Below are positions 1-64,000 of a DNA stretch of 64,000 nt, piece after piece. The position numbers and the translations under genes are program-made. Position 1 is the first letter of the stretch. Every line of letters begins with the position of its first letter. The notes below the pieces were generated by a model. That model saw only the letters and a list, made by a program, of their open reading frames with translations. It was not told where the DNA came from and did not search any database. The DNA is from Closterium sp. NIES-65 (Eukaryota > Streptophyta > Zygnematophyceae > Desmidiales > Closteriaceae). The stretch covers positions 62,001 through 126,000 of the forward strand of contig CANXME010002536.1 of the NCBI GenBank assembly GCA_948144175.1. The letters run 5' to 3'.

Positions 1-262
1 TGTGAGTCGCCCCAGAGCATGCACTGCACACCTTGCCATATCCCTCACACCTGCCATCCCACCATGCCCTCACACCTCCTGCCATCCCCTCACTTGCCCT
101 GCTCCCCCCGCTCACTTGCTCCGCTTCCCCTCTCCCCCACCCCAACTCCCCCCCTCCCCTTGCGCAGGTGCCAGCTTCCCTCCTGTCGCCAAGACGAAGA
201 CACTTGGCTTGCAATGTGTAGAGTGGTAGGGATTGATGAATCTGATTACGTTAGGAACATAA

Positions 263-529
263 ATGTATGAGCCTGTTATTATATGTGCAGGGGGATGGGG
301 GGAGTGCAGGTTTGGTTTGGGCCAGGTTTGGGATATGAAAGAGTGGCAGAAACGGAAACAGGGAGTAGATGTGTTGCCACCTGCTTGTGTTCAGCCATGC
401 GCAGGGCAAGACATGAGGGAGAAGAAGAGAGAGAAACAGACGCACAAGGAGGGAGCGCATGTTCCATTTTCTCCTGTCGACAACACGAGGCTATTTGCTA
501 CGACGCGTAGAGTGATAGATGACTTATAG
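263..529 (+). other. open reading frame in L, copy A (88 codons)
   Basis: The frame opens near TTATTATATGTGCAG, a good acceptor, and contains DMREKKREKQ, which resembles DMRENKGEKQ in the R-flank exon-like block, so the two look paralogous. A 16-nt insertion at 527-542 adds an in-frame TAG that copies B and C lack. No protein family recognised; it may be noncoding. Confidence 0.2.
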
Positions 530-1524
530 ATTTGATGACCTAGCGAATATGAATGTATGTGCTTGTTATTATATACGCAGGCGGGCAGAGAAAGGGGGGA
601 GGGGTGAGGGAAAAGGGAGGGGAGTGGGGAGCAGAAGCAGAACAGAAGAGGGAGTGGTGGATGAGCTCTTGGCTCTCTGTGCTGTGCGCCCATCCCTGGT
701 TGGCCATGCCATGCCATGCCCGGGAGGGATATGATAGATAGTAGGAAGCACAAAGTAGAAGCAGAAGCAGGAATGTGATATGACAGGGAGCAGATATGCA
801 TGGGCCATGCCCAGGGATTTCCAGGGCGGTTCGAGGGGGGCTGTGAGGGGCTGTGAGGAGAATTGGGGGGTAGGGGGGCCTTAGGGGGGCCTTGGGGGGG
901 CTGTGGGGGGGTTTTTTCAGGATTTTAGGGGGGTTTTCTTCCCCTCTCTTGTACCCCATTTCTGCTTATTAACCAATCACAAGCAAGCTTTCTGCCATCA
1001 CCTTTCCGATTACGCTCATGTTGTCGCCTTGCCGCCTGAGGAGGGGGAGGGGAGTAAGGGGGGAAGGGAGAGGAGAGCAGAAGGGAGAGCAAGGGGGGAT
1101 GAGAGAGACGATATGCGCTGCTTGTTTTGATTTGCACACAGAAGGAGAGTGTGAGAAGGAGAGTGAGAGAAGGAGGGTGTGAGAAGGAGAGTGTGAGAAG
1201 GAGTGCCATACAGTGAAGTACTCGGGTATCTTGGGCACTGCAAAGCAGAAGCGTTGCAAGGAATGTGATCAAGATGATCCAGGTGGTCCGGGGCCCTCCT
1301 CCTGAAATACGTATGTCAAGATGTTGACCAGAGTGGGAGCCAGGGCAGTGTATGTAAGGGGTGGTGTATGTAGGGGTGGGCAGGGCAGGTGCAAACGTAG
1401 GGGATAATGAGTGACAGAAACTGAAGGGAGAGTGAGAATTGAATCAAAGAGGGGGAGAAAGAAGAAAACTGGCACAAGTTCACTACAGGTAGGCAGGATA
1501 AGTGACCAGCACAGGGGGGTGAAG

Positions 1525-1700
1525 TGACAAGGGCAGGGGGGTGAAGTGACAAGGGCAGGGGGGTGAAGTGACAAGGGCAGGGGGGTGAAGTGACAAGGGC
1601 AGGGGGGTGAAGTGACAAGGGCAGGGGGGTGAAGTGACAAGGGCAGGGGGGTGAAGTGACAAGGGCAGGGGGGTGAAGTGACAAGGGCAGGGGGGTGAAG
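1525..1700. repeat. 22-bp VNTR, eight copies (L copy A)
   Basis: The unit contains GTGACAAGGGCAGGGGGG, with starts every 22 bp from 1525 to 1679. The same site holds three units in copy B (38402-38470) and one in copy C (50066-50090), so copy number changed after the duplicon multiplied. Confidence 0.9.
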
Positions 1701-1718
1701 TGATGAGACGTGCTTTCC

Positions 1719-2008
1719 TCACACCCACTGCCCCACACCCACTGCCCCACACCCACTGCCCCACACCCACTGCCCCACACCCACTGCCCCACACCCACTG
1801 CCTCACTCCCACTGCCCCACACCCACTGCCCCACACCCACTGCCCCACACCCACTGCCTCACACCCACTGCCCCACACCCACTGCCCCACACCCACTGCC
1901 CCACACCCACTGCCCCACACCCACTGCCCCACACCCACTGCCCCACACCCACTGCCCCACACCCACTGCCCCACACCCACTGCCCCACACCCACTACCCC
2001 ACACCCAC
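1719..2008. repeat. 14-bp minisatellite (about 20 copies) directly after THUMPD1-like exon 4
   Basis: The unit is ACCCACTGCCCCAC with rare variants, such as CTCACTCCC near 1802 and ACTACC near 1994. On the minus strand it abuts the exon 4 donor, so the donor GTGGGTGTGG lies in the first unit and is restated every 14 bp. The array is absent from duplicon copies B and C. Confidence 0.9.
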
Positions 2009-5000
2009 CGAGTGGCTGACTGCTGGGTGGCCTTGGCATGCCGCAGCACCGCCTCTGCCAACTCACACGGCGACACCCTTCCCTGCTCTCCCCCTGCCTC
2101 CCCTTTCTCCCCCTCCCCTCCCTGTCCCTCCTTCTCCGGTTCCTTCTCTCCTCCTCCTGTAACCTCTTCCTCCTGCTCTTTCTCCTGCTCCTTTTCCCCG
2201 GCCTTATCCCCCTCCTTCCCCTCCTTGTCTCCTTCACCCTTCTCCTCCTCCTTTTCCCCTTCCTCCGTCTTCCCCACCTCCTCCTTCTCACCCTCCTCCT
2301 CCTTCTCCTCTCCCTCCTCCAACTGCTTTCCTCCCTTCTCTCCCTTCCCCCCCTTCCTGGCATCCTCTCTAATCCTCACGAACAGCAGTGCCTTGCACCC
2401 AGACTCCACACTCACGAACCGAGGCTGAGGGACGTCAAGGGGCGGGCGAATGGTAGGGGCAAGGGGAGGGAGAAAGACGAGTGGAGGGAGAAAGACGAGC
2501 GGAGGGAGAGGAGACGTGATTGGAAATTGCACTGAGCATTCTCACGAACAGCAGCGCCTTGCACCCAGAGTCCACACTCGCGAACCAAGGCTGTGGGATG
2601 TCGAGGGGAGGGCGAACAGCAGGGGCAAGGGGAGGGAGAAAGACGAGCAGAGAAAGGGGAGTGAGAGGGAGAGGGAGGGGTGATGATGGATCCTCAGAAA
2701 CAGCGGCGCCTTGCACCTAGACTCCACACTCACAAACCGAGGCTGAGAGGGAAGGGGAGGGACAAGACGAGGGACAAAGGAAAAAAAAAAAACGTTTTTT
2801 CTCAAACAGCAGTGCCTTGCACCCAGACTCCACACTCACAAACCGAGGCTGAGGGATGTCAAGGGGCGGGCGAACAGGAGGGGCGAGGGGAGGGCAAACG
2901 GTAGGGGCAAGGGGAGGGAGAAAGACGATGGGAGAGAGAGGAGGAGCGATAAGGGTTTCCACTTAGCATTCTCGCAAACAGCGGCGCCTTGCAGCCAGCA
3001 AGAGTCCAAACAGCAGCGCCTTGCAGCCAGCGAGACTCCACACCCCGAAGTGAGACCAGGTGAGAGCGTTCAGTCAGGTGACTTTTGAGTCGACTCAAAA
3101 GTCACCAGGTGAGAGCGTTCAGGACAAGGGGAGGGACAAGACGAGGGGCAAGGGGAGGAAGAGGGAGGGAAAAGAGGATTGCGAGAGAGGGAAGTGATGG
3201 GTGTTTGTGCTGGGCATTTATGCGAACAGCAGCGCCTTGCACCCAGACTACACACTCATGAACCGAGGCTGAGGGGCATGCACAAGGAAGGGAGGGAGAA
3301 GAGAAAGGAGGGAACAAGGAGGCGAGGATGCACAAGGGGAACAAAACAGGGGCACCTGGTAGCCTGAGACGTCTCAAAACAGGGGCACCTGGTAGCCTGA
3401 GACGTCTCAAAACAGGGGCACCTGGTAGCCTGAGACGTCTCAAAACAGGGGCACCTGGTAGCCTGAGACGTCTCAAAACAGGGGCACCTGGTAGCCTGAG
3501 GTCACGATTGCAATCGAGCCTGGGGGACACAGGGAGAGGGAGGGATACGAGGGGAGGGAGTGGGAGGGAGATAAGGGGAGGGTGAAGGAACAACAAGGGG
3601 AAAGGAGGGAAAAGGCACCCACCTACCCATCCCACGCACCTGTGAGCCGCTGCAAAACACACACACCTGTTTCCTCAACCCCCTCTCCACACGCACGCAC
3701 CTGTTTCTTGAGTGCTGCCACTTCATTCGCCAGCAGCGCATCGATGGACGAACCCCCCTTCGCCTTCCCTGCAGATGCACCTTCCCCAGTCCGTGCCTCC
3801 CCCTCCCCCTCCCCCTGCGCCTTGCCAGCCTCCAGCTTGTCACACCACTGTGTGTGGGGCAAACAGGGATAAAGCAACATCATCTCAGTCAGATAAGCCC
3901 TCCCCAGCCACCTTCCCCAGTGCTTGCCTCCCCCTCAGCCCGCACCTTCATGGGCACCAGATTGTCGCTCAACGGTGTGTGGGGCAAGCAGTGGAGATGG
4001 AAGGAGTAGGAACAACATCAGCTCAGTTAGAAAAGCCCTCCCCAGCCACCTTCCCCAGTGCTTGCCTCACCCTATCCGTTCCTCTGCGCCTTGCTGCCTC
4101 CAGCTTGTCACACCACTGTGTGTGGGGCGAACAGAGGAGAAAGCAACATCAGCTCAGTCAGATAAGCCCTCCCCAGCCACCTTCCCCAGTGCTTGCCTCC
4201 CCCTCAGCCCGCGCCTTCACGGGCACCAGCTTGCCGCCGCACAACGGCGTGTGGGGCAAGCAGGGGAGATGGAAGGAAGAAAAGCAAAAACAGCTCAGTC
4301 AGATAGGCCCTCCACAACCACTTTCCCCAGTGCTTGCCCAGTCATCTATCTACCTACCCTCCAGGTTCTATCGTTTGCCTGTGCGCTCCACTCACCTCCT
4401 TGCCACCTCACCTCATCAAGCTGATCCCCTGTGCATGTCACCTCACAAGCTGATCTCCTGATCACCTCTTACCACCCCCCCCACCCCTCCTCTCCCTCAC
4501 TGTGTGCTCGTGCCTCACCTCATCGAGCACGTTCACAATCTCCCGCCCGCACTCTCTCTCCCTGCCGGTCACACTCGACACCAGCCACCCCCTGCTGCCA
4601 TTCGCGATAGGGCCCGCTCCCCCTCCACTCTGAGGCGCACGAGAGGGAGGCGCAGAAGAGGGAAGGAGGAGGATCAAAGGAACAATTTACTTTGTTTCGA
4701 CTCCAACAACAACAAGCCCGCACTCTCTCTCCCTGCTGGTCACACTCTACACCAGCCACCCCCTGTTGCCATTCGCGATGGGGCCCGCTCCCCCTCCACT
4801 CTGAGGCGCACGAGAGGGAGGAGCAGAAGGGGGAGGGGCACGAGGGGGAGGGGCGGAGCAGAAGGAGCAGAGGGGGGAGGAGCAGAAGACGGAGGAGCAG
4901 AGGGGGGAGGAGAAGAATGGGGAGGAGGAGAAGGGGGAGGAGGAGAAATGAGGGAGGGGAGAAGGGTGAGGAGGAACAGCAGGTGGGGGCACAGAAGGGA

Positions 5001-6097
5001 GAGGAGGAGAGGAGCAGAAGGGGGGGGAGCAGAAGTAAGAAACGGTTGCAAACCACCTCCAATCCCTCCCCCTGCCAGCCCCCTTGCTGCCATACATTCT
5101 GGGCGCCGCCTTCTCCCCATTCTGGATCATAGGGTTTAGGGTGAAGGAGCAAAGGAAGAAACAATCGATCCTTCACCTGCACTCTCGCTCCCTGCCTGCT
5201 GCTGCCCGCCGCCACTTCGAAAGAGGAGATCGAGGTTGGGGTTTTGGGTGCATGGGAGAGAGCGAGCAACAACAAAGGGTTTCGGGTTTTGGGTGCATGG
5301 GAGAGAGCGAGCAACAACCAAGAGTTTCGGGTTTTGGTTGCATGGCAACGGAGATTCGTGGGCCGGGATGTGGGAGGGAAGAGAGACGGCGGGGGTGGGG
5401 GGAGGGGAAGGGGGACAGCAGGGGTGGGGGGAGGGGAAGGGGGACAGCGGGCGACACGGGCCGGACGGGTGAGGACCAGAGGAGAGAGGCGACGGCGGGA
5501 AAATCCGCTCTGTGTAAGACCAAGTGCTCAAAGCGATATCAGGACCAGAGGGGAGAGGCGACAGCGGAAAAATCTGCTCTGTGTAAACCTAAGTGATCAA
5601 GGCGATCTGAGGACCAGAGGGGAGAGGCGGCGCCGTGGGAGCACACGATGGGAGGAGGAGAAGAGAAGGGGGGAGGGAAGACGGAGGTGTGTGCGCGAGC
5701 GGGAGGAGAGGGCACGAAAGGAAAGGGGGGGAAGGGGTTGAAGAGGAAGGGCGGGAAGTGGGGCGGATCGGGCTGGTGAGCGCACGCCGCCGCGGAGATC
5801 ACAGCGGCGACGCCGCCAAGATCATAGCAGCGGCGACGCGCAACGGATGCTGCCGCGACTCGCGACCGAAACGCGACTGAACGCGCCTGCAGAATTGTCG
5901 CTGATTATCGTCGTTATTCGTCTGTCAGCCAAGAAAAACATTGGTACACGCCTGCCGGCGGTTTATGTTGACTAATGCGTCGCGACATAAGTTTAAAGGC
6001 TCACAGCGTTCAGGTATCGCGACTTGTGCCGCTTCGATTTCCCCCGACCTCCATTACCGCTCCGATTGCCCTCCGCCTCGCGCTTTCCGCGACCCAT
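2009..6097 (-). CDS. THUMPD1: THUMP domain protein, THUMPD1/Tan1 homologue (5' half, four exons, incomplete at 3' end)
   Basis: Family role (known): Tan1/THUMPD1 binds tRNA and guides the Kre33/NAT10 acetyltransferase to make N4-acetylcytidine in tRNA-Ser and tRNA-Leu. Seen here: exons 6097-6005, 4629-4519, 3847-3701 and 2424-2009 join in phases 0, 0, 0 to give 256 open residues, the last codon being split. Donors are GTGAGC, GTGAGG, GTGCGT and GTGGGT; acceptors all end CAG. Residues 1-31 start MGRGKRE and end with the basic run GKSKRHKSRYL, like the family's N-terminus. Residues 45-72 contain GWLVSSVTGRERECGREI followed by VLDEW. RFVSVESGCKALLFVRI at 119-135 is the family's hallmark strand. 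A Glu/Lys-rich insert fills about 140-230, and ELAEAVLRHAKATQQSATR at 238-256 aligns with the helix before the (F/V)ILRxLP strand. That strand and everything after it were not found. I chose the start as the first ATG ahead of the basic run. Family assignment is strong; exon borders are by eye. Confidence 0.75.
2538..3270 (-). repeat. five decayed tandem copies of THUMPD1-like exon 4 head
   Basis: The segment encoding RFVSVESGCKALLFVRI is repeated upstream of the live exon 4 (start 2424). Copies start at about 2590 (PWFASVDSGC), 2742 (RFVSVESRC), 2848 (RFVSVESGC, running into EKK), about 3055 (rearranged, with an internal doubling at 2968-3055) and 3268. Most keep a CAG acceptor. The 3268 copy has an in-frame TAG after RFMSV. 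Spacing is 106-213 bp. Only the 2424 copy continues into the Glu/Lys-rich region and the following helix. Confidence 0.65.
3343..3507. repeat. 33-bp tandem repeat, five copies
   Basis: Five near-perfect units start at 3343, 3376, 3409, 3442 and 3475, each containing GCACCTGGTAGCCTGAG followed by ACGTCTC. The array lies in intron 3 of the THUMPD1-like gene. On the minus strand each unit holds CTACCAGGTGCC, an acceptor- and donor-like motif. Confidence 0.85.
3780..4345 (-). repeat. tandem partial copies of THUMPD1-like exon 3 and its flanking intron
   Basis: Four copies of the acceptor plus exon head start at 3847 (intact), 3972, 4115 and 4244, at intervals of 125-143 bp. The copy at 4115 keeps the CACACACAG acceptor and encodes WCDKLEA, then diverges to a GGTGAGG donor-like sequence. 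The copies at 3972 and 4244 have CCG in place of the CAG acceptor. The repeated block also includes intronic sequence with CCTTCCCCAGTGCTTGCC. Only the 3847 copy continues into the full 49-codon exon. Confidence 0.6.
4718..5213 (-). repeat. broken tandem copies of THUMPD1-like exon 2
   Basis: A second copy of exon 2 lies at 4718-4800 with an intact acceptor (CGCCTCAG) and the same opening residues. Its reading frame stops at TAG (4749-4747), right after the GWLV motif. A third, shorter remnant at about 5176-5213 keeps only the part encoding GREREC. Between them, 4815-5040 is strongly purine-rich on the plus strand. The live copy at 4519-4629 lacks these lesions, so the upstream copies are read as decayed exon duplications in intron 1. 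Confidence 0.6.
5213..6004. other. first intron of the THUMPD1-like gene, distal part
   Basis: The 1375-bp first intron runs from 6004 to 4630. This distal part holds three short direct repeats: about 2.5 copies of a 45-bp unit (5241-5345, starting at GTTTTGGGTG), two copies of an approximately 31-bp G-rich unit (5389-5450), and about 2.5 copies of a 69-bp unit (starting at AGGACCAG at 5472, 5541 and 5610). No further exon is seen. Confidence 0.45.
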
Positions 6098-6476
6098 GTG
6101 CGATTGTATGGCCGTGGCTACTGATCAAACGAAGGAAACGCTCAATGGCTGATTTTCACAACCAACAATTGATGCAATTAAAACGAATGTCTCTCAGGAC
6201 CTGTAGCACAAACCTCCAATCATAGATTATAAGCGGGGTTCAGTGCCCGCCTGGTCCTTTTGTTTTATCCACCTCTCAAGGCTCCGTTTCCATTCAAATC
6301 TTATCTAAAGGTGTTTTCTTACTGCTCTGGGGCATTCTTCTTTCATATCATACTCGTCGTCGCATCCCTTCTTGTTGTAAGCCTCAGCCATCTTGACTGG
6401 TTTTTTCCGGACGTGCTTGTCGTCTACACCTTCGTTGTGTTGCTTCGTTGGTGTAGAAGATTTTTCTTTACTGGCA
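6098..6476. other. single-copy sequence upstream of the THUMPD1-like start
   Basis: This stretch lies immediately 5' of the minus-strand THUMPD1-like start codon and is the most AT-rich, non-repetitive part of the copy-A insert. By position it should contain the gene's promoter and 5' UTR. No convincing TATA box or other defined element was found. It ends where duplicon sequence resumes at CACACCTCGACCACC. Confidence 0.4.
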
Positions 6477-6611
6477 CACCTCGACCACCACACTGGCACG
6501 CCCCATGCCCTGTCACCTCACCCATGTGCTCTACAGCAGGGCTACTGGCGTCACGCCCCACCACCAGCACCAGGCTATCAGCAGCGAGTCCAGCACCCAC
6601 ACACCCCGTGC
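6477..6611. repeat. R3 lead-in repeat before array A
   Basis: This matches 38867-38999 in copy B. It is the third of three divergent 120-155-bp repeats (R1, R2, R3) that precede the array in B. Copy A keeps only R3, and copy C keeps only R1 and R2. The plus-strand frame reads LQQGYWRH followed by a Pro-rich run. Confidence 0.7.
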
Positions 6612-9600
6612 CCTGCTCTGCTGCAACACTCACCTGCTCTGCCGCACCACTCACCTGCTCTGCTGCACCACTCACCTGCTCTGCTGCACCACTCACCTGC
6701 TCTGCCGCACCACTCACCTGCTCTGCCGCACCACTCACCTGCTCTGCTGCACCACTCACCTGCTCTGCTGCACCACTCACCTGCTCTGCTGCACCACTCA
6801 CCTGCTCTGCTGCACCACTCACCTGCTCTGCTGCACCACTCACCTGCTCTGCTGCACCACTCACCTGCTCTGCTGCACCACTCACCTGCTCTGCTGCACC
6901 ACTCACCTGCTCTGCTGCACCACTCACCTGCTCTGCTGCACCACTCACCTGCTCTGCTGCACCACCTGCTCTGCCGCACCACTCACCTGCTCTGCCGCAC
7001 CACTCACCTGCTCTGCTGCACCACTCACCTGCTCTGCTGCACCACTCACCTGCTCTGCTGCACCACTCACCTGCTCTGCCGCACCACTCACCTGCTCTGC
7101 TGCACCACTCACCTGCTCTGCTGCACCACTCACCTGCTCTGCTGCACCACTCACCTGCTCTGCTGCACCACTCACCTGCTCTGCTGCACCACTCACCTGC
7201 TCTGCTGCACCACTCACCTGCTCTGCTGCACCACTGACCTGCTCTGCTGCACCACTCACCTGCTCTGCTGCACCACTCACCTGCTCTGCCGCACCACTCA
7301 CCTGCTCTGCCGCACCACTCACCTGCTCTGCTGCACCACTCACCTGCTCTGCTGCACCACTCACCTGCTCTGCCGCACCACTCACCTGCTCTGCCGCACC
7401 ACTCACCTGCTCTGTTGCACCACTCACCTGCTCTGCCGCACCACTCACCTGCTCTGCCGCACCACTCACCTGCTCTGCCGCACCACTCACCTGCTCTGCT
7501 GCACCACTCACCTGCTCTGCTGCACCACTCACCTGCTCTGCTGCACCACTCACCTGCTCTGCTGCACCACTCACCTGCTCTGCTGCACCACTCACCTGCT
7601 CTGCTGCACCACTCACCTGCTCTGTCGCACCACTCACCTGCTCTGCTGCACCACTCACCTGCTCTGCTGCACCACTCACCTGCTCTGCTGCACCACTCAC
7701 CTGCTCTGCCGCACCACTCACCTGCTCTGCTGCACCACTCACCTGCTCTGCTGCACCACTCACCTGCTCTGCTGCACCACTCACCTGCTCTTCTGCACCA
7801 CTCACCTGCTCTGCCGCACCACTCACCTGCTCTGCCGCACCACTCACCTGCTCTGCTGCACCACTCACCTGCTCTGCTGCACCACTCACCTGCTCTGCTG
7901 CACCACTCACCTGCTCTGCTGCACCACTCACCTGCTCTGCCGCACCACTCATCTGCTCTGCCGCACCACTCACCTGCTCTGCTGCACCACTCACCTGCTC
8001 TGCTGCACCACTCACCTGCTCTGCCGCACCACTCACCTGCTCTGCTGCACCACTCACCTGCTCTGCCGCACCACTCACCTGCTCTGCCGCACCACTCACC
8101 TGCTCTGCCGCACCACTCACCTGCTCTGCCGCACCACTCACCTGCTCTGCCGCACCACTCACCTGCTCTGCCGCACCACTCACCTGCTCTGCCGCACCAC
8201 TCACCTGCTCTGCCGCACCACTCACCTGCTCTGCCGCACCACTCACCTGCTCTGCCGCACCACTCACCTGCTCTGCCGCACCACTCACCTGCTCTGCCGC
8301 ACCACTCACCTGCTCTGCCGCACCACTCACCTGCTCTGCCGCACCACTCACCTGCTCTGCCGCACCACTCACCTGCTCTGCCGCACCGCTCACCTGCTCT
8401 GCCGCACCACTCACCTGCTCTGCCGCACCACTCACCTGCTCTGCCGCACCACTCACCTGCTCTGCCGCACCACTCACCTGCTCTGCTGCACCACTCACCT
8501 GCTCTGCCGCACCACTCACCTGCTCTGCCGCACCACTCACCTGCTCAGCCGCACCACTCACCTGCTCTGCCGCACCACTCACCTGCTCTGCCGCACCACT
8601 CACCTGCTCTGCCGCACCACTCACCTGCTCTGCCGCACCACTCACCTGCTCTGCCGCACCACTCACCTGCTCTGCCGCACCACTCACCTGCTCTGCCGCA
8701 CCACTCACCTGCTCTGCTGCACCACTCACCTGCTCTGCCGCACCACTCACCTGCTCTGCCGCACCACTCACCTGCTCTGCCGCACCACTCACCTGCTCTG
8801 CCGCACCACTCACCTGCTCTGCTGCACCACTCACCTGCTCTGCTGCACCACTCACCTGCTCTGCTGCACCACTCACCTGCTCTGCCGCACCACTCACCTG
8901 CTCTGCTGCACCACTCACCTGCTCTGCCGCACCACTCACCTGCTCTGCTGCACCACTCACCTGCTCTGCTGCACCACTCACCTGCTCTGCTGCACCACTC
9001 ACCTGCTCTGCTGCACCACTCACCTGCTCTGCCGCACCACTCACCTGCTCTGCCGCACCACTCACCTGCTCTGCTGCACCACTCACCTGCTCTGCTGCAC
9101 CACTCACCTGCTCTGCTGCACCACTCACCTGCTCTGCTGCACCACTCACCTTCTCTGCCGCACCACTCACCTGCTCTGCTGCACCACTCACCTGCTCTGC
9201 TGCACCACTCACCTGCTCTGCTGCACCACTCACCTGCTCTGCCGCACCACTCACCTGCTCTGCCGCACCACTCACCTGCTCTGCCGCACCACTCACCTGC
9301 TCTGCCGCACCACTCACCTGCTCTGCCGCACCACTCACCTGCTCTGCTGCACCACTCACCTGCTCTGCTGCACCACTCACCTGCTCTGCCGCACCACTCA
9401 CCTGCTCTGCTGCACCACTCACCTGCTCTGCCGCACCACTCACCTGCTCTGCCGCACCACTCACCTGCTCTGCTGCACCACTCACCTGCTCTGCTGCACC
9501 ACTCACCTGCTCTGCCGCACCACTCACCTGCTCTGCCGCACCACTCACCTGCTCTGCTGCACCACTCACCTGCTCTGCTGCACCACTCACCTGCTCTGCT

Positions 9601-12600
9601 GCACCACTCACCTGCTCTGCTGCACCACTCACCTGCTCTGCTGCACCACTCACCTGCTCTGCTGCACCACTCACCTGCTCTGCTGCACCACTCACCTGCT
9701 CTGCTGCACCACTCACCTGCTCTGCTGCACCACTCACCTGCTCTGCTGCACCACTCACCTGCTCTGCTGCACCACCTGCTCTGCCGCACCACTCACCTGC
9801 TCTGCCGCACCACTCACCTGCTCTGCTGCACCACTCACCTGCTCTGCTGCACCACTCACCTGCTCTGCTGCACCACTCACCTGCTCTGCCGCACCACTCA
9901 CCTGCTCTGCTGCACCACTCACCTGCTCTGCTGCACCACTCACCTGCTCTGCTGCACCACTCACCTGCTCTGCTGCACCACTCACCTGCTCTGCTGCACC
10001 ACTCACCTGCTCTGCTGCACCACTCACCTGCTCTGCTGCACCACTCACCTGCTCTGCTGCACCACTCACCTGCTCTGCTGCACCACTCACCTGCTCTGCC
10101 GCACCACTCACCTGCTCTGCCGCACCACTCACCTGCTCTGCTGCACCACTCACCTGCTCTGCTGCACCACTCACCTGCTCTGCCGCACCACTCACCTGCT
10201 CTGCCGCACCACTCACCTGCTCTGTTGCACCACTCACCTGCTCTGCCGCACCACTCACCTGCTCTGCCGCACCACTCACCTGCTCTGCCGCACCACTCAT
10301 CACCTGCTCTGCTGCACCACTCACCTGCTCTGCTGCACCACTCACCTGCTCTGCTGCACCACTCACCTGCTCTGCTGCACCACTCACCTGCTCTGCTGCA
10401 CCACTCACCTGCTCTGTCGCACCACTCACCTGCTCTGCTGCACCACTCACCTGCTCTGCTGCACCACTCACCTGCTCTGCTGCACCACTCACCTGCTCTG
10501 CCGCACCACTCACCTGCTCTGCTGCACCACTCACCTGCTCTGCTGCACCACTCACCTGCTCTGCTGCACCACTCACCTGCTCTTCTGCACCACTCACCTG
10601 CTCTGCCGCACCACTCACCTGCTCTGCCGCACCACTCACCTGCTCTGCTGCACCACTCACCTGCTCTGCTGCACCACTCACCTGCTCTGCTGCACCACTC
10701 ACCTGCTCTGCTGCACCACTCACCTGCTCTGCCGCACCACTCATCTGCTCTGCCGCACCACTCACCTGCTCTGCTGCACCACTCACCTGCTCTGCTGCAC
10801 CACTCACCTGCTCTGCCGCACCACTCACCTGCTCTGCTGCACCACTCACCTGCTCTGCCGCACCACTCACCTGCTCTGCCGCACCACTCACCTGCTCTGC
10901 CGCACCACTCACCTGCTCTGCCGCACCACTCACCTGCTCTGCCGCACCACTCACCTGCTCTGCCGCACCACTCACCTGCTCTGCTGCACCACTCACCTGC
11001 TCTGCCGCACCACTCACCTGCTCAGCCGCACCACTCACCTGCTCTGCCGCACCACTCACCTGCTCTGCCGCACCACTCACCTGCTCTGCCGCACCACTCA
11101 CCTGCTCTGCCGCACCGCTCACCTGCTCTGCCGCACCACTCACCTGCTCTGCCGCACCACTCACCTGCTCTGCCGCACCACTCACCTGCTCTGCCGCACC
11201 ACTCACCTGCTCTGCTGCACCACTCACCTGCTCTGCCGCACCACTCACCTGCTCTGCCGCACCACTCACCTGCTCAGCCGCACCACTCACCTGCTCTGCC
11301 GCACCACTCACCTGCTCTGCCGCACCACTCACCTGCTCTGCCGCACCACTCACCTGCTCTGCCGCACCACTCACCTGCTCTGCCGCACCACTCACCTGCT
11401 CTGCCGCACCACTCACCTGCTCTGCCGCACCACTCACCTGCTCTGCCGCACCACTCACCTGCTCTGCTGCACCACTCACCTGCTCTGCCGCACCACTCAC
11501 CTGCTCTGCCGCACCACTCACCTGCTCTGCCGCACCACTCACCTGCTCTGCCGCACCACTCACCTGCTCTGCTGCACCACTCACCTGCTCTGCTGCACCA
11601 CTCACCTGCTCTGCTGCACCACTCACCTGCTCTGCCGCACCACTCACCTGCTCTGCTGCACCACTCACCTGCTCTGCCGCACCACTCACCTGCTCTGCTG
11701 CACCACTCACCTGCTCTGCTGCACCACTCACCTGCTCTGCTGCACCACTCACCTGCTCTGCTGCACCACTCACCTGCTCTGCCGCACCACTCACCTGCTC
11801 TGCCGCACCACTCACCTGCTCTGCTGCACCACTCACCTGCTCTGCTGCACCACTCACCTGCTCTGCTGCACCACTCACCTGCTCTGCTGCACCACTCACC
11901 TTCTCTGCCGCACCACTCACCTGCTCTGCTGCACCACTCACCTGCTCTGCTGCACCACTCACCTGCTCTGCTGCACCACTCACCTGCTCTGCCGCACCAC
12001 TCACCTGCTCTGCCGCACCACTCACCTGCTCTGCCGCACCACTCACCTGCTCTGCCGCACCACTCACCTGCTCTGCCGCACCACTCACCTGCTCTGCTGC
12101 ACCACTCACCTGCTCTGCTGCACCACTCACCTGCTCTGCCGCACCACTCACCTGCTCTGCTGCACCACTCACCTGCTCTGCCGCACCACTCACCTGCTCT
12201 GCCGCACCACTCACCTGCTCTGCTGCACCACTCACCTGCTCTGCTGCACCACTCACCTGCTCTGCCGCACCACTCACCTGCTCTGCCGCACCACTCACCT
12301 GCTCTGCTGCACCACTCACCTGCTCTGCTGCACCACTCACCTGCTCTGCTGCACCACTCACCTGCTCTGCTGCACCACTCACCTGCTCTGCTGCACCACT
12401 CACCTGCTCTGCTGCACCACTCACCTGCTCTGCTGCACCACTCACCTGCTCTGCTGCACCACTCACCTGCTCTGCTGCACCACTCACCTGCTCTGCTGCA
12501 CCACTCACCTGCTCTGCTGCACCACCTGCTCTGCCGCACCACTCACCTGCTCTGCCGCACCACTCACCTGCTCTGCTGCACCACTCACCTGCTCTGCTGC

Positions 12601-14574
12601 ACCACTCAACTGCTCTGCTGCACCACTCACCTGCTCTGCCGCACCACTCACCTGCTCTGCTGCACCACTCACCTGCTCTGCTGCACCACTCACCTGCTCT
12701 GCTGCACCACTCACCTGCTCTGCTGCACCACTCACCTGCTCTGCTGCACCACTCACCTGCTCTGCTGCACCACTCACCTGCTCTGCTGCACCACTCACCT
12801 GCTCTGCTGCACCACTCACCTGCTCTGCTGCACCACTCACCTGCTCTGCCGCACCACTCACCTGCTCTGCCGCACCACTCACCTGCTCTGCTGCACCACT
12901 CACCTGCTCTGCTGCACCACTCACCTGCTCTGCCGCACCACTCACCTGCTCTGCCGCACCACTCACCTGCTCTGTTGCACCACTCACCTGCTCTGCCGCA
13001 CCACTCACCTGCTCTGCCGCACCACTCACCTGCTCTGCCGCACCACTCACCTGCTCTGCTGCACCACTCACCTGCTCTGCTGCACCACTCACCTGCTCTG
13101 CTGCACCACTCACCTGCTCTGCTGCACCACTCACCTGCTCTGCTGCACCACTCACCTGCTCTGCTGCACCACTCACCTGCTCTGTCGCACCACTCACCTG
13201 CTCTGCTGCACCACTCACCTGCTCTGCTGCACCACTCACCTGCTCTGCTGCACCACTCACCTGCTCTGCCGCACCACTCACCTGCTCTGCTGCACCACTC
13301 ACCTGCTCTGCTGCACCACTCACCTGCTCTGCTGCACCACTCACCTGCTCTTCTGCACCACTCACCTGCTCTGCCGCACCACTCACCTGCTCTGCCGCAC
13401 CACTCACCTGCTCTGCCGCACCACTCACCTGCTCTGCCGCACCACTCACCTGCTCTGCCGCACCACTCACCTGCTCTGCCGCACCACTCACCTGCTCTGC
13501 CGCACCACTCACCTGCTCTGCTGCACCACTCACCTGCTCTGCCGCACCACTCACCTGCTCTGCCGCACCACTCACCTGCTCTGCCGCACCACTCACCTGC
13601 TCTGCCGCACCACTCACCTGCTCTGCTGCACCACTCACCTGCTCTGCTGCACCACTCACCTGCTCTGCTGCACCACTCACCTGCTCTGCCGCACCACTCA
13701 CCTGCTCTGCTGCACCACTCACCTGCTCTGCCGCACCACTCACCTGCTCTGCTGCACCACTCACCTGCTCTGCTGCACCACTCACCTGCTCTGCTGCACC
13801 ACTCACCTGCTCTGCTGCACCACTCACCTGCTCTGCCGCACCACTCACCTGCTCTGCCGCACCACTCACCTGCTCTGCTGCACCACTCACCTGCTCTGCT
13901 GCACCACTCACCTGCTCTGCTGCACCACTCACCTGCTCTGCTGCACCACTCACCTTCTCTGCCGCACCACTCACCTGCTCTGCTGCACCACTCACCTGCT
14001 CTGCTGCACCACTCACCTGCTCTGCTGCACCACTCACCTGCTCTGCCGCACCACTCACCTGCTCTGCCGCACCACTCACCTGCTCTGCCGCACCACTCAC
14101 CTGCTCTGCCGCACCACTCACCTGCTCTGCCGCACCACTCACCTGCTCTGCTGCACCACTCACCTGCTCTGCTGCACCACTCACCTGCTCTGCCGCACCA
14201 CTCACCTGCTCTGCTGCACCACTCACCTGCTCTGCCGCACCACTCACCTGCTCTGCTGCACCACTCACCTGCTCTGCTGCACCACTCACCTGCTCTGCTG
14301 CACCACTCACCTGCTCTGCTGCACCACTCACCTGCTCTGCCGCACCACTCACCTGCTCTGCCGCACCACTCACCTGCTCTGCTGCACCACTCACCTGCTC
14401 TGCTGCACCACTCACCTGCTCTGCTGCACCACTCACCTGCTCTGCTGCACCACTCACCTGCTCTGCTGCACCACTCACCTGCTCTGCTGCACCACTCACC
14501 TGCTCTGCTGCACCACTCACCTGCTCTGCTGCACCACTCACCTGCTCTGCTGCACCACTCACCTGCTCTGCTGC

Positions 14575-17500
14575 ACCACCTGCTCTGCCGCACCACTCAC
14601 CTGCTCTGCCGCACCACTCACCTGCTCTGCTGCACCACTCACCTGCTCTGCTGCACCACTCACCTGCTCTGCTGCACCACTCACCTGCTCTGCCGCACCA
14701 CTCACCTGCTCTGCTGCACCACTCACCTGCTCTGCTGCACCACTCACCTGCTCTGCTGCACCACTCACCTGCTCTGCTGCACCACTCACCTGCTCTGCTG
14801 CACCACTCACCTGCTCTGCTGCACCACTCACCTGCTCTGCTGCACCACTCACCTGCTCTGCTGCACCACTCACCTGCTCTGCTGCACCACTCACCTGCTC
14901 TGCCGCACCACTCACCTGCTCTGCCGCACCACTCACCTGCTCTGCTGCACCACTCACCTGCTCTGCTGCACCACTCACCTGCTCTGCCGCACCACTCACC
15001 TGCTCTGCCGCACCACTCACCTGCTCTGTTGCACCACTCACCTGCTCTGCCGCACCACTCACCTGCTCTGCTGCACCACTCACCTGCTCTGCTGCACCAC
15101 TCACCTGCTCTGCCGCACCACTCACCTGCTCTGCTGCACCACTCACCTGCTCTGCCGCACCACTCACCTGCTCTGCCGCACCACTCACCTGCTCTGCTGC
15201 ACCACTCACCTGCTCTGCTGCACCACTCACCTGCTCTGCTGCACCACTCACCTGCTCTGCTGCACCACTCACCTGCTCTGCTGCACCACTCACCTGCTCT
15301 GCTGCACCACTCACCTGCTCTGTCGCACCACTCACCTGCTCTGCTGCACCACTCACCTGCTCTGCTGCACCACTCACCTGCTCTGCTGCACCACTCACCT
15401 GCTCTGCCGCACCACTCACCTGCTCTGCTGCACCACTCACCTGCTCTGCTGCACCACTCACCTGCTCTGCTGCACCACTCACCTGCTCTTCTGCACCACT
15501 CACCTGCTCTGCCGCACCACTCACCTGCTCTGCCGCACCACTCACCTGCTCTGCTGCACCACTCACCTGCTCTGCTGCACCACTCACCTGCTCTGCTGCA
15601 CCACTCACCTGCTCTGCTGCACCACTCACCTGCTCTGCCGCACCACTCATCTGCTCTGCCGCACCACTCACCTGCTCTGCTGCACCACTCACCTGCTCTG
15701 CTGCACCACTCACCTGCTCTGCCGCACCACTCACCTGCTCTGCTGCACCACTCACCTGCTCTGCCGCACCACTCACCTGCTCTGCCGCACCACTCACCTG
15801 CTCTGCCGCACCACTCACCTGCTCTGCCGCACCACTCACCTGCTCTGCCGCACCACTCACCTGCTCTGCCGCACCACTCACCTGCTCTGCCGCACCACTC
15901 ACCTGCTCTGCCGCACCACTCACCTGCTCTGCCGCACCACTCACCTGCTCTGCCGCACCACTCACCTGCTCTGCCGCACCACTCACCTGCTCTGCCGCAC
16001 CACTCACCTGCTCTGCCGCACCACTCACCTGCTCTGCCGCACCACTCACCTGCTCTGCCGCACCACTCACCTGCTCTGCCGCACCACTCACCTGCTCTGC
16101 CGCACCACTCACCTGCTCTGCCGCACCACTCACCTGCTCTGCCGCACCACTCACCTGCTCTGCCGCACCACTCACCTGCTCTGCCGCACCACTCACCTGC
16201 TCTGCCGCACCACTCACCTGCTCTGCCGCACCACTCACCTGCTCTGCCGCACCACTCACCTGCTCTGCCGCACCACTCACCTGCTCTGCCGCACCACTCA
16301 CCTGCTCTGCCGCACCACTCACCTGCTCTGCCGCACCACTCACCTGCTCTGCCGCACCACTCACCTGCTCTGCCGCACCACTCACCTGCTCTGCCGCACC
16401 ACTCACCTGCTCTGCTGCACCACTCACCTGCTCTGCCGCACCACTCACCTGCTCTGCCGCACCACTCACCTGCTCTGCCGCACCACTCACCTGCTCTGCC
16501 GCACCACTCACCTGCTCTGCTGCACCACTCACCTGCTCTGCTGCACCACTCACCTGCTCTGCTGCACCACTCACCTGCTCTGCCGCACCACTCACCTGCT
16601 CTGCTGCACCACTCACCTGCTCTGCCGCACCACTCACCTGCTCTGCTGCACCACTCACCTGCTCTGCTGCACCACTCACCTGCTCTGCTGCACCACTCAC
16701 CTGCTCTGCTGCACCACTCACCTGCTCTGCCGCACCACTCACCTGCTCTGCCGCACCACTCACCTGCTCTGCTGCACCACTCACCTGCTCTGCTGCACCA
16801 CTCACCTGCTCTGCTGCACCACTCACCTGCTCTGCTGCACCACTCACCTTCTCTGCCGCACCACTCACCTGCTCTGCTGCACCACTCACCTGCTCTGCTG
16901 CACCACTCACCTGCTCTGCTGCACCACTCACCTGCTCTGCCGCACCACTCACCTGCTCTGCCGCACCACTCACCTGCTCTGCCGCACCACTCACCTTCTC
17001 TGCCGCACCACTCACCTGCTCTGCCGCACCACTCACCTGCTCTGCTGCACCACTCACCTGCTCTGCTGCACCACTCACCTGCTCTGCCGCACCACTCACC
17101 TGCTCTGCTGCACCACTCACCTGCTCTGCCGCACCACTCACCTGCTCTGCCGCACCACTCACCTGCTCTGCTGCACCACTCACCTGCTCTGCTGCACCAC
17201 TCACCTGCTCTGCCGCACCACTCACCTGCTCTGCTGCACCACTCACCTGCTCTGCTGCACCACTCACCTGCTCTGCTGCACCACTCACCTGCTCTGCCGC
17301 ACCACTCACCTGCTCTGCTGCACCACTCACCTGCTCTGCTGCACCACTCACCTGCTCTGCTGCACCACTCATCTGCTCTGCTGCACCACTCACCTGCTCT
17401 GCTGCACCACTCACCTGCTCTGCTGCACCACTCACCTGCTCTGCTGCACCACTCACCTGCTCTGCTGCACCACTCACCTGCTCTGCCGCACCACTCACCT

Positions 17501-20500
17501 GCTCTGCCGCACCACTCACCTGCTCTGCTGCACCACTCACCTGCTCTGCTGCACCACTCACCTGCTCTGCCGCACCACTCACCTGCTCTGCCGCACCACT
17601 CACCTGCTCTGCCGCACCACTCACCTGCTCTGCTGCACCACTCACCTGCTCTGCTGCACCACTCACCTGCTCTGCTGCACCACTCACCTGCTCTGCTGCA
17701 CCACTCACCTGCTCTGCCGCACCACTCACCTGCTCTGCCGCACCACTCACCTGCTCTGCCGCACCACTCACCTGCTCTGCCGCACCACTCACCTGCTCTG
17801 CTGCACCACTCACCTGCTCTGCTGCACCACTCACCTGCTCTGCTGCACCACTCACCTGCTCTGCCGCACCACTCACCTGCTCTGCTGCACCACTCACCTG
17901 CTCTGCCGCACCACTCACCTGCTCTGCTGCACCACTCACCTGCTCTGCTGCACCACTCACCTGCTCTGCTGCACCACTCACCTGCTCTGCTGCACCACTC
18001 ACCTGCTCTGCTGCACCACTCACCTGCTCTGCCGCACCACTCACCTGCTCTGCTGCACCACTCACCTGCTCTGCTGCACCACTCACCTGCTCTGCTGCAC
18101 CACTCACCTGCTCTGCTGCACCACTCACCTGCTCTGCCGCACCACTCACCTGCTCTGCTGCACCACTCACCTGCTCTGCTGCACCACTCACCTGCTCTGC
18201 TGCACCACTCACCTGCTCTGCTGCACCACTCACCTGCTCTGCCGCACCACTCACCTGCTCTGCCGCACCACTCACCTGCTCTGCTGCACCACTCACCTGC
18301 TCTGCTGCACCACTCACCTGCTCTGCTGCACCACTCACCTGCTCTGCCGCACCACTCACCTGCTCTGCCGCACCACTCACCTGCTCTGCCGCACCACTCA
18401 CCTGCTCTGCCGCACCACTCACCTGCTCTGCCGCACCACTCACCTGCTCTGCTGCACCACTCACCTGCTCTGCTGCACCACTCACCTGATCTGCCGCACC
18501 ACTCACCTGCTCTGCTGCACCACTCACCTGCTCTGCTGCACCACTCACCTGCTCTGCTGCACCACTCACCTGCTCTGCTGCACCACTCACCTGCTCTGCC
18601 GCACCACTCACCTGCTCTGCTGCACCACTCACCTGCTCTGCTGCACCACTCACCTGCTCTGCTGCACCACTCACCTGCTCTGCTGCACCACTCACCTGCT
18701 CTGCCGCACCACTCACCTGCTCTGCTGCACCACTCACCTGCTCTGCTGCACCACTCACCTGCTCTGCCGCACCACTCACCTGCTCTGCTGCACCACTCAC
18801 CTGCTCTGCTGCACCACTCACCTGCTCTGCTGCACCACTCACCTGCTCTGCTGCACCACTCACCTGCTCTGCCGCACCACTCACCTGCTCTGCTGCACCA
18901 CTCACCTGCTCTGCTGCACCACTCACCTGCTCTGCTGCACCACTCACCTGCTCTGCTGCACCACTCACCTGCTCTGCCGCACCACTCACCTGCTCTGCCG
19001 CACCACTCACCTGCTCTGCTGCACCACTCACCTGCTCTGCCGCACCACTCACCTGCTCTGCCGCACCACTCACCTGCTCTGCTGCACCACTCACCTGCTC
19101 TGCTGCACCACTCACCTGCTCTGCTGCACCACTCACCTGCTCTGCTGCACCACTCACCTGCTCTGCTGCACTACTCACCTGCTCTGCCGCACCACTCACC
19201 TGCTCTGCCGCACCACTCACCTGCTCTGCTGCACCACTCACCTGCTCTGCTGCACCACTCACCTGCTGTGCTGCACCACTCACCTGCTCTGCCGCACCAC
19301 TCACCTGCTCTGCCGCACCACTCACCTGCTCTGCCGCACCACTCACCTGCTCTGCCGCACCACTCACCTGCTCTGCCGCTCCACTCACCTGCTCTGCTGC
19401 ACCACTCACCTGCTCTGCTGCACCAGTCACCTGCTCTGCCGCACCACTCACCTGCTCTGCTGCACCACTCACCTGCTCTGCTGCACCACTCACCTGCTCT
19501 GCTGCACCACTCACCTGCTCTGCTGCACCAGTCACCTGCTCTGCTGCACCACTCACCTGCTCTGCTGCACCACTCACCTGCTCTGCCGCACCACTCACCT
19601 GCTCTGCTGCACCACTCACCTGCTCTGCTGCACCACTCACCTGCTCTGCTGCACCACTCACCTGCTCTGCCGCACCACTCACCTGCTCTGCCGCACCACT
19701 CACCTGCTCTGCCGCACCACTCACCTGCTCTGCCGCACCACTCACCTGCTCTGCCGCACCACTCACCTGCTCTGCCGCACCACTCACCTGCTCTGCCGCA
19801 CCACTCACCTGCTCTGCTGCACCACTCACCTGCTCTGCTGCACCACTCACCTGCTCTGCTGCACCACTCACCTGCTCTGCCGCACCACTCACCTGCTCTG
19901 CTGCACCACTCACCTGCTCTGCCGCACCACTCACCTGCTCTGCTGCACCACTCACCTGCTCTGCTGCACCACTCACCTGCTCTGCTGCACCACTCACCTG
20001 CTCTGCTGCACCACTCACCTGCTCTGCCGCACCACTCACCTGCTCTGCCGCACCACTCACCTGCTCTGCTGCACCACTCACCTGCTCTGCTGCACCACTC
20101 ACCTGCTCTGCCGCACCACTCACCTGCTCTGCCGCACCACTCACCTGCTCTGTTGCACCACTCACCTGCTCTGCCGCACCACTCACCTGCTCTGCCGCAC
20201 CACTCACCTGCTCTGCCGCACCACTCACCTGCTCTGCTGCACCACTCACCTGCTCTGCTGCACCACTCACCTGCTCTGCTGCACCACTCACCTGCTCTGC
20301 TGCACCACTCACCTGCTCTGCTGCACCACTCACCTGCTCTGCTGCACCACTCACCTGCTCTGTCGCACCACTCACCTGCTCTGCTGCACCACTCACCTGC
20401 TCTGCTGCACCACTCACCTGCTCTGCTGCACCACTCACCTGCTCTGCCGCACCACTCACCTGCTCTGCTGCACCACTCACCTGCTCTGCTGCACCACTCA

Positions 20501-23500
20501 CCTGCTCTGCTGCACCACTCACCTGCTCTTCTGCACCACTCACCTGCTCTGCCGCACCACTCACCTGCTCTGCCGCACCACTCACCTGCTCTGCTGCACC
20601 ACTCACCTGCTCTGCTGCACCACTCACCTGCTCTGCTGCACCACTCACCTGCTCTGCTGCACCACTCACCTGCTCTGCCGCACCACTCATCTGCTCTGCC
20701 GCACCACTCACCTGCTCTGCTGCACCACTCACCTGCTCTGCTGCACCACTCACCTGCTCTGCCGCACCACTCACCTGCTCTGCTGCTCTGCCGCACCACT
20801 CACCTGCTCTGCCGCACCACTCACCTGCTCTGCCGCACCACTCACCTGCTCTGCCGCACCACTCACCTGCTCTGCCGCACCACTCACCTGCTCTGCCGCA
20901 CCACTCACCTGCTCTGCCGCACCACTCACCTGCTCTGCCGCACCACTCACCTGCTCAGCCGCACCACTCACCTGCTCTGCCGCACCACTCACCTGCTCTG
21001 CCGCACCACTCACCTGCTCTGCCGCACCACTCACCTGCTCTGCCGCACCGCTCACCTGCTCTGCCGCACCACTCACCTGCTCTGCCGCACCACTCACCTG
21101 CTCTGCCGCACCACTCACCTGCTCTGCCGCACCACTCACCTGCTCTGCTGCACCACTCACCTGCTCTGCCGCACCACTCACCTGCTCTGCCGCACCACTC
21201 ACCTGCTCTGCCGCACCACTCACCTGCTCTGCCGCACCACTCACCTGCTCTGCCGCACCACTCACCTGCTCTGCCGCACCACTCACCTGCTCTGCCGCAC
21301 CACTCACCTGCTCTGCCGCACCACTCACCTGCTCTGCCGCACCACTCACCTGCTCTGCCGCACCACTCACCTGCTCTGCCTGCACCACTCACCTGCTCTG
21401 CCGCACCACTCACCTGCTCTGCCGCACCACTCACCTGCTCTGCCGCACCACTCACCTGCTCTGCCGCACCACTCACCTGCTCTGCTGCACCACTCACCTG
21501 CTCTGCTGCACCACTCACCTGCTCTGCTGCACCACTCACCTGCTCTGCCGCACCACTCACCTGCTCTGCTGCACCACTCACCTGCTCTGCCGCACCACTC
21601 ACCTGCTCTGCTGCACCACTCACCTGCTCTGCTGCACCACTCACCTGCTCTGCTGCACCACTCACCTGCTCTGCTGCACCACTCACCTGCTCTGCCGCAC
21701 CACTCACCTGCTCTGCCGCACCACTCACCTGCTCTGCTGCACCACTCACCTGCTCTGCTGCACCACTCACCTGCTCTGCTGCACCACCACCTGCTCTGCT
21801 GCACCACTCACCTGCTCTGCTGCACCACTCACCTTCTCTGCCGCACCACTCACCTGCTCTGCTGCACCACTCACCTGCTCTGCTGCACCACTCACCTGCT
21901 CTGCTGCACCACTCACCTGCTCTGCCGCACCACTCACCTGCTCTGCCGCACCACTCACCTGCTCTGCCGCACCACTCACCTGCTCTGCCGCACCACTCAC
22001 CTGCTCTGCCGCACCACTCACCTGCTCTGCTGCACCACTCACCTGCTCTGCTGCACCACTCACCTGCTCTGCCGCACCACTCACCTGCTCTGCTGCACCA
22101 CTCACCTGCTCTGCCGCACCACTCACCTGCTCTGCCGCACCACTCACCTGCTCTGCTGCACCACTCACCTGCTCTGCTGCACCACTCACCTGCTCTGCCG
22201 CACCACTCACCTGCTCTGCCGCACCACTCACCTGCTCTGCTGCACCACTCACCTGCTCTGCTGCACCACTCACCTGCTCTGCTGCACCACTCACCTGCTC
22301 TGCTGCACCACTCACCTGCTCTGCTGCACCACTCACCTGCTCTGCTGCACCACTCACCTGCTCTGCTGCACCACTCACCTGCTCTGCTGCACCACTCACC
22401 TGCTCTGCTGCACCACTCACCTGCTCTGCTGCACCACCTGCTCTGCCGCACCACTCACCTGCTCTGCCGCACCACTCACCTGCTCTGCTGCACCACTCAC
22501 CTGCTCTGCTGCACCACTCAACTGCTCTGCTGCACCACTCACCTGCTCTGCCGCACCACTCACCTGCTCTGCTGCACCACTCACCTGCTCTGCTGCACCA
22601 CTCACCTGCTCTGCTGCACCACTCACCTGCTCTGCTGCACCACTCACCTGCTCTGCTGCACCACTCACCTGCTCTGCTGCACCACTCACCTGCTCTGCTG
22701 CACCACTCACCTGCTCTGCTGCACCACTCACCTGCTCTGCTGCACCACTCACCTGCTCTGCCGCACCACTCACCTGCTCTGCCGCACCACTCACCTGCTC
22801 TGCTGCACCACTCACCTGCTCTGCTGCACCACTCACCTGCTCTGCCGCACCACTCACCTGCTCTGCCGCACCACTCACCTGCTCTGTTGCACCACTCACC
22901 TGCTCTGCCGCACCACTCACCTGCTCTGCCGCACCACTCACCTGCTCTGCCGCACCACTCACCTGCTCTGCTGCACCACTCACCTGCTCTGCTGCACCAC
23001 TCACCTGCTCTGCTGCACCACTCACCTGCTCTGCTGCACCACTCACCTGCTCTGCTGCACCACTCACCTGCTCTGCTGCACCACTCACCTGCTCTGTCGC
23101 ACCACTCACCTGCTCTGCTGCACCACTCACCTGCTCTGCTGCACCACTCACCTGCTCTGCTGCACCACTCACCTGCTCTGCCGCACCACTCACCTGCTCT
23201 GCTGCACCACTCACCTGCTCTGCTGCACCACTCACCTGCTCTGCTGCACCACTCACCTGCTCTTCTGCACCACTCACCTGCTCTGCTCCTGCTCTGCCGC
23301 ACCACTCACCTGCTCTGCCTGCACCACTCACCTGCTCTGCTGCACCACTCACCTGCTCTGCTGCACCACTCACCTGCTCTGCTGCACCACTCACCTGCTC
23401 TGCCTGCACCACTCATCTGCTCTGCCGCACCACTCACCTGCTCTGCTGCACCACTCACCTGCTCTGCTGCACCACTCACCTGCTCTGCCGCACCACTCAC

Positions 23501-26500
23501 CTGCTCTGCTGCACCACTCACCTGCTCTGCCTGCACCACTCACCTGCTCTGCCGCACCACTCACCTGCTCTGCCGCACCACTCACCTGCTCTGCCGCACC
23601 ACTCACCTGCTCTGCCGCACCACTCACCTGCTCTGCCGCACCACTCACCTGCTCTGCCGCACCACTCACCTGCTCTGCCGCACCACTCACCTGCTCTGCC
23701 GCACCACTCACCTGCTCTGCCGCACCACTCACCTGCTCTGCCGCACCACTCACCTGCTCTGCCGCACCACTCACCTGCTCTGCCGCACCACTCACCTGCT
23801 CTGCCGCACCACTCACCTGCTCTGCCGCACCACTCACCTGCTCTGCCGCACCACTCACCTGCTCTGCCGCACCGCTCACCTGCTCTGCCGCACCACTCAC
23901 CTGCTCTGCCGCACCACTCACCTGCTCTGCCGCACCACTCACCTGCTCTGCTGCACCACTCACCTGCTCTGCTGCACCACTCACCTGCTCTGCCGCACCA
24001 CTCACCTGCTCTGCTGCACCACTCACCTGCTCTGCCGCACCACTCACCTGCTCTGCCGCACCACTCACCTGCTCTGCTGCACCACTCACCTGCTCTGCTG
24101 CACCACTCACCTGCTCTGCCGCACCACTCACCTGCTCTGCCGCACCACTCACCTGCTCTGCTGCACCACTCACCTGCTCTGCTGCACCACTCACCTGCTC
24201 TGCTGCACCACTCACCTGCTCTGCTGCACCACTCACCTGCTCTGCTGCACCACTCACCTGCTCTGCTGCACCACTCACCTGCTCTGCTGCACCACTCACC
24301 TGCTCTGCTGCACCACTCACCTGCTCTGCTGCACCACTCACCTGCTCTGCTGCACCACTCACCTGCTCTGCTGCACCACCTGCTCTGCCGCACCACTCAC
24401 CTGCTCTGCCGCACCACTCACCTGCTCTGCTGCACCACTCACCTGCTCTGCTGCACCACTCACCTGCTCTGCTGCACCACTCACCTGCTCTGCCGCACCA
24501 CTCACCTGCTCTGCTGCACCACTCACCTGCTCTGCTGCACCACTCACCTGCTCTGCTGCACCACTCACCTGCTCTGCTGCACCACTCACCTGCTCTGCTG
24601 CACCACTCACCTGCTCTGCTGCACCACTCACCTGCTCTGCTGCACCACTCACCTGCTCTGCTGCACCACTCACCTGCTCTGCTGCACCACTCACCTGCTC
24701 TGCCGCACCACTCACCTGCTCTGCCGCACCACTCACCTGCTCTGCTGCACCACTCACCTGCTCTGCTGCACCACTCACCTGCTCTGCCGCACCACTCACC
24801 TGCTCTGCCGCACCACTCACCTGCTCTGTTGCACCACTCACCTGCTCTGCCGCACCACTCACCTGCTCTGCTGCACCACTCACCTGCTCTGCTGCACCAC
24901 TCACCTGCTCTGCCGCACCACTCACCTGCTCTGCTGCACCACTCACCTGCTCTGCCGCACCACTCACCTGCTCTGCCGCACCACTCACCTGCTCTGCTGC
25001 ACCACTCACCTGCTCTGCTGCACCACTCACCTGCTCTGCTGCACCACTCACCTGCTCTGCTGCACCACTCACCTGCTCTGCTGCACCACTCACCTGCTCT
25101 GCTGCACCACTCACCTGCTCTGTCGCACCACTCACCTGCTCTGCTGCACCACTCACCTGCTCTGCTGCACCACTCACCTGCTCTGCTGCACCACTCACCT
25201 GCTCTGCCGCACCACTCACCTGCTCTGCTGCACCACTCACCTGCTCTGCTGCACCACTCACCTGCTCTGCTGCACCACTCACCTGCTCTTCTGCACCACT
25301 CACCTGCTCTGCCGCACCACTCACCTGCTCTGCCGCACCACTCACCTGCTCTGCTGCACCACTCACCTGCTCTGCTGCACCACTCACCTGCTCTGCTGCA
25401 CCACTCACCTGCTCTGCTGCACCACTCACCTGCTCTGCCGCACCACTCATCTGCTCTGCCGCACCACTCACCTGCTCTGCTGCACCACTCACCTGCTCTG
25501 CTGCACCACTCACCTGCTCTGCCGCACCACTCACCTGCTCTGCTGCACCACTCACCTGCTCTGCCGCACCACTCACCTGCTCTGCCGCACCACTCACCTG
25601 CTCTGCCGCACCACTCACCTGCTCTGCCGCACCACTCACCTGCTCTGCCGCACCACTCACCTGCTCTGCCGCACCACTCACCTGCTCTGCCGCACCACTC
25701 ACCTGCTCTGCCGCACCACTCACCTGCTCTGCCGCACCACTCACCTGCTCTGCCGCACCACTCACCTGCTCTGCCGCACCACTCACCTGCTCTGCCGCAC
25801 CACTCACCTGCTCTGCCGCACCACTCACCTGCTCTGCCGCACCACTCACCTGCTCTGCCGCACCACTCACCTGCTCTGCCGCACCACTCACCTGCTCTGC
25901 CGCACCACTCACCTGCTCTGCCGCACCACTCACCTGCTCTGCCGCACCACTCACCTGCTCTGCCGCACCACTCACCTGCTCTGCTGCACCACTCACCTGC
26001 TCTGCCGCACCACTCACCTGCTCTGCCGCACCACTCACCTGCTCAGCCGCACCACTCACCTGCTCTGCCGCACCACTCACCTGCTCTGCCGCACCACTCA
26101 CCTGCTCTGCCGCACCACTCACCTGCTCTGCCGCACCACTCACCTGCTCTGCCGCACCACTCACCTGCTCTGCCGCACCACTCACCTGCTCTGCCGCACC
26201 ACTCACCTGCTCTGCTGCACCACTCACCTGCTCTGCCGCACCACTCACCTGCTCTGCCGCACCACTCACCTGCTCTGCCGCACCACTCACCTGCTCTGCC
26301 GCACCACTCACCTGCTCTGCTGCACCACTCACCTGCTCTGCTGCACCACTCACCTGCTCTGCTGCACCACTCACCTGCTCTGCCGCACCACTCACCTGCT
26401 CTGCTGCACCACTCACCTGCTCTGCCGCACCACTCACCTGCTCTGCTGCACCACTCACCTGCTCTGCTGCACCACTCACCTGCTCTGCTGCACCACTCAC

Positions 26501-29310
26501 CTGCTCTGCTGCACCACTCACCTGCTCTGCCGCACCACTCACCTGCTCTGCCGCACCACTCACCTGCTCTGCTGCACCACTCACCTGCTCTGCTGCACCA
26601 CTCACCTGCTCTGCTGCACCACTCACCTGCTCTGCTGCACCACTCACCTTCTCTGCCGCACCACTCACCTGCTCTGCTGCACCACTCACCTGCTCTGCTG
26701 CACCACTCACCTGCTCTGCTGCACCACTCACCTGCTCTGCCGCACCACTCACCTGCTCTGCCGCACCACTCACCTGCTCTGCCGCACCACTCACCTGCTC
26801 TGCCGCACCACTCACCTGCTCTGCCGCACCACTCACCTGCTCTGCTGCACCACTCACCTGCTCTGCTGCACCACTCACCTGCTCTGCCGCACCACTCACC
26901 TGCTCTGCTGCACCACTCACCTGCTCTGCCGCACCACTCACCTGCTCTGCCGCACCACTCACCTGCTCTGCTGCACCACTCACCTGCTCTGCTGCACCAC
27001 TCACCTGCTCTGCCGCACCACTCACCTGCTCTGCTGCACCACTCACCTGCTCTGCTGCACCACTCACCTGCTCTGCTGCACCACTCACCTGCTCTGCCGC
27101 ACCACTCACCTGCTCTGCTGCACCACTCACCTGCTCTGCTGCACCACTCACCTGCTCTGCTGCACCACTCATCTGCTCTGCTGCACCACTCACCTGCTCT
27201 GCTGCACCACTCACCTGCTCTGCTGCACCACTCACCTGCTCTGCTGCACCACTCACCTGCTCTGCTGCACCACTCACCTGCTCTGCCGCACCACTCACCT
27301 GCTCTGCCGCACCACTCACCTGCTCTGCTGCACCACTCACCTGCTCTGCTGCACCACTCACCTGCTCTGCCGCACCACTCACCTGCTCTGCCGCACCACT
27401 CACCTGCTCTGCCGCACCACTCACCTGCTCTGCTGCACCACTCACCTGCTCTGCTGCACCACTCACCTGCTCTGCTGCACCACTCACCTGCTCTGCTGCA
27501 CCACTCACCTGCTCTGCCGCACCACTCACCTGCTCTGCCGCACCACTCACCTGCTCTGCCGCACCACTCACCTGCTCTGCCGCACCACTCACCTGCTCTG
27601 CTGCACCACTCACCTGCTCTGCTGCACCACTCACCTGCTCTGCTGCACCACTCACCTGCTCTGCCGCACCACTCACCTGCTCTGCTGCACCACTCACCTG
27701 CTCTGCCGCACCACTCACCTGCTCTGCTGCACCACTCACCTGCTCTGCTGCACCACTCACCTGCTCTGCTGCACCACTCACCTGCTCTGCTGCACCACTC
27801 ACCTGCTCTGCTGCACCACTCACCTGCTCTGCCGCACCACTCACCTGCTCTGCTGCACCACTCACCTGCTCTGCTGCACCACTCACCTGCTCTGCTGCAC
27901 CACTCACCTGCTCTGCTGCACCACTCACCTGCTCTGCCGCACCACTCACCTGCTCTGCTGCACCACTCACCTGCTCTGCTGCACCACTCACCTGCTCTGC
28001 TGCACCACTCACCTGCTCTGCTGCACCACTCACCTGCTCTGCCGCACCACTCACCTGCTCTGCCGCACCACTCACCTGCTCTGCTGCACCACTCACCTGC
28101 TCTGCTGCACCACTCACCTGCTCTGCTGCACCACTCACCTGCTCTGCCGCACCACTCACCTGCTCTGCCGCACCACTCACCTGCTCTGCCGCACCACTCA
28201 CCTGCTCTGCCGCACCACTCACCTGCTCTGCCGCACCACTCACCTGCTCTGCTGCACCACTCACCTGCTCTGCTGCACCACTCACCTGATCTGCCGCACC
28301 ACTCACCTGCTCTGCTGCACCACTCACCTGCTCTGCTGCACCACTCACCTGCTCTGCTGCACCACTCACCTGCTCTGCTGCACCACTCACCTGCTCTGCC
28401 GCACCACTCACCTGCTCTGCTGCACCACTCACCTGCTCTGCTGCACCACTCACCTGCTCTGCTGCACCACTCACCTGCTCTGCTGCACCACTCACCTGCT
28501 CTGCCGCACCACTCACCTGCTCTGCTGCACCACTCACCTGCTCTGCTGCACCACTCACCTGCTCTGCCGCACCACTCACCTGCTCTGCTGCACCACTCAC
28601 CTGCTCTGCTGCACCACTCACCTGCTCTGCTGCACCACTCACCTGCTCTGCTGCACCACTCACCTGCTCTGCCGCACCACTCACCTGCTCTGCTGCACCA
28701 CTCACCTGCTCTGCTGCACCACTCACCTGCTCTGCTGCACCACTCACCTGCTCTGCCGCACCACTCACCTGCTCTGCCGCACCACTCACCTGCTCTGCTG
28801 CACCACTCACCTGCTCTGCCGCACCACTCACCTGCTCTGCCGCACCACTCACCTGCTCTGCTGCACCACTCACCTGCTCTGCTGCACCACTCACCTGCTC
28901 TGCTGCACCACTCACCTGCTCTGCTGCACCACTCACCTGCTCTGCTGCACTACTCACCTGCTCTGCCGCACCACTCACCTGCTCTGCCGCACCACTCACC
29001 TGCTCTGCTGCACCACTCACCTGCTCTGCTGCACCACTCACCTGCTGTGCTGCACCACTCACCTGCTCTGCCGCACCACTCACCTGCTCTGCCGCACCAC
29101 TCACCTGCTCTGCCGCACCACTCACCTGCTCTGCCGCACCACTCACCTGCTCTGCCGCTCCACTCACCTGCTCTGCTGCACCACTCACCTGCTCTGCTGC
29201 ACCAGTCACCTGCTCTGCCGCACCACTCACCTGCTCTGCTGCACCACTCACCTGCTCTGCTGCACCACTCACCTGCTCTGCTGCACCACTCACCTGCTCT
29301 GCTGCACCAG
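14575..29310. repeat. higher-order duplication inside array A, offset 9800 bp
   Basis: Marker variants recur at a fixed offset: the 17-bp unit at 14575 and 24375, GTTGCA at 15021 and 24821, GTCGCA at 15319 and 25119, CATCTGCTCTGCTG at 17368 and 27168, CACCTGATC at 18483 and 28283. By CACCAGTCAC (19421 and 29200) the offset is 9779, showing loss of one 21-bp unit. The first block is about 14.58-19.5 kb and the second about 24.38-29.3 kb. Confidence 0.8.
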
Positions 29311-32200
29311 TCACCTGCTCTGCTGCACCACTCACCTGCTCTGCTGCACCACTCACCTGCTCTGCCGCACCACTCACCTGCTCTGCTGCACCACTCACCT
29401 GCTCTGCTGCACCACTCACCTGCTCTGCTGCACCACTCACCTGCTCTGCCGCACCACTCACCTGCTCTGCCGCACCACTCACCTGCTCTGCCGCACCACT
29501 CACCTGCTCTGCCGCACCACTCACCTGCTCTGCCGCACCACTCACCTGCTCTGCTGCACCACTCACCTGCTCTGCCGCACCACTCACCTGCTCTGCTGCA
29601 CCACTCACCTGCTCTGCTGCACCACTCACCTGCTCTGCTGCACCACTCACCTGCTCTGCCGCACCACTCACCTGCTCTGCTGCACCACTCACCTGCTCTG
29701 CTGCACCACTCACCTGCTCTGCTGCACCACTCATCTGCTCTGCTGCACCACTCACCTGCTCTGCTGCACCACTCACCTGCTCTGCTGCACCACTCACCTG
29801 CTCTGCTGCACCACTCACCTGCTCTGCTGCACCACTCACCTGCTCTGCCGCACCACTCACCTGCTCTGCCGCACCACTCACCTGCTCTGCTGCACCACTC
29901 ACCTGCTCTGCTGCACCACTCACCTGCTCTGCCGCACCACTCACCTGCTCTGCCGCACCACTCACCTGCTCTGCCGCACCACTCACCTGCTCTGCTGCAC
30001 CACTCACCTGCTCTGCTGCACCACTCACCTGCTCTGCTGCACCACTCACCTGCTCTGCTGCACCACTCACCTGCTCTGCCGCACCACTCACCTGCTCTGC
30101 CGCACCACTCACCTGCTCTGCCGCACCACTCACCTGCTCTGCCGCACCACTCACCTGCTCTGCTGCACCACTCACCTGCTCTGCTGCACCACTCACCTGC
30201 TCTGCTGCACCACTCACCTGCTCTGCCGCACCACTCACCTGCTCTGCTGCACCACTCACCTGCTCTGCCGCACCACTCACCTGCTCTGCTGCACCACTCA
30301 CCTGCTCTGCTGCACCACTCACCTGCTCTGCTGCACCACTCACCTGCTCTGCTGCACCACTCACCTGCTCTGCTGCACCACTCACCTGCTCTGCCGCACC
30401 ACTCACCTGCTCTGCTGCACCACTCACCTGCTCTGCTGCACCACTCACCTGCTCTGCTGCACCACTCACCTGCTCTGCTGCACCACTCACCTGCTCTGCC
30501 GCACCACTCACCTGCTCTGCTGCACCACTCACCTGCTCTGCTGCACCACTCACCTGCTCTGCTGCACCACTCACCTGCTCTGCTGCACCACTCACCTGCT
30601 CTGCCGCACCACTCACCTGCTCTGCCGCACCACTCACCTGCTCTGCTGCACCACTCACCTGCTCTGCTGCACCACTCACCTGCTCTGCTGCACCACTCAC
30701 CTGCTCTGCCGCACCACTCACCTGCTCTGCCGCACCACTCACCTGCTCTGCCGCACCACTCACCTGCTCTGCCGCACCACTCACCTGCTCTGCCGCACCA
30801 CTCACCTGCTCTGCTGCACCACTCACCTGCTCTGCTGCACCACTCACCTGATCTGCCGCACCACTCACCTGCTCTGCTGCACCACTCACCTGCTCTGCTG
30901 CACCACTCACCTGCTCTGCTGCACCACTCACCTGCTCTGCTGCACCACTCACCTGCTCTGCCGCACCACTCACCTGCTCTGCTGCACCACTCACCTGCTC
31001 TGCTGCACCACTCACCTGCTCTGCTGCACCACTCACCTGCTCTGCTGCACCACTCACCTGCTCTGCCGCACCACTCACCTGCTCTGCTGCACCACTCACC
31101 TGCTCTGCTGCACCACTCACCTGCTCTGCCGCACCACTCACCTGCTCTGCTGCACCACTCACCTGCTCTGCTGCACCACTCACCTGCTCTGCTGCACCAC
31201 TCACCTGCTCTGCTGCACCACTCACCTGCTCTGCCGCACCACTCACCTGCTCTGCTGCACCACTCACCTGCTCTGCTGCACCACTCACCTGCTCTGCTGC
31301 ACCACTCACCTGCTCTGCCGCACCACTCACCTGCTCTGCCGCACCACTCACCTGCTCTGCTGCACCACTCACCTGCTCTGCCGCACCACTCACCTGCTCT
31401 GCCGCACCACTCACCTGCTCTGCTGCACCACTCACCTGCTCTGCTGCACCACTCACCTGCTCTGCTGCACCACTCACCTGCTCTGCTGCACCACTCACCT
31501 GCTCTGCTGCACTACTCACCTGCTCTGCCGCACCACTCACCTGCTCTGCCGCACCACTCACCTGCTCTGCTGCACCACTCACCTGCTCTGCTGCACCACT
31601 CACCTGCTGTGCTGCACCACTCACCTGCTCTGCCGCACCACTCACCTGCTCTGCCGCACCACTCACCTGCTCTGCCGCACCACTCACCTGCTCTGCCGCA
31701 CCACTCACCTGCTCTGCCGCTCCACTCACCTGCTCTGCTGCACCACTCACCTGCTCTGCTGCACCAGTCACCTGCTCTGCCGCACCACTCACCTGCTCTG
31801 CTGCACCACTCACCTGCTCTGCTGCACCACTCACCTGCTCTGCTGCACCACTCACCTGCTCTGCTGCACCAGTCACCTGCTCTGCTGCACCACTCACCTG
31901 CTCTGCTGCACCACTCACCTGCTCTGCCGCACCACTCACCTGCTCTGCTGCACCACTCACCTGCTCTGCTGCACCACTCACCTGCTCTGCTGCACCACTC
32001 ACCTGCTCTGCCGCACCACTCACCTGCTCTGCCGCACCACTCACCTGCTCTGCCGCACCACTCACCTGCTCTGCCGCACCACTCACCTGCTCTGCCGCAC
32101 CACTCACCTGCTCTGCTGCACCACTCACCTGCTCTGCCGCACCACTCACCTGCTCTGCCGCACCACTCACCTGCTCTGCCGCACCACTCACCTGCTCTGC
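27000..32200. repeat. 2562-bp tandem higher-order duplication at the end of array A
   Basis: Rare variants recur exactly 2562 bp (122 units) apart: CATCTGCTCTGCTG at 27168 and 29730, CACCTGATC at 28283 and 30845, CACTACTC at about 28945 and 31507, CACCAGTCAC at 29200 and 31762. Outer limits are approximate. Confidence 0.8.
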
Positions 32201-33044
32201 CGCACCACTCACCTGCTCTGCTGCACCACTCACCTGCTCTGCTGCACCACTCACCTGCTCTGCCGCACCACTCACCTGCTCTGCCGCACCACTCACCTGC
32301 TCTGCTGCACCACTCACCTGCTCTGCCGCACCACTCACCTGCTCTGCTGCACCACTCACCTGCTCTGCCGCACCACGCACCTGCTCTGCCGCACCACTCA
32401 CCTGCTCTGCCGCACCACTCACCGACTCTGCCGCACCACTCACCTGCTCTGCCGCACCACTCACCTGCTCTGCCGCACCACTCACCTGCTCTGCCGCACC
32501 ACTCACCTGCTCTGCCGCACCACTCACCTGCTCTGCCGCACCACTCACCTGCTCTGCCGCACCACTCACCTGCTCTGCCGCACCACTCACCTGCTCTGCT
32601 ACACCACTCACCTGCTCTGCCGCACCACTCACCTGCTCTGCCGCACCACTCACCTGCTCTGCCGCATCACTCACCTGCTCTGCCGCACCACTCACCTGCT
32701 CTGCCGCACCACTCACCTGCTCTGCTGCACCACTCACCTGCTCTCGGGCATCTCTGCACCCCCTAAACCTCCTTAACAACTGAGGCTCAACACCCTTTCT
32801 CTTCCTTGCACCTCCATCACTCCCTCTATGTCGCTCGCTGCCCTTCGTGTCTCTCTCTTTTTATCCCAGCCCAATGGTGGAAGTGAAGCTTGTCCCGGTC
32901 AGCATCCAACCAATCAATCTGTTGGCGTAACCACGGTGCTGAATGGCGAAAATCGGTCACACTTGACGATCAGTCGAGCAAGAGCGATTGTCCCCGGCGA
33001 GACGATATCAACGGCTCTCTTTGCGCGGGCAAAGAAAAAGGTCG

Positions 33045-33195
33045 CTCGTACGAGTGCGTACGCGTTGGTGCATGTACGGTTATGTACATATGCGTCGCGT
33101 ACGAGTGTGTACGGTAGGTAGACGCACTACGTGCATGAAGGCATACGTACGCATGCATACGTATGTCTACGCGCGTCTAGGTTAAATAGGTCATG
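33045..33195. other. alternating purine-pyrimidine stretch rich in ACGT/GCAT steps
   Basis: The stretch is dense in GTACG, CGTACG, GCATGC and ATACGTATG. The same stretch is present at 43980-44120 and 63475-63610. It has Z-DNA or cruciform potential. Small point differences separate the copies (for example CGCGCGTCTAG and CGCGCAGTCTAG). Confidence 0.4.
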
Positions 33196-33362
33196 CATAT
33201 ACGCATGCAGATGCGCACGTTCCTTAATATTCAGCTCATTATTCCAGAGCTAATTTGTCATTGATTTGTTGACCTACATGCATAAGCTCCAGATTACACA
33301 AACATATTTGTCAACTTACATGTGCAGCTTGTAAATCAGCAAAATCTGTTCTGTTTACTGCC

Positions 33363-33722
33363 ATGTGGAAAGCTGTAGTTTTGCAAGATACTGTTTTGCT
33401 GTTCTCGTTTTGGGCACAGCTGACGAGCGAAACCTATTCGCGCTGCGAATTTGTCACTGTAAATGCTGGCACATTCACTTTGGGTCGCGCTCGCTGTATC
33501 GGAGTGTCGGACTGCATATACGCAGGGCACCCAAACCGACTTTCCGACTTTGTCACTGCGCTGCGGACGTAGCACTGTGCAGAACGCTACTTCAGTACAT
33601 CCACTTTGCACCACGAACCCACGTTCGTTCAGGGGGACCAAGCAAGCCAGAAAGTGCACGAAACGTGATGTGAGTGGGCTGGGCTCACAATCGCTCACCT
33701 AACTCCCACTCCCGTTTTTCAG
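33363..33722 (+). promoter_or_regulatory. candidate promoter or 5' region before the first-exon-like pair (copy A)
   Basis: This CpG-rich, non-repetitive segment lies just upstream of two first-exon-like blocks and is conserved in copy B (44324-44684). It ends in a polypyrimidine tract and CAG. Both strands carry ORFs of 100-120 codons (33365-33673 plus, 33336-33698 minus) with no recognisable domain. Promoter status is inferred from position only. Confidence 0.25.
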
Positions 33723-33817
33723 ACCTCGATTCTTATCATCCGCCACTCTATCTCAACTCAACATCCGAGCCTCTCTTCTAGATCGCCCTCCGCCATGGGG
33801 CATGGCATCACCATTTC
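33723..33817 (+). other. candidate first exon a (copy A), start codon at 33795
   Basis: It runs from acceptor GTTTTTCAG (AG at 33721-33722) to donor TTC|GTAAGC. It contains CGCCATGGGG, a strong Kozak context, and reads MGHGITI plus two bases. The block is tandemly duplicated as exon b, 176 bp downstream. Product unknown. Confidence 0.35.
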
Positions 33818-33898
33818 GTAAGCCTGCTTTCTTAGTCGCAGTCACGCTATCGTAGTTTCGTTTTTCGTGATTTCGTTTGCTATTTTTTTTTTTTCCAG

Positions 33899-33986
33899 AT
33901 CTCGTTTCAATCTCAAGCCATTCTACTCAAGAGCGCAGCCTCTCTTTTGGATCGCCATCCGCCATGGGCCATGGCATTAGTATTTC
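33899..33986 (+). other. candidate first exon b (copy A), start codon at 33964
   Basis: The acceptor is a T12 tract plus CCAG, and the donor is TTC|GTAAGC. It reads MGHGISI plus two bases, so the starts of exons a and b differ only Thr/Ser, with silent changes at Gly and Ile codons. Splicing to the AG at about 34050-34051 (CTTCGTAG) would continue openly to a TGA at 34288-34290, giving a protein of about 84 residues. Unrecognised. Confidence 0.35.
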
Positions 33987-34466
33987 GTAAGCCCGCTTTC
34001 TTACTCACGCTATCTTCAGTCTTGTTTCCAGTAATTTCGTTTTCTTCGTAGATTCCCTCTTCTTAGCTCCGTTTGTTCCGATTTCTGCTTGTCCGTGTTC
34101 GTGCTGACGTGTGCATGGTCATGGCAGGCACGCTGCAGCCAGCACAAGCTCGTCATCTGCCGTTCCAGGAGCCAGCAGCAATGCGGCATTCCACATCCAA
34201 AATCTGCCACCAAACATGGCGATTTCCGTTTAGCTCCGCTTCAGGGCGCCGATGCCACGCCGCTGTCATGCCAATTGCCATGCCGCTGACACGCCAACGA
34301 CAACGACGGCGCTGCTCATGGCGCTCTGGGGAACGTTGAGACATCCAGGCCACCCTCTCCCCTCCCCTTTCTGCCAGGTACCAGTGCAGCGCTTGCCCAT
34401 TTGAGCATGTCTCACCCACCCCCTCCCCTCTTTCCCCACTTCCCCCCTTCTGCCAGGTGCCTTCCC

Positions 34467-34588
34467 ATGCCCTGCATGGTGCCTTCTCATGCCCTGCCCG
34501 GTAAATTCTCATGCCCTGCATGGTGCCTTGGCATGCCCTGCCAGGTGCATTCGCATTCCCTGCATGGTGCCTTCTCATTTCCTGCCAG
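34467..34588. repeat. approximately 22-bp degenerate tandem repeat (GCCCTGCATGGTGCCTTCTC type)
   Basis: Five to six imperfect units of the pattern CATGCCCTGCATGGTGCC lie just before the 106-bp intron-like segment. Similar tracts occur at 36669-36794, 45429-45550 and 47676-47794. Confidence 0.6.
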
Positions 34589-34694
34589 GTAAGGGGGTAA
34601 GGGGGTTTAGGGTGCTCCCCCCGCTCACTTGCCCTGCTCCCCCCGCTCACTTGCTCTGCTCCCCCACCCCAACTCCTCCCCTCCCCTTGCGCAG
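34589..34694 (+). other. 106-bp intron-like segment, copy 1
   Basis: It begins GTAAGGGGGTAAGGGG and ends CCCTTGCGCAG, and contains GGTTTAGGG and two units resembling the 21-bp minisatellite. Copies of exactly the same length lie at 36795-36900, 45551-45656 (donor mutated to GTACGG) and 47795-47900. Each is followed by the same exon-like block. Confidence 0.45.
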
Positions 34695-34882
34695 GTGCCA
34701 GTTTCTCCTGTCGCCAAGATGAAGATACTTTGCACAGGGAGCAGATGCGTTGCCAGCTGCTTGTGTGGCCGTCCCTGTTCATCCATGCGCGGGACATGAG
34801 AGAGAACAAGGGAGAGAAACAGAAGCAGGAGGAGGGAGCGCAGCGCCATGCCATGCCGCATGGCCCACCAAACCAGCCCCAG
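34695..34882 (+). other. 62-codon exon-like block, copy A1
   Basis: It is bounded by acceptor TTGCGCAG and donor CCCCAG|GTGCGT. After two leading bases it stays open for 62 codons, with SCRQDEDTLHREQMRCQLL and later DMRENKGEKQKQEEGAQ. It is charged, probably helical, and matches no family I know. Copies are at 36901-37088, 45657-45845 and 47901-48088. A diverged partial copy encoding SCRQDEDT lies in each L flank (about 169-230, 37263 and 48708). Confidence 0.35.
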
Positions 34883-34889
34883 GTGCGTT

Positions 34890-36030
34890 GTGAGTCATTT
34901 GACCAATCCCCTCCTCTGTCCCCTTTGTTTTGAGTCATTTGACCAATCCCCTCCTCTCTCCTCTTTGTTTTGAGTCATTTGACCAATCCCCTCCTCTCTC
35001 CCCTCTGTTTTGAGTCATTTGACCAATCCCCTCCTCTCTCCTCTTTGTTTTGAGTCATTTGACCAATCCCCTCCTCTCTTCCCCCTGTTTTGAGTCATTT
35101 GACCAATCCCCTACTCTCTCCCCTCTGTTTTGAGTCATTTGACCAATCCCCTCCTCTCCCCTCTTTGTTTTGAGTCATTTGACCAATCCCCTCCTCTCTT
35201 CCCCCTGTTTTGAGTCATTTGACCAATCCCCTACTCTCTTCCCTCTGTTTTGAGTCATTTGACCAATCCCCTCATCTCTCCTATTCGTTTTGAGTCATTT
35301 AACCAATTCCCTCCTCTCTCCTCCTTGTTTCGAGTCATTTCACCAATTCCCTCCTCTCTCTCCTCTTTGTTTTGAGTCATTTGACCAATCCCCTCCTCTC
35401 TCCCCTCAGTTTTGAGTCATTTCACCAATCCCCTCCTCTCTCCTCTCTGTTTTGAGTCATTTGACCAATCCCCTCCTCTCTCCTATTTGTTTTGAGTCAT
35501 TTGTCCAATCCCCTCCTCTCTCCTATTTGTTTTGAGTCATTTGACCAATCCCCTCCTCTCTCTCTGTTTTGAGTCATTTCACCTATCCCCTCCTCTCTCC
35601 TCTTTGTTTCGACTCATTTGACCAATCCCCTCCTCTCTCCCCTCAGTTTTGAGTCTTTTCACCAATCCCCTCCTCTCTCCTCTTTGTTTTGAGTCATTTG
35701 ACCAATCCCCTCGTCTCTCCCCTCTGTTTTGAATCATTTGACCAATCCCCTCCTATCTCCCCTCTGTTCTGAGTCATTTGACCAATCCCCTCTTCTCTCC
35801 CCTCTGTTTTGAGCCATTTGACCAATCCCCTCCTCTCTCTCTGTTTTGAGTCATTTCACCTATCCCCTCCTCTCTCCTCTTTGTTTCGACTCATTTGACC
35901 AATCCCCTCCTCTCTCCCCTCAGTTTTGAGTCTTTTCACCAATCCCCTCCTCTCTCCTCTTTGTTTTGAGTCATTTGACCAATCCCCTCCTCTCTCCCCT
36001 CTGTTTCGAGTCATTTGACCAATGCCTCAT
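34890..36030. repeat. 40-bp tandem array (about 28 units), copy A
   Basis: Units contain TGAGTCATTTGACCAAT followed by CCCCTCCTCTCTCC. Each combines a TGAGTCA (AP-1/GCN4-like) heptamer, a TTGACC W-box-like core and CCAAT. Starts are mostly 40 bp apart (for example TGAGTCATTT at 34931 and 34971), with a few shortened units. It lies in the putative intron after exon-like block A1. Confidence 0.95.
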
Positions 36031-36088
36031 CTCCCCTCCCCTCCCCTCTCCTCCCTCCCTCCCTCCCTCCCTCCCTCCCTCCCTCCCC
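36031..36088. repeat. (CCCT)n microsatellite, copy A
   Basis: A CCCT/TCCC tract directly precedes a GTGTTTCAG acceptor-like site, so it could act as its polypyrimidine tract. The copy-B tract (46991-47057) is longer. Confidence 0.9.
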
Positions 36089-36097
36089 GTGTTTCAG

Positions 36098-36161
36098 CAG
36101 CTGCCAGCGGGGCGTGACAGTGCAGCACGGGGTGGGGCAAGCTGACGCGCACGCCCACGTG
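36098..36161 (+). other. 64-nt exon-like block, copy A
   Basis: Acceptor GTGTTTCAG and donor CACGTG|GTAAGAGT are both strong. The open frame reads CQRGVTVQHGVGQADAHAHV. The identical block is at 47067-47130 in copy B. Family not recognised. The reverse strand is also open here, so strand and coding status are unproven. Confidence 0.3.
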
Positions 36162-36794
36162 GTAAGAGTGAACCAGAACGATGCATTGATGTATGAACAC
36201 AAAAGCAAAACAATGTACTAGGGCACATAAAAATCATGTGCCTTCTCATTCCCTCAAGGTGCCTTGCCGTTCCCTGCATGATGCCTTCTCATTCCTTGCA
36301 TGATGCCATTTTCCTCCCCTTTCCAGCAGGTGCCAGTGCAAGGCATAATGTTTTGAGGTGTCACACTCAACACCTCCCCTCTGTCCTCCCGTTTCCAGCA
36401 GGTGCCAGTGTAGCGCATGTTGATTGAAGAGGTCTCACTCACCCCGTCCCCTCTTTCCATCCCAATATTTCCTGTTTGTTTGTTTGTCTGTTTCAGTTTG
36501 TTTTGCTTGCTTGTTTGTTGTTCCTGTGTGCATTCTTTGCTCAAGGGGAGACGTCCAAGCCACCCTCTCCCCTCCCCTTTCTGCCAGCTGCCAGTGCAGC
36601 GCCTGCCCATTTGAGCTTGTCTCACCCACCCCCTCCCCTCTTTTCCCACTTTACCCCTTCTGCCAGGTGCCTTCTCATGCCCTGCAAGGTGCCTTCGCAT
36701 GTTGCACGGTGCCTTCACATGCCCTGCATGGTGCCTGTTCATGCCCTGGCTGGTGGGTTGCATTCCCTGCATGGTGACTTTCATTTCCTGCCAG

Positions 36795-36900
36795 GTAAGG
36801 GGGTAAGGGGGTTTAGGGTGCTCCCCCCGCTCACTTGCCCTGCTCCCCCCGCTCACTTGCTCTGCTCCCCCACCCCAACTCCTCCCCTCCCCTTGCGCAG
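36795..36900 (+). other. 106-bp intron-like segment, copy 2
   Basis: Same length and ends as copy 1 (GTAAGG to GCGCAG). It is preceded by CCTGCCAG and followed by exon-like block A2. Confidence 0.45.
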
Positions 36901-37088
36901 GTGCCAGTTTCTCCTGTCGCCAAGATGAAGATACTTTGCACAGGGAGCAGATGCGTTGCCAGCTGCTTGTGCGGCCGTCCCTCATCATCCATGCGCGGGA
37001 CATGAGAGAGAACAAGGGAGAGAAACAGAAGCAGGAGGAGGGAGCGCAGCGCCATGCCATGCTGCATGGCCCACCAAACCGGCCCCAG
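36901..37088 (+). other. 62-codon exon-like block, copy A2
   Basis: It has the same length and frame as copy A1, with replacements such as Trp to Arg in the LLVWPSL region, and ends CCCCAG|GTGCGT. It is followed immediately by L of copy B, marking the duplicon junction. Confidence 0.35.
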
Positions 37089-37356
37089 GTGCGTTGTGAG
37101 TCGCCCCAGAGCATGCACTGCACACCTTGCCATATCCCTCACACCTGCCATCCCACCATGCCCTCACACCTCCTGCCATCCCCTCACTTGCCCTGCTCCC
37201 CCCGCTCACTTGCTCCGCTTCCCCTCTCCCCCACCCCAACTCCCCCCCTCCCCTTGCGCAGGTGCCAGCTTCCCTCCTGTCGCCAAGACGAAGACACTTG
37301 GCTTGCAATGTGTAGAGTGGTAGGGATTGATGAATCTGATTACGTTAGGAACATAA

Positions 37357-37878
37357 ATGTATGAGCCTGTTATTATATGTGCAGGGGGATGGGGGGAGTG
37401 CAGGTTTGGTTTGGGCCAGGTTTGGGATATGAAAGAGTGGCAGAAACGGAAACAGGGAGTAGATGTGTTGCCACCTGCTTGTGTTCAGCCATGCGCAGGG
37501 CAGGACATGAGGGAGAAGAAGAGAGAGAAACAGACGCACAAGGAGGGAGCGCATGTGCCATTTTCTTCTGTCTACAACACGAGGCTATTTGCTACGACGC
37601 GTAGAGTGATAGATGACTTAGCGAATATGAATGTATGTGCTTGTTCTTATATACGCAGGCGGGCAGAGAAAGGGGGGAGGGGTGAGGGAAAAGGGAGGGG
37701 AGTGGGGAGCAGAAGCAGAACAGAAGAGGGAGTGGTGGATGAGCTCCTGGCTCTCTGTGCTGTGCGCCCCTCCCTGGTTGGCCATGCCATGCCATGCCAT
37801 GCCATGCCATGCCATGCCATGCCCGGGAGGGATATGATAGATAGGAAGCACAAAGTAGAAGCAGAAGCAGGAATGTGA
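37357..37878 (+). other. open reading frame in L, copy B (173 codons)
   Basis: Counterpart of the 88-codon frame at 263-529 without its 16-nt insertion. It contains DMREKKREKQTHKEG, then a Gly/Arg-rich stretch, then the (GCCAT)n tract translated as HAMPC repeats. Because it runs straight across ATATACGCAG, an acceptor-like site, it may be exon and intron rather than one CDS. Copy C has a 160-codon version at 48802-49284. Confidence 0.2.
37783..37822. repeat. (GCCAT)n microsatellite, about eight units
   Basis: The same site has about two units in copy A (705-720) and about seven in copy C (49227-49262). Confidence 0.9.
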
Positions 37879-38487
37879 TATGACAGGGAGCAGATATGCA
37901 TGGGCCATGCCCAGGGATGTCCAGGGCGGTTCGAGGGGGGCTGTGAGGGGCTGTGAGGAGAATTGGGGGGTAGGGGGGCCTTAGGGGGGCCTTGGGGGGG
38001 CTGTGGGGGGTTTTTTTCAGGATTTTAGGGGGGTTTTCCCCTCTCTTGTACCCCATCTCTGCTTATCAATCAATCACAAACAAGCTTTCTGCCATCACCC
38101 TTCCGATTACGCTCATGTTGTCGCCTTGCCACCTGAGGGAGGGGGATCCAGATGATCCAGGTGGTCCGGGGCCGTCCTCCTGAAATACGTATGTCAAGAT
38201 GTTGACCAGAGTGGGAGCCAGGGCAGTGTATGTAAGGGATGGTGTATGTAGGGGTGGGCAGGGCAGGTGCAAACGTAGGGGATAATGAGTGACAGAAACT
38301 GAAGGGAGAGTTAAAATTGAATCAAAGAGGGGGATAAAGAAGAAAACTGGCACAAGTTCACTACAGGTAGGCAGAATAAGTGACCAGCACAGGGGGGTAA
38401 AGTGACAAGGGCAGGGGGGTGAAGTGACAAGGGCAGGGGGGTGAAGTGACAAGGGCAGGGGGGTGAAGTGATGAGACGTGCTTTCCA

Positions 38488-38999
38488 AGGTCAAAACAAG
38501 GGCCCATTGCTGACCTACTAACACTCACCGACACGGCATGCCTCATGCGCCGACCTGTTGTGTGAAACCTGCCCCATCCTCACACCACACATCAAATCAA
38601 GCACTAGACCAGCACCCCCATGCCCTCTCACACACCTCCTCTGCAGCAGGGCTACTGGCGTCACTACCCACCAGCACCACAAGCAGCATGTTCAGGAGTC
38701 ATCTCAAACCACACCTCAACACCAGACCAACACCCTCATGACCTGTCACCTCACTCACTTCCCCTGCTGCACGGCTGCTGGCGTCACTCCCCACCACCAG
38801 CACCAGCACCAGCAACAGCAGCAGCACCATATCCAAGCACATGTGAGTGATTCGACTCAAAGCACACCTCGACCACCACACTGGCACGCCCCATGCCCTG
38901 TCACCTCACCCATGTGCTCTACAGCAGGGCTACTGGCGTCACGCCCCACCACCAGCACCAGGCTATCAGCAGCGAGTCCAGCACCCACACACCCCGTGC
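38488..38999. repeat. R1-R2-R3 lead-in repeats before array B
   Basis: Three diverged repeats start near 38604, 38724 and 38879. Each contains a GGCGTCAC core after CTACTGGC or GCTGCTGGC; plus-strand translations read GYWRHYPPAP, GCWRHSPPPAP and GYWRHAPPPAP. R2 also has a short CAG/CAC run at 38795-38830. Confidence 0.6.
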
Positions 39000-41900
39000 C
39001 CTGCTCTGCTGCACCACTCACCTGCTCTGCCGCACCACTCACCTGCTCTGCTGCACCACTCACCTGCTCTGCTGCACCACTCACCTGCTCTGCCGCACCA
39101 CTCACCTGCTCTGCTGCACCACTCACCTGCTCTGCTGCACCACTCACCTGCTCTGCTGCACCACTCACCTGCTCTGCTGCACCACTCACCTGCTCTGCTG
39201 CACCACTCACCTGCTCTGCTGCACCACTCACCTGCTCTGCTGCACCACTCACCTGCTCTGCTGCACCACTCACCTGCTCTGCCGCACCACTCACCTGCTC
39301 TGCCGCACCACTCACCTGCTCTGCCGCACCACTCACCTGCTCTGCCGCACCACTCACCTGCTCTGCCGCACCACTCACCTGCTCTGCCGCACCACTCACC
39401 TGCTCTGCCGCACCACTCACCTGCTCTGTTGCACCACTCACCTGCTCGGCCGCACCACTCACCTGCTCTGCCGCACCACTCACCTGCTCTGCCGCACCAC
39501 TCACCTGCTCTGCCGCACCACTCACCTGCTCTGCCGCACCACTCACCTGCTCTGTTGCACCACTCACCTGCTCTGCCGCACCACTCACCTGCTCTGCCGC
39601 ACCACTCACCTGCTCTGCCGCACCACTCACCTGCTCTGCCGCACCACTCACCTGCTCTGCCGCACCACTCACCTGCTCTGCCGCACCACTCACCTGCTCT
39701 GCCGCACCACTCACCTGCTCTGCCGCACCACTCACCTGCTCTGCCGCACCACTCACCTGCTCTGCCGCACCACTCACCTGCTCTGCCGCACCACTCACCT
39801 GCTCTGCCTCACCACTCACCTGCTCTGCTACACCACTCACCTGCTCTGCCGCACCACTCACCTGCTCTGCCGCACCACTCACCTGCTCTGCCGCACCACT
39901 CACCTGCTCTGCCGCACCACTCACCTGCTCTGCCGCACCACTCACCTGCTCTGCCGCACCACTCACCTGCTCTGCCGCACCACTCACCTGCTCTGCCGCA
40001 CCACTCACCTGCTCTGCCGCACCACTCACCTGCTCTGCACCACTCACCTGCTCTGCGCACCACTCACCTGCTCTGCCGCACCACTCACCTGCTCTGCCGC
40101 ACCACTCACCTGCTCTGCCGCACCACTCACCTGCTCTGCCGCACCACTCACCTGCTCTGCCGCACCACTCACCTGCTCTGCCGCACCACTCACCTGCTCT
40201 GCCGCACCACTCACCTGCTCTGCCGCACCACTCACCTGCTCTGCCGCACCACTCACCTGCTCTGCCGCACCACTCACCTGCTCTGCCGCACCACTCACCT
40301 GCTCTGCCGCACCACTCACCTGCTCTGCTACACCACTCACCTGCTCTGCCGCACCACTCACCTGCTCTGCCGCACCACTCACCTGCTCTGCCGCACCACT
40401 CACCTGCTATGCCGCACCACTCACCTGCTCTGCTACACCACTCACCTGCTCTGCCGCACCACTCACCTGCTCTGCCGCACCACTCACCTGCTCTGCCGCA
40501 CCACTCACCTGCTCTGCCGCACCACTCACCTGCTCTGCCGCACCACTCACCTGCTCTGCCGCACCACTCACCTGCTCTGCTACACCACTCACCTGCTCTA
40601 ATACACCACTCACCTGCTCTGCCGCACCACTCACCTGCTCTGCCGCACCACTCACCTGCTCTGCCGCACCACTCACCTGCTCTGCTGCACCACTCACCTG
40701 CTCTGCCGCACCACTCACCTGCTCTGCCGCACCACTCACCTGCTCTGCCGCACCACTCACCTGCTCTGCCGCACCACTCACCTGCTCTGCCGCACCACTC
40801 ACCTGCTCTGCCGCACCACTCACCTGCTCTGCGCACCACTTACCTGCTCTGCCGCTCCACTCACCTGCTCTGCCGCACCACTCACCTCTCTGCCGCACCA
40901 CTCACCTGCTCTGCCGCACCACTCACCTGCTCTGCCGCACCACTCACCTGCTCTGCACCACTTACCTGCTCTGCGCTACCACTCACCTGCTCTGCCGCAC
41001 CACTCACCTGCTCTGCCGCACCACTCACCTGCTCTGCCGCACCACTCACCTGCTCTGCCACACCACTCACCTGCTCTGCCGCACCACTCACCTGCTCTGC
41101 CGCACCACTCACCTGCTCTGCCGCACCACTCACCTGCTCTGCCGCACCACTCACCTGCTCTGCCGCACCACTCACCTGCTCTGCCGCACCACTCACCTGC
41201 TCTGCCGCACCACTCACCTGCTCTGCCTGCACCACTCACCTGCTCTGCCGCACCACTCACCTGCTCTGCCGCACCACTCACCTGCTCTGCCGCACCACTC
41301 ACCTGCTCTGCCGCACCACTCACCTGCTCTGCTGCACCACTCACCTGCTCTGCCGCACCACTCACCTGCTCTGCTGCACCACTCACCTGCTCTGCTGCAC
41401 CACTCACCTGCTCTGCTGCATCACTCACCTGCTCTGCTGCACCACTCACCTGCTCTGCAGCACCACTCACCTGCTCTGCTGCACCACTCACCTGCTCTGC
41501 CGCACCACTCACCTGCTCTGCTGCACCACTCACCTGCTCTGCTGCACCACTCACCTGCTCTGCCGCACCACTCACCTGCTCTGCCGCACCACTCACCTGC
41601 TCTGCCGCACCACTCACCTGCTCTGCCGCACCACTCACCTGCTCTGCCGCACCACTCACCTGCTCTTCCGCACCACTCACCTGCTCTGCCGCACCACTCA
41701 CCTGCTCTGCCGCACCACTCACCTGCTCTGCTACACCACTCACCTGCTCTGCCGCACCACTCACCTGCTCTGCCGCACCACTCACCTGCTCTGCCACACC
41801 ACTCACCTGCTCTGCCGCACCACTCACCTGCTCTGCCGCACCACTCACCTGCTCTGCCGCACCACTCACCTGCTCTGCTACACCACTCACCTGCTCTGCC

Positions 41901-43683
41901 GCACCACTCACCTGCTCTGCCGCACCACTCACCTGCTCTGCCGCACCACTCACCTGCTCTGCCGCACCACTCACCTGCTCTGCTGCACCACTCACCTGCT
42001 CTGCCGCACCACTCACCTGCTCTGCCGCACCACTCACCTGCTCTGCCACACCACTCACCTGCTCTGCCGCACCACTCACCTGCTCTGCCGCACCACTCAC
42101 CTGCTCTGCTGCACCACTCACCTGCTCTGCCGCACCACTCACCTGCTCTGCCGCACCACTCACCTGCTCTGCCGCACCACTCACCTGCTCTGCCGCACCA
42201 CTCACCTGCTCTGCCACACCACTCACCTGCTCTGCCGCACCACTCACCTGCTCTGCCGCACTACTCACCTGCTCTGCTGCACCACTCACCTGCTCTGCCG
42301 CACCACTCACCTGCTCTGCCGCACCACTCACCTGCTCTGCTACACCACTCACCTGCTCTGCTACACCACTCACCTGCTCTGCCGCACCACTCACCTGCTC
42401 TGCCGCACCACTCACCTGCTCTGCCGCACCACTCACCTGCTCTGCTGCACCACTCACCTGCTCTGCCGCACCACTCACCTGCTCTGCCGCACCACTCACC
42501 TGCTCTGCCGCACCACTCACCTGCTCTGCCGCACCACTCACCTGCTCTGCCGCACCACTCACCTGCTCTGCCGCACCACTCACCTGCTCTGCCGCACCAC
42601 TCACCTGCTCTGCCGCACCACTCACCTGCTCTGCCGCACCACTCACCTGCTCTGCCGCACCACTCACCTGCTCTGCCGCACCACTCACCTGCTCTGCCGC
42701 ACCACTCACCTGCTCTGCCGCACCACTCACCTGCTCTGCCGCACCACTCACCTGCTCTGCTGCACCACTCACCTGCTCTGCTGCACCACTCACCTGCTCT
42801 GCCGCACCACTCACCTGCTCTGCTGCACCACTCACCTGCTCTGCCGCACCACTCACCTGCTCTGCCGCACCACTCACCTGCTCTGCCGCACCACTCACCT
42901 GCTCTGCTGCACCACTCACCTGCTCTGCTGCACCACTCACCTGCTCTGCTGCACCACTCACCTGCTCTGCTGCACCACTCACCTGCTCTGCTGCACCACT
43001 CACCTGCTCTGCTGCACCAGTCACCTGCTCTGCTGCACCACTCACCTGCTCTGCTGCACCACTCACCTGCTCTGCTGCACCACTCACCTGCTCTGCTGCA
43101 CCACTCACCTGCTCTGCTGCACCACTCACCTGCTCTGCTGCACCACTCACCTGCTCTGCTGCACCACTCACCTGCTCTGCTGCACCACTCACCTGCTCTG
43201 CTGCACCACTCACCTGCTCTGCTGCACCACTCACCTGCTCTGCTGCACCACTCACCTGCTCTGCTGCACCACTCACCTGCTCTGCTGCACCACTCACCTG
43301 CTCTGCCGCACCACTCACCTGCTCTGCCGCACCACTCACCTGCTCTGCCGCACCACTCACCTGCTCTGCTGCACCACTCACCTGCTCTGCCGCACCACTC
43401 ACCTGCTCTGCTGCACCACTCACCTGCTCTGCTGCACCACTCACCTGCTCTGCCGCACCACTCACCTGCTCTGCTGCACCACTCACCTGCTCTGCCGCAC
43501 CACTCACCTGCTCTGCCGCACCACTCACCTGCTCTGCTGCACCACTCACCTGCTCTGCTGCACCACTTACCTGCTCTGCTGCACCACTCACCTGCTCTGC
43601 TGCACCACTCACCTGCTCTGCTGCACCACTCACCTGCTCTGCTGCACCACTCACCTGCTCTGCTGCACCACTCACCTGCTCTC
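39000..43683. repeat. 21-bp minisatellite array B (about 223 units)
   Basis: Same unit as array A, but with private variants: TACACC (near 39829, 40327, 40432 and others), CACACC (41057, 41786, 42046, 42209), shortened units at about 40033, 40055, 40832 and 40890, and a long all-CTG run at 42901-43300. All three plus frames are open. A minus frame of 973 codons enters from the right flank (43897). Confidence 0.97.
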
Positions 43684-43897
43684 GGGCATCTCTGCACCCC
43701 CTAAACCTCCTTAACAACTGAGGCTCAACACCCTTTCTCTTCCTTGCACCTCCATCACTCCCTCTATGTCGCTCGCTGCCCTTCGTGTCTCTCTCTTTTA
43801 TCCCAGCCCAATGGTGGAAGTGAAGCTTGTCCCGGTCAGCATCCAACCAATCAATCTGTTGGCGTAACCACGGTGCTGAATGGCGAAAATCGGTCAC
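40976..43897 (-). other. long open frame entering array B from unique sequence
   Basis: The frame starts MTDFRHSAPWLRQQ in unique R sequence, has about 70 non-repetitive residues rich in Arg and Lys, then reads the array as VSGAAEQ heptads. Copies A and C carry one extra base in the CTCTTTTTATCCC tract, which breaks the link between the unique part and the heptads. Since the repeat is stop-free by composition, only the 70-residue part is informative. Low confidence as a gene. Confidence 0.15.
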
Positions 43898-44684
43898 ACT
43901 TGACGATCAGTCGAGCAAGAGCGATTGTCCCCGGCGAGACGATATCAACGGCTCTCTTTGCGCGGGCAAAGAAAAAGGTCGGTCGTACGAGTGCGTACGC
44001 GTTGGTGCATGTACGGTTATGTACATATGCGTCGCGTACGAGTGTGTACGGTAGGTAGACGCACTACGTGCATGAAGGCATACGTACGGATGCATACGTA
44101 TGTCTACGCGCAGTCTAGATTAAATAGGTAGGTACCAGACATGCGAGTATTCATGCATATACGCATGCAGATGCGCACGTTCCTTAATATTCAGCTCATT
44201 ATTCCAGAGCTAATTTGTCATTGATTTGTTGACCTACATGCATAAGCTCCAGATTACACAAACATATTTGTCAACTTACATGTGTAGCTTGTAAATCAGC
44301 AAAATCATGTTCTGTTTACTGACATGTGGAAAGCTGTAGTTTTGCAAGATACTGTTTTTCTGTTCTCGTTTTGGGCACAGCTGACGAGCGAAACCTATTC
44401 GCGCTGCGAATTTGTCACTGTAAATGCTGGCACATTCACTTTGGGTCGCGCTCGCTGTATCGGAGTGTCGGACTGCATATACGCAGGGCACCCAAACCGA
44501 CTTTCCGACTTTGTCACTGCGCTGCCGACGTAGCACTGTGCAGAACGCTACTTCAGTACATCCACTTTGCACCACGAACCCACGTTCGTTCAGGGGGACC
44601 AAGCAAGCCAGAAAGTGCACTGAAACGTGATGTGAGTGGGCTGGGCTCACAATCGCTCACCTAACTCCCACTCCCGTTTTTCAG

Positions 44685-44778
44685 ACCTCGATTCTTATCA
44701 TCCGCCACTCTATCTCAACTCAACATCCGAGCCTCTCTTCTAGATCGCCCTCCGCCATGGGGCATGGCATCACCATTC
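44685..44778 (+). other. candidate first exon a (copy B), start codon at 44757
   Basis: Counterpart of 33723-33817. One T is missing before the donor (ATTC|GTAAG instead of ATTTC|GTAAG), which changes the phase of the exon end. Exons a and b of copy B would therefore not join the same downstream frame. Confidence 0.3.
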
Positions 44779-44859
44779 GTAAGCCTGCTTTCTTAGTCGC
44801 AGTCACGCTATCGTAGTTTCGTTTTTCGTGATTTCGTTTGCTATTTTTTTTTTTTCCAG

Positions 44860-44948
44860 ATCTCGTTTCAATCTCAAGCCATTCTACTCAAGAGCGCAGC
44901 CTCTCTTTTGGATTCGCCATCCGCCATGGGCCATGGCATTAGTATTTC
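44860..44948 (+). other. candidate first exon b (copy B), start codon at 44926
   Basis: Counterpart of 33899-33986, with the eight-residue start and donor unchanged. One extra T lies in the untranslated part (GGATTCGCC instead of GGATCGCC). Confidence 0.33.
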
Positions 44949-45550
44949 GTAAGCCCGCTTTCTTACTCACGCTATCTTCAGTCTTGTTTCCAGTAATTTC
45001 GTTTTCTTCGTAGATTCCCTCTTCTTAGCTCCGTTTGTTCCGATTTCTGCTTGTCCGTGTTCGTGCTGACGTGTGCATGGTCATGGCAGGCACGCTGCAG
45101 CCAGCACAAGCTCGTCATCTGCCGTTCCAGGAGCCAGCAGCAATGCGGCATTCCACATCCAAAATCTGCCACCAAACATGGCGATTTCCGTTTAGCTCCG
45201 CTTCAGGGCGCCGATGCCACGCCGCTGTCATGCCAATTGCCATGCCGCTGACACGCCAACGACAACGACGGCGCTGCTCATGGCGCTCTGGGGAACGTTG
45301 AGACATCCAGGCCACCCTCTCCCCTCCCCTTTCTGCCAGGTACCAGTGCAGCGCTTGCCCATTTGAGCATGTCTCACCCACCCCCTCCCCTCTTTCCCCA
45401 CTTCCCCCCTTCTGCCAGGTGCCTTCCCATGCCCTGCATGGTGCCTTCTCATGCCCTGCCCGGTAAATTCTCATGCCCTGCATGGTGCCTTGGCATGCCC
45501 TGCCAGGTGCATTCGCATTCCCTGCATGGTGCCTTCTCATTTCCTGCCAG

Positions 45551-45656
45551 GTACGGGGGTAAGGGGGTTTAGGGTGCTCCCCCCGCTCACTTGCCCTGCT
45601 CCCCCCGCTCACTTGCTCTGCTCCCCCACCCCAACTCCTCCCCTCCCCTTGCGCAG
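45551..45656 (+). other. 106-bp intron-like segment, copy 3 (donor mutated)
   Basis: Same length as the other three, but the donor reads GTACGG instead of GTAAGG. Confidence 0.4.
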
Positions 45657-45845
45657 GTGTCAGTTTCTCCTGTCGCCAAGATGAAGATACTTTGCACAGG
45701 GAGCAGATGCGTTGCCAGCTGCTTGTGTGGCCGTCCCTGTTCATCCATGCGCAGGAACATGAGAGAGAACAAGGGAGAGAAACAGAAGCAGGAGGAGGGA
45801 GCGCAGCGCCATGCCATGCCGCATGGCCCACCAAACCAGCCCCAG
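45657..45845 (+). pseudogene. 62-codon exon-like block, copy B1 (frameshifted)
   Basis: One base longer than its three paralogues: ATGCGCAGGAACATG replaces ATGCGCGGGACATG near 45750, breaking the open frame in the middle. Confidence 0.35.
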
Positions 45846-45854
45846 GTGCGTTGT

Positions 45855-46990
45855 GAGTCATTTGACCAATCCCCTCCTCTGTCCCCTTTGTTTTGAGTCA
45901 TTTGACCAATCCCCTCCTCTCTCCTCTTTGTTTTGAGTCATTTGACCAATCCCCTCCTCTCTCCCCTCTGTTTTGAGTCATTTGACCAATCCCCTCCTCT
46001 CTCCTCTTTGTTTTGAGTCATTTGACCAATCCCCTCCTCTCTTCCCCCTGTTTTGAGTCATTTGACCAATCCCCTACTCTCTCCCCTCTGTTTTGAGTCA
46101 TTTGACCAATCCCCTCCTCTCCCCTCTTTGTTCTGAGTCATTTGACCAATCCCCTCCTCTCTTCCCCCTGTTTTGAGTCATTTGACCAATCCCCTACTCT
46201 CTTCCCCTCTGTTTTGAGTCATTTGACCAATCCCCTCATCTCTCCTATTCGTTTTGAGTCATTTAACCAATTCCCTCCTCTCTCCTCTTTGTTTCGAGTC
46301 ATTTCACCAATCCCTCCTCTCTCTCTCCTCTTTGTTTTGAGTCATTTGACCAATCCCCTCCTCTCTCCCCTCAGTTTTGAGTCATTTCACCAATCCCCTC
46401 CTCTCTCCTCTCTGTTTTGAGTCATTTGACCAATCCCCTCCTCTCCCCTATTTGTTTTGAGTCATTTGTCCAATCCCCTCCTCTCTCCTATTTGTTTTGA
46501 GTCATTTGACCAATCCCCTCCTCTCTCTCTGTTTTGAGTCATTTCACCTATCCCCTCTCTCCTCTTGTTTCGACTCATTTGACCAATCCCCTCCTCTCTC
46601 CCCTCAGTTTTGAGTCTTTTCACCAATCCCCTCCTCTCTCCTCTTTGTTTTGAGTCATTTGACCAATCCCCTCGTCTCTCCCCTCTGTTTTGAATCATTT
46701 GACCAATCCCCTCCTATCTCCCCTCTGTTCTGAGTCATTTGACCAATCCCCTCTTCTCTCCCCTCTGTTTTGAGCCATTTGACCAATCCCCTCCTCTCTC
46801 TCTGTTTTGAGTCATTTCACCTATCCCCTCCTCTCTCCTCTTTGTTTCGACTCATTTGACCAATCCCCTCCTCTCTCCCCTCAGTTTTGAGTCTTTTCAC
46901 CAATCCCCTCCTCTCTCCTCTTTGTTTTGAGTCATTTGACCAATCCCCTCCTCTCTCCCCTCTGTTTCGAGTCATTTGACCAATGCCTCA
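45855..46990. repeat. 40-bp tandem array (about 28 units), copy B
   Basis: Unit-by-unit counterpart of 34890-36030, with the same order of variant units and a few small indels, so it was duplicated as a block and has changed little since. Confidence 0.95.
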
Positions 46991-47057
46991 TCTCCCCTCC
47001 CCTCCCCTCTCCTCCCTCCCTCCCTCCCTCCCTCCCTCCCTCCCTCCCTCCCTCCCC
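46991..47057. repeat. (CCCT)n microsatellite, copy B
   Basis: Longer counterpart of 36031-36088, just before the GTGTTTCAG acceptor-like site. Confidence 0.9.
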
Positions 47058-47066
47058 GTGTTTCAG

Positions 47067-47130
47067 CAGCTGCCAGCGGGGCGTGACAGTGCAGCACGGG
47101 GTGGGGCAAGCTGACGCGCACGCCCACGTG
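47067..47130 (+). other. 64-nt exon-like block, copy B
   Basis: Identical over its whole length to 36098-36161, with the same acceptor and donor. Confidence 0.3.
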
Positions 47131-47794
47131 GTAAGAGTGAACCAGAACGATGCATGGATGTATGAACACAAAAGCAAAACAATGTACTAGGGCACATAAA
47201 AATCATGTGCCTTCTCATTCCCTCAAGGTGCCTTGCCGTTCCCTGCATGATGCCTTCTCATTCCTTGCATGATGCCATTTTCCTCCCCTTTCCAGCAGGT
47301 GCCAGTGCAAGGCATAATGTTTTGAGGTGTCACACTCAACACCTCCCCTCTGTCCTCCCGCTTCCAGCAGGTGCCAGTGTAGCGCATGTTGATTGAAGAG
47401 GTCTCACTCACCCCGTCCCCTCTTTCCATCCCAATATTTCCTGTTTGTTTGTTTGTTTGTCTGTTTCAGTTTGTTTTGCTTGCTTGTTTGTTGTTCCTGT
47501 GTGCATTCTTTGCTCAAGGGGGGGGTGTAAGGGGCATGGGGAACTGTGAGACGTCCAAGCCACCCTCTCCCCTCCCCTTTCTGCCAGCTGCCAGTGCAGC
47601 GCCTGCCCATTTGAGCTTGTCTCACCCACCCCCTCCCCTCTTTTCCCACTTTACCCCTTCTGCCAGGTGCCTTCTCATGCCCTGCAAGGTGCCTTCGCAT
47701 GTTGCACGGTGCCTTCACATGCCCTGCATGGTGCCTGTTCATGCCCTGGCTGGTGGATTGCATTCCCTGCATGGTGACTTTCATTTCCTGCCAG

Positions 47795-47900
47795 GTAAGG
47801 GGGTAAGGGGGTTTAGGGTGCTCCCCCCGCTCACTTGCCCTGCTCCCCCCGCTCACTTGCTCTGCTCCCCCACCCCAACTCCTCCCCTGCCCTTGCGCAG
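47795..47900 (+). other. 106-bp intron-like segment, copy 4
   Basis: Same ends and length as copies 1 and 2, with one base change in the CCCTGCCCTTGCGCAG end. Confidence 0.45.
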
Positions 47901-48088
47901 GTGCCAGTTTCTCCTGTCGCCAAGATGAAGATACTTTGCACAGGGAGCAGATGCGTTGCCAGCTGCTTGTGTGGCCGTCCCTCATCATCCATGCGCGGGA
48001 CATGAGAGAGAACAAGGGAGAGAAACAGAAGCAGGAGGAGGGAGCGCAGCGCCATGCCATGCTGCATGGCCCACCAAACCAGCCCCAG
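47901..48088 (+). other. 62-codon exon-like block, copy B2, with a transposon at its donor
   Basis: Open through all 62 codons, like A2. The donor CCCCAG|GTGC is where the transposon entered. Reading through into the element gives a stop (GTG CCT TAG) within three codons. Confidence 0.35.
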
Positions 48089-48537
48089 GTGCCTTAGTTG
48101 GTACTTTACGTTTTTTTGGGTCACGTAAACGTAAACTTACGCTTGAGTTTACCTTTACGTTTTCTTACGCGTAATTTTACGTAAAGTCACACGGGCAGGG
48201 CAAAAAAAAGTTTTTTTGCCCGCGAAACGAAAAAATCTGACTGATATGAGGTGGGAGAGGCTGCTACATGTTTGTGTAGATTTGGGGCATCTGTAAGTTG
48301 ATGTAATAATGTGCTAACATGCTTGGGCGTAGAAGAACCAAGGTAGTGATAGATTAGGCGCTTCCCATGCAGCCACTTAGTCCGATGATTTCTTATATTT
48401 CCGGGCAGTTAGAACTGTTTCTAGCTGACCGTAAACGTAAAGCCATTTTTAGCCCACGTAAGTAAACGTAAGTTTACTACGTAAAGTCACGTAAACGTAA
48501 ACCACCGTAAACGTACAATACCAACTAAGCCAGGTGC
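48085..48537. mobile_element. 437-bp non-autonomous TIR transposon with 8-bp target-site duplication
   Basis: The element spans 48093-48529. Its ends are CTTAGTTGGTA and TACCAACTAAG, an 11-bp perfect inverted repeat that extends to 21 bp with two mismatches. The flanking direct repeat CCAGGTGC (48085-48092 and 48530-48537) occurs once at the empty sites in the other copies. Subterminal regions are packed with CGTAAACGTAA motifs. A central hairpin lies at 48198-48221 (GGGCAAAAAAA arms). No transposase ORF. An 8-bp duplication suits hAT, but the tips do not match the usual hAT consensus, so the superfamily is left open. Confidence 0.85.
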
Positions 48538-48539
48538 GT

Positions 48540-50108
48540 TGTGAGTCGCCCCAGAGCATGCACTGCACACCTTGCCATATCCCTCACACCTGCCATCCCA
48601 CCATGCCCTCACACCTCCTGCCATCCCCTCACTTGCCCTGCTCCCCCCGCTCACTTGCTCCGCTTCCCCTCTCCCCCACCCCAACTCCCCCCCTCCCCTT
48701 GCGCAGGTGCCAGCTTCCCTCCTGTCGCCAAGACGAACACACTTGGCTTGCAATGTGTAGAGTGGTAGGGATTGATGAATCTGATTACGTTAGGAACATA
48801 AATGTATGAGCCTGTTATTATATGTGCAGGGGGATGGGGGGAGTGCAGGTTTGGTTTGGGCCAGGTTTGGGATATGAAAGAGTGGCAGAAACGGAAACAG
48901 GGAGTAGATGTGTTGCCACCTGCTTGTGTTCAGCCATGCGCAGGGCAGGACATGAGGGAGAAGAAGAGAGAGAAACAGACGCACAAGGAGGGAGCGCATG
49001 TGCCATTTTCTCCTGTCGACAACACGAGGCTATTTGCTACGACGCGTAGAGTGATAGATGACTTAGCGAATATGAATGTATGTGCTTGTTCTTATATACG
49101 CAGGCGGGCAGAGAAAGGGGGGAGGGGTGAGGGAAAAGGGAGGGGAGTGGGGAGCAGAAGCAGAACAGAAGAGGGAGTGGTGGATGAGCTCCTGGCTCTC
49201 TGTGCTGTGCGCCCCTCCCTGGTTGGCCATGCCATGCCATGCCATGCCATGCCATGCCATGCCCGGGAGGGATATGATAGATAGGAAGCACAAAGTAGAA
49301 GCAGAAGCAGGAATGTGATATGACAGGGAGCAGATATGCATCATGGGCCATGCCCAGGGATTTCCAGGGCGGTTCGAGGGGGGCTGTGAGGGGCTGTGAG
49401 GAGAATTGGGGGGTAGGGGGGCCTTAGGGGGGCCTTGGGGGGGCTGTGGGGGGGTTTTTTCAGGATTTTAGGGGGGTTTTCTCCCCTCTCTTGTACCCCA
49501 TTTCTGCTTATTAACCAATCACAAGCAAGTTTTCTGCCATCACCTTTCCGATTACGCTCATGTTGTCGCCTTGCCGCCTGAGGAGGGGGAGGGGAGTAAG
49601 GGGGGAAGGGAGAGGAGAGCAGAAGGGAGAGCAAGGGGGGATGAGAGAGACGATATGCGCTGCTTGTTTTGATTTGCACACAGAAGGAGAGTGTGAGAAG
49701 GAGAGTGAGAGAAGGAGGGTGTGAGAAGGAGAGTGTGAGAAGGAGTGCCATACAGTGAAGTACTCGGGTATCTTGGGCACTGCAAAGCAGAAGCGTTGCA
49801 AGGAATGTGATCCAGATGATCCAGGTGGTCCGGGGCCGTCCTCCTGAACTACGTATGTCAAGATGTTGACCAGAGTGGGAGCCAGGGCAGTGTATGTAAG
49901 GGGTGGTGTATGTAGGGGTGGGCAGGGCAGGTGCAAACGTAGGGGATAATGAGTGACAGAAACTGAAGGGAGAGTGAGAATTGAATCAAAGAGGGGGAGA
50001 AAGAAGAAAAGTGGCACAAGTTCACTACAGGTAGGCAGGACAAGTGACCAGCACAGGGGGGTGAAGTGACAAGGGCAGGGGGGTGAAGTGATGAGACGTG
50101 CTTTCCAA
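48540..50108. repeat. duplicon copy C, left flank (L)
   Basis: Matches 1-1717, retaining the segment missing in B. One unit of the 22-bp VNTR remains. Confidence 0.9.
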
Positions 50109-50490
50109 GGTCAAAACAAGGGCCCATTGCTGACCTACTAACACTCACCGACATGGCATGCCTCATGCGCCGACCTGTCGTGTGAAACCTGCCCCATCCT
50201 CACACCACACATCAAATCAAGCACTAGACCAACACCCCCATGCCCTCTCACACACCTCCTCTGCAGCAGGGCTACTGGCGTCACTACCCACCAGCAGCAC
50301 AAGCAGCATGTTCAGGAGTCATCTCAAACCACACCTCAACACCAGACCAACACCCTCATGACCTGTCACCTCACTCGCTTCCCCTGCTGCACGGCTGCTG
50401 GCGTCACTCCCCACCACCAGCACCAGCAGCAGCAGCAGCAGCAGCATATCCAACCACATGTGAGTGATTCGATTCAAAGCACACCTCGAC
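50109..50490. repeat. R1-R2 lead-in repeats before array C
   Basis: Matches 38488-38870 of copy B. R3 is missing: CACCTCGACCAC runs straight into the 21-bp array at 50491. Confidence 0.75.
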
Positions 50491-53400
50491 CACTCACCTG
50501 CTCTGCTGCACCACTCACCTGCTCTGCTGCACCACTCACCTGCTCTGCTGCACCACTCACCTGCTCTGCCGCACCACTCACCTGCTCTGCTGCACCACTC
50601 ACCTGCTCTGCCGCACCACTCACCTGCTCTGCCGCACCACTCACCTGCTCTGGTGCACCACTCACCTGCTCTGCCGCACCACTCACCTGCTCTGCCGCAC
50701 CACTCACCTGCTCTGCCGCACCACTCACCTGCTCTGGTGCACCACTCACCTGCTCTGCCGCACCACTCACCTGCTCTGCTGCACCACTCACCTGCTCTGC
50801 CGCACCACTCACCTGCTCTGCTGCACCACTCACCTGCTCTGCCGCACCACTCACCTGCTCTGTCGCACCACTCACCTGCTCTGCCGCACCACTCACCTGC
50901 TCTGCCGCACCACTCACCTGCTCTGCCGCACCACTCACCTGCTCTGCCGCACCACTCACCTGCTCTGCCGCACCACTCACCTGCTCTGCTGCACCACTCA
51001 CCTGCTCTGCTGCACCACCACTCACCTGCTCTGCTGCACCACTCACCTGCTCTGCCGCACCACTCACCTGCTCTGCCGCACCACTCACCTGCTCTGCTGC
51101 ACCACTCACCTGCTCTGCCGCACCACTCACCTGCTCTGCTGCACCACTCACCTGCTCTGCTGCACCACTCACCTGCTCTGCTGCACCACTCACCTGCTCT
51201 GCTGCACCACTCACCTGCTCTGCTGCACCACTCACCTGCTCTGCTGCACCACTCACCTGCTCTGCTGCACCACTCACCTGCTCTGCTGCACCACTCACCT
51301 GCTCTGCCGCACCACTCACCTGCTCTGTCGCACCACTCACCTGCTCTGCCGCACCACTCACCTGCTCTGCCGCACCACTCACCTGCTCTGCTGCACCACT
51401 CACCTGCTCTGCTGCACCACCACTCACCTGCTCTGCTGCACCACTCACCTGCTCTGCCGCACCACTCACCTGCTCTGCCGCACCACTCACCTGCTCTGCA
51501 CCACCACTCACCTGCTCTGCCGCACCACTCACCTGCTCTGCTGCACCACTCACCTGCTCTGCTGCACCACTCACCTGCTCTGCTGCACCACTCACCTGCT
51601 CTGCTGCACCACTCACCTGCTCTGCTGCACCACTCACCTGCTCTGCTGCACCACTCACCTGCTCTGCTGCACCACTCACCTGCTCTGCTGCACCACTCAC
51701 CTGCTCTGCTGCACCACTCACCTGCTCTGCTGCACCACTCACCTGCTCTGCTGCACCACTCTCCTGCTCTGCCGCACCACTCACCTGCTCTGCCGCACCA
51801 GTCACCTGCTCTGCCGCACCACTCACCTGCTCTGCCGCACCACTCACCTGCTCTGCCGCACCACTCACCTGCTCTGCCGCACCACTCTCCTGCTCTGCCG
51901 CACCACTCACCTGCTCTGCCGCACCACCCACCTGCTCTGCCGCACCACTCACCTGCTCTGCCGCACCACTCACCTGCTCTGCCGCACCACTCACCTGCTC
52001 TGCCGCACCACTCACCTGCTCTGCCGCACCACTCACCTGCTCTGCCGCACCACTCACCTGCTCTGCCGCACCACTCACCTGCTCTGCCGCACCACTCACC
52101 TGCTCTGCCGCACCACTCACCTGCTCTGCCGCACCACTCACCTGCTCTGCCGCACCACTCACCTGCTCTGCCGCACCACTCACCTGCTCTGCCGCACCAC
52201 TCACCTGCTCTGCCGCACCACTCACCTGCTCTGCCGCACCACTCACCTGCTCTGCCGCACCACTCACCTGCTCTGCTGCACCACTCACCTGCTCTGCCGC
52301 ACCACTCACCTGCTCTGCTGCACCACTCACCTGCTCTGCCGCACCACTCACCTGCTCTGTCGCACCACTCACCTGCTCTGCCGCACCACTCACCTGCTCT
52401 GTCGCACCACTCACCTGCTCTGCCGCACCACTCACCTGCTCTGCCGCACCACTCACCTGCTCTGCCGCACCACTCACCTGCTCTGCCGCACCACTCACCT
52501 GCTCTGCCGCACCACTCACCTGCTCTGCTGCACCACTCACCTGCTCTGCCGCACCACTCACCTGCTCTGTCGCACCACTCACCTGCTCTGCCGCACCACT
52601 CACCTGCTCTGCCGCACCACTCACCTGCTCTGCTGCACCACTCACCTGCTCTGCTGCACCACCACTCACCTGCTCTGCTGCACCACTCACCTGCTCTGCC
52701 GCACCACTCACCTGCTCTGCCGCACCACTCACCTGCTCTGCTGCACCACTCACCTGCTCTGCCGCACCACTCACCTGCTCTGCTGCACCACTCACCTGCT
52801 CTGCTGCACCACTCACCTGCTCTGCTGCACCACTCACCTGCTCTGCTGCACCACTCACCTGCTCTGCTGCACCACTCACCTGCTCTGCTGCACCACTCAC
52901 CTGCTCTGCTGCACCACTCACCTGCTCTGTCGCACCACTCACCTGCTCTGCCGCACCACTCACCTGCTCTGCCGCACCACTCACCTGCTCTGCCGCACCA
53001 CTCACCTGCTCTGCCGCACCACTCACCTGCTCTGCCGCACCACTCACCTGCTCTGCCGCACCACTCACCTGCTCTGCCGCACCACTCACCTGCTCTGCCG
53101 CACCACTCACCTGCTCTGCCGCACCACTCACCTGCTCTGCCGCACCACTCACCTGCTCTGCCGCACCACTCACCTGCTCTGCCGCACCACTCACCTGCTC
53201 TGCCGCACCACTCACCTGCTCTGCCGCACCACTCACCTGCTCTGCCGCACCACTCACCTGCTCTGCCGCACCACTCACCTGCTCTGCTGCACCACTCACC
53301 TGCTCTGCCGCACCACTCACCTGCTCTGCTGCACCACTCACCTGCTCTGCCGCACCACTCACCTGCTCTGTCGCACCACTCACCTGCTCTGCCGCACCAC

Positions 53401-56400
53401 TCACCTGCTCTGTCGCACCACTCACCTGCTCTGCCGCACCACTCACCTGCTCTGCCGCACCACTCACCTGCTCTGCCGCACCACTCACCTGCTCTGCCGC
53501 ACCACTCACCTGCTCTGCCGCACCACTCACCTGCTCTGCTGCACCACTCACCTGCTCTGCCGCACCACTCACCTGCTCTGTCGCACCACTCACCTGCTCT
53601 GCCGCACCACTCACCTGCTCTGCCGCACCACTCACCTGCTCTGCTGCACCACTCACCTGCTCTGCTGCACCACCACTCACCTGCTCTGCTGCACCACTCA
53701 CCTGCTCTGCCGCACCACTCACCTGCTCTGCCGCACCACTCACCTGCTCTGCTGCACCACTCACCTGCTCTGCCGCACCACTCACCTGCTCTGCTGCACC
53801 ACTCACCTGCTCTGCTGCACCACTCACCTGCTCTGCTGCACCACTCACCTGCTCTGCTGCACCACTCACCTGCTCTGCTGCACCACTCACCTGCTCTGCT
53901 GCACCACTCACCTGCTCTGCTGCACCACTCACCTGCTCTGCTGCACCACTCACCTGCTCTGCCGCACCACTCACCTGCTCTGTCGCACCACTCACCTGCT
54001 CTGCCGCACCACTCACCTGCTCTGCTGCACCACTCACCTGCTCTGCCGCACCACTCACCTGCTCTGCTGCACCACTCACCTGCTCTGCCGCACCACTCAC
54101 CTGCTCTGCCGCACCACTCACCTGCTCTGCAGCACCACTCACCTGCTCTGCTGCACCACTCACCTGCTCTGCTGCACCACTCACCTGCTCTGCCGCACCA
54201 CTCACCTGCTCTGCCGCACCACTCACCTGCTCTGCCGCACCACTCACCTGCTCTGCTGCACCACTCACCTGCTCTGCCTGCACCACTCACCTGCTCTGCC
54301 TGCACCACTCACCTGCTCTGCTGCACCACTCACCTGCTCTGCTGCACCACTCACCTGCTCTGCTGCACCACTCACCTGCTCTGCTGCACCACTCACCTGC
54401 TCTGCTGCACCACTCACCTGCTCTGCTGCACCACTCACCTGCTCTGCTGCACCACTCACCTGCTCTGCCGCACCACTCACCTGCTCTGTCGCACCACTCA
54501 CCTGCTCTGCCGCACCACTCACCTGCTCTGCTGCACCACTCACCTGCTCTGCCGCACCACTCACCTGCTCTGCTGCACCACTCACCTGCTCTGCCGCACC
54601 ACTCACCTGCTCTGTCGCACCACTCACCTGCTCTGCCGCACCACTCACCTGCTCTGCTGCACCACTCACCTGCTCTGCCGCACCACTCACCTGCTCTGCT
54701 GCACCACTCACCTGCTCTGCCGCACCACTCACCTGCTCTGCCGCACCACTCACCTGCTCTGCAGCACCACTCACCTGCTCTGCTGCACCACTCACCTGCT
54801 CTGCTGCACCACTCACCTGCTCTGCCGCACCACTCACCTGCTCTGCCGCACCACTCACCTGCTCTGCCGCACCACTCACCTGCTCTGCCGCACCACTCAC
54901 CTGCTCTGCCGCACCACTCACCTGCTCTGCTGCACCACTCACCTGCTCTGCCGCACCACTCACCTGCTCTGTCGCACCACTCACCTGCTCTGCCGCACCA
55001 CTCACCTGCTCTGCCGCACCACTCACCTGCTCTGCTGCACCACTCACCTGCTCTGCTGCACCACCACTCACCTGCTCTGCTGCACCACTCACCTGCTCTG
55101 CCGCACCACTCACCTGCTCTGCCGCACCACTCACCTGCTCTGCTGCACCACTCACCTGCTCTGCCGCACCACTCACCTGCTCTGCTGCACCACTCACCTG
55201 CTCTGCTGCACCACTCACCTGCTCTGCTGCACCACTCACCTGCTCTGCTGCACCACTCACCTGCTCTGCTGCACCACTCACCTGCTCTGCTGCACCACTC
55301 ACCTGCTCTGCTGCACCACTCACCTGCTCTGCTGCACCACTCACCTGCTCTGCTGCACCACTCACCTGCTCTGCCGCACCACTCACCTGCTCTGTCGCAC
55401 CACTCACCTGCTCTGCCGCACCACTCACCTGCTCTGCTGCACCACTCACCTGCTCTGCCGCACCACTCACCTGCTCTGCTGCACCACTCACCTGCTCTGC
55501 CGCACCACTCACCTGCTCTGCCGCACCACTCACCTGCTCTGCAGCACCACTCACCTGCTCTGCTGCACCACTCACCTGCTCTGCTGCACCACTCACCTGC
55601 TCTGCCGCACCACTCACCTGCTCTGCCGCACCACTCACCTGCTCTGCCGCACCACTCACCTGCTCTGCCGCACCACTCACCTGCTCTGCCGCACCACTCA
55701 CCTGCTCTGCCGCACCACTCTACCTGCTCTGCCGCACCACTCACCTGCTCTGCCGCACCACTCACCTGCTCTGCCGCACCACTCACCTGCTCTGCCGCAC
55801 CACTCACCTGCTCTGCCGCACCACTCACCTGCTCTGCCGCACAACTCACCTGCTCTGCCGCACCACTCACCTGCTCTGCCGCACCACTCACCTGCTCTGC
55901 CGCACCACTCACCTGCTCTGCCGCACCACTCACCTGCTCTGCCGCACCACTCACCTGCTCTGCCGCACCACTCACCTGCTCTGCCGCACCACTCACCTGC
56001 TCTGTCGCACCACTCACCTGCTCTGCCGCACCACTCACCTGCTCTGCCGCACCACTCACCTGCTCTGGTGCACCACTCACCTGCTCTGCCGCACCACTCA
56101 CCTGCTCTGTCGCACCACTCACCTGCTCTGCCGCACCACTCACCTGCTCTGTCGCACCACTCACCTGCTCTGCCGCACCACTCACCTGCTCTGCCGCACC
56201 ACTCACCTGCTCTGCCGCACCACTCACCTGCTCTGCTGCACCACTCACCTGCTCTGCCGCACCACTCACCTGCTCTGCTGCACCACTCACCTGCTCTGCC
56301 GCACCACTCACCTGCTCTGCCGCACCACTCACCTGCTCTGCAGCACCACTCACCTGCTCTGCTGCACCACTCACCTGCTCTGCTGCACCACTCACCTGCT

Positions 56401-59400
56401 CTGCCGCACCACTCACCTGCTCTGCCGCACCACTCACCTGCTCTGCCGCACCACTCACCTGCTCTGCCGCACCACTCACCTGCTCTGCCGCACCACTCAC
56501 CTGCTCTGCCGCACCACTTACCTGCTCTGCCGCACCACTCACCTGCTCTGCCGCACCACTCACCTGCTCTGCCGCACCACTCACCTGCTCTGCCGCACCA
56601 CTCACCTGCTCTGCCGCACCACTCACCTGCTCTGCCGCACCACTCACCTGCTCTGCCGCACCACTCACCTGCTCTGCCGCACCACTCACCTGCTCTGCCG
56701 CACCACTCACCTGCTCTGCCGCACCACTCACCTGCTCTGCCGCACCACTCACCTGCTCTGCCGCACCACTCACCTGCTCTGCCGCACCCTCACTGCTCTG
56801 CCGCACTCACCTGCTCTGCCGCACCACTCACCTGCTCTGCCGCACCACTCACCTGCTCTGCCGCACCACTCACCTGCTCTGCCGCACCACTCACCTGCTC
56901 TGCCGCACCACTCACCTGCTCTGCCGCACCACTCACCTGCTCTGCCGCACCACTCACCTGCTCTGCCGCACCACTCACCTGCTCTGCCGCACCACTCACC
57001 TGCTCTGCCGCACCACTCACCTGCTCTGCCGCACCACTCACCTGCTCTGTCGCACCACTCACCTGCTCTGCCGCACCACTCACCTGCTCTGCCGCACCAC
57101 TCACCTGCTCTGGTGCACCACTCACCTGCTCTGCCGCACCACTCACCTGCTCTGCCGCACCACTCACCTGCTCTGCCGCACCACTCACCTGCTCTGCTGC
57201 ACCACTCACCTGCTCTGCCGCACCACTCACCTGCTCTGCTGCACCACTCACCTGCTCTGCCGCACCACTCACCTGCTCTGTCGCACCACTCACCTGCTCT
57301 GCCGCACCACTCACCTGCTCTGTCGCACCACTCACCTGCTCTGCCGCACCACTCACCTGCTCTGCCGCACCACTCACCTGCTCTGCCGCACCACTCACCT
57401 GCTCTGCCGCACCACTCACCTGCTCTGCCGCACCACTCACCTGCTCTGCTGCACCACTCACCTGCTCTGCCGCACCACTCACCTGCTCTGTCGCACCACT
57501 CACCTGCTCTGCCGCACCACTCACCTGCTCTGCCGCACCACTCACCTGCTCTGCTGCACCACTCACCTGCTCTGCTGCACCACCACTCACCTGCTCTGCT
57601 GCACCACTCACCTGCTCTGCCGCACCACTCACCTGCTCTGCCGCACCACTCACCTGCTCTGCTGCACCACTCACCTGCTCTGCCGCACCACTCACCTGCT
57701 CTGCTGCACCACTCACCTGCTCTGCTGCACCACTCACCTGCTCTGCTGCACCACTCACCTGCTCTGCTGCACCACTCACCTGCTCTGCTGCACCACTCAC
57801 CTGCTCTGCTGCACCACTCACCTGCTCTGCTGCACCACTCACCTGCTCTGCTGCACCACTCACCTGCTCTGCTGCACCACTCACCTGCTCTGCCGCACCA
57901 CTCACCTGCTCTGTCGCACCACTCACCTGCTCTGCCGCACCACTCACCTGCTCTGCGCACCACTCACCTGCTCTGCTGCACCACTCACCTGCTCTGCTGC
58001 ACCACCACTCACCTGCTCTGCTGCACCACTCACCTGCTCTGCCGCACCACTCACCTGCTCTGCCGCACCACTCACCTGCTCTGCTGCACCACTCACCTGC
58101 TCTGCCGCACCACTCACCTGCTCTGCTGCACCACTCACCTGCTCTGCTGCACCACCACTCACCTGCTCTGCTGCACCACTCACCTGCTCTGCCGCACCAC
58201 TCACCTGCTCTGCCGCACCACTCACCTGCTCTGCTGCACCACTCACCTGCTCTGCTGCACCACTCACCTGCTCTGCTGCACCACTCACCTGCTCTGCTGC
58301 ACCACTCACCTGCTCTGCTGCACCACTCACCTGCTCTGCTGCACCACTCACCTGCTCTGCTGCACCACTCACCTGCTCTGCTGCACCACTCACCTGCTCT
58401 GCTGCACCACTCTCCTGCTCTGCCGCACCACTCACCTGCTCTGCCGCACCAGTCACCCTGCTCTGCCGCACCACTCACCTGCTCTGCCGCACCACTCACC
58501 TGCTCTGCTGCACCACTCACCTGCTCTGCTGCACCACTCACCTGCTCTGCCGCACCACTCACCTGCTCTGCCGCACCACTCACCTGCTCTGCCGCACCAC
58601 TCACCTGCTCTGCCGCACCACTCACCTGCTCTGCTGCACCACTCACCTGCTCTGCCGCACCACTCACCTGCTCTGCCGCGCCACTCACCTGCTCTGCCGC
58701 ACCACTCACCTGCTCTGCCGCACCACTCACCTGCTCTGCCGCACCACTCACCTGCTCTGCCGCACCACTCACCTGCTCTGCCGCACCACTCACCTGCTCT
58801 GCCGCACCACTCACCTGCTCTGCCGCACCACTCACCTGCTCTGCCGCACCACTCACCTGCTCTGCCGCACCACTCACCTGCTCTGCCGCACCACTCACCT
58901 GCTCTGCCGCACCACTCACCTGCTCTGCCGCACCACTCACCTGCTCTGCCGCACCACTCACCTGCTCTGCCGCACCACTCACCTGCTCTGCCGCACCACT
59001 CACCTGCTCTGCCGCACCACTCACCTGCTCTGCCGCACCACTCACCTGCTCTGCCGCACCACTCACCTGCTCTGCCGCACCACTCACCTGCTCTGCCGCA
59101 CCACTCACCTGCTCTGCCGCACCACTCACCTGCTCTGCCGCACCACTCACCTGCTCTGCCGCACCACTCACCTGCTCTGCCGCACCACTCACCTGCTCTG
59201 CCGCACCACTCACCTGCTCTGCCGCACCACTCACCTGCTCTGCCGCACCACTCACCTGCTCTGCCGCACCACTCACCTGCTCTGCCGCACCACTCACCTG
59301 CTCTGCCGCACCACTCACCTGCTCTGCCGCACCACTCACCTGCTCTGCCGCACCACTCACCTGCTCTGCCGCACCACTCACCTGCTCTGCCGCACCACTC

Positions 59401-62400
59401 ACCTGCTCTGCCGCACCACTCACCTGCTCTGCCGCACCACTCACCTGCTCTGCCGCACCACTCACCTGCTCTGCCGCACCACTCACCTGCTCTGCCGCAC
59501 CACTCACCTGCTCTGCCGCACCACTCACCTGCTCTGCCGCACCACTCACCTGCTCTGCCGCACCACTCACCTGCTCTGCCGCACCACTCACCTGCTCTGC
59601 CGCACCACTCACCTGCTCTGCCGCACCACTCACCTGCTCTGCCGCACCACTCACCTGCTCTGCCGCACCACTCACCTGCTCTGCGCACCACTCACCTGCT
59701 CTGCCGCACCACTCACCTGCTCTGGTGCACCACTCACCTGCTCTGCCGCACCACTCACCTGCTCTGCCGCACCACTCACCTGCTCTGCCGCACCACTCAC
59801 CTGCTCTGCTGCACCACTCACCTGCTCTGCCGCACCACTCACCTGCTCTGCTGCACCACTCACCTGCTCTGCCGCACAACTCACCTGCTCTGTCGCACCA
59901 CTCACCTGCTCTGCCGCACCACTCACCTGCTCTGTCGCACCACTCACCTGCTCTGCCGCACCACTCACCTGCTCTGCCGCACCACTCACCTGCTCTGCCG
60001 CACCACTCACCTGCTCTGCCGCACCACTCACCTGCTCTGCCGCACCACTCACCTGCTCTGCTGCACCACTCACCTGCTCTGCCGCACCACTCACCTGCTC
60101 TGTCGCACCACTCACCTGCTCTGCCGCACCACTCACCTGCTCTGCCGCACCACTCACCTGCTCTGCTGCACCACTCACCTGCTCTGCTGCACCACCACTC
60201 ACCTGCTCTGCTGCACCACTCACCTGCTCTGCCGCACCACTCACCTGCTCTGCCGCACCACTCACCTGCTCTGCTGCACCACTCACCTGCTCTGCCGCAC
60301 CACTCACCTGCTCTGCTGCACCACTCACCTGCTCTGCCGCACCACTCACCTGCTCTGCCGCACCACTCACCTGCTCTGCCGCACCACTCACCTGCTCTGC
60401 CGCACCACTCACCTGCTCTGCCGCACCACTCACCTGCTCTGCCGCACCACTCACCTGCTCTGCCGCACCACTCACCTGCTCTGCCGCACCACTCACCTGC
60501 TCTGCCGCACCACTCACCTGCTCTGCCGCACCACTCACCTGCTCTGCCGCACCACTCACCTGCTCTGCTGCACCACTCACCTGCTCTGCCGCACCACTCA
60601 CCTGCTCTGCCGCACCACTCACCTGCTCTGCCGCACCACTCACCTGCTCTGCCGCACCACTCACCTGCTCTGCCGCACCACTCACCTGCTCTGCCGCACC
60701 ACTCACCTGCTCTGCCGCACCACTCACCTGCTCTGCTGCACCACTCACCTGCTCTGCCGCACCACTCACCTGCTCTGCCGCACCACTCACCTGCTCTGCC
60801 GCACCACTCACCTGCTCTGCCGCACCACTCACCTGCTCTGCCGCACCACTCACCTGCTCTGCCGCACCACTCACCTGCTCTGCCGCACCACTCACCTGCT
60901 CTGCTGCACCACTCACCTGCTCTGCTGCACCACTCACCTGCTCTGCCGCACCACTCACCTGCTCTGCCGCACCACTCACCTGCTCTGCCGCACCACTCAC
61001 CTGCTCTGCCGCACCACTCACCTGCTCTGCCGCACCACTCACCTGCTCTGCCGCACCACTCACCTGCTCTGCCGCACCACTCACCTGCTCTGCCGCACCA
61101 CTCACCTGCTCTGCTGCACCACTCACCTGCTCTGCCGCACCACTCACCTGCTCTGCCGCACCACTCACCTGCTCTGCCGCACCACTCACCTGCTCTGCCG
61201 CACCACTCACCTGCTCTGCCGCACCACTCACCTGCTCTGCCGCACCACTCACCTGCTCTGCTGCACCACTCACCTGCTCTGCTGCACCACTCACCTGCTC
61301 TGCCGCACCACTCACCTGCTCTGCCGCACCACTCACCTGCTCTGCCGCACCACTCACCTGCTCTGCTGCACCACTCACCTGCTCTGCCGCACCACTCACC
61401 TGCTCTGCCGCACCACTCACCTGCTCTGCCGCACCACTCACCTGCTCTGCCGCACCACTCACCTGCTCTGCCGCACCACTCACCTGCTCTGCCGCACCAC
61501 TCACCTGCTCTGCCGCACCACTCACCTGCTCTGCTGCACCACTCACCTGCTCTGCTGCACCACTCACCTGCTCTGCCGCACCACTCACCTGCTCTGCCGC
61601 ACCACTCACCTGCTCTGCCGCACCACTCACCTGCTCTGCCGCACCACTCACCTGCTCTGCCGCACCACTCACCTGCTCTGCCGCACCACTCACCTGCTCT
61701 GCCGCACCACTCACCTGCTCTGCCGCACCACTCACCTGCTCTGCTGCACCACTCACCTGCTCTGCCGCACCACTCACCTGCTCTGTCGCACCACTCACCT
61801 GCTCTGCCGCACCACTCACCTGCTCTGCCGCACCACTCACCTGCTCTGCTGCACCACTCACCTGCTCTGCTGCACCACCACTCACCTGCTCTGCTGCACC
61901 ACTCACCTGCTCTGCCGCACCACTCACCTGCTCTGCCGCACCACTCACCTGCTCTGCTGCACCACTCACCTGCTCTGCCGCACCACTCACCTGCTCTGCT
62001 GCACCACTCACCTGCTCTGCCGCACCACTCACCTGCTCTGCCGCACCACTCACCTGCTCTGCCGCACCACTCACCTGCTCTGCCGCACCACTCACCTGCT
62101 CTGCCGCACCACTCACCTGCTCTGCCGCACCACTCACCTGCTCTGCCGCACCACTCACCTGCTCTGCCGCACCACTCACCTGCTCTGCCGCACCACTCAC
62201 CTGCTCTGCCGCACCACTCACCTGCTCTGCCGCACCACTCACCTGCTCTGCCGCACCACTCACCTGCTCTGCCGCACCACTCACCTGCTCTGCCGCACCA
62301 CTCACCTGCTCTGCCGCACCACTCACCTGCTCTGCCGCACCACTCACCAGCTCTGCCGCACCACTCACCAGCTCTGCCGCACCACTCACCTGCTCTGCCG

Positions 62401-63174
62401 CACCACTCACCTGCTCTGCCGCACCACTCACCAGCTCTGCCGCACCACTCACCAGCTCTGCCGCACCACTCACCTGCTCTGCCGCACCACTCACCTGCTC
62501 TGCCGCACCACTCACCTGCTCTGCCGCACCACTCACCTGCTCTGCTGCACCACTCACCTGCTCTGCTGCACCACTCACCTGCTCTGCCGCACCACTCACC
62601 TGCTCTGCCGCACCACTCACCTGCTCTGCCGCACCACTCACCTGCTCTGCTGCACCACTCACCTGCTCTGCCGCACCACTCACCTGCTCTGCTGCACCAC
62701 TCACCTGCTCTGCCGCACCACTCACCTGCTCTGCCGCACCACTCACCTGCTCTGCCGCACCACTCACCTGCTCTGCTGCACCACTCACCTGCTCTGCCGC
62801 ACCACTCACCTGCTCTGCCGCACCACTCACCTGCTCTGCCGCACCACTCACCTGCTCTGCCGCACCACTCACCTGCTCTGCCGCACCACTCACCTGCTCT
62901 GCCGCACCACTCACCTGCTCTGCCGCACCACTCACCTGCTCTGCCGCACCACTCACCTGCTCTGCTGCACCACTCACCTGCTCTGCCGCACCACTCACCT
63001 GCTCTGCTGCACCACTCACCTGCTCTGCTGCACCACTCACCTGCTCTGCTGCACCACTCACCTGCTCTGCTGCACCACTCACCTGCTCTGCTGCACCACT
63101 CACCTGCTCTGCTGCACCACTCACCTGCTCTGCTGCACCACTCACCTGCTCTGCTGCACCACTCACCTGCTCTC
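50491..63174. repeat. 21-bp minisatellite array C (about 604 units)
   Basis: Same unit, with its own marker, a 24-bp unit carrying an extra CCA (TGCACCACCACTC) at 51011, 51413, 52655, 53666, 55057, 57576, 57998, 58148, 60188 and 61871. The 52655-53666 pair marks a tandem higher-order unit of about 1011 bp. A CACCAGCTC variant occurs four times at 62347-62455. A uniform run of about 49 CCG-type units spans 58.66-59.69 kb. The only break in the repeat pattern is a damaged stretch at 56785-56815. All plus frames are open by composition, so no CDS is called. Confidence 0.97.
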
Positions 63175-64000
63175 GGGCATCTCTGCACCCCCTAAACCTC
63201 CTTAACAACTGAGGCTCAACACCCTTTCTCTTCCTTGCACCTCCATCACTCCCTCTATGTCGCTCGCTGCCCTTCGTGTCTCTCTCTTTCTATCCCAGCC
63301 CAATGGTGGAAGTGAAGCTTGTCCCGGTCAGCATCCAACCAATCAATCTGTTGGCGTAACCACGGTGCTGAATGGCGAAAATTGGTCACACTTGACGATC
63401 AGTCGAGCAAGAGCGATTGTCCCCGGCGAGACGATATCAACGGCTCTCTTTGCGCGGGCAAAGAAAAAGGTCGGTCGTACGAGTGCGTACGCGTTGGTGC
63501 ATGTACGGTTATGTACATATGCGTCGCGTACGAGTGTGTACGGTAGGTAGACGCACTACGTGCATGAAGGCATGCGTACGCATGCATACGTATGTCTACG
63601 CGCATCTAGGTTAAACAGGTAGGTACCAGACATGCGAGTATTCATGCGTATACGCATGCAGATGCGCACGTTCCTTAATATTCAGCTCATTATTCCAGAG
63701 CTCATTTGTCACTCACCCCGTCCCCTCTTTCCATCCCAATATTTCCTGTTTGTTTGTTTGTTTGTTTGTTTGTTTGTCTGTTTCAGTTTGTTTTGCTTGC
63801 TTGTTTGTTGTTCCTGTGTGCATTCTTTGCTCAAGGGGGGGGTGTAAGGGGACATGGGGAACTGTGAGACGTCCAAGCCACCCTCTCCCCTCCCCTTTCT
63901 GCCAGCTGCCAGTGCAGCGCCTGCCCATTTGAGCTTGTCTCACCCACCCCCTCCCCTCTTTTCCCACTTTACCCCTTCTGCCAGGTGCCTTCTCATGCCC
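63175..64000. repeat. duplicon copy C, right flank (R), internally deleted
   Basis: Follows R of copies A and B to 63710, then jumps to sequence equivalent to 36439 onward. The first-exon-like pair, exon-like block 1, the 40-bp array and the 64-nt block are gone. It continues beyond the window. Confidence 0.9.
63747..63783. repeat. (TTTG)n microsatellite, longest copy
   Basis: Homologous tracts at 36474-36494 (A) and 47441-47465 (B) are shorter; length rises A < B < C. Confidence 0.85.

Follow-up and report, generated by a model that had tools for sequence, protein, structure and literature searches.

Giant 21-bp tandem arrays that probably arose as a mirage minisatellite at a splice junction of a pyridoxal kinase gene

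The window analysed here is a stretch of 64,000 bp (contig C2238:62001-126000; C2238 is 195,301 bp long), and the genome searched comprises 874 Mb in 2,400 contigs. Giant tandem arrays occupy about two thirds of the window (43,493 of the 64,000 bases, 68.0%), as the initial annotation had proposed; its reading that the three arrays (26.1, 4.7 and 12.7 kb) share one 21-bp unit and one right boundary was borne out by TRF and the unit variants, and by the recurrence of CTCTCGGGCATCTC at 32741, 43679 and 63170. TRF merges the three arrays into a single 21-bp record (score 43,338), and two unit variants dominate, CCTGCTCTGC[C/T]GCACCACTCA on the plus strand. The arrays and their right boundaries are:

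6612-32744 (26,133 bp), source-gene sense on the minus strand: array A, about 1,244-1,246 units, with 1,205 exact CAGGTGAGT on the minus strand and 0 on the plus strand
32741-32754, plus strand: right boundary of array A, exact match to CTCTCGGGCATCTC; the boundary 33-mer recurs genome-wide
39000-43682 (4,683 bp), minus strand: array B, about 223 units, with 218 exact CAGGTGAGT on the minus strand
43679-43692, plus strand: right boundary of array B, match to CTCTCGGGCATCTC
50497-63173 (12,677 bp), minus strand: array C, about 604 units, with 589 exact CAGGTGAGT on the minus strand
63170-63183, plus strand: right boundary of array C, match to CTCTCGGGCATCTC

Along the whole contig there are 12 such arrays including those of the window, ranging from 336 bp to 26.2 kb and all in a single orientation. 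GC skew on the plus strand is about -0.55, so that the sense (minus) strand is G-rich. Rfam and tRNA scans of the window (ARAGORN for tRNA) gave no match, and a 46-base two-unit pattern had no exact match in viral_contigs or genome_contigs.

The spacers between the window arrays are copies of one duplicon, in agreement with the earlier suggestion that the arrays lie within tandem copies of a longer unit; among the 12 arrays of C2238 the duplicon copies have diverged. The two spacers are:

32745-38999 (contig 94745-100999): duplicon spacer 1, 100.0% identical over 6,255 bp to contig 26991-33245
43683-50496: duplicon spacer 2, carrying a 437-bp insertion at 48093-48529

The same contig segment, 26991-33245, is 97.8% identical to spacer 2 (contig 105683-110095) over 4,420 aligned positions. 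The termini of the 437-bp insertion are inverted (CTTAGTTGGTA...TACCAACTAAG), it is flanked on each side by the 8-bp repeat CCAGGTGC, and an empty site is present in other copies; it looks like a hAT-type MITE. A second minisatellite, of 40 bp and about 28 copies, is present in two spacers (window 34887-36023 and 45850-46999). Paired plus-strand ATGs (33795 and 33964; 44757 and 44926), reading MGHGI[ST]IS before GTAAGC, lie about 1 kb to the right of arrays. Two candidate coding sequences were rejected: a small spliced ORF from the second ATG (MGHGISIS, 33964; 42 aa, spliced by eye) had no Pfam match, and a plus-strand exon-like module beginning ASFSCRQDEDTLHREQM likewise had no Pfam match and shows frame shifts in some copies. 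In addition, tRNA-like fragments with the ends GGACCAG...CTGGTCC were seen at about 6196-6272 of the window and in three stretches of contig C179 (L015, L018 and L031); ARAGORN called no tRNA in the window, L015 or L018, and the 5' part of the tRNA-Glu-like fragment of L015 presumably resembles a plant gene.

Read on the minus strand, the unit of the arrays is GTGAGTGGTGC[A/G]GCAGAGCAG, and adjoining units together make CAG|GTGAGT, which is the consensus 5' splice site. This motif occurs exactly 2,012 times on the minus strand of the window, and not once on its plus strand or outside the arrays. A lead was given by a two-copy form beside the peptide DGTSSPAVEQ and by a fuller exon-like peptide nearby, both on C2238. 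A protein search of the same genome with the query QVVITSMEVDGRLVVVGSDASSPAVEQVR returned 68 matches, and the best 8 of the 68 were read. In 8 of these 8 the exon, here called exon C, leads directly into a short array (...VVITSMEVDGQLLVVGSDASSPAVEQ followed by VGAAEQ(VSGAAEQ)n), and the tandem units cross the exon-intron boundary at all of them, as they do in the gene on contig C1872 described below. At the junction the exon end GCTGTAGAGCAG is followed by an 18-nt first unit and then by 21-nt units, and the last 12 nt of the unit, its exon part, agree with the exon-end bases at 10 of 12 positions. In sequence, the minus-strand unit resembles the final 12 nt of this exon joined to the 9 nt with which the following intron opens, in what is probably a pyridoxal kinase gene.

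The assignment to pyridoxal kinase comes from one of the 68 exon matches, on the 6.2-Mb contig C1872, where an 18-bp array of 17.9 copies starts in the last bases of the same exon end. Peptides on the same strand around this match include VVPVATLITPNQFEAQQLTG, SIRTQADAITACDMLHAAGPRK, GTGDLMTALLLGWSH and NPHDLARAAELAVASLQ, among others; joined, they matched seven mammalian-type pyridoxal kinases of the PDB in phmmer (E 2.1e-24 to 3.7e-23), covering both halves of the protein, and PF08543 in Pfam (E 1.6e-08). Exons for the first part of the protein were matched in the neighbouring 10 kb of C1872 with a human query. By homology, this putative gene is a pyridoxal kinase, the vitamin B6 enzyme.

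Exon-like sequence had been said to adjoin the arrays of the window, and tblastn confirmed it: remnants of exon C lie on the minus strand beside each of the three, together with two copies of the next exon:

6529-6588, minus strand: exon C-end remnant LAADSLVLVVGRDASSPAVE by array A (tblastn, E 0.004)
38917-38976, 38765-38803 and 38636-38680, minus strand: three exon C-end remnants by array B (tblastn E 0.001 to 0.024; translation)
50385-50423 and 50256-50300, minus strand: two exon C-end remnants by array C (tblastn E 0.024 and 3.8e-04)
1212-1262, minus strand: putative pyridoxal kinase exon C2 (the next exon), SLQRFCFAVPKIPEYFT (E 1.65e-07 against the peptide of the C1872 gene)
49754-49804, minus strand: putative pyridoxal kinase exon C2, SLQRFCFAVPKIPEYFT (E 1.65e-07 against the peptide of the C1872 gene)

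A tblastn search for exon C2 at the matching place of another window spacer gave no match. On C2238 as a whole, 11 of the 12 arrays have exon C-end remnants no more than about 100 bp from their left end; beside the first array, which starts 772 bp from the contig end, tblastn found none. The full exon C is absent from the right boundary of the window arrays, and therefore the link between the window and pyridoxal kinase runs via copies elsewhere, of which the window arrays appear to be derivatives that lack the full exon. Other flanks exist: exon B adjoins two short arrays of C2238 (contig 180,780 and 193,361), and array copies on C179 have further kinds of flank. From what the copies share and where they differ, we infer that the side of the arrays downstream in the sense of the gene is mostly common, and that on the upstream side the cuts fell at several different points.

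Taken together, the arrays are probably a giant mirage minisatellite born at the splice junction of the pyridoxal kinase gene. In the proposed course of events, the exon end with its 5' splice site (...AGAGCAG|GTGAGTGGT..., on the minus strand here) would have been duplicated in tandem at the junction, in line with the short-array copies that keep the exon. Part of the putative pyridoxal kinase gene was amplified as the tandem duplicon seen in the window, and in some copies the upstream exon may then have been lost, leaving the array free, as observed, with CTCTCGGGCATCTC as its boundary. Some arrays would have reached 26 kb through block duplication or unequal exchange, and finished arrays, unit number included, appear to have been copied when whole duplicons, as they stand in the assembly, were duplicated. 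It may be speculated that transcription of the G-rich sense strand favours instability.

The spread of the duplicon can be followed through its boundaries. The right-boundary 33-mer was found at 81 places in 17 contigs (78 exact; 0 for the reversed control) and the left boundary at 125 places, the 100 of them that were listed falling in 18 contigs; the duplicon with its arrays has spread over at least 18 contigs. Among the places listed, 16 of 18 contigs have all copies in a single orientation, and C1738 and C1744 have both orientations. The 64 left-right spans among them have a median of 4,645 bp, with 15 between 3,369 and 3,452 bp; spans above about 20 kb may hold other structures, those read at the sequence level being the ones of C2238. 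A 35-mer taken from the T-type unit matches the genome exactly at 4,437 places, of which 1,302 are on C2238. Unit number varies widely among the duplicon copies of this contig, from 17 to 1,246. Arrays 2, 3, 4 and 6 (contig 33246, 44210, 52963 and 101000) contain 223, 223, 222 and 223 units with nearly the same variant map, and arrays 1 and 5 (contig 772 and 68612, the latter being array A) 1,246 units each; barring a repetition within the assembly, the agreement in counts and maps indicates that duplicons were copied with their arrays already complete. Within the array at 68612, agreement between units rises from a baseline of 0.44 to 0.50-0.51 at lags 122 and 229-230, with higher values at lags 1-6, a weak sign of block duplication.

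That the array lengths and the near-identical 41.7-kb duplication are products of the assembly is an unlikely explanation, albeit the most serious of the alternatives. Contig positions 1-41758 recur at 67836-109521, including the 6,255 bp of complete identity, and the start of the contig (C2238 1-2000, L001) is noisier than its inner copy, with 16 mismatches and 86 gap positions. Against this, the copies differ again further in (e.g., 4 mismatches and 14 gap positions in the last part), array C and the arrays at contig 128563 and 157918 have variant maps of their own, and copies of the boundary occur on 17-18 contigs with many span lengths among the places listed.

A structural centromeric or subtelomeric satellite, in which the likeness to a splice junction would be secondary or due to chance, is less probable still. 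The initial annotation had pointed out that blocks this long of so short a unit usually belong to such satellites; the blocks themselves stand in the assembly, and their kilobase arrays, head-to-tail duplicons, wide distribution and prevailing single orientation would suit a satellite. An ordinary satellite is not supported by the unit itself, with its exon end and 5' splice site of apparent pyridoxal kinase origin: at all of the short-array loci read (the best 8 of 68) the array starts precisely where the exon ends, at a consensus donor, a separate array occupies this junction on C1872, and exon remnants adjoin nearly every array of C2238. Plant-type telomere repeats are frequent, with 2,139 and 681 exact matches genome-wide, which together with the tRNA-Glu-like fragment suggests a genome of the green lineage; among the matches listed (100 of 2,820) they fall in 4 contigs, none of which is an array contig.

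A coding repeat, from which the minus strand would give a protein of VSGAAEQ heptads or the plus strand one of PAL[LP]HHS heptads, is highly improbable: the eight short-array copies (best 8 of 68) are open for 169-313 aa, the C/T site is a wobble position in the VSGAAEQ frame and the plus frames of arrays A-C contain only 0-2 stops each, but 35 of 3,696 units in 11 arrays have frame-shifting lengths, so that the frame is not kept through an array, the minus frames of array A contain 164 to 595 stops, the unit has no stop in any plus frame, which makes openness of that strand automatic, and the Pfam matches of the minus-strand repeat (ice-binding beta-roll and others) fit composition and not a family.

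The probable splice-junction origin of the arrays has close parallels in amphioxus. Mirage minisatellites are described there (PMC3087553, PMC3902484) in Adh3, where unit lengths are 10-72 bp, in the globins BflGb6 and BflGb9 and in troponin C, with similar repeats in PGBD5; as here, tandem repeats extend across an exon-intron boundary and the splice signal is repeated. The arrays are of the same kind, and what differs is lineage, scale and detachment from the exon: the present arrays belong probably to the green lineage, reach 26 kb and 1,246 units against, e.g., 3-6 units in BflGb6, and, unlike those of amphioxus, appear to have become detached from the host exon and to have been copied as part of a duplicon. 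In amphioxus, regular splicing is also reported. Tandem duplication over an exon-intron boundary that copies splice signals is known as well; there, one duplication yields a new intron, whereas in the present arrays a short donor unit is repeated hundreds of times and no new intron is seen. In macrosatellites with an inner variable repeat, a larger tandem duplicon encloses a variable array, and the two are copied together. The present arrays would be alike in this nesting, and differ in that the splice-junction origin of the inner unit is visible. A literature search had no match for the phrase "mirage minisatellite" and, among the titles listed, no algal or plant case and no satellite derived from splice sites.

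It is rare that one can see where satellite-like DNA originated. A single genome here contains what appear to be different stages: an array with an 18-bp unit inside a gene, short arrays of the 21-bp unit next to an exon that is still present, and arrays of up to 26 kb that stand apart from it. The origin of satellites, and perhaps of new introns, from splice junctions thereby becomes testable outside amphioxus. Conservation of the donors was assessed in 2,920 units (5 of the 12 arrays; units with at most two changes), copies counting as non-independent events. The nine donor positions had a mean of 9.2 variant copies and the others 15.9, or 9.2 when positions 10 and 12, which flank the C/T site of the unit, are left out; the last exon base, with 1 variant copy, and the T of GT, with 3, showed little variation, but the G of GT had 19. 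There is no clear sign of conservation or selection on the donors. We judge the arrays to be neutral by-products, which would have no specific job and would persist because duplication outpaces loss.

A wider and much more tentative proposal, which we consider possible though rather doubtful, is that splice donors in this genome are repeatedly duplicated in tandem by a mutational process of its own, through which genes give rise to new satellites. On this reading, a 26-kb array, if transcribed from the minus strand, would carry more than 1,200 consensus U1-binding sites and could be a U1 decoy. Comparison of each junction with the next 300 bp (score >= 18) gave 5 of 11 donors against 33% of random gene positions (p = 0.28), and 1 of 11 acceptors. 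Around the C1872 gene, an array edge unit spans 4 of 11 donors, which belong to two unrelated genes, and none of 11 acceptors, against an expected 6.1% (p = 0.003). This second test was devised after seeing the data and includes the lead exon, without which it gives 3 of 10 (about 0.02 by hand). The two tests disagree, and a donor-specific process is suggestive only. In a third test, 5 of 55 arrays had an 8/9 donor match in a unit (shuffled mean 0.55; 0 of 500 shuffles reached 5), two of the five lying in stretch L053, which had been chosen for study, and one in L055 on the strand opposite the gene. The second gene, putatively multicopper-oxidase-like by its motifs, contains a 31-bp array of 4.9 copies (L054 5961-6115) whose unit spans the donor, with a plausible next exon after it. 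Four other 10-kb stretches of C1872 consist of 18-40% tandem repeat, and big arrays are therefore not as unusual for this genome as they might seem. Inside the putative pyridoxal kinase gene of this contig, a minisatellite of 16/24 bp occupies 4.3 kb (L053 5682-9997) and runs on into L055.
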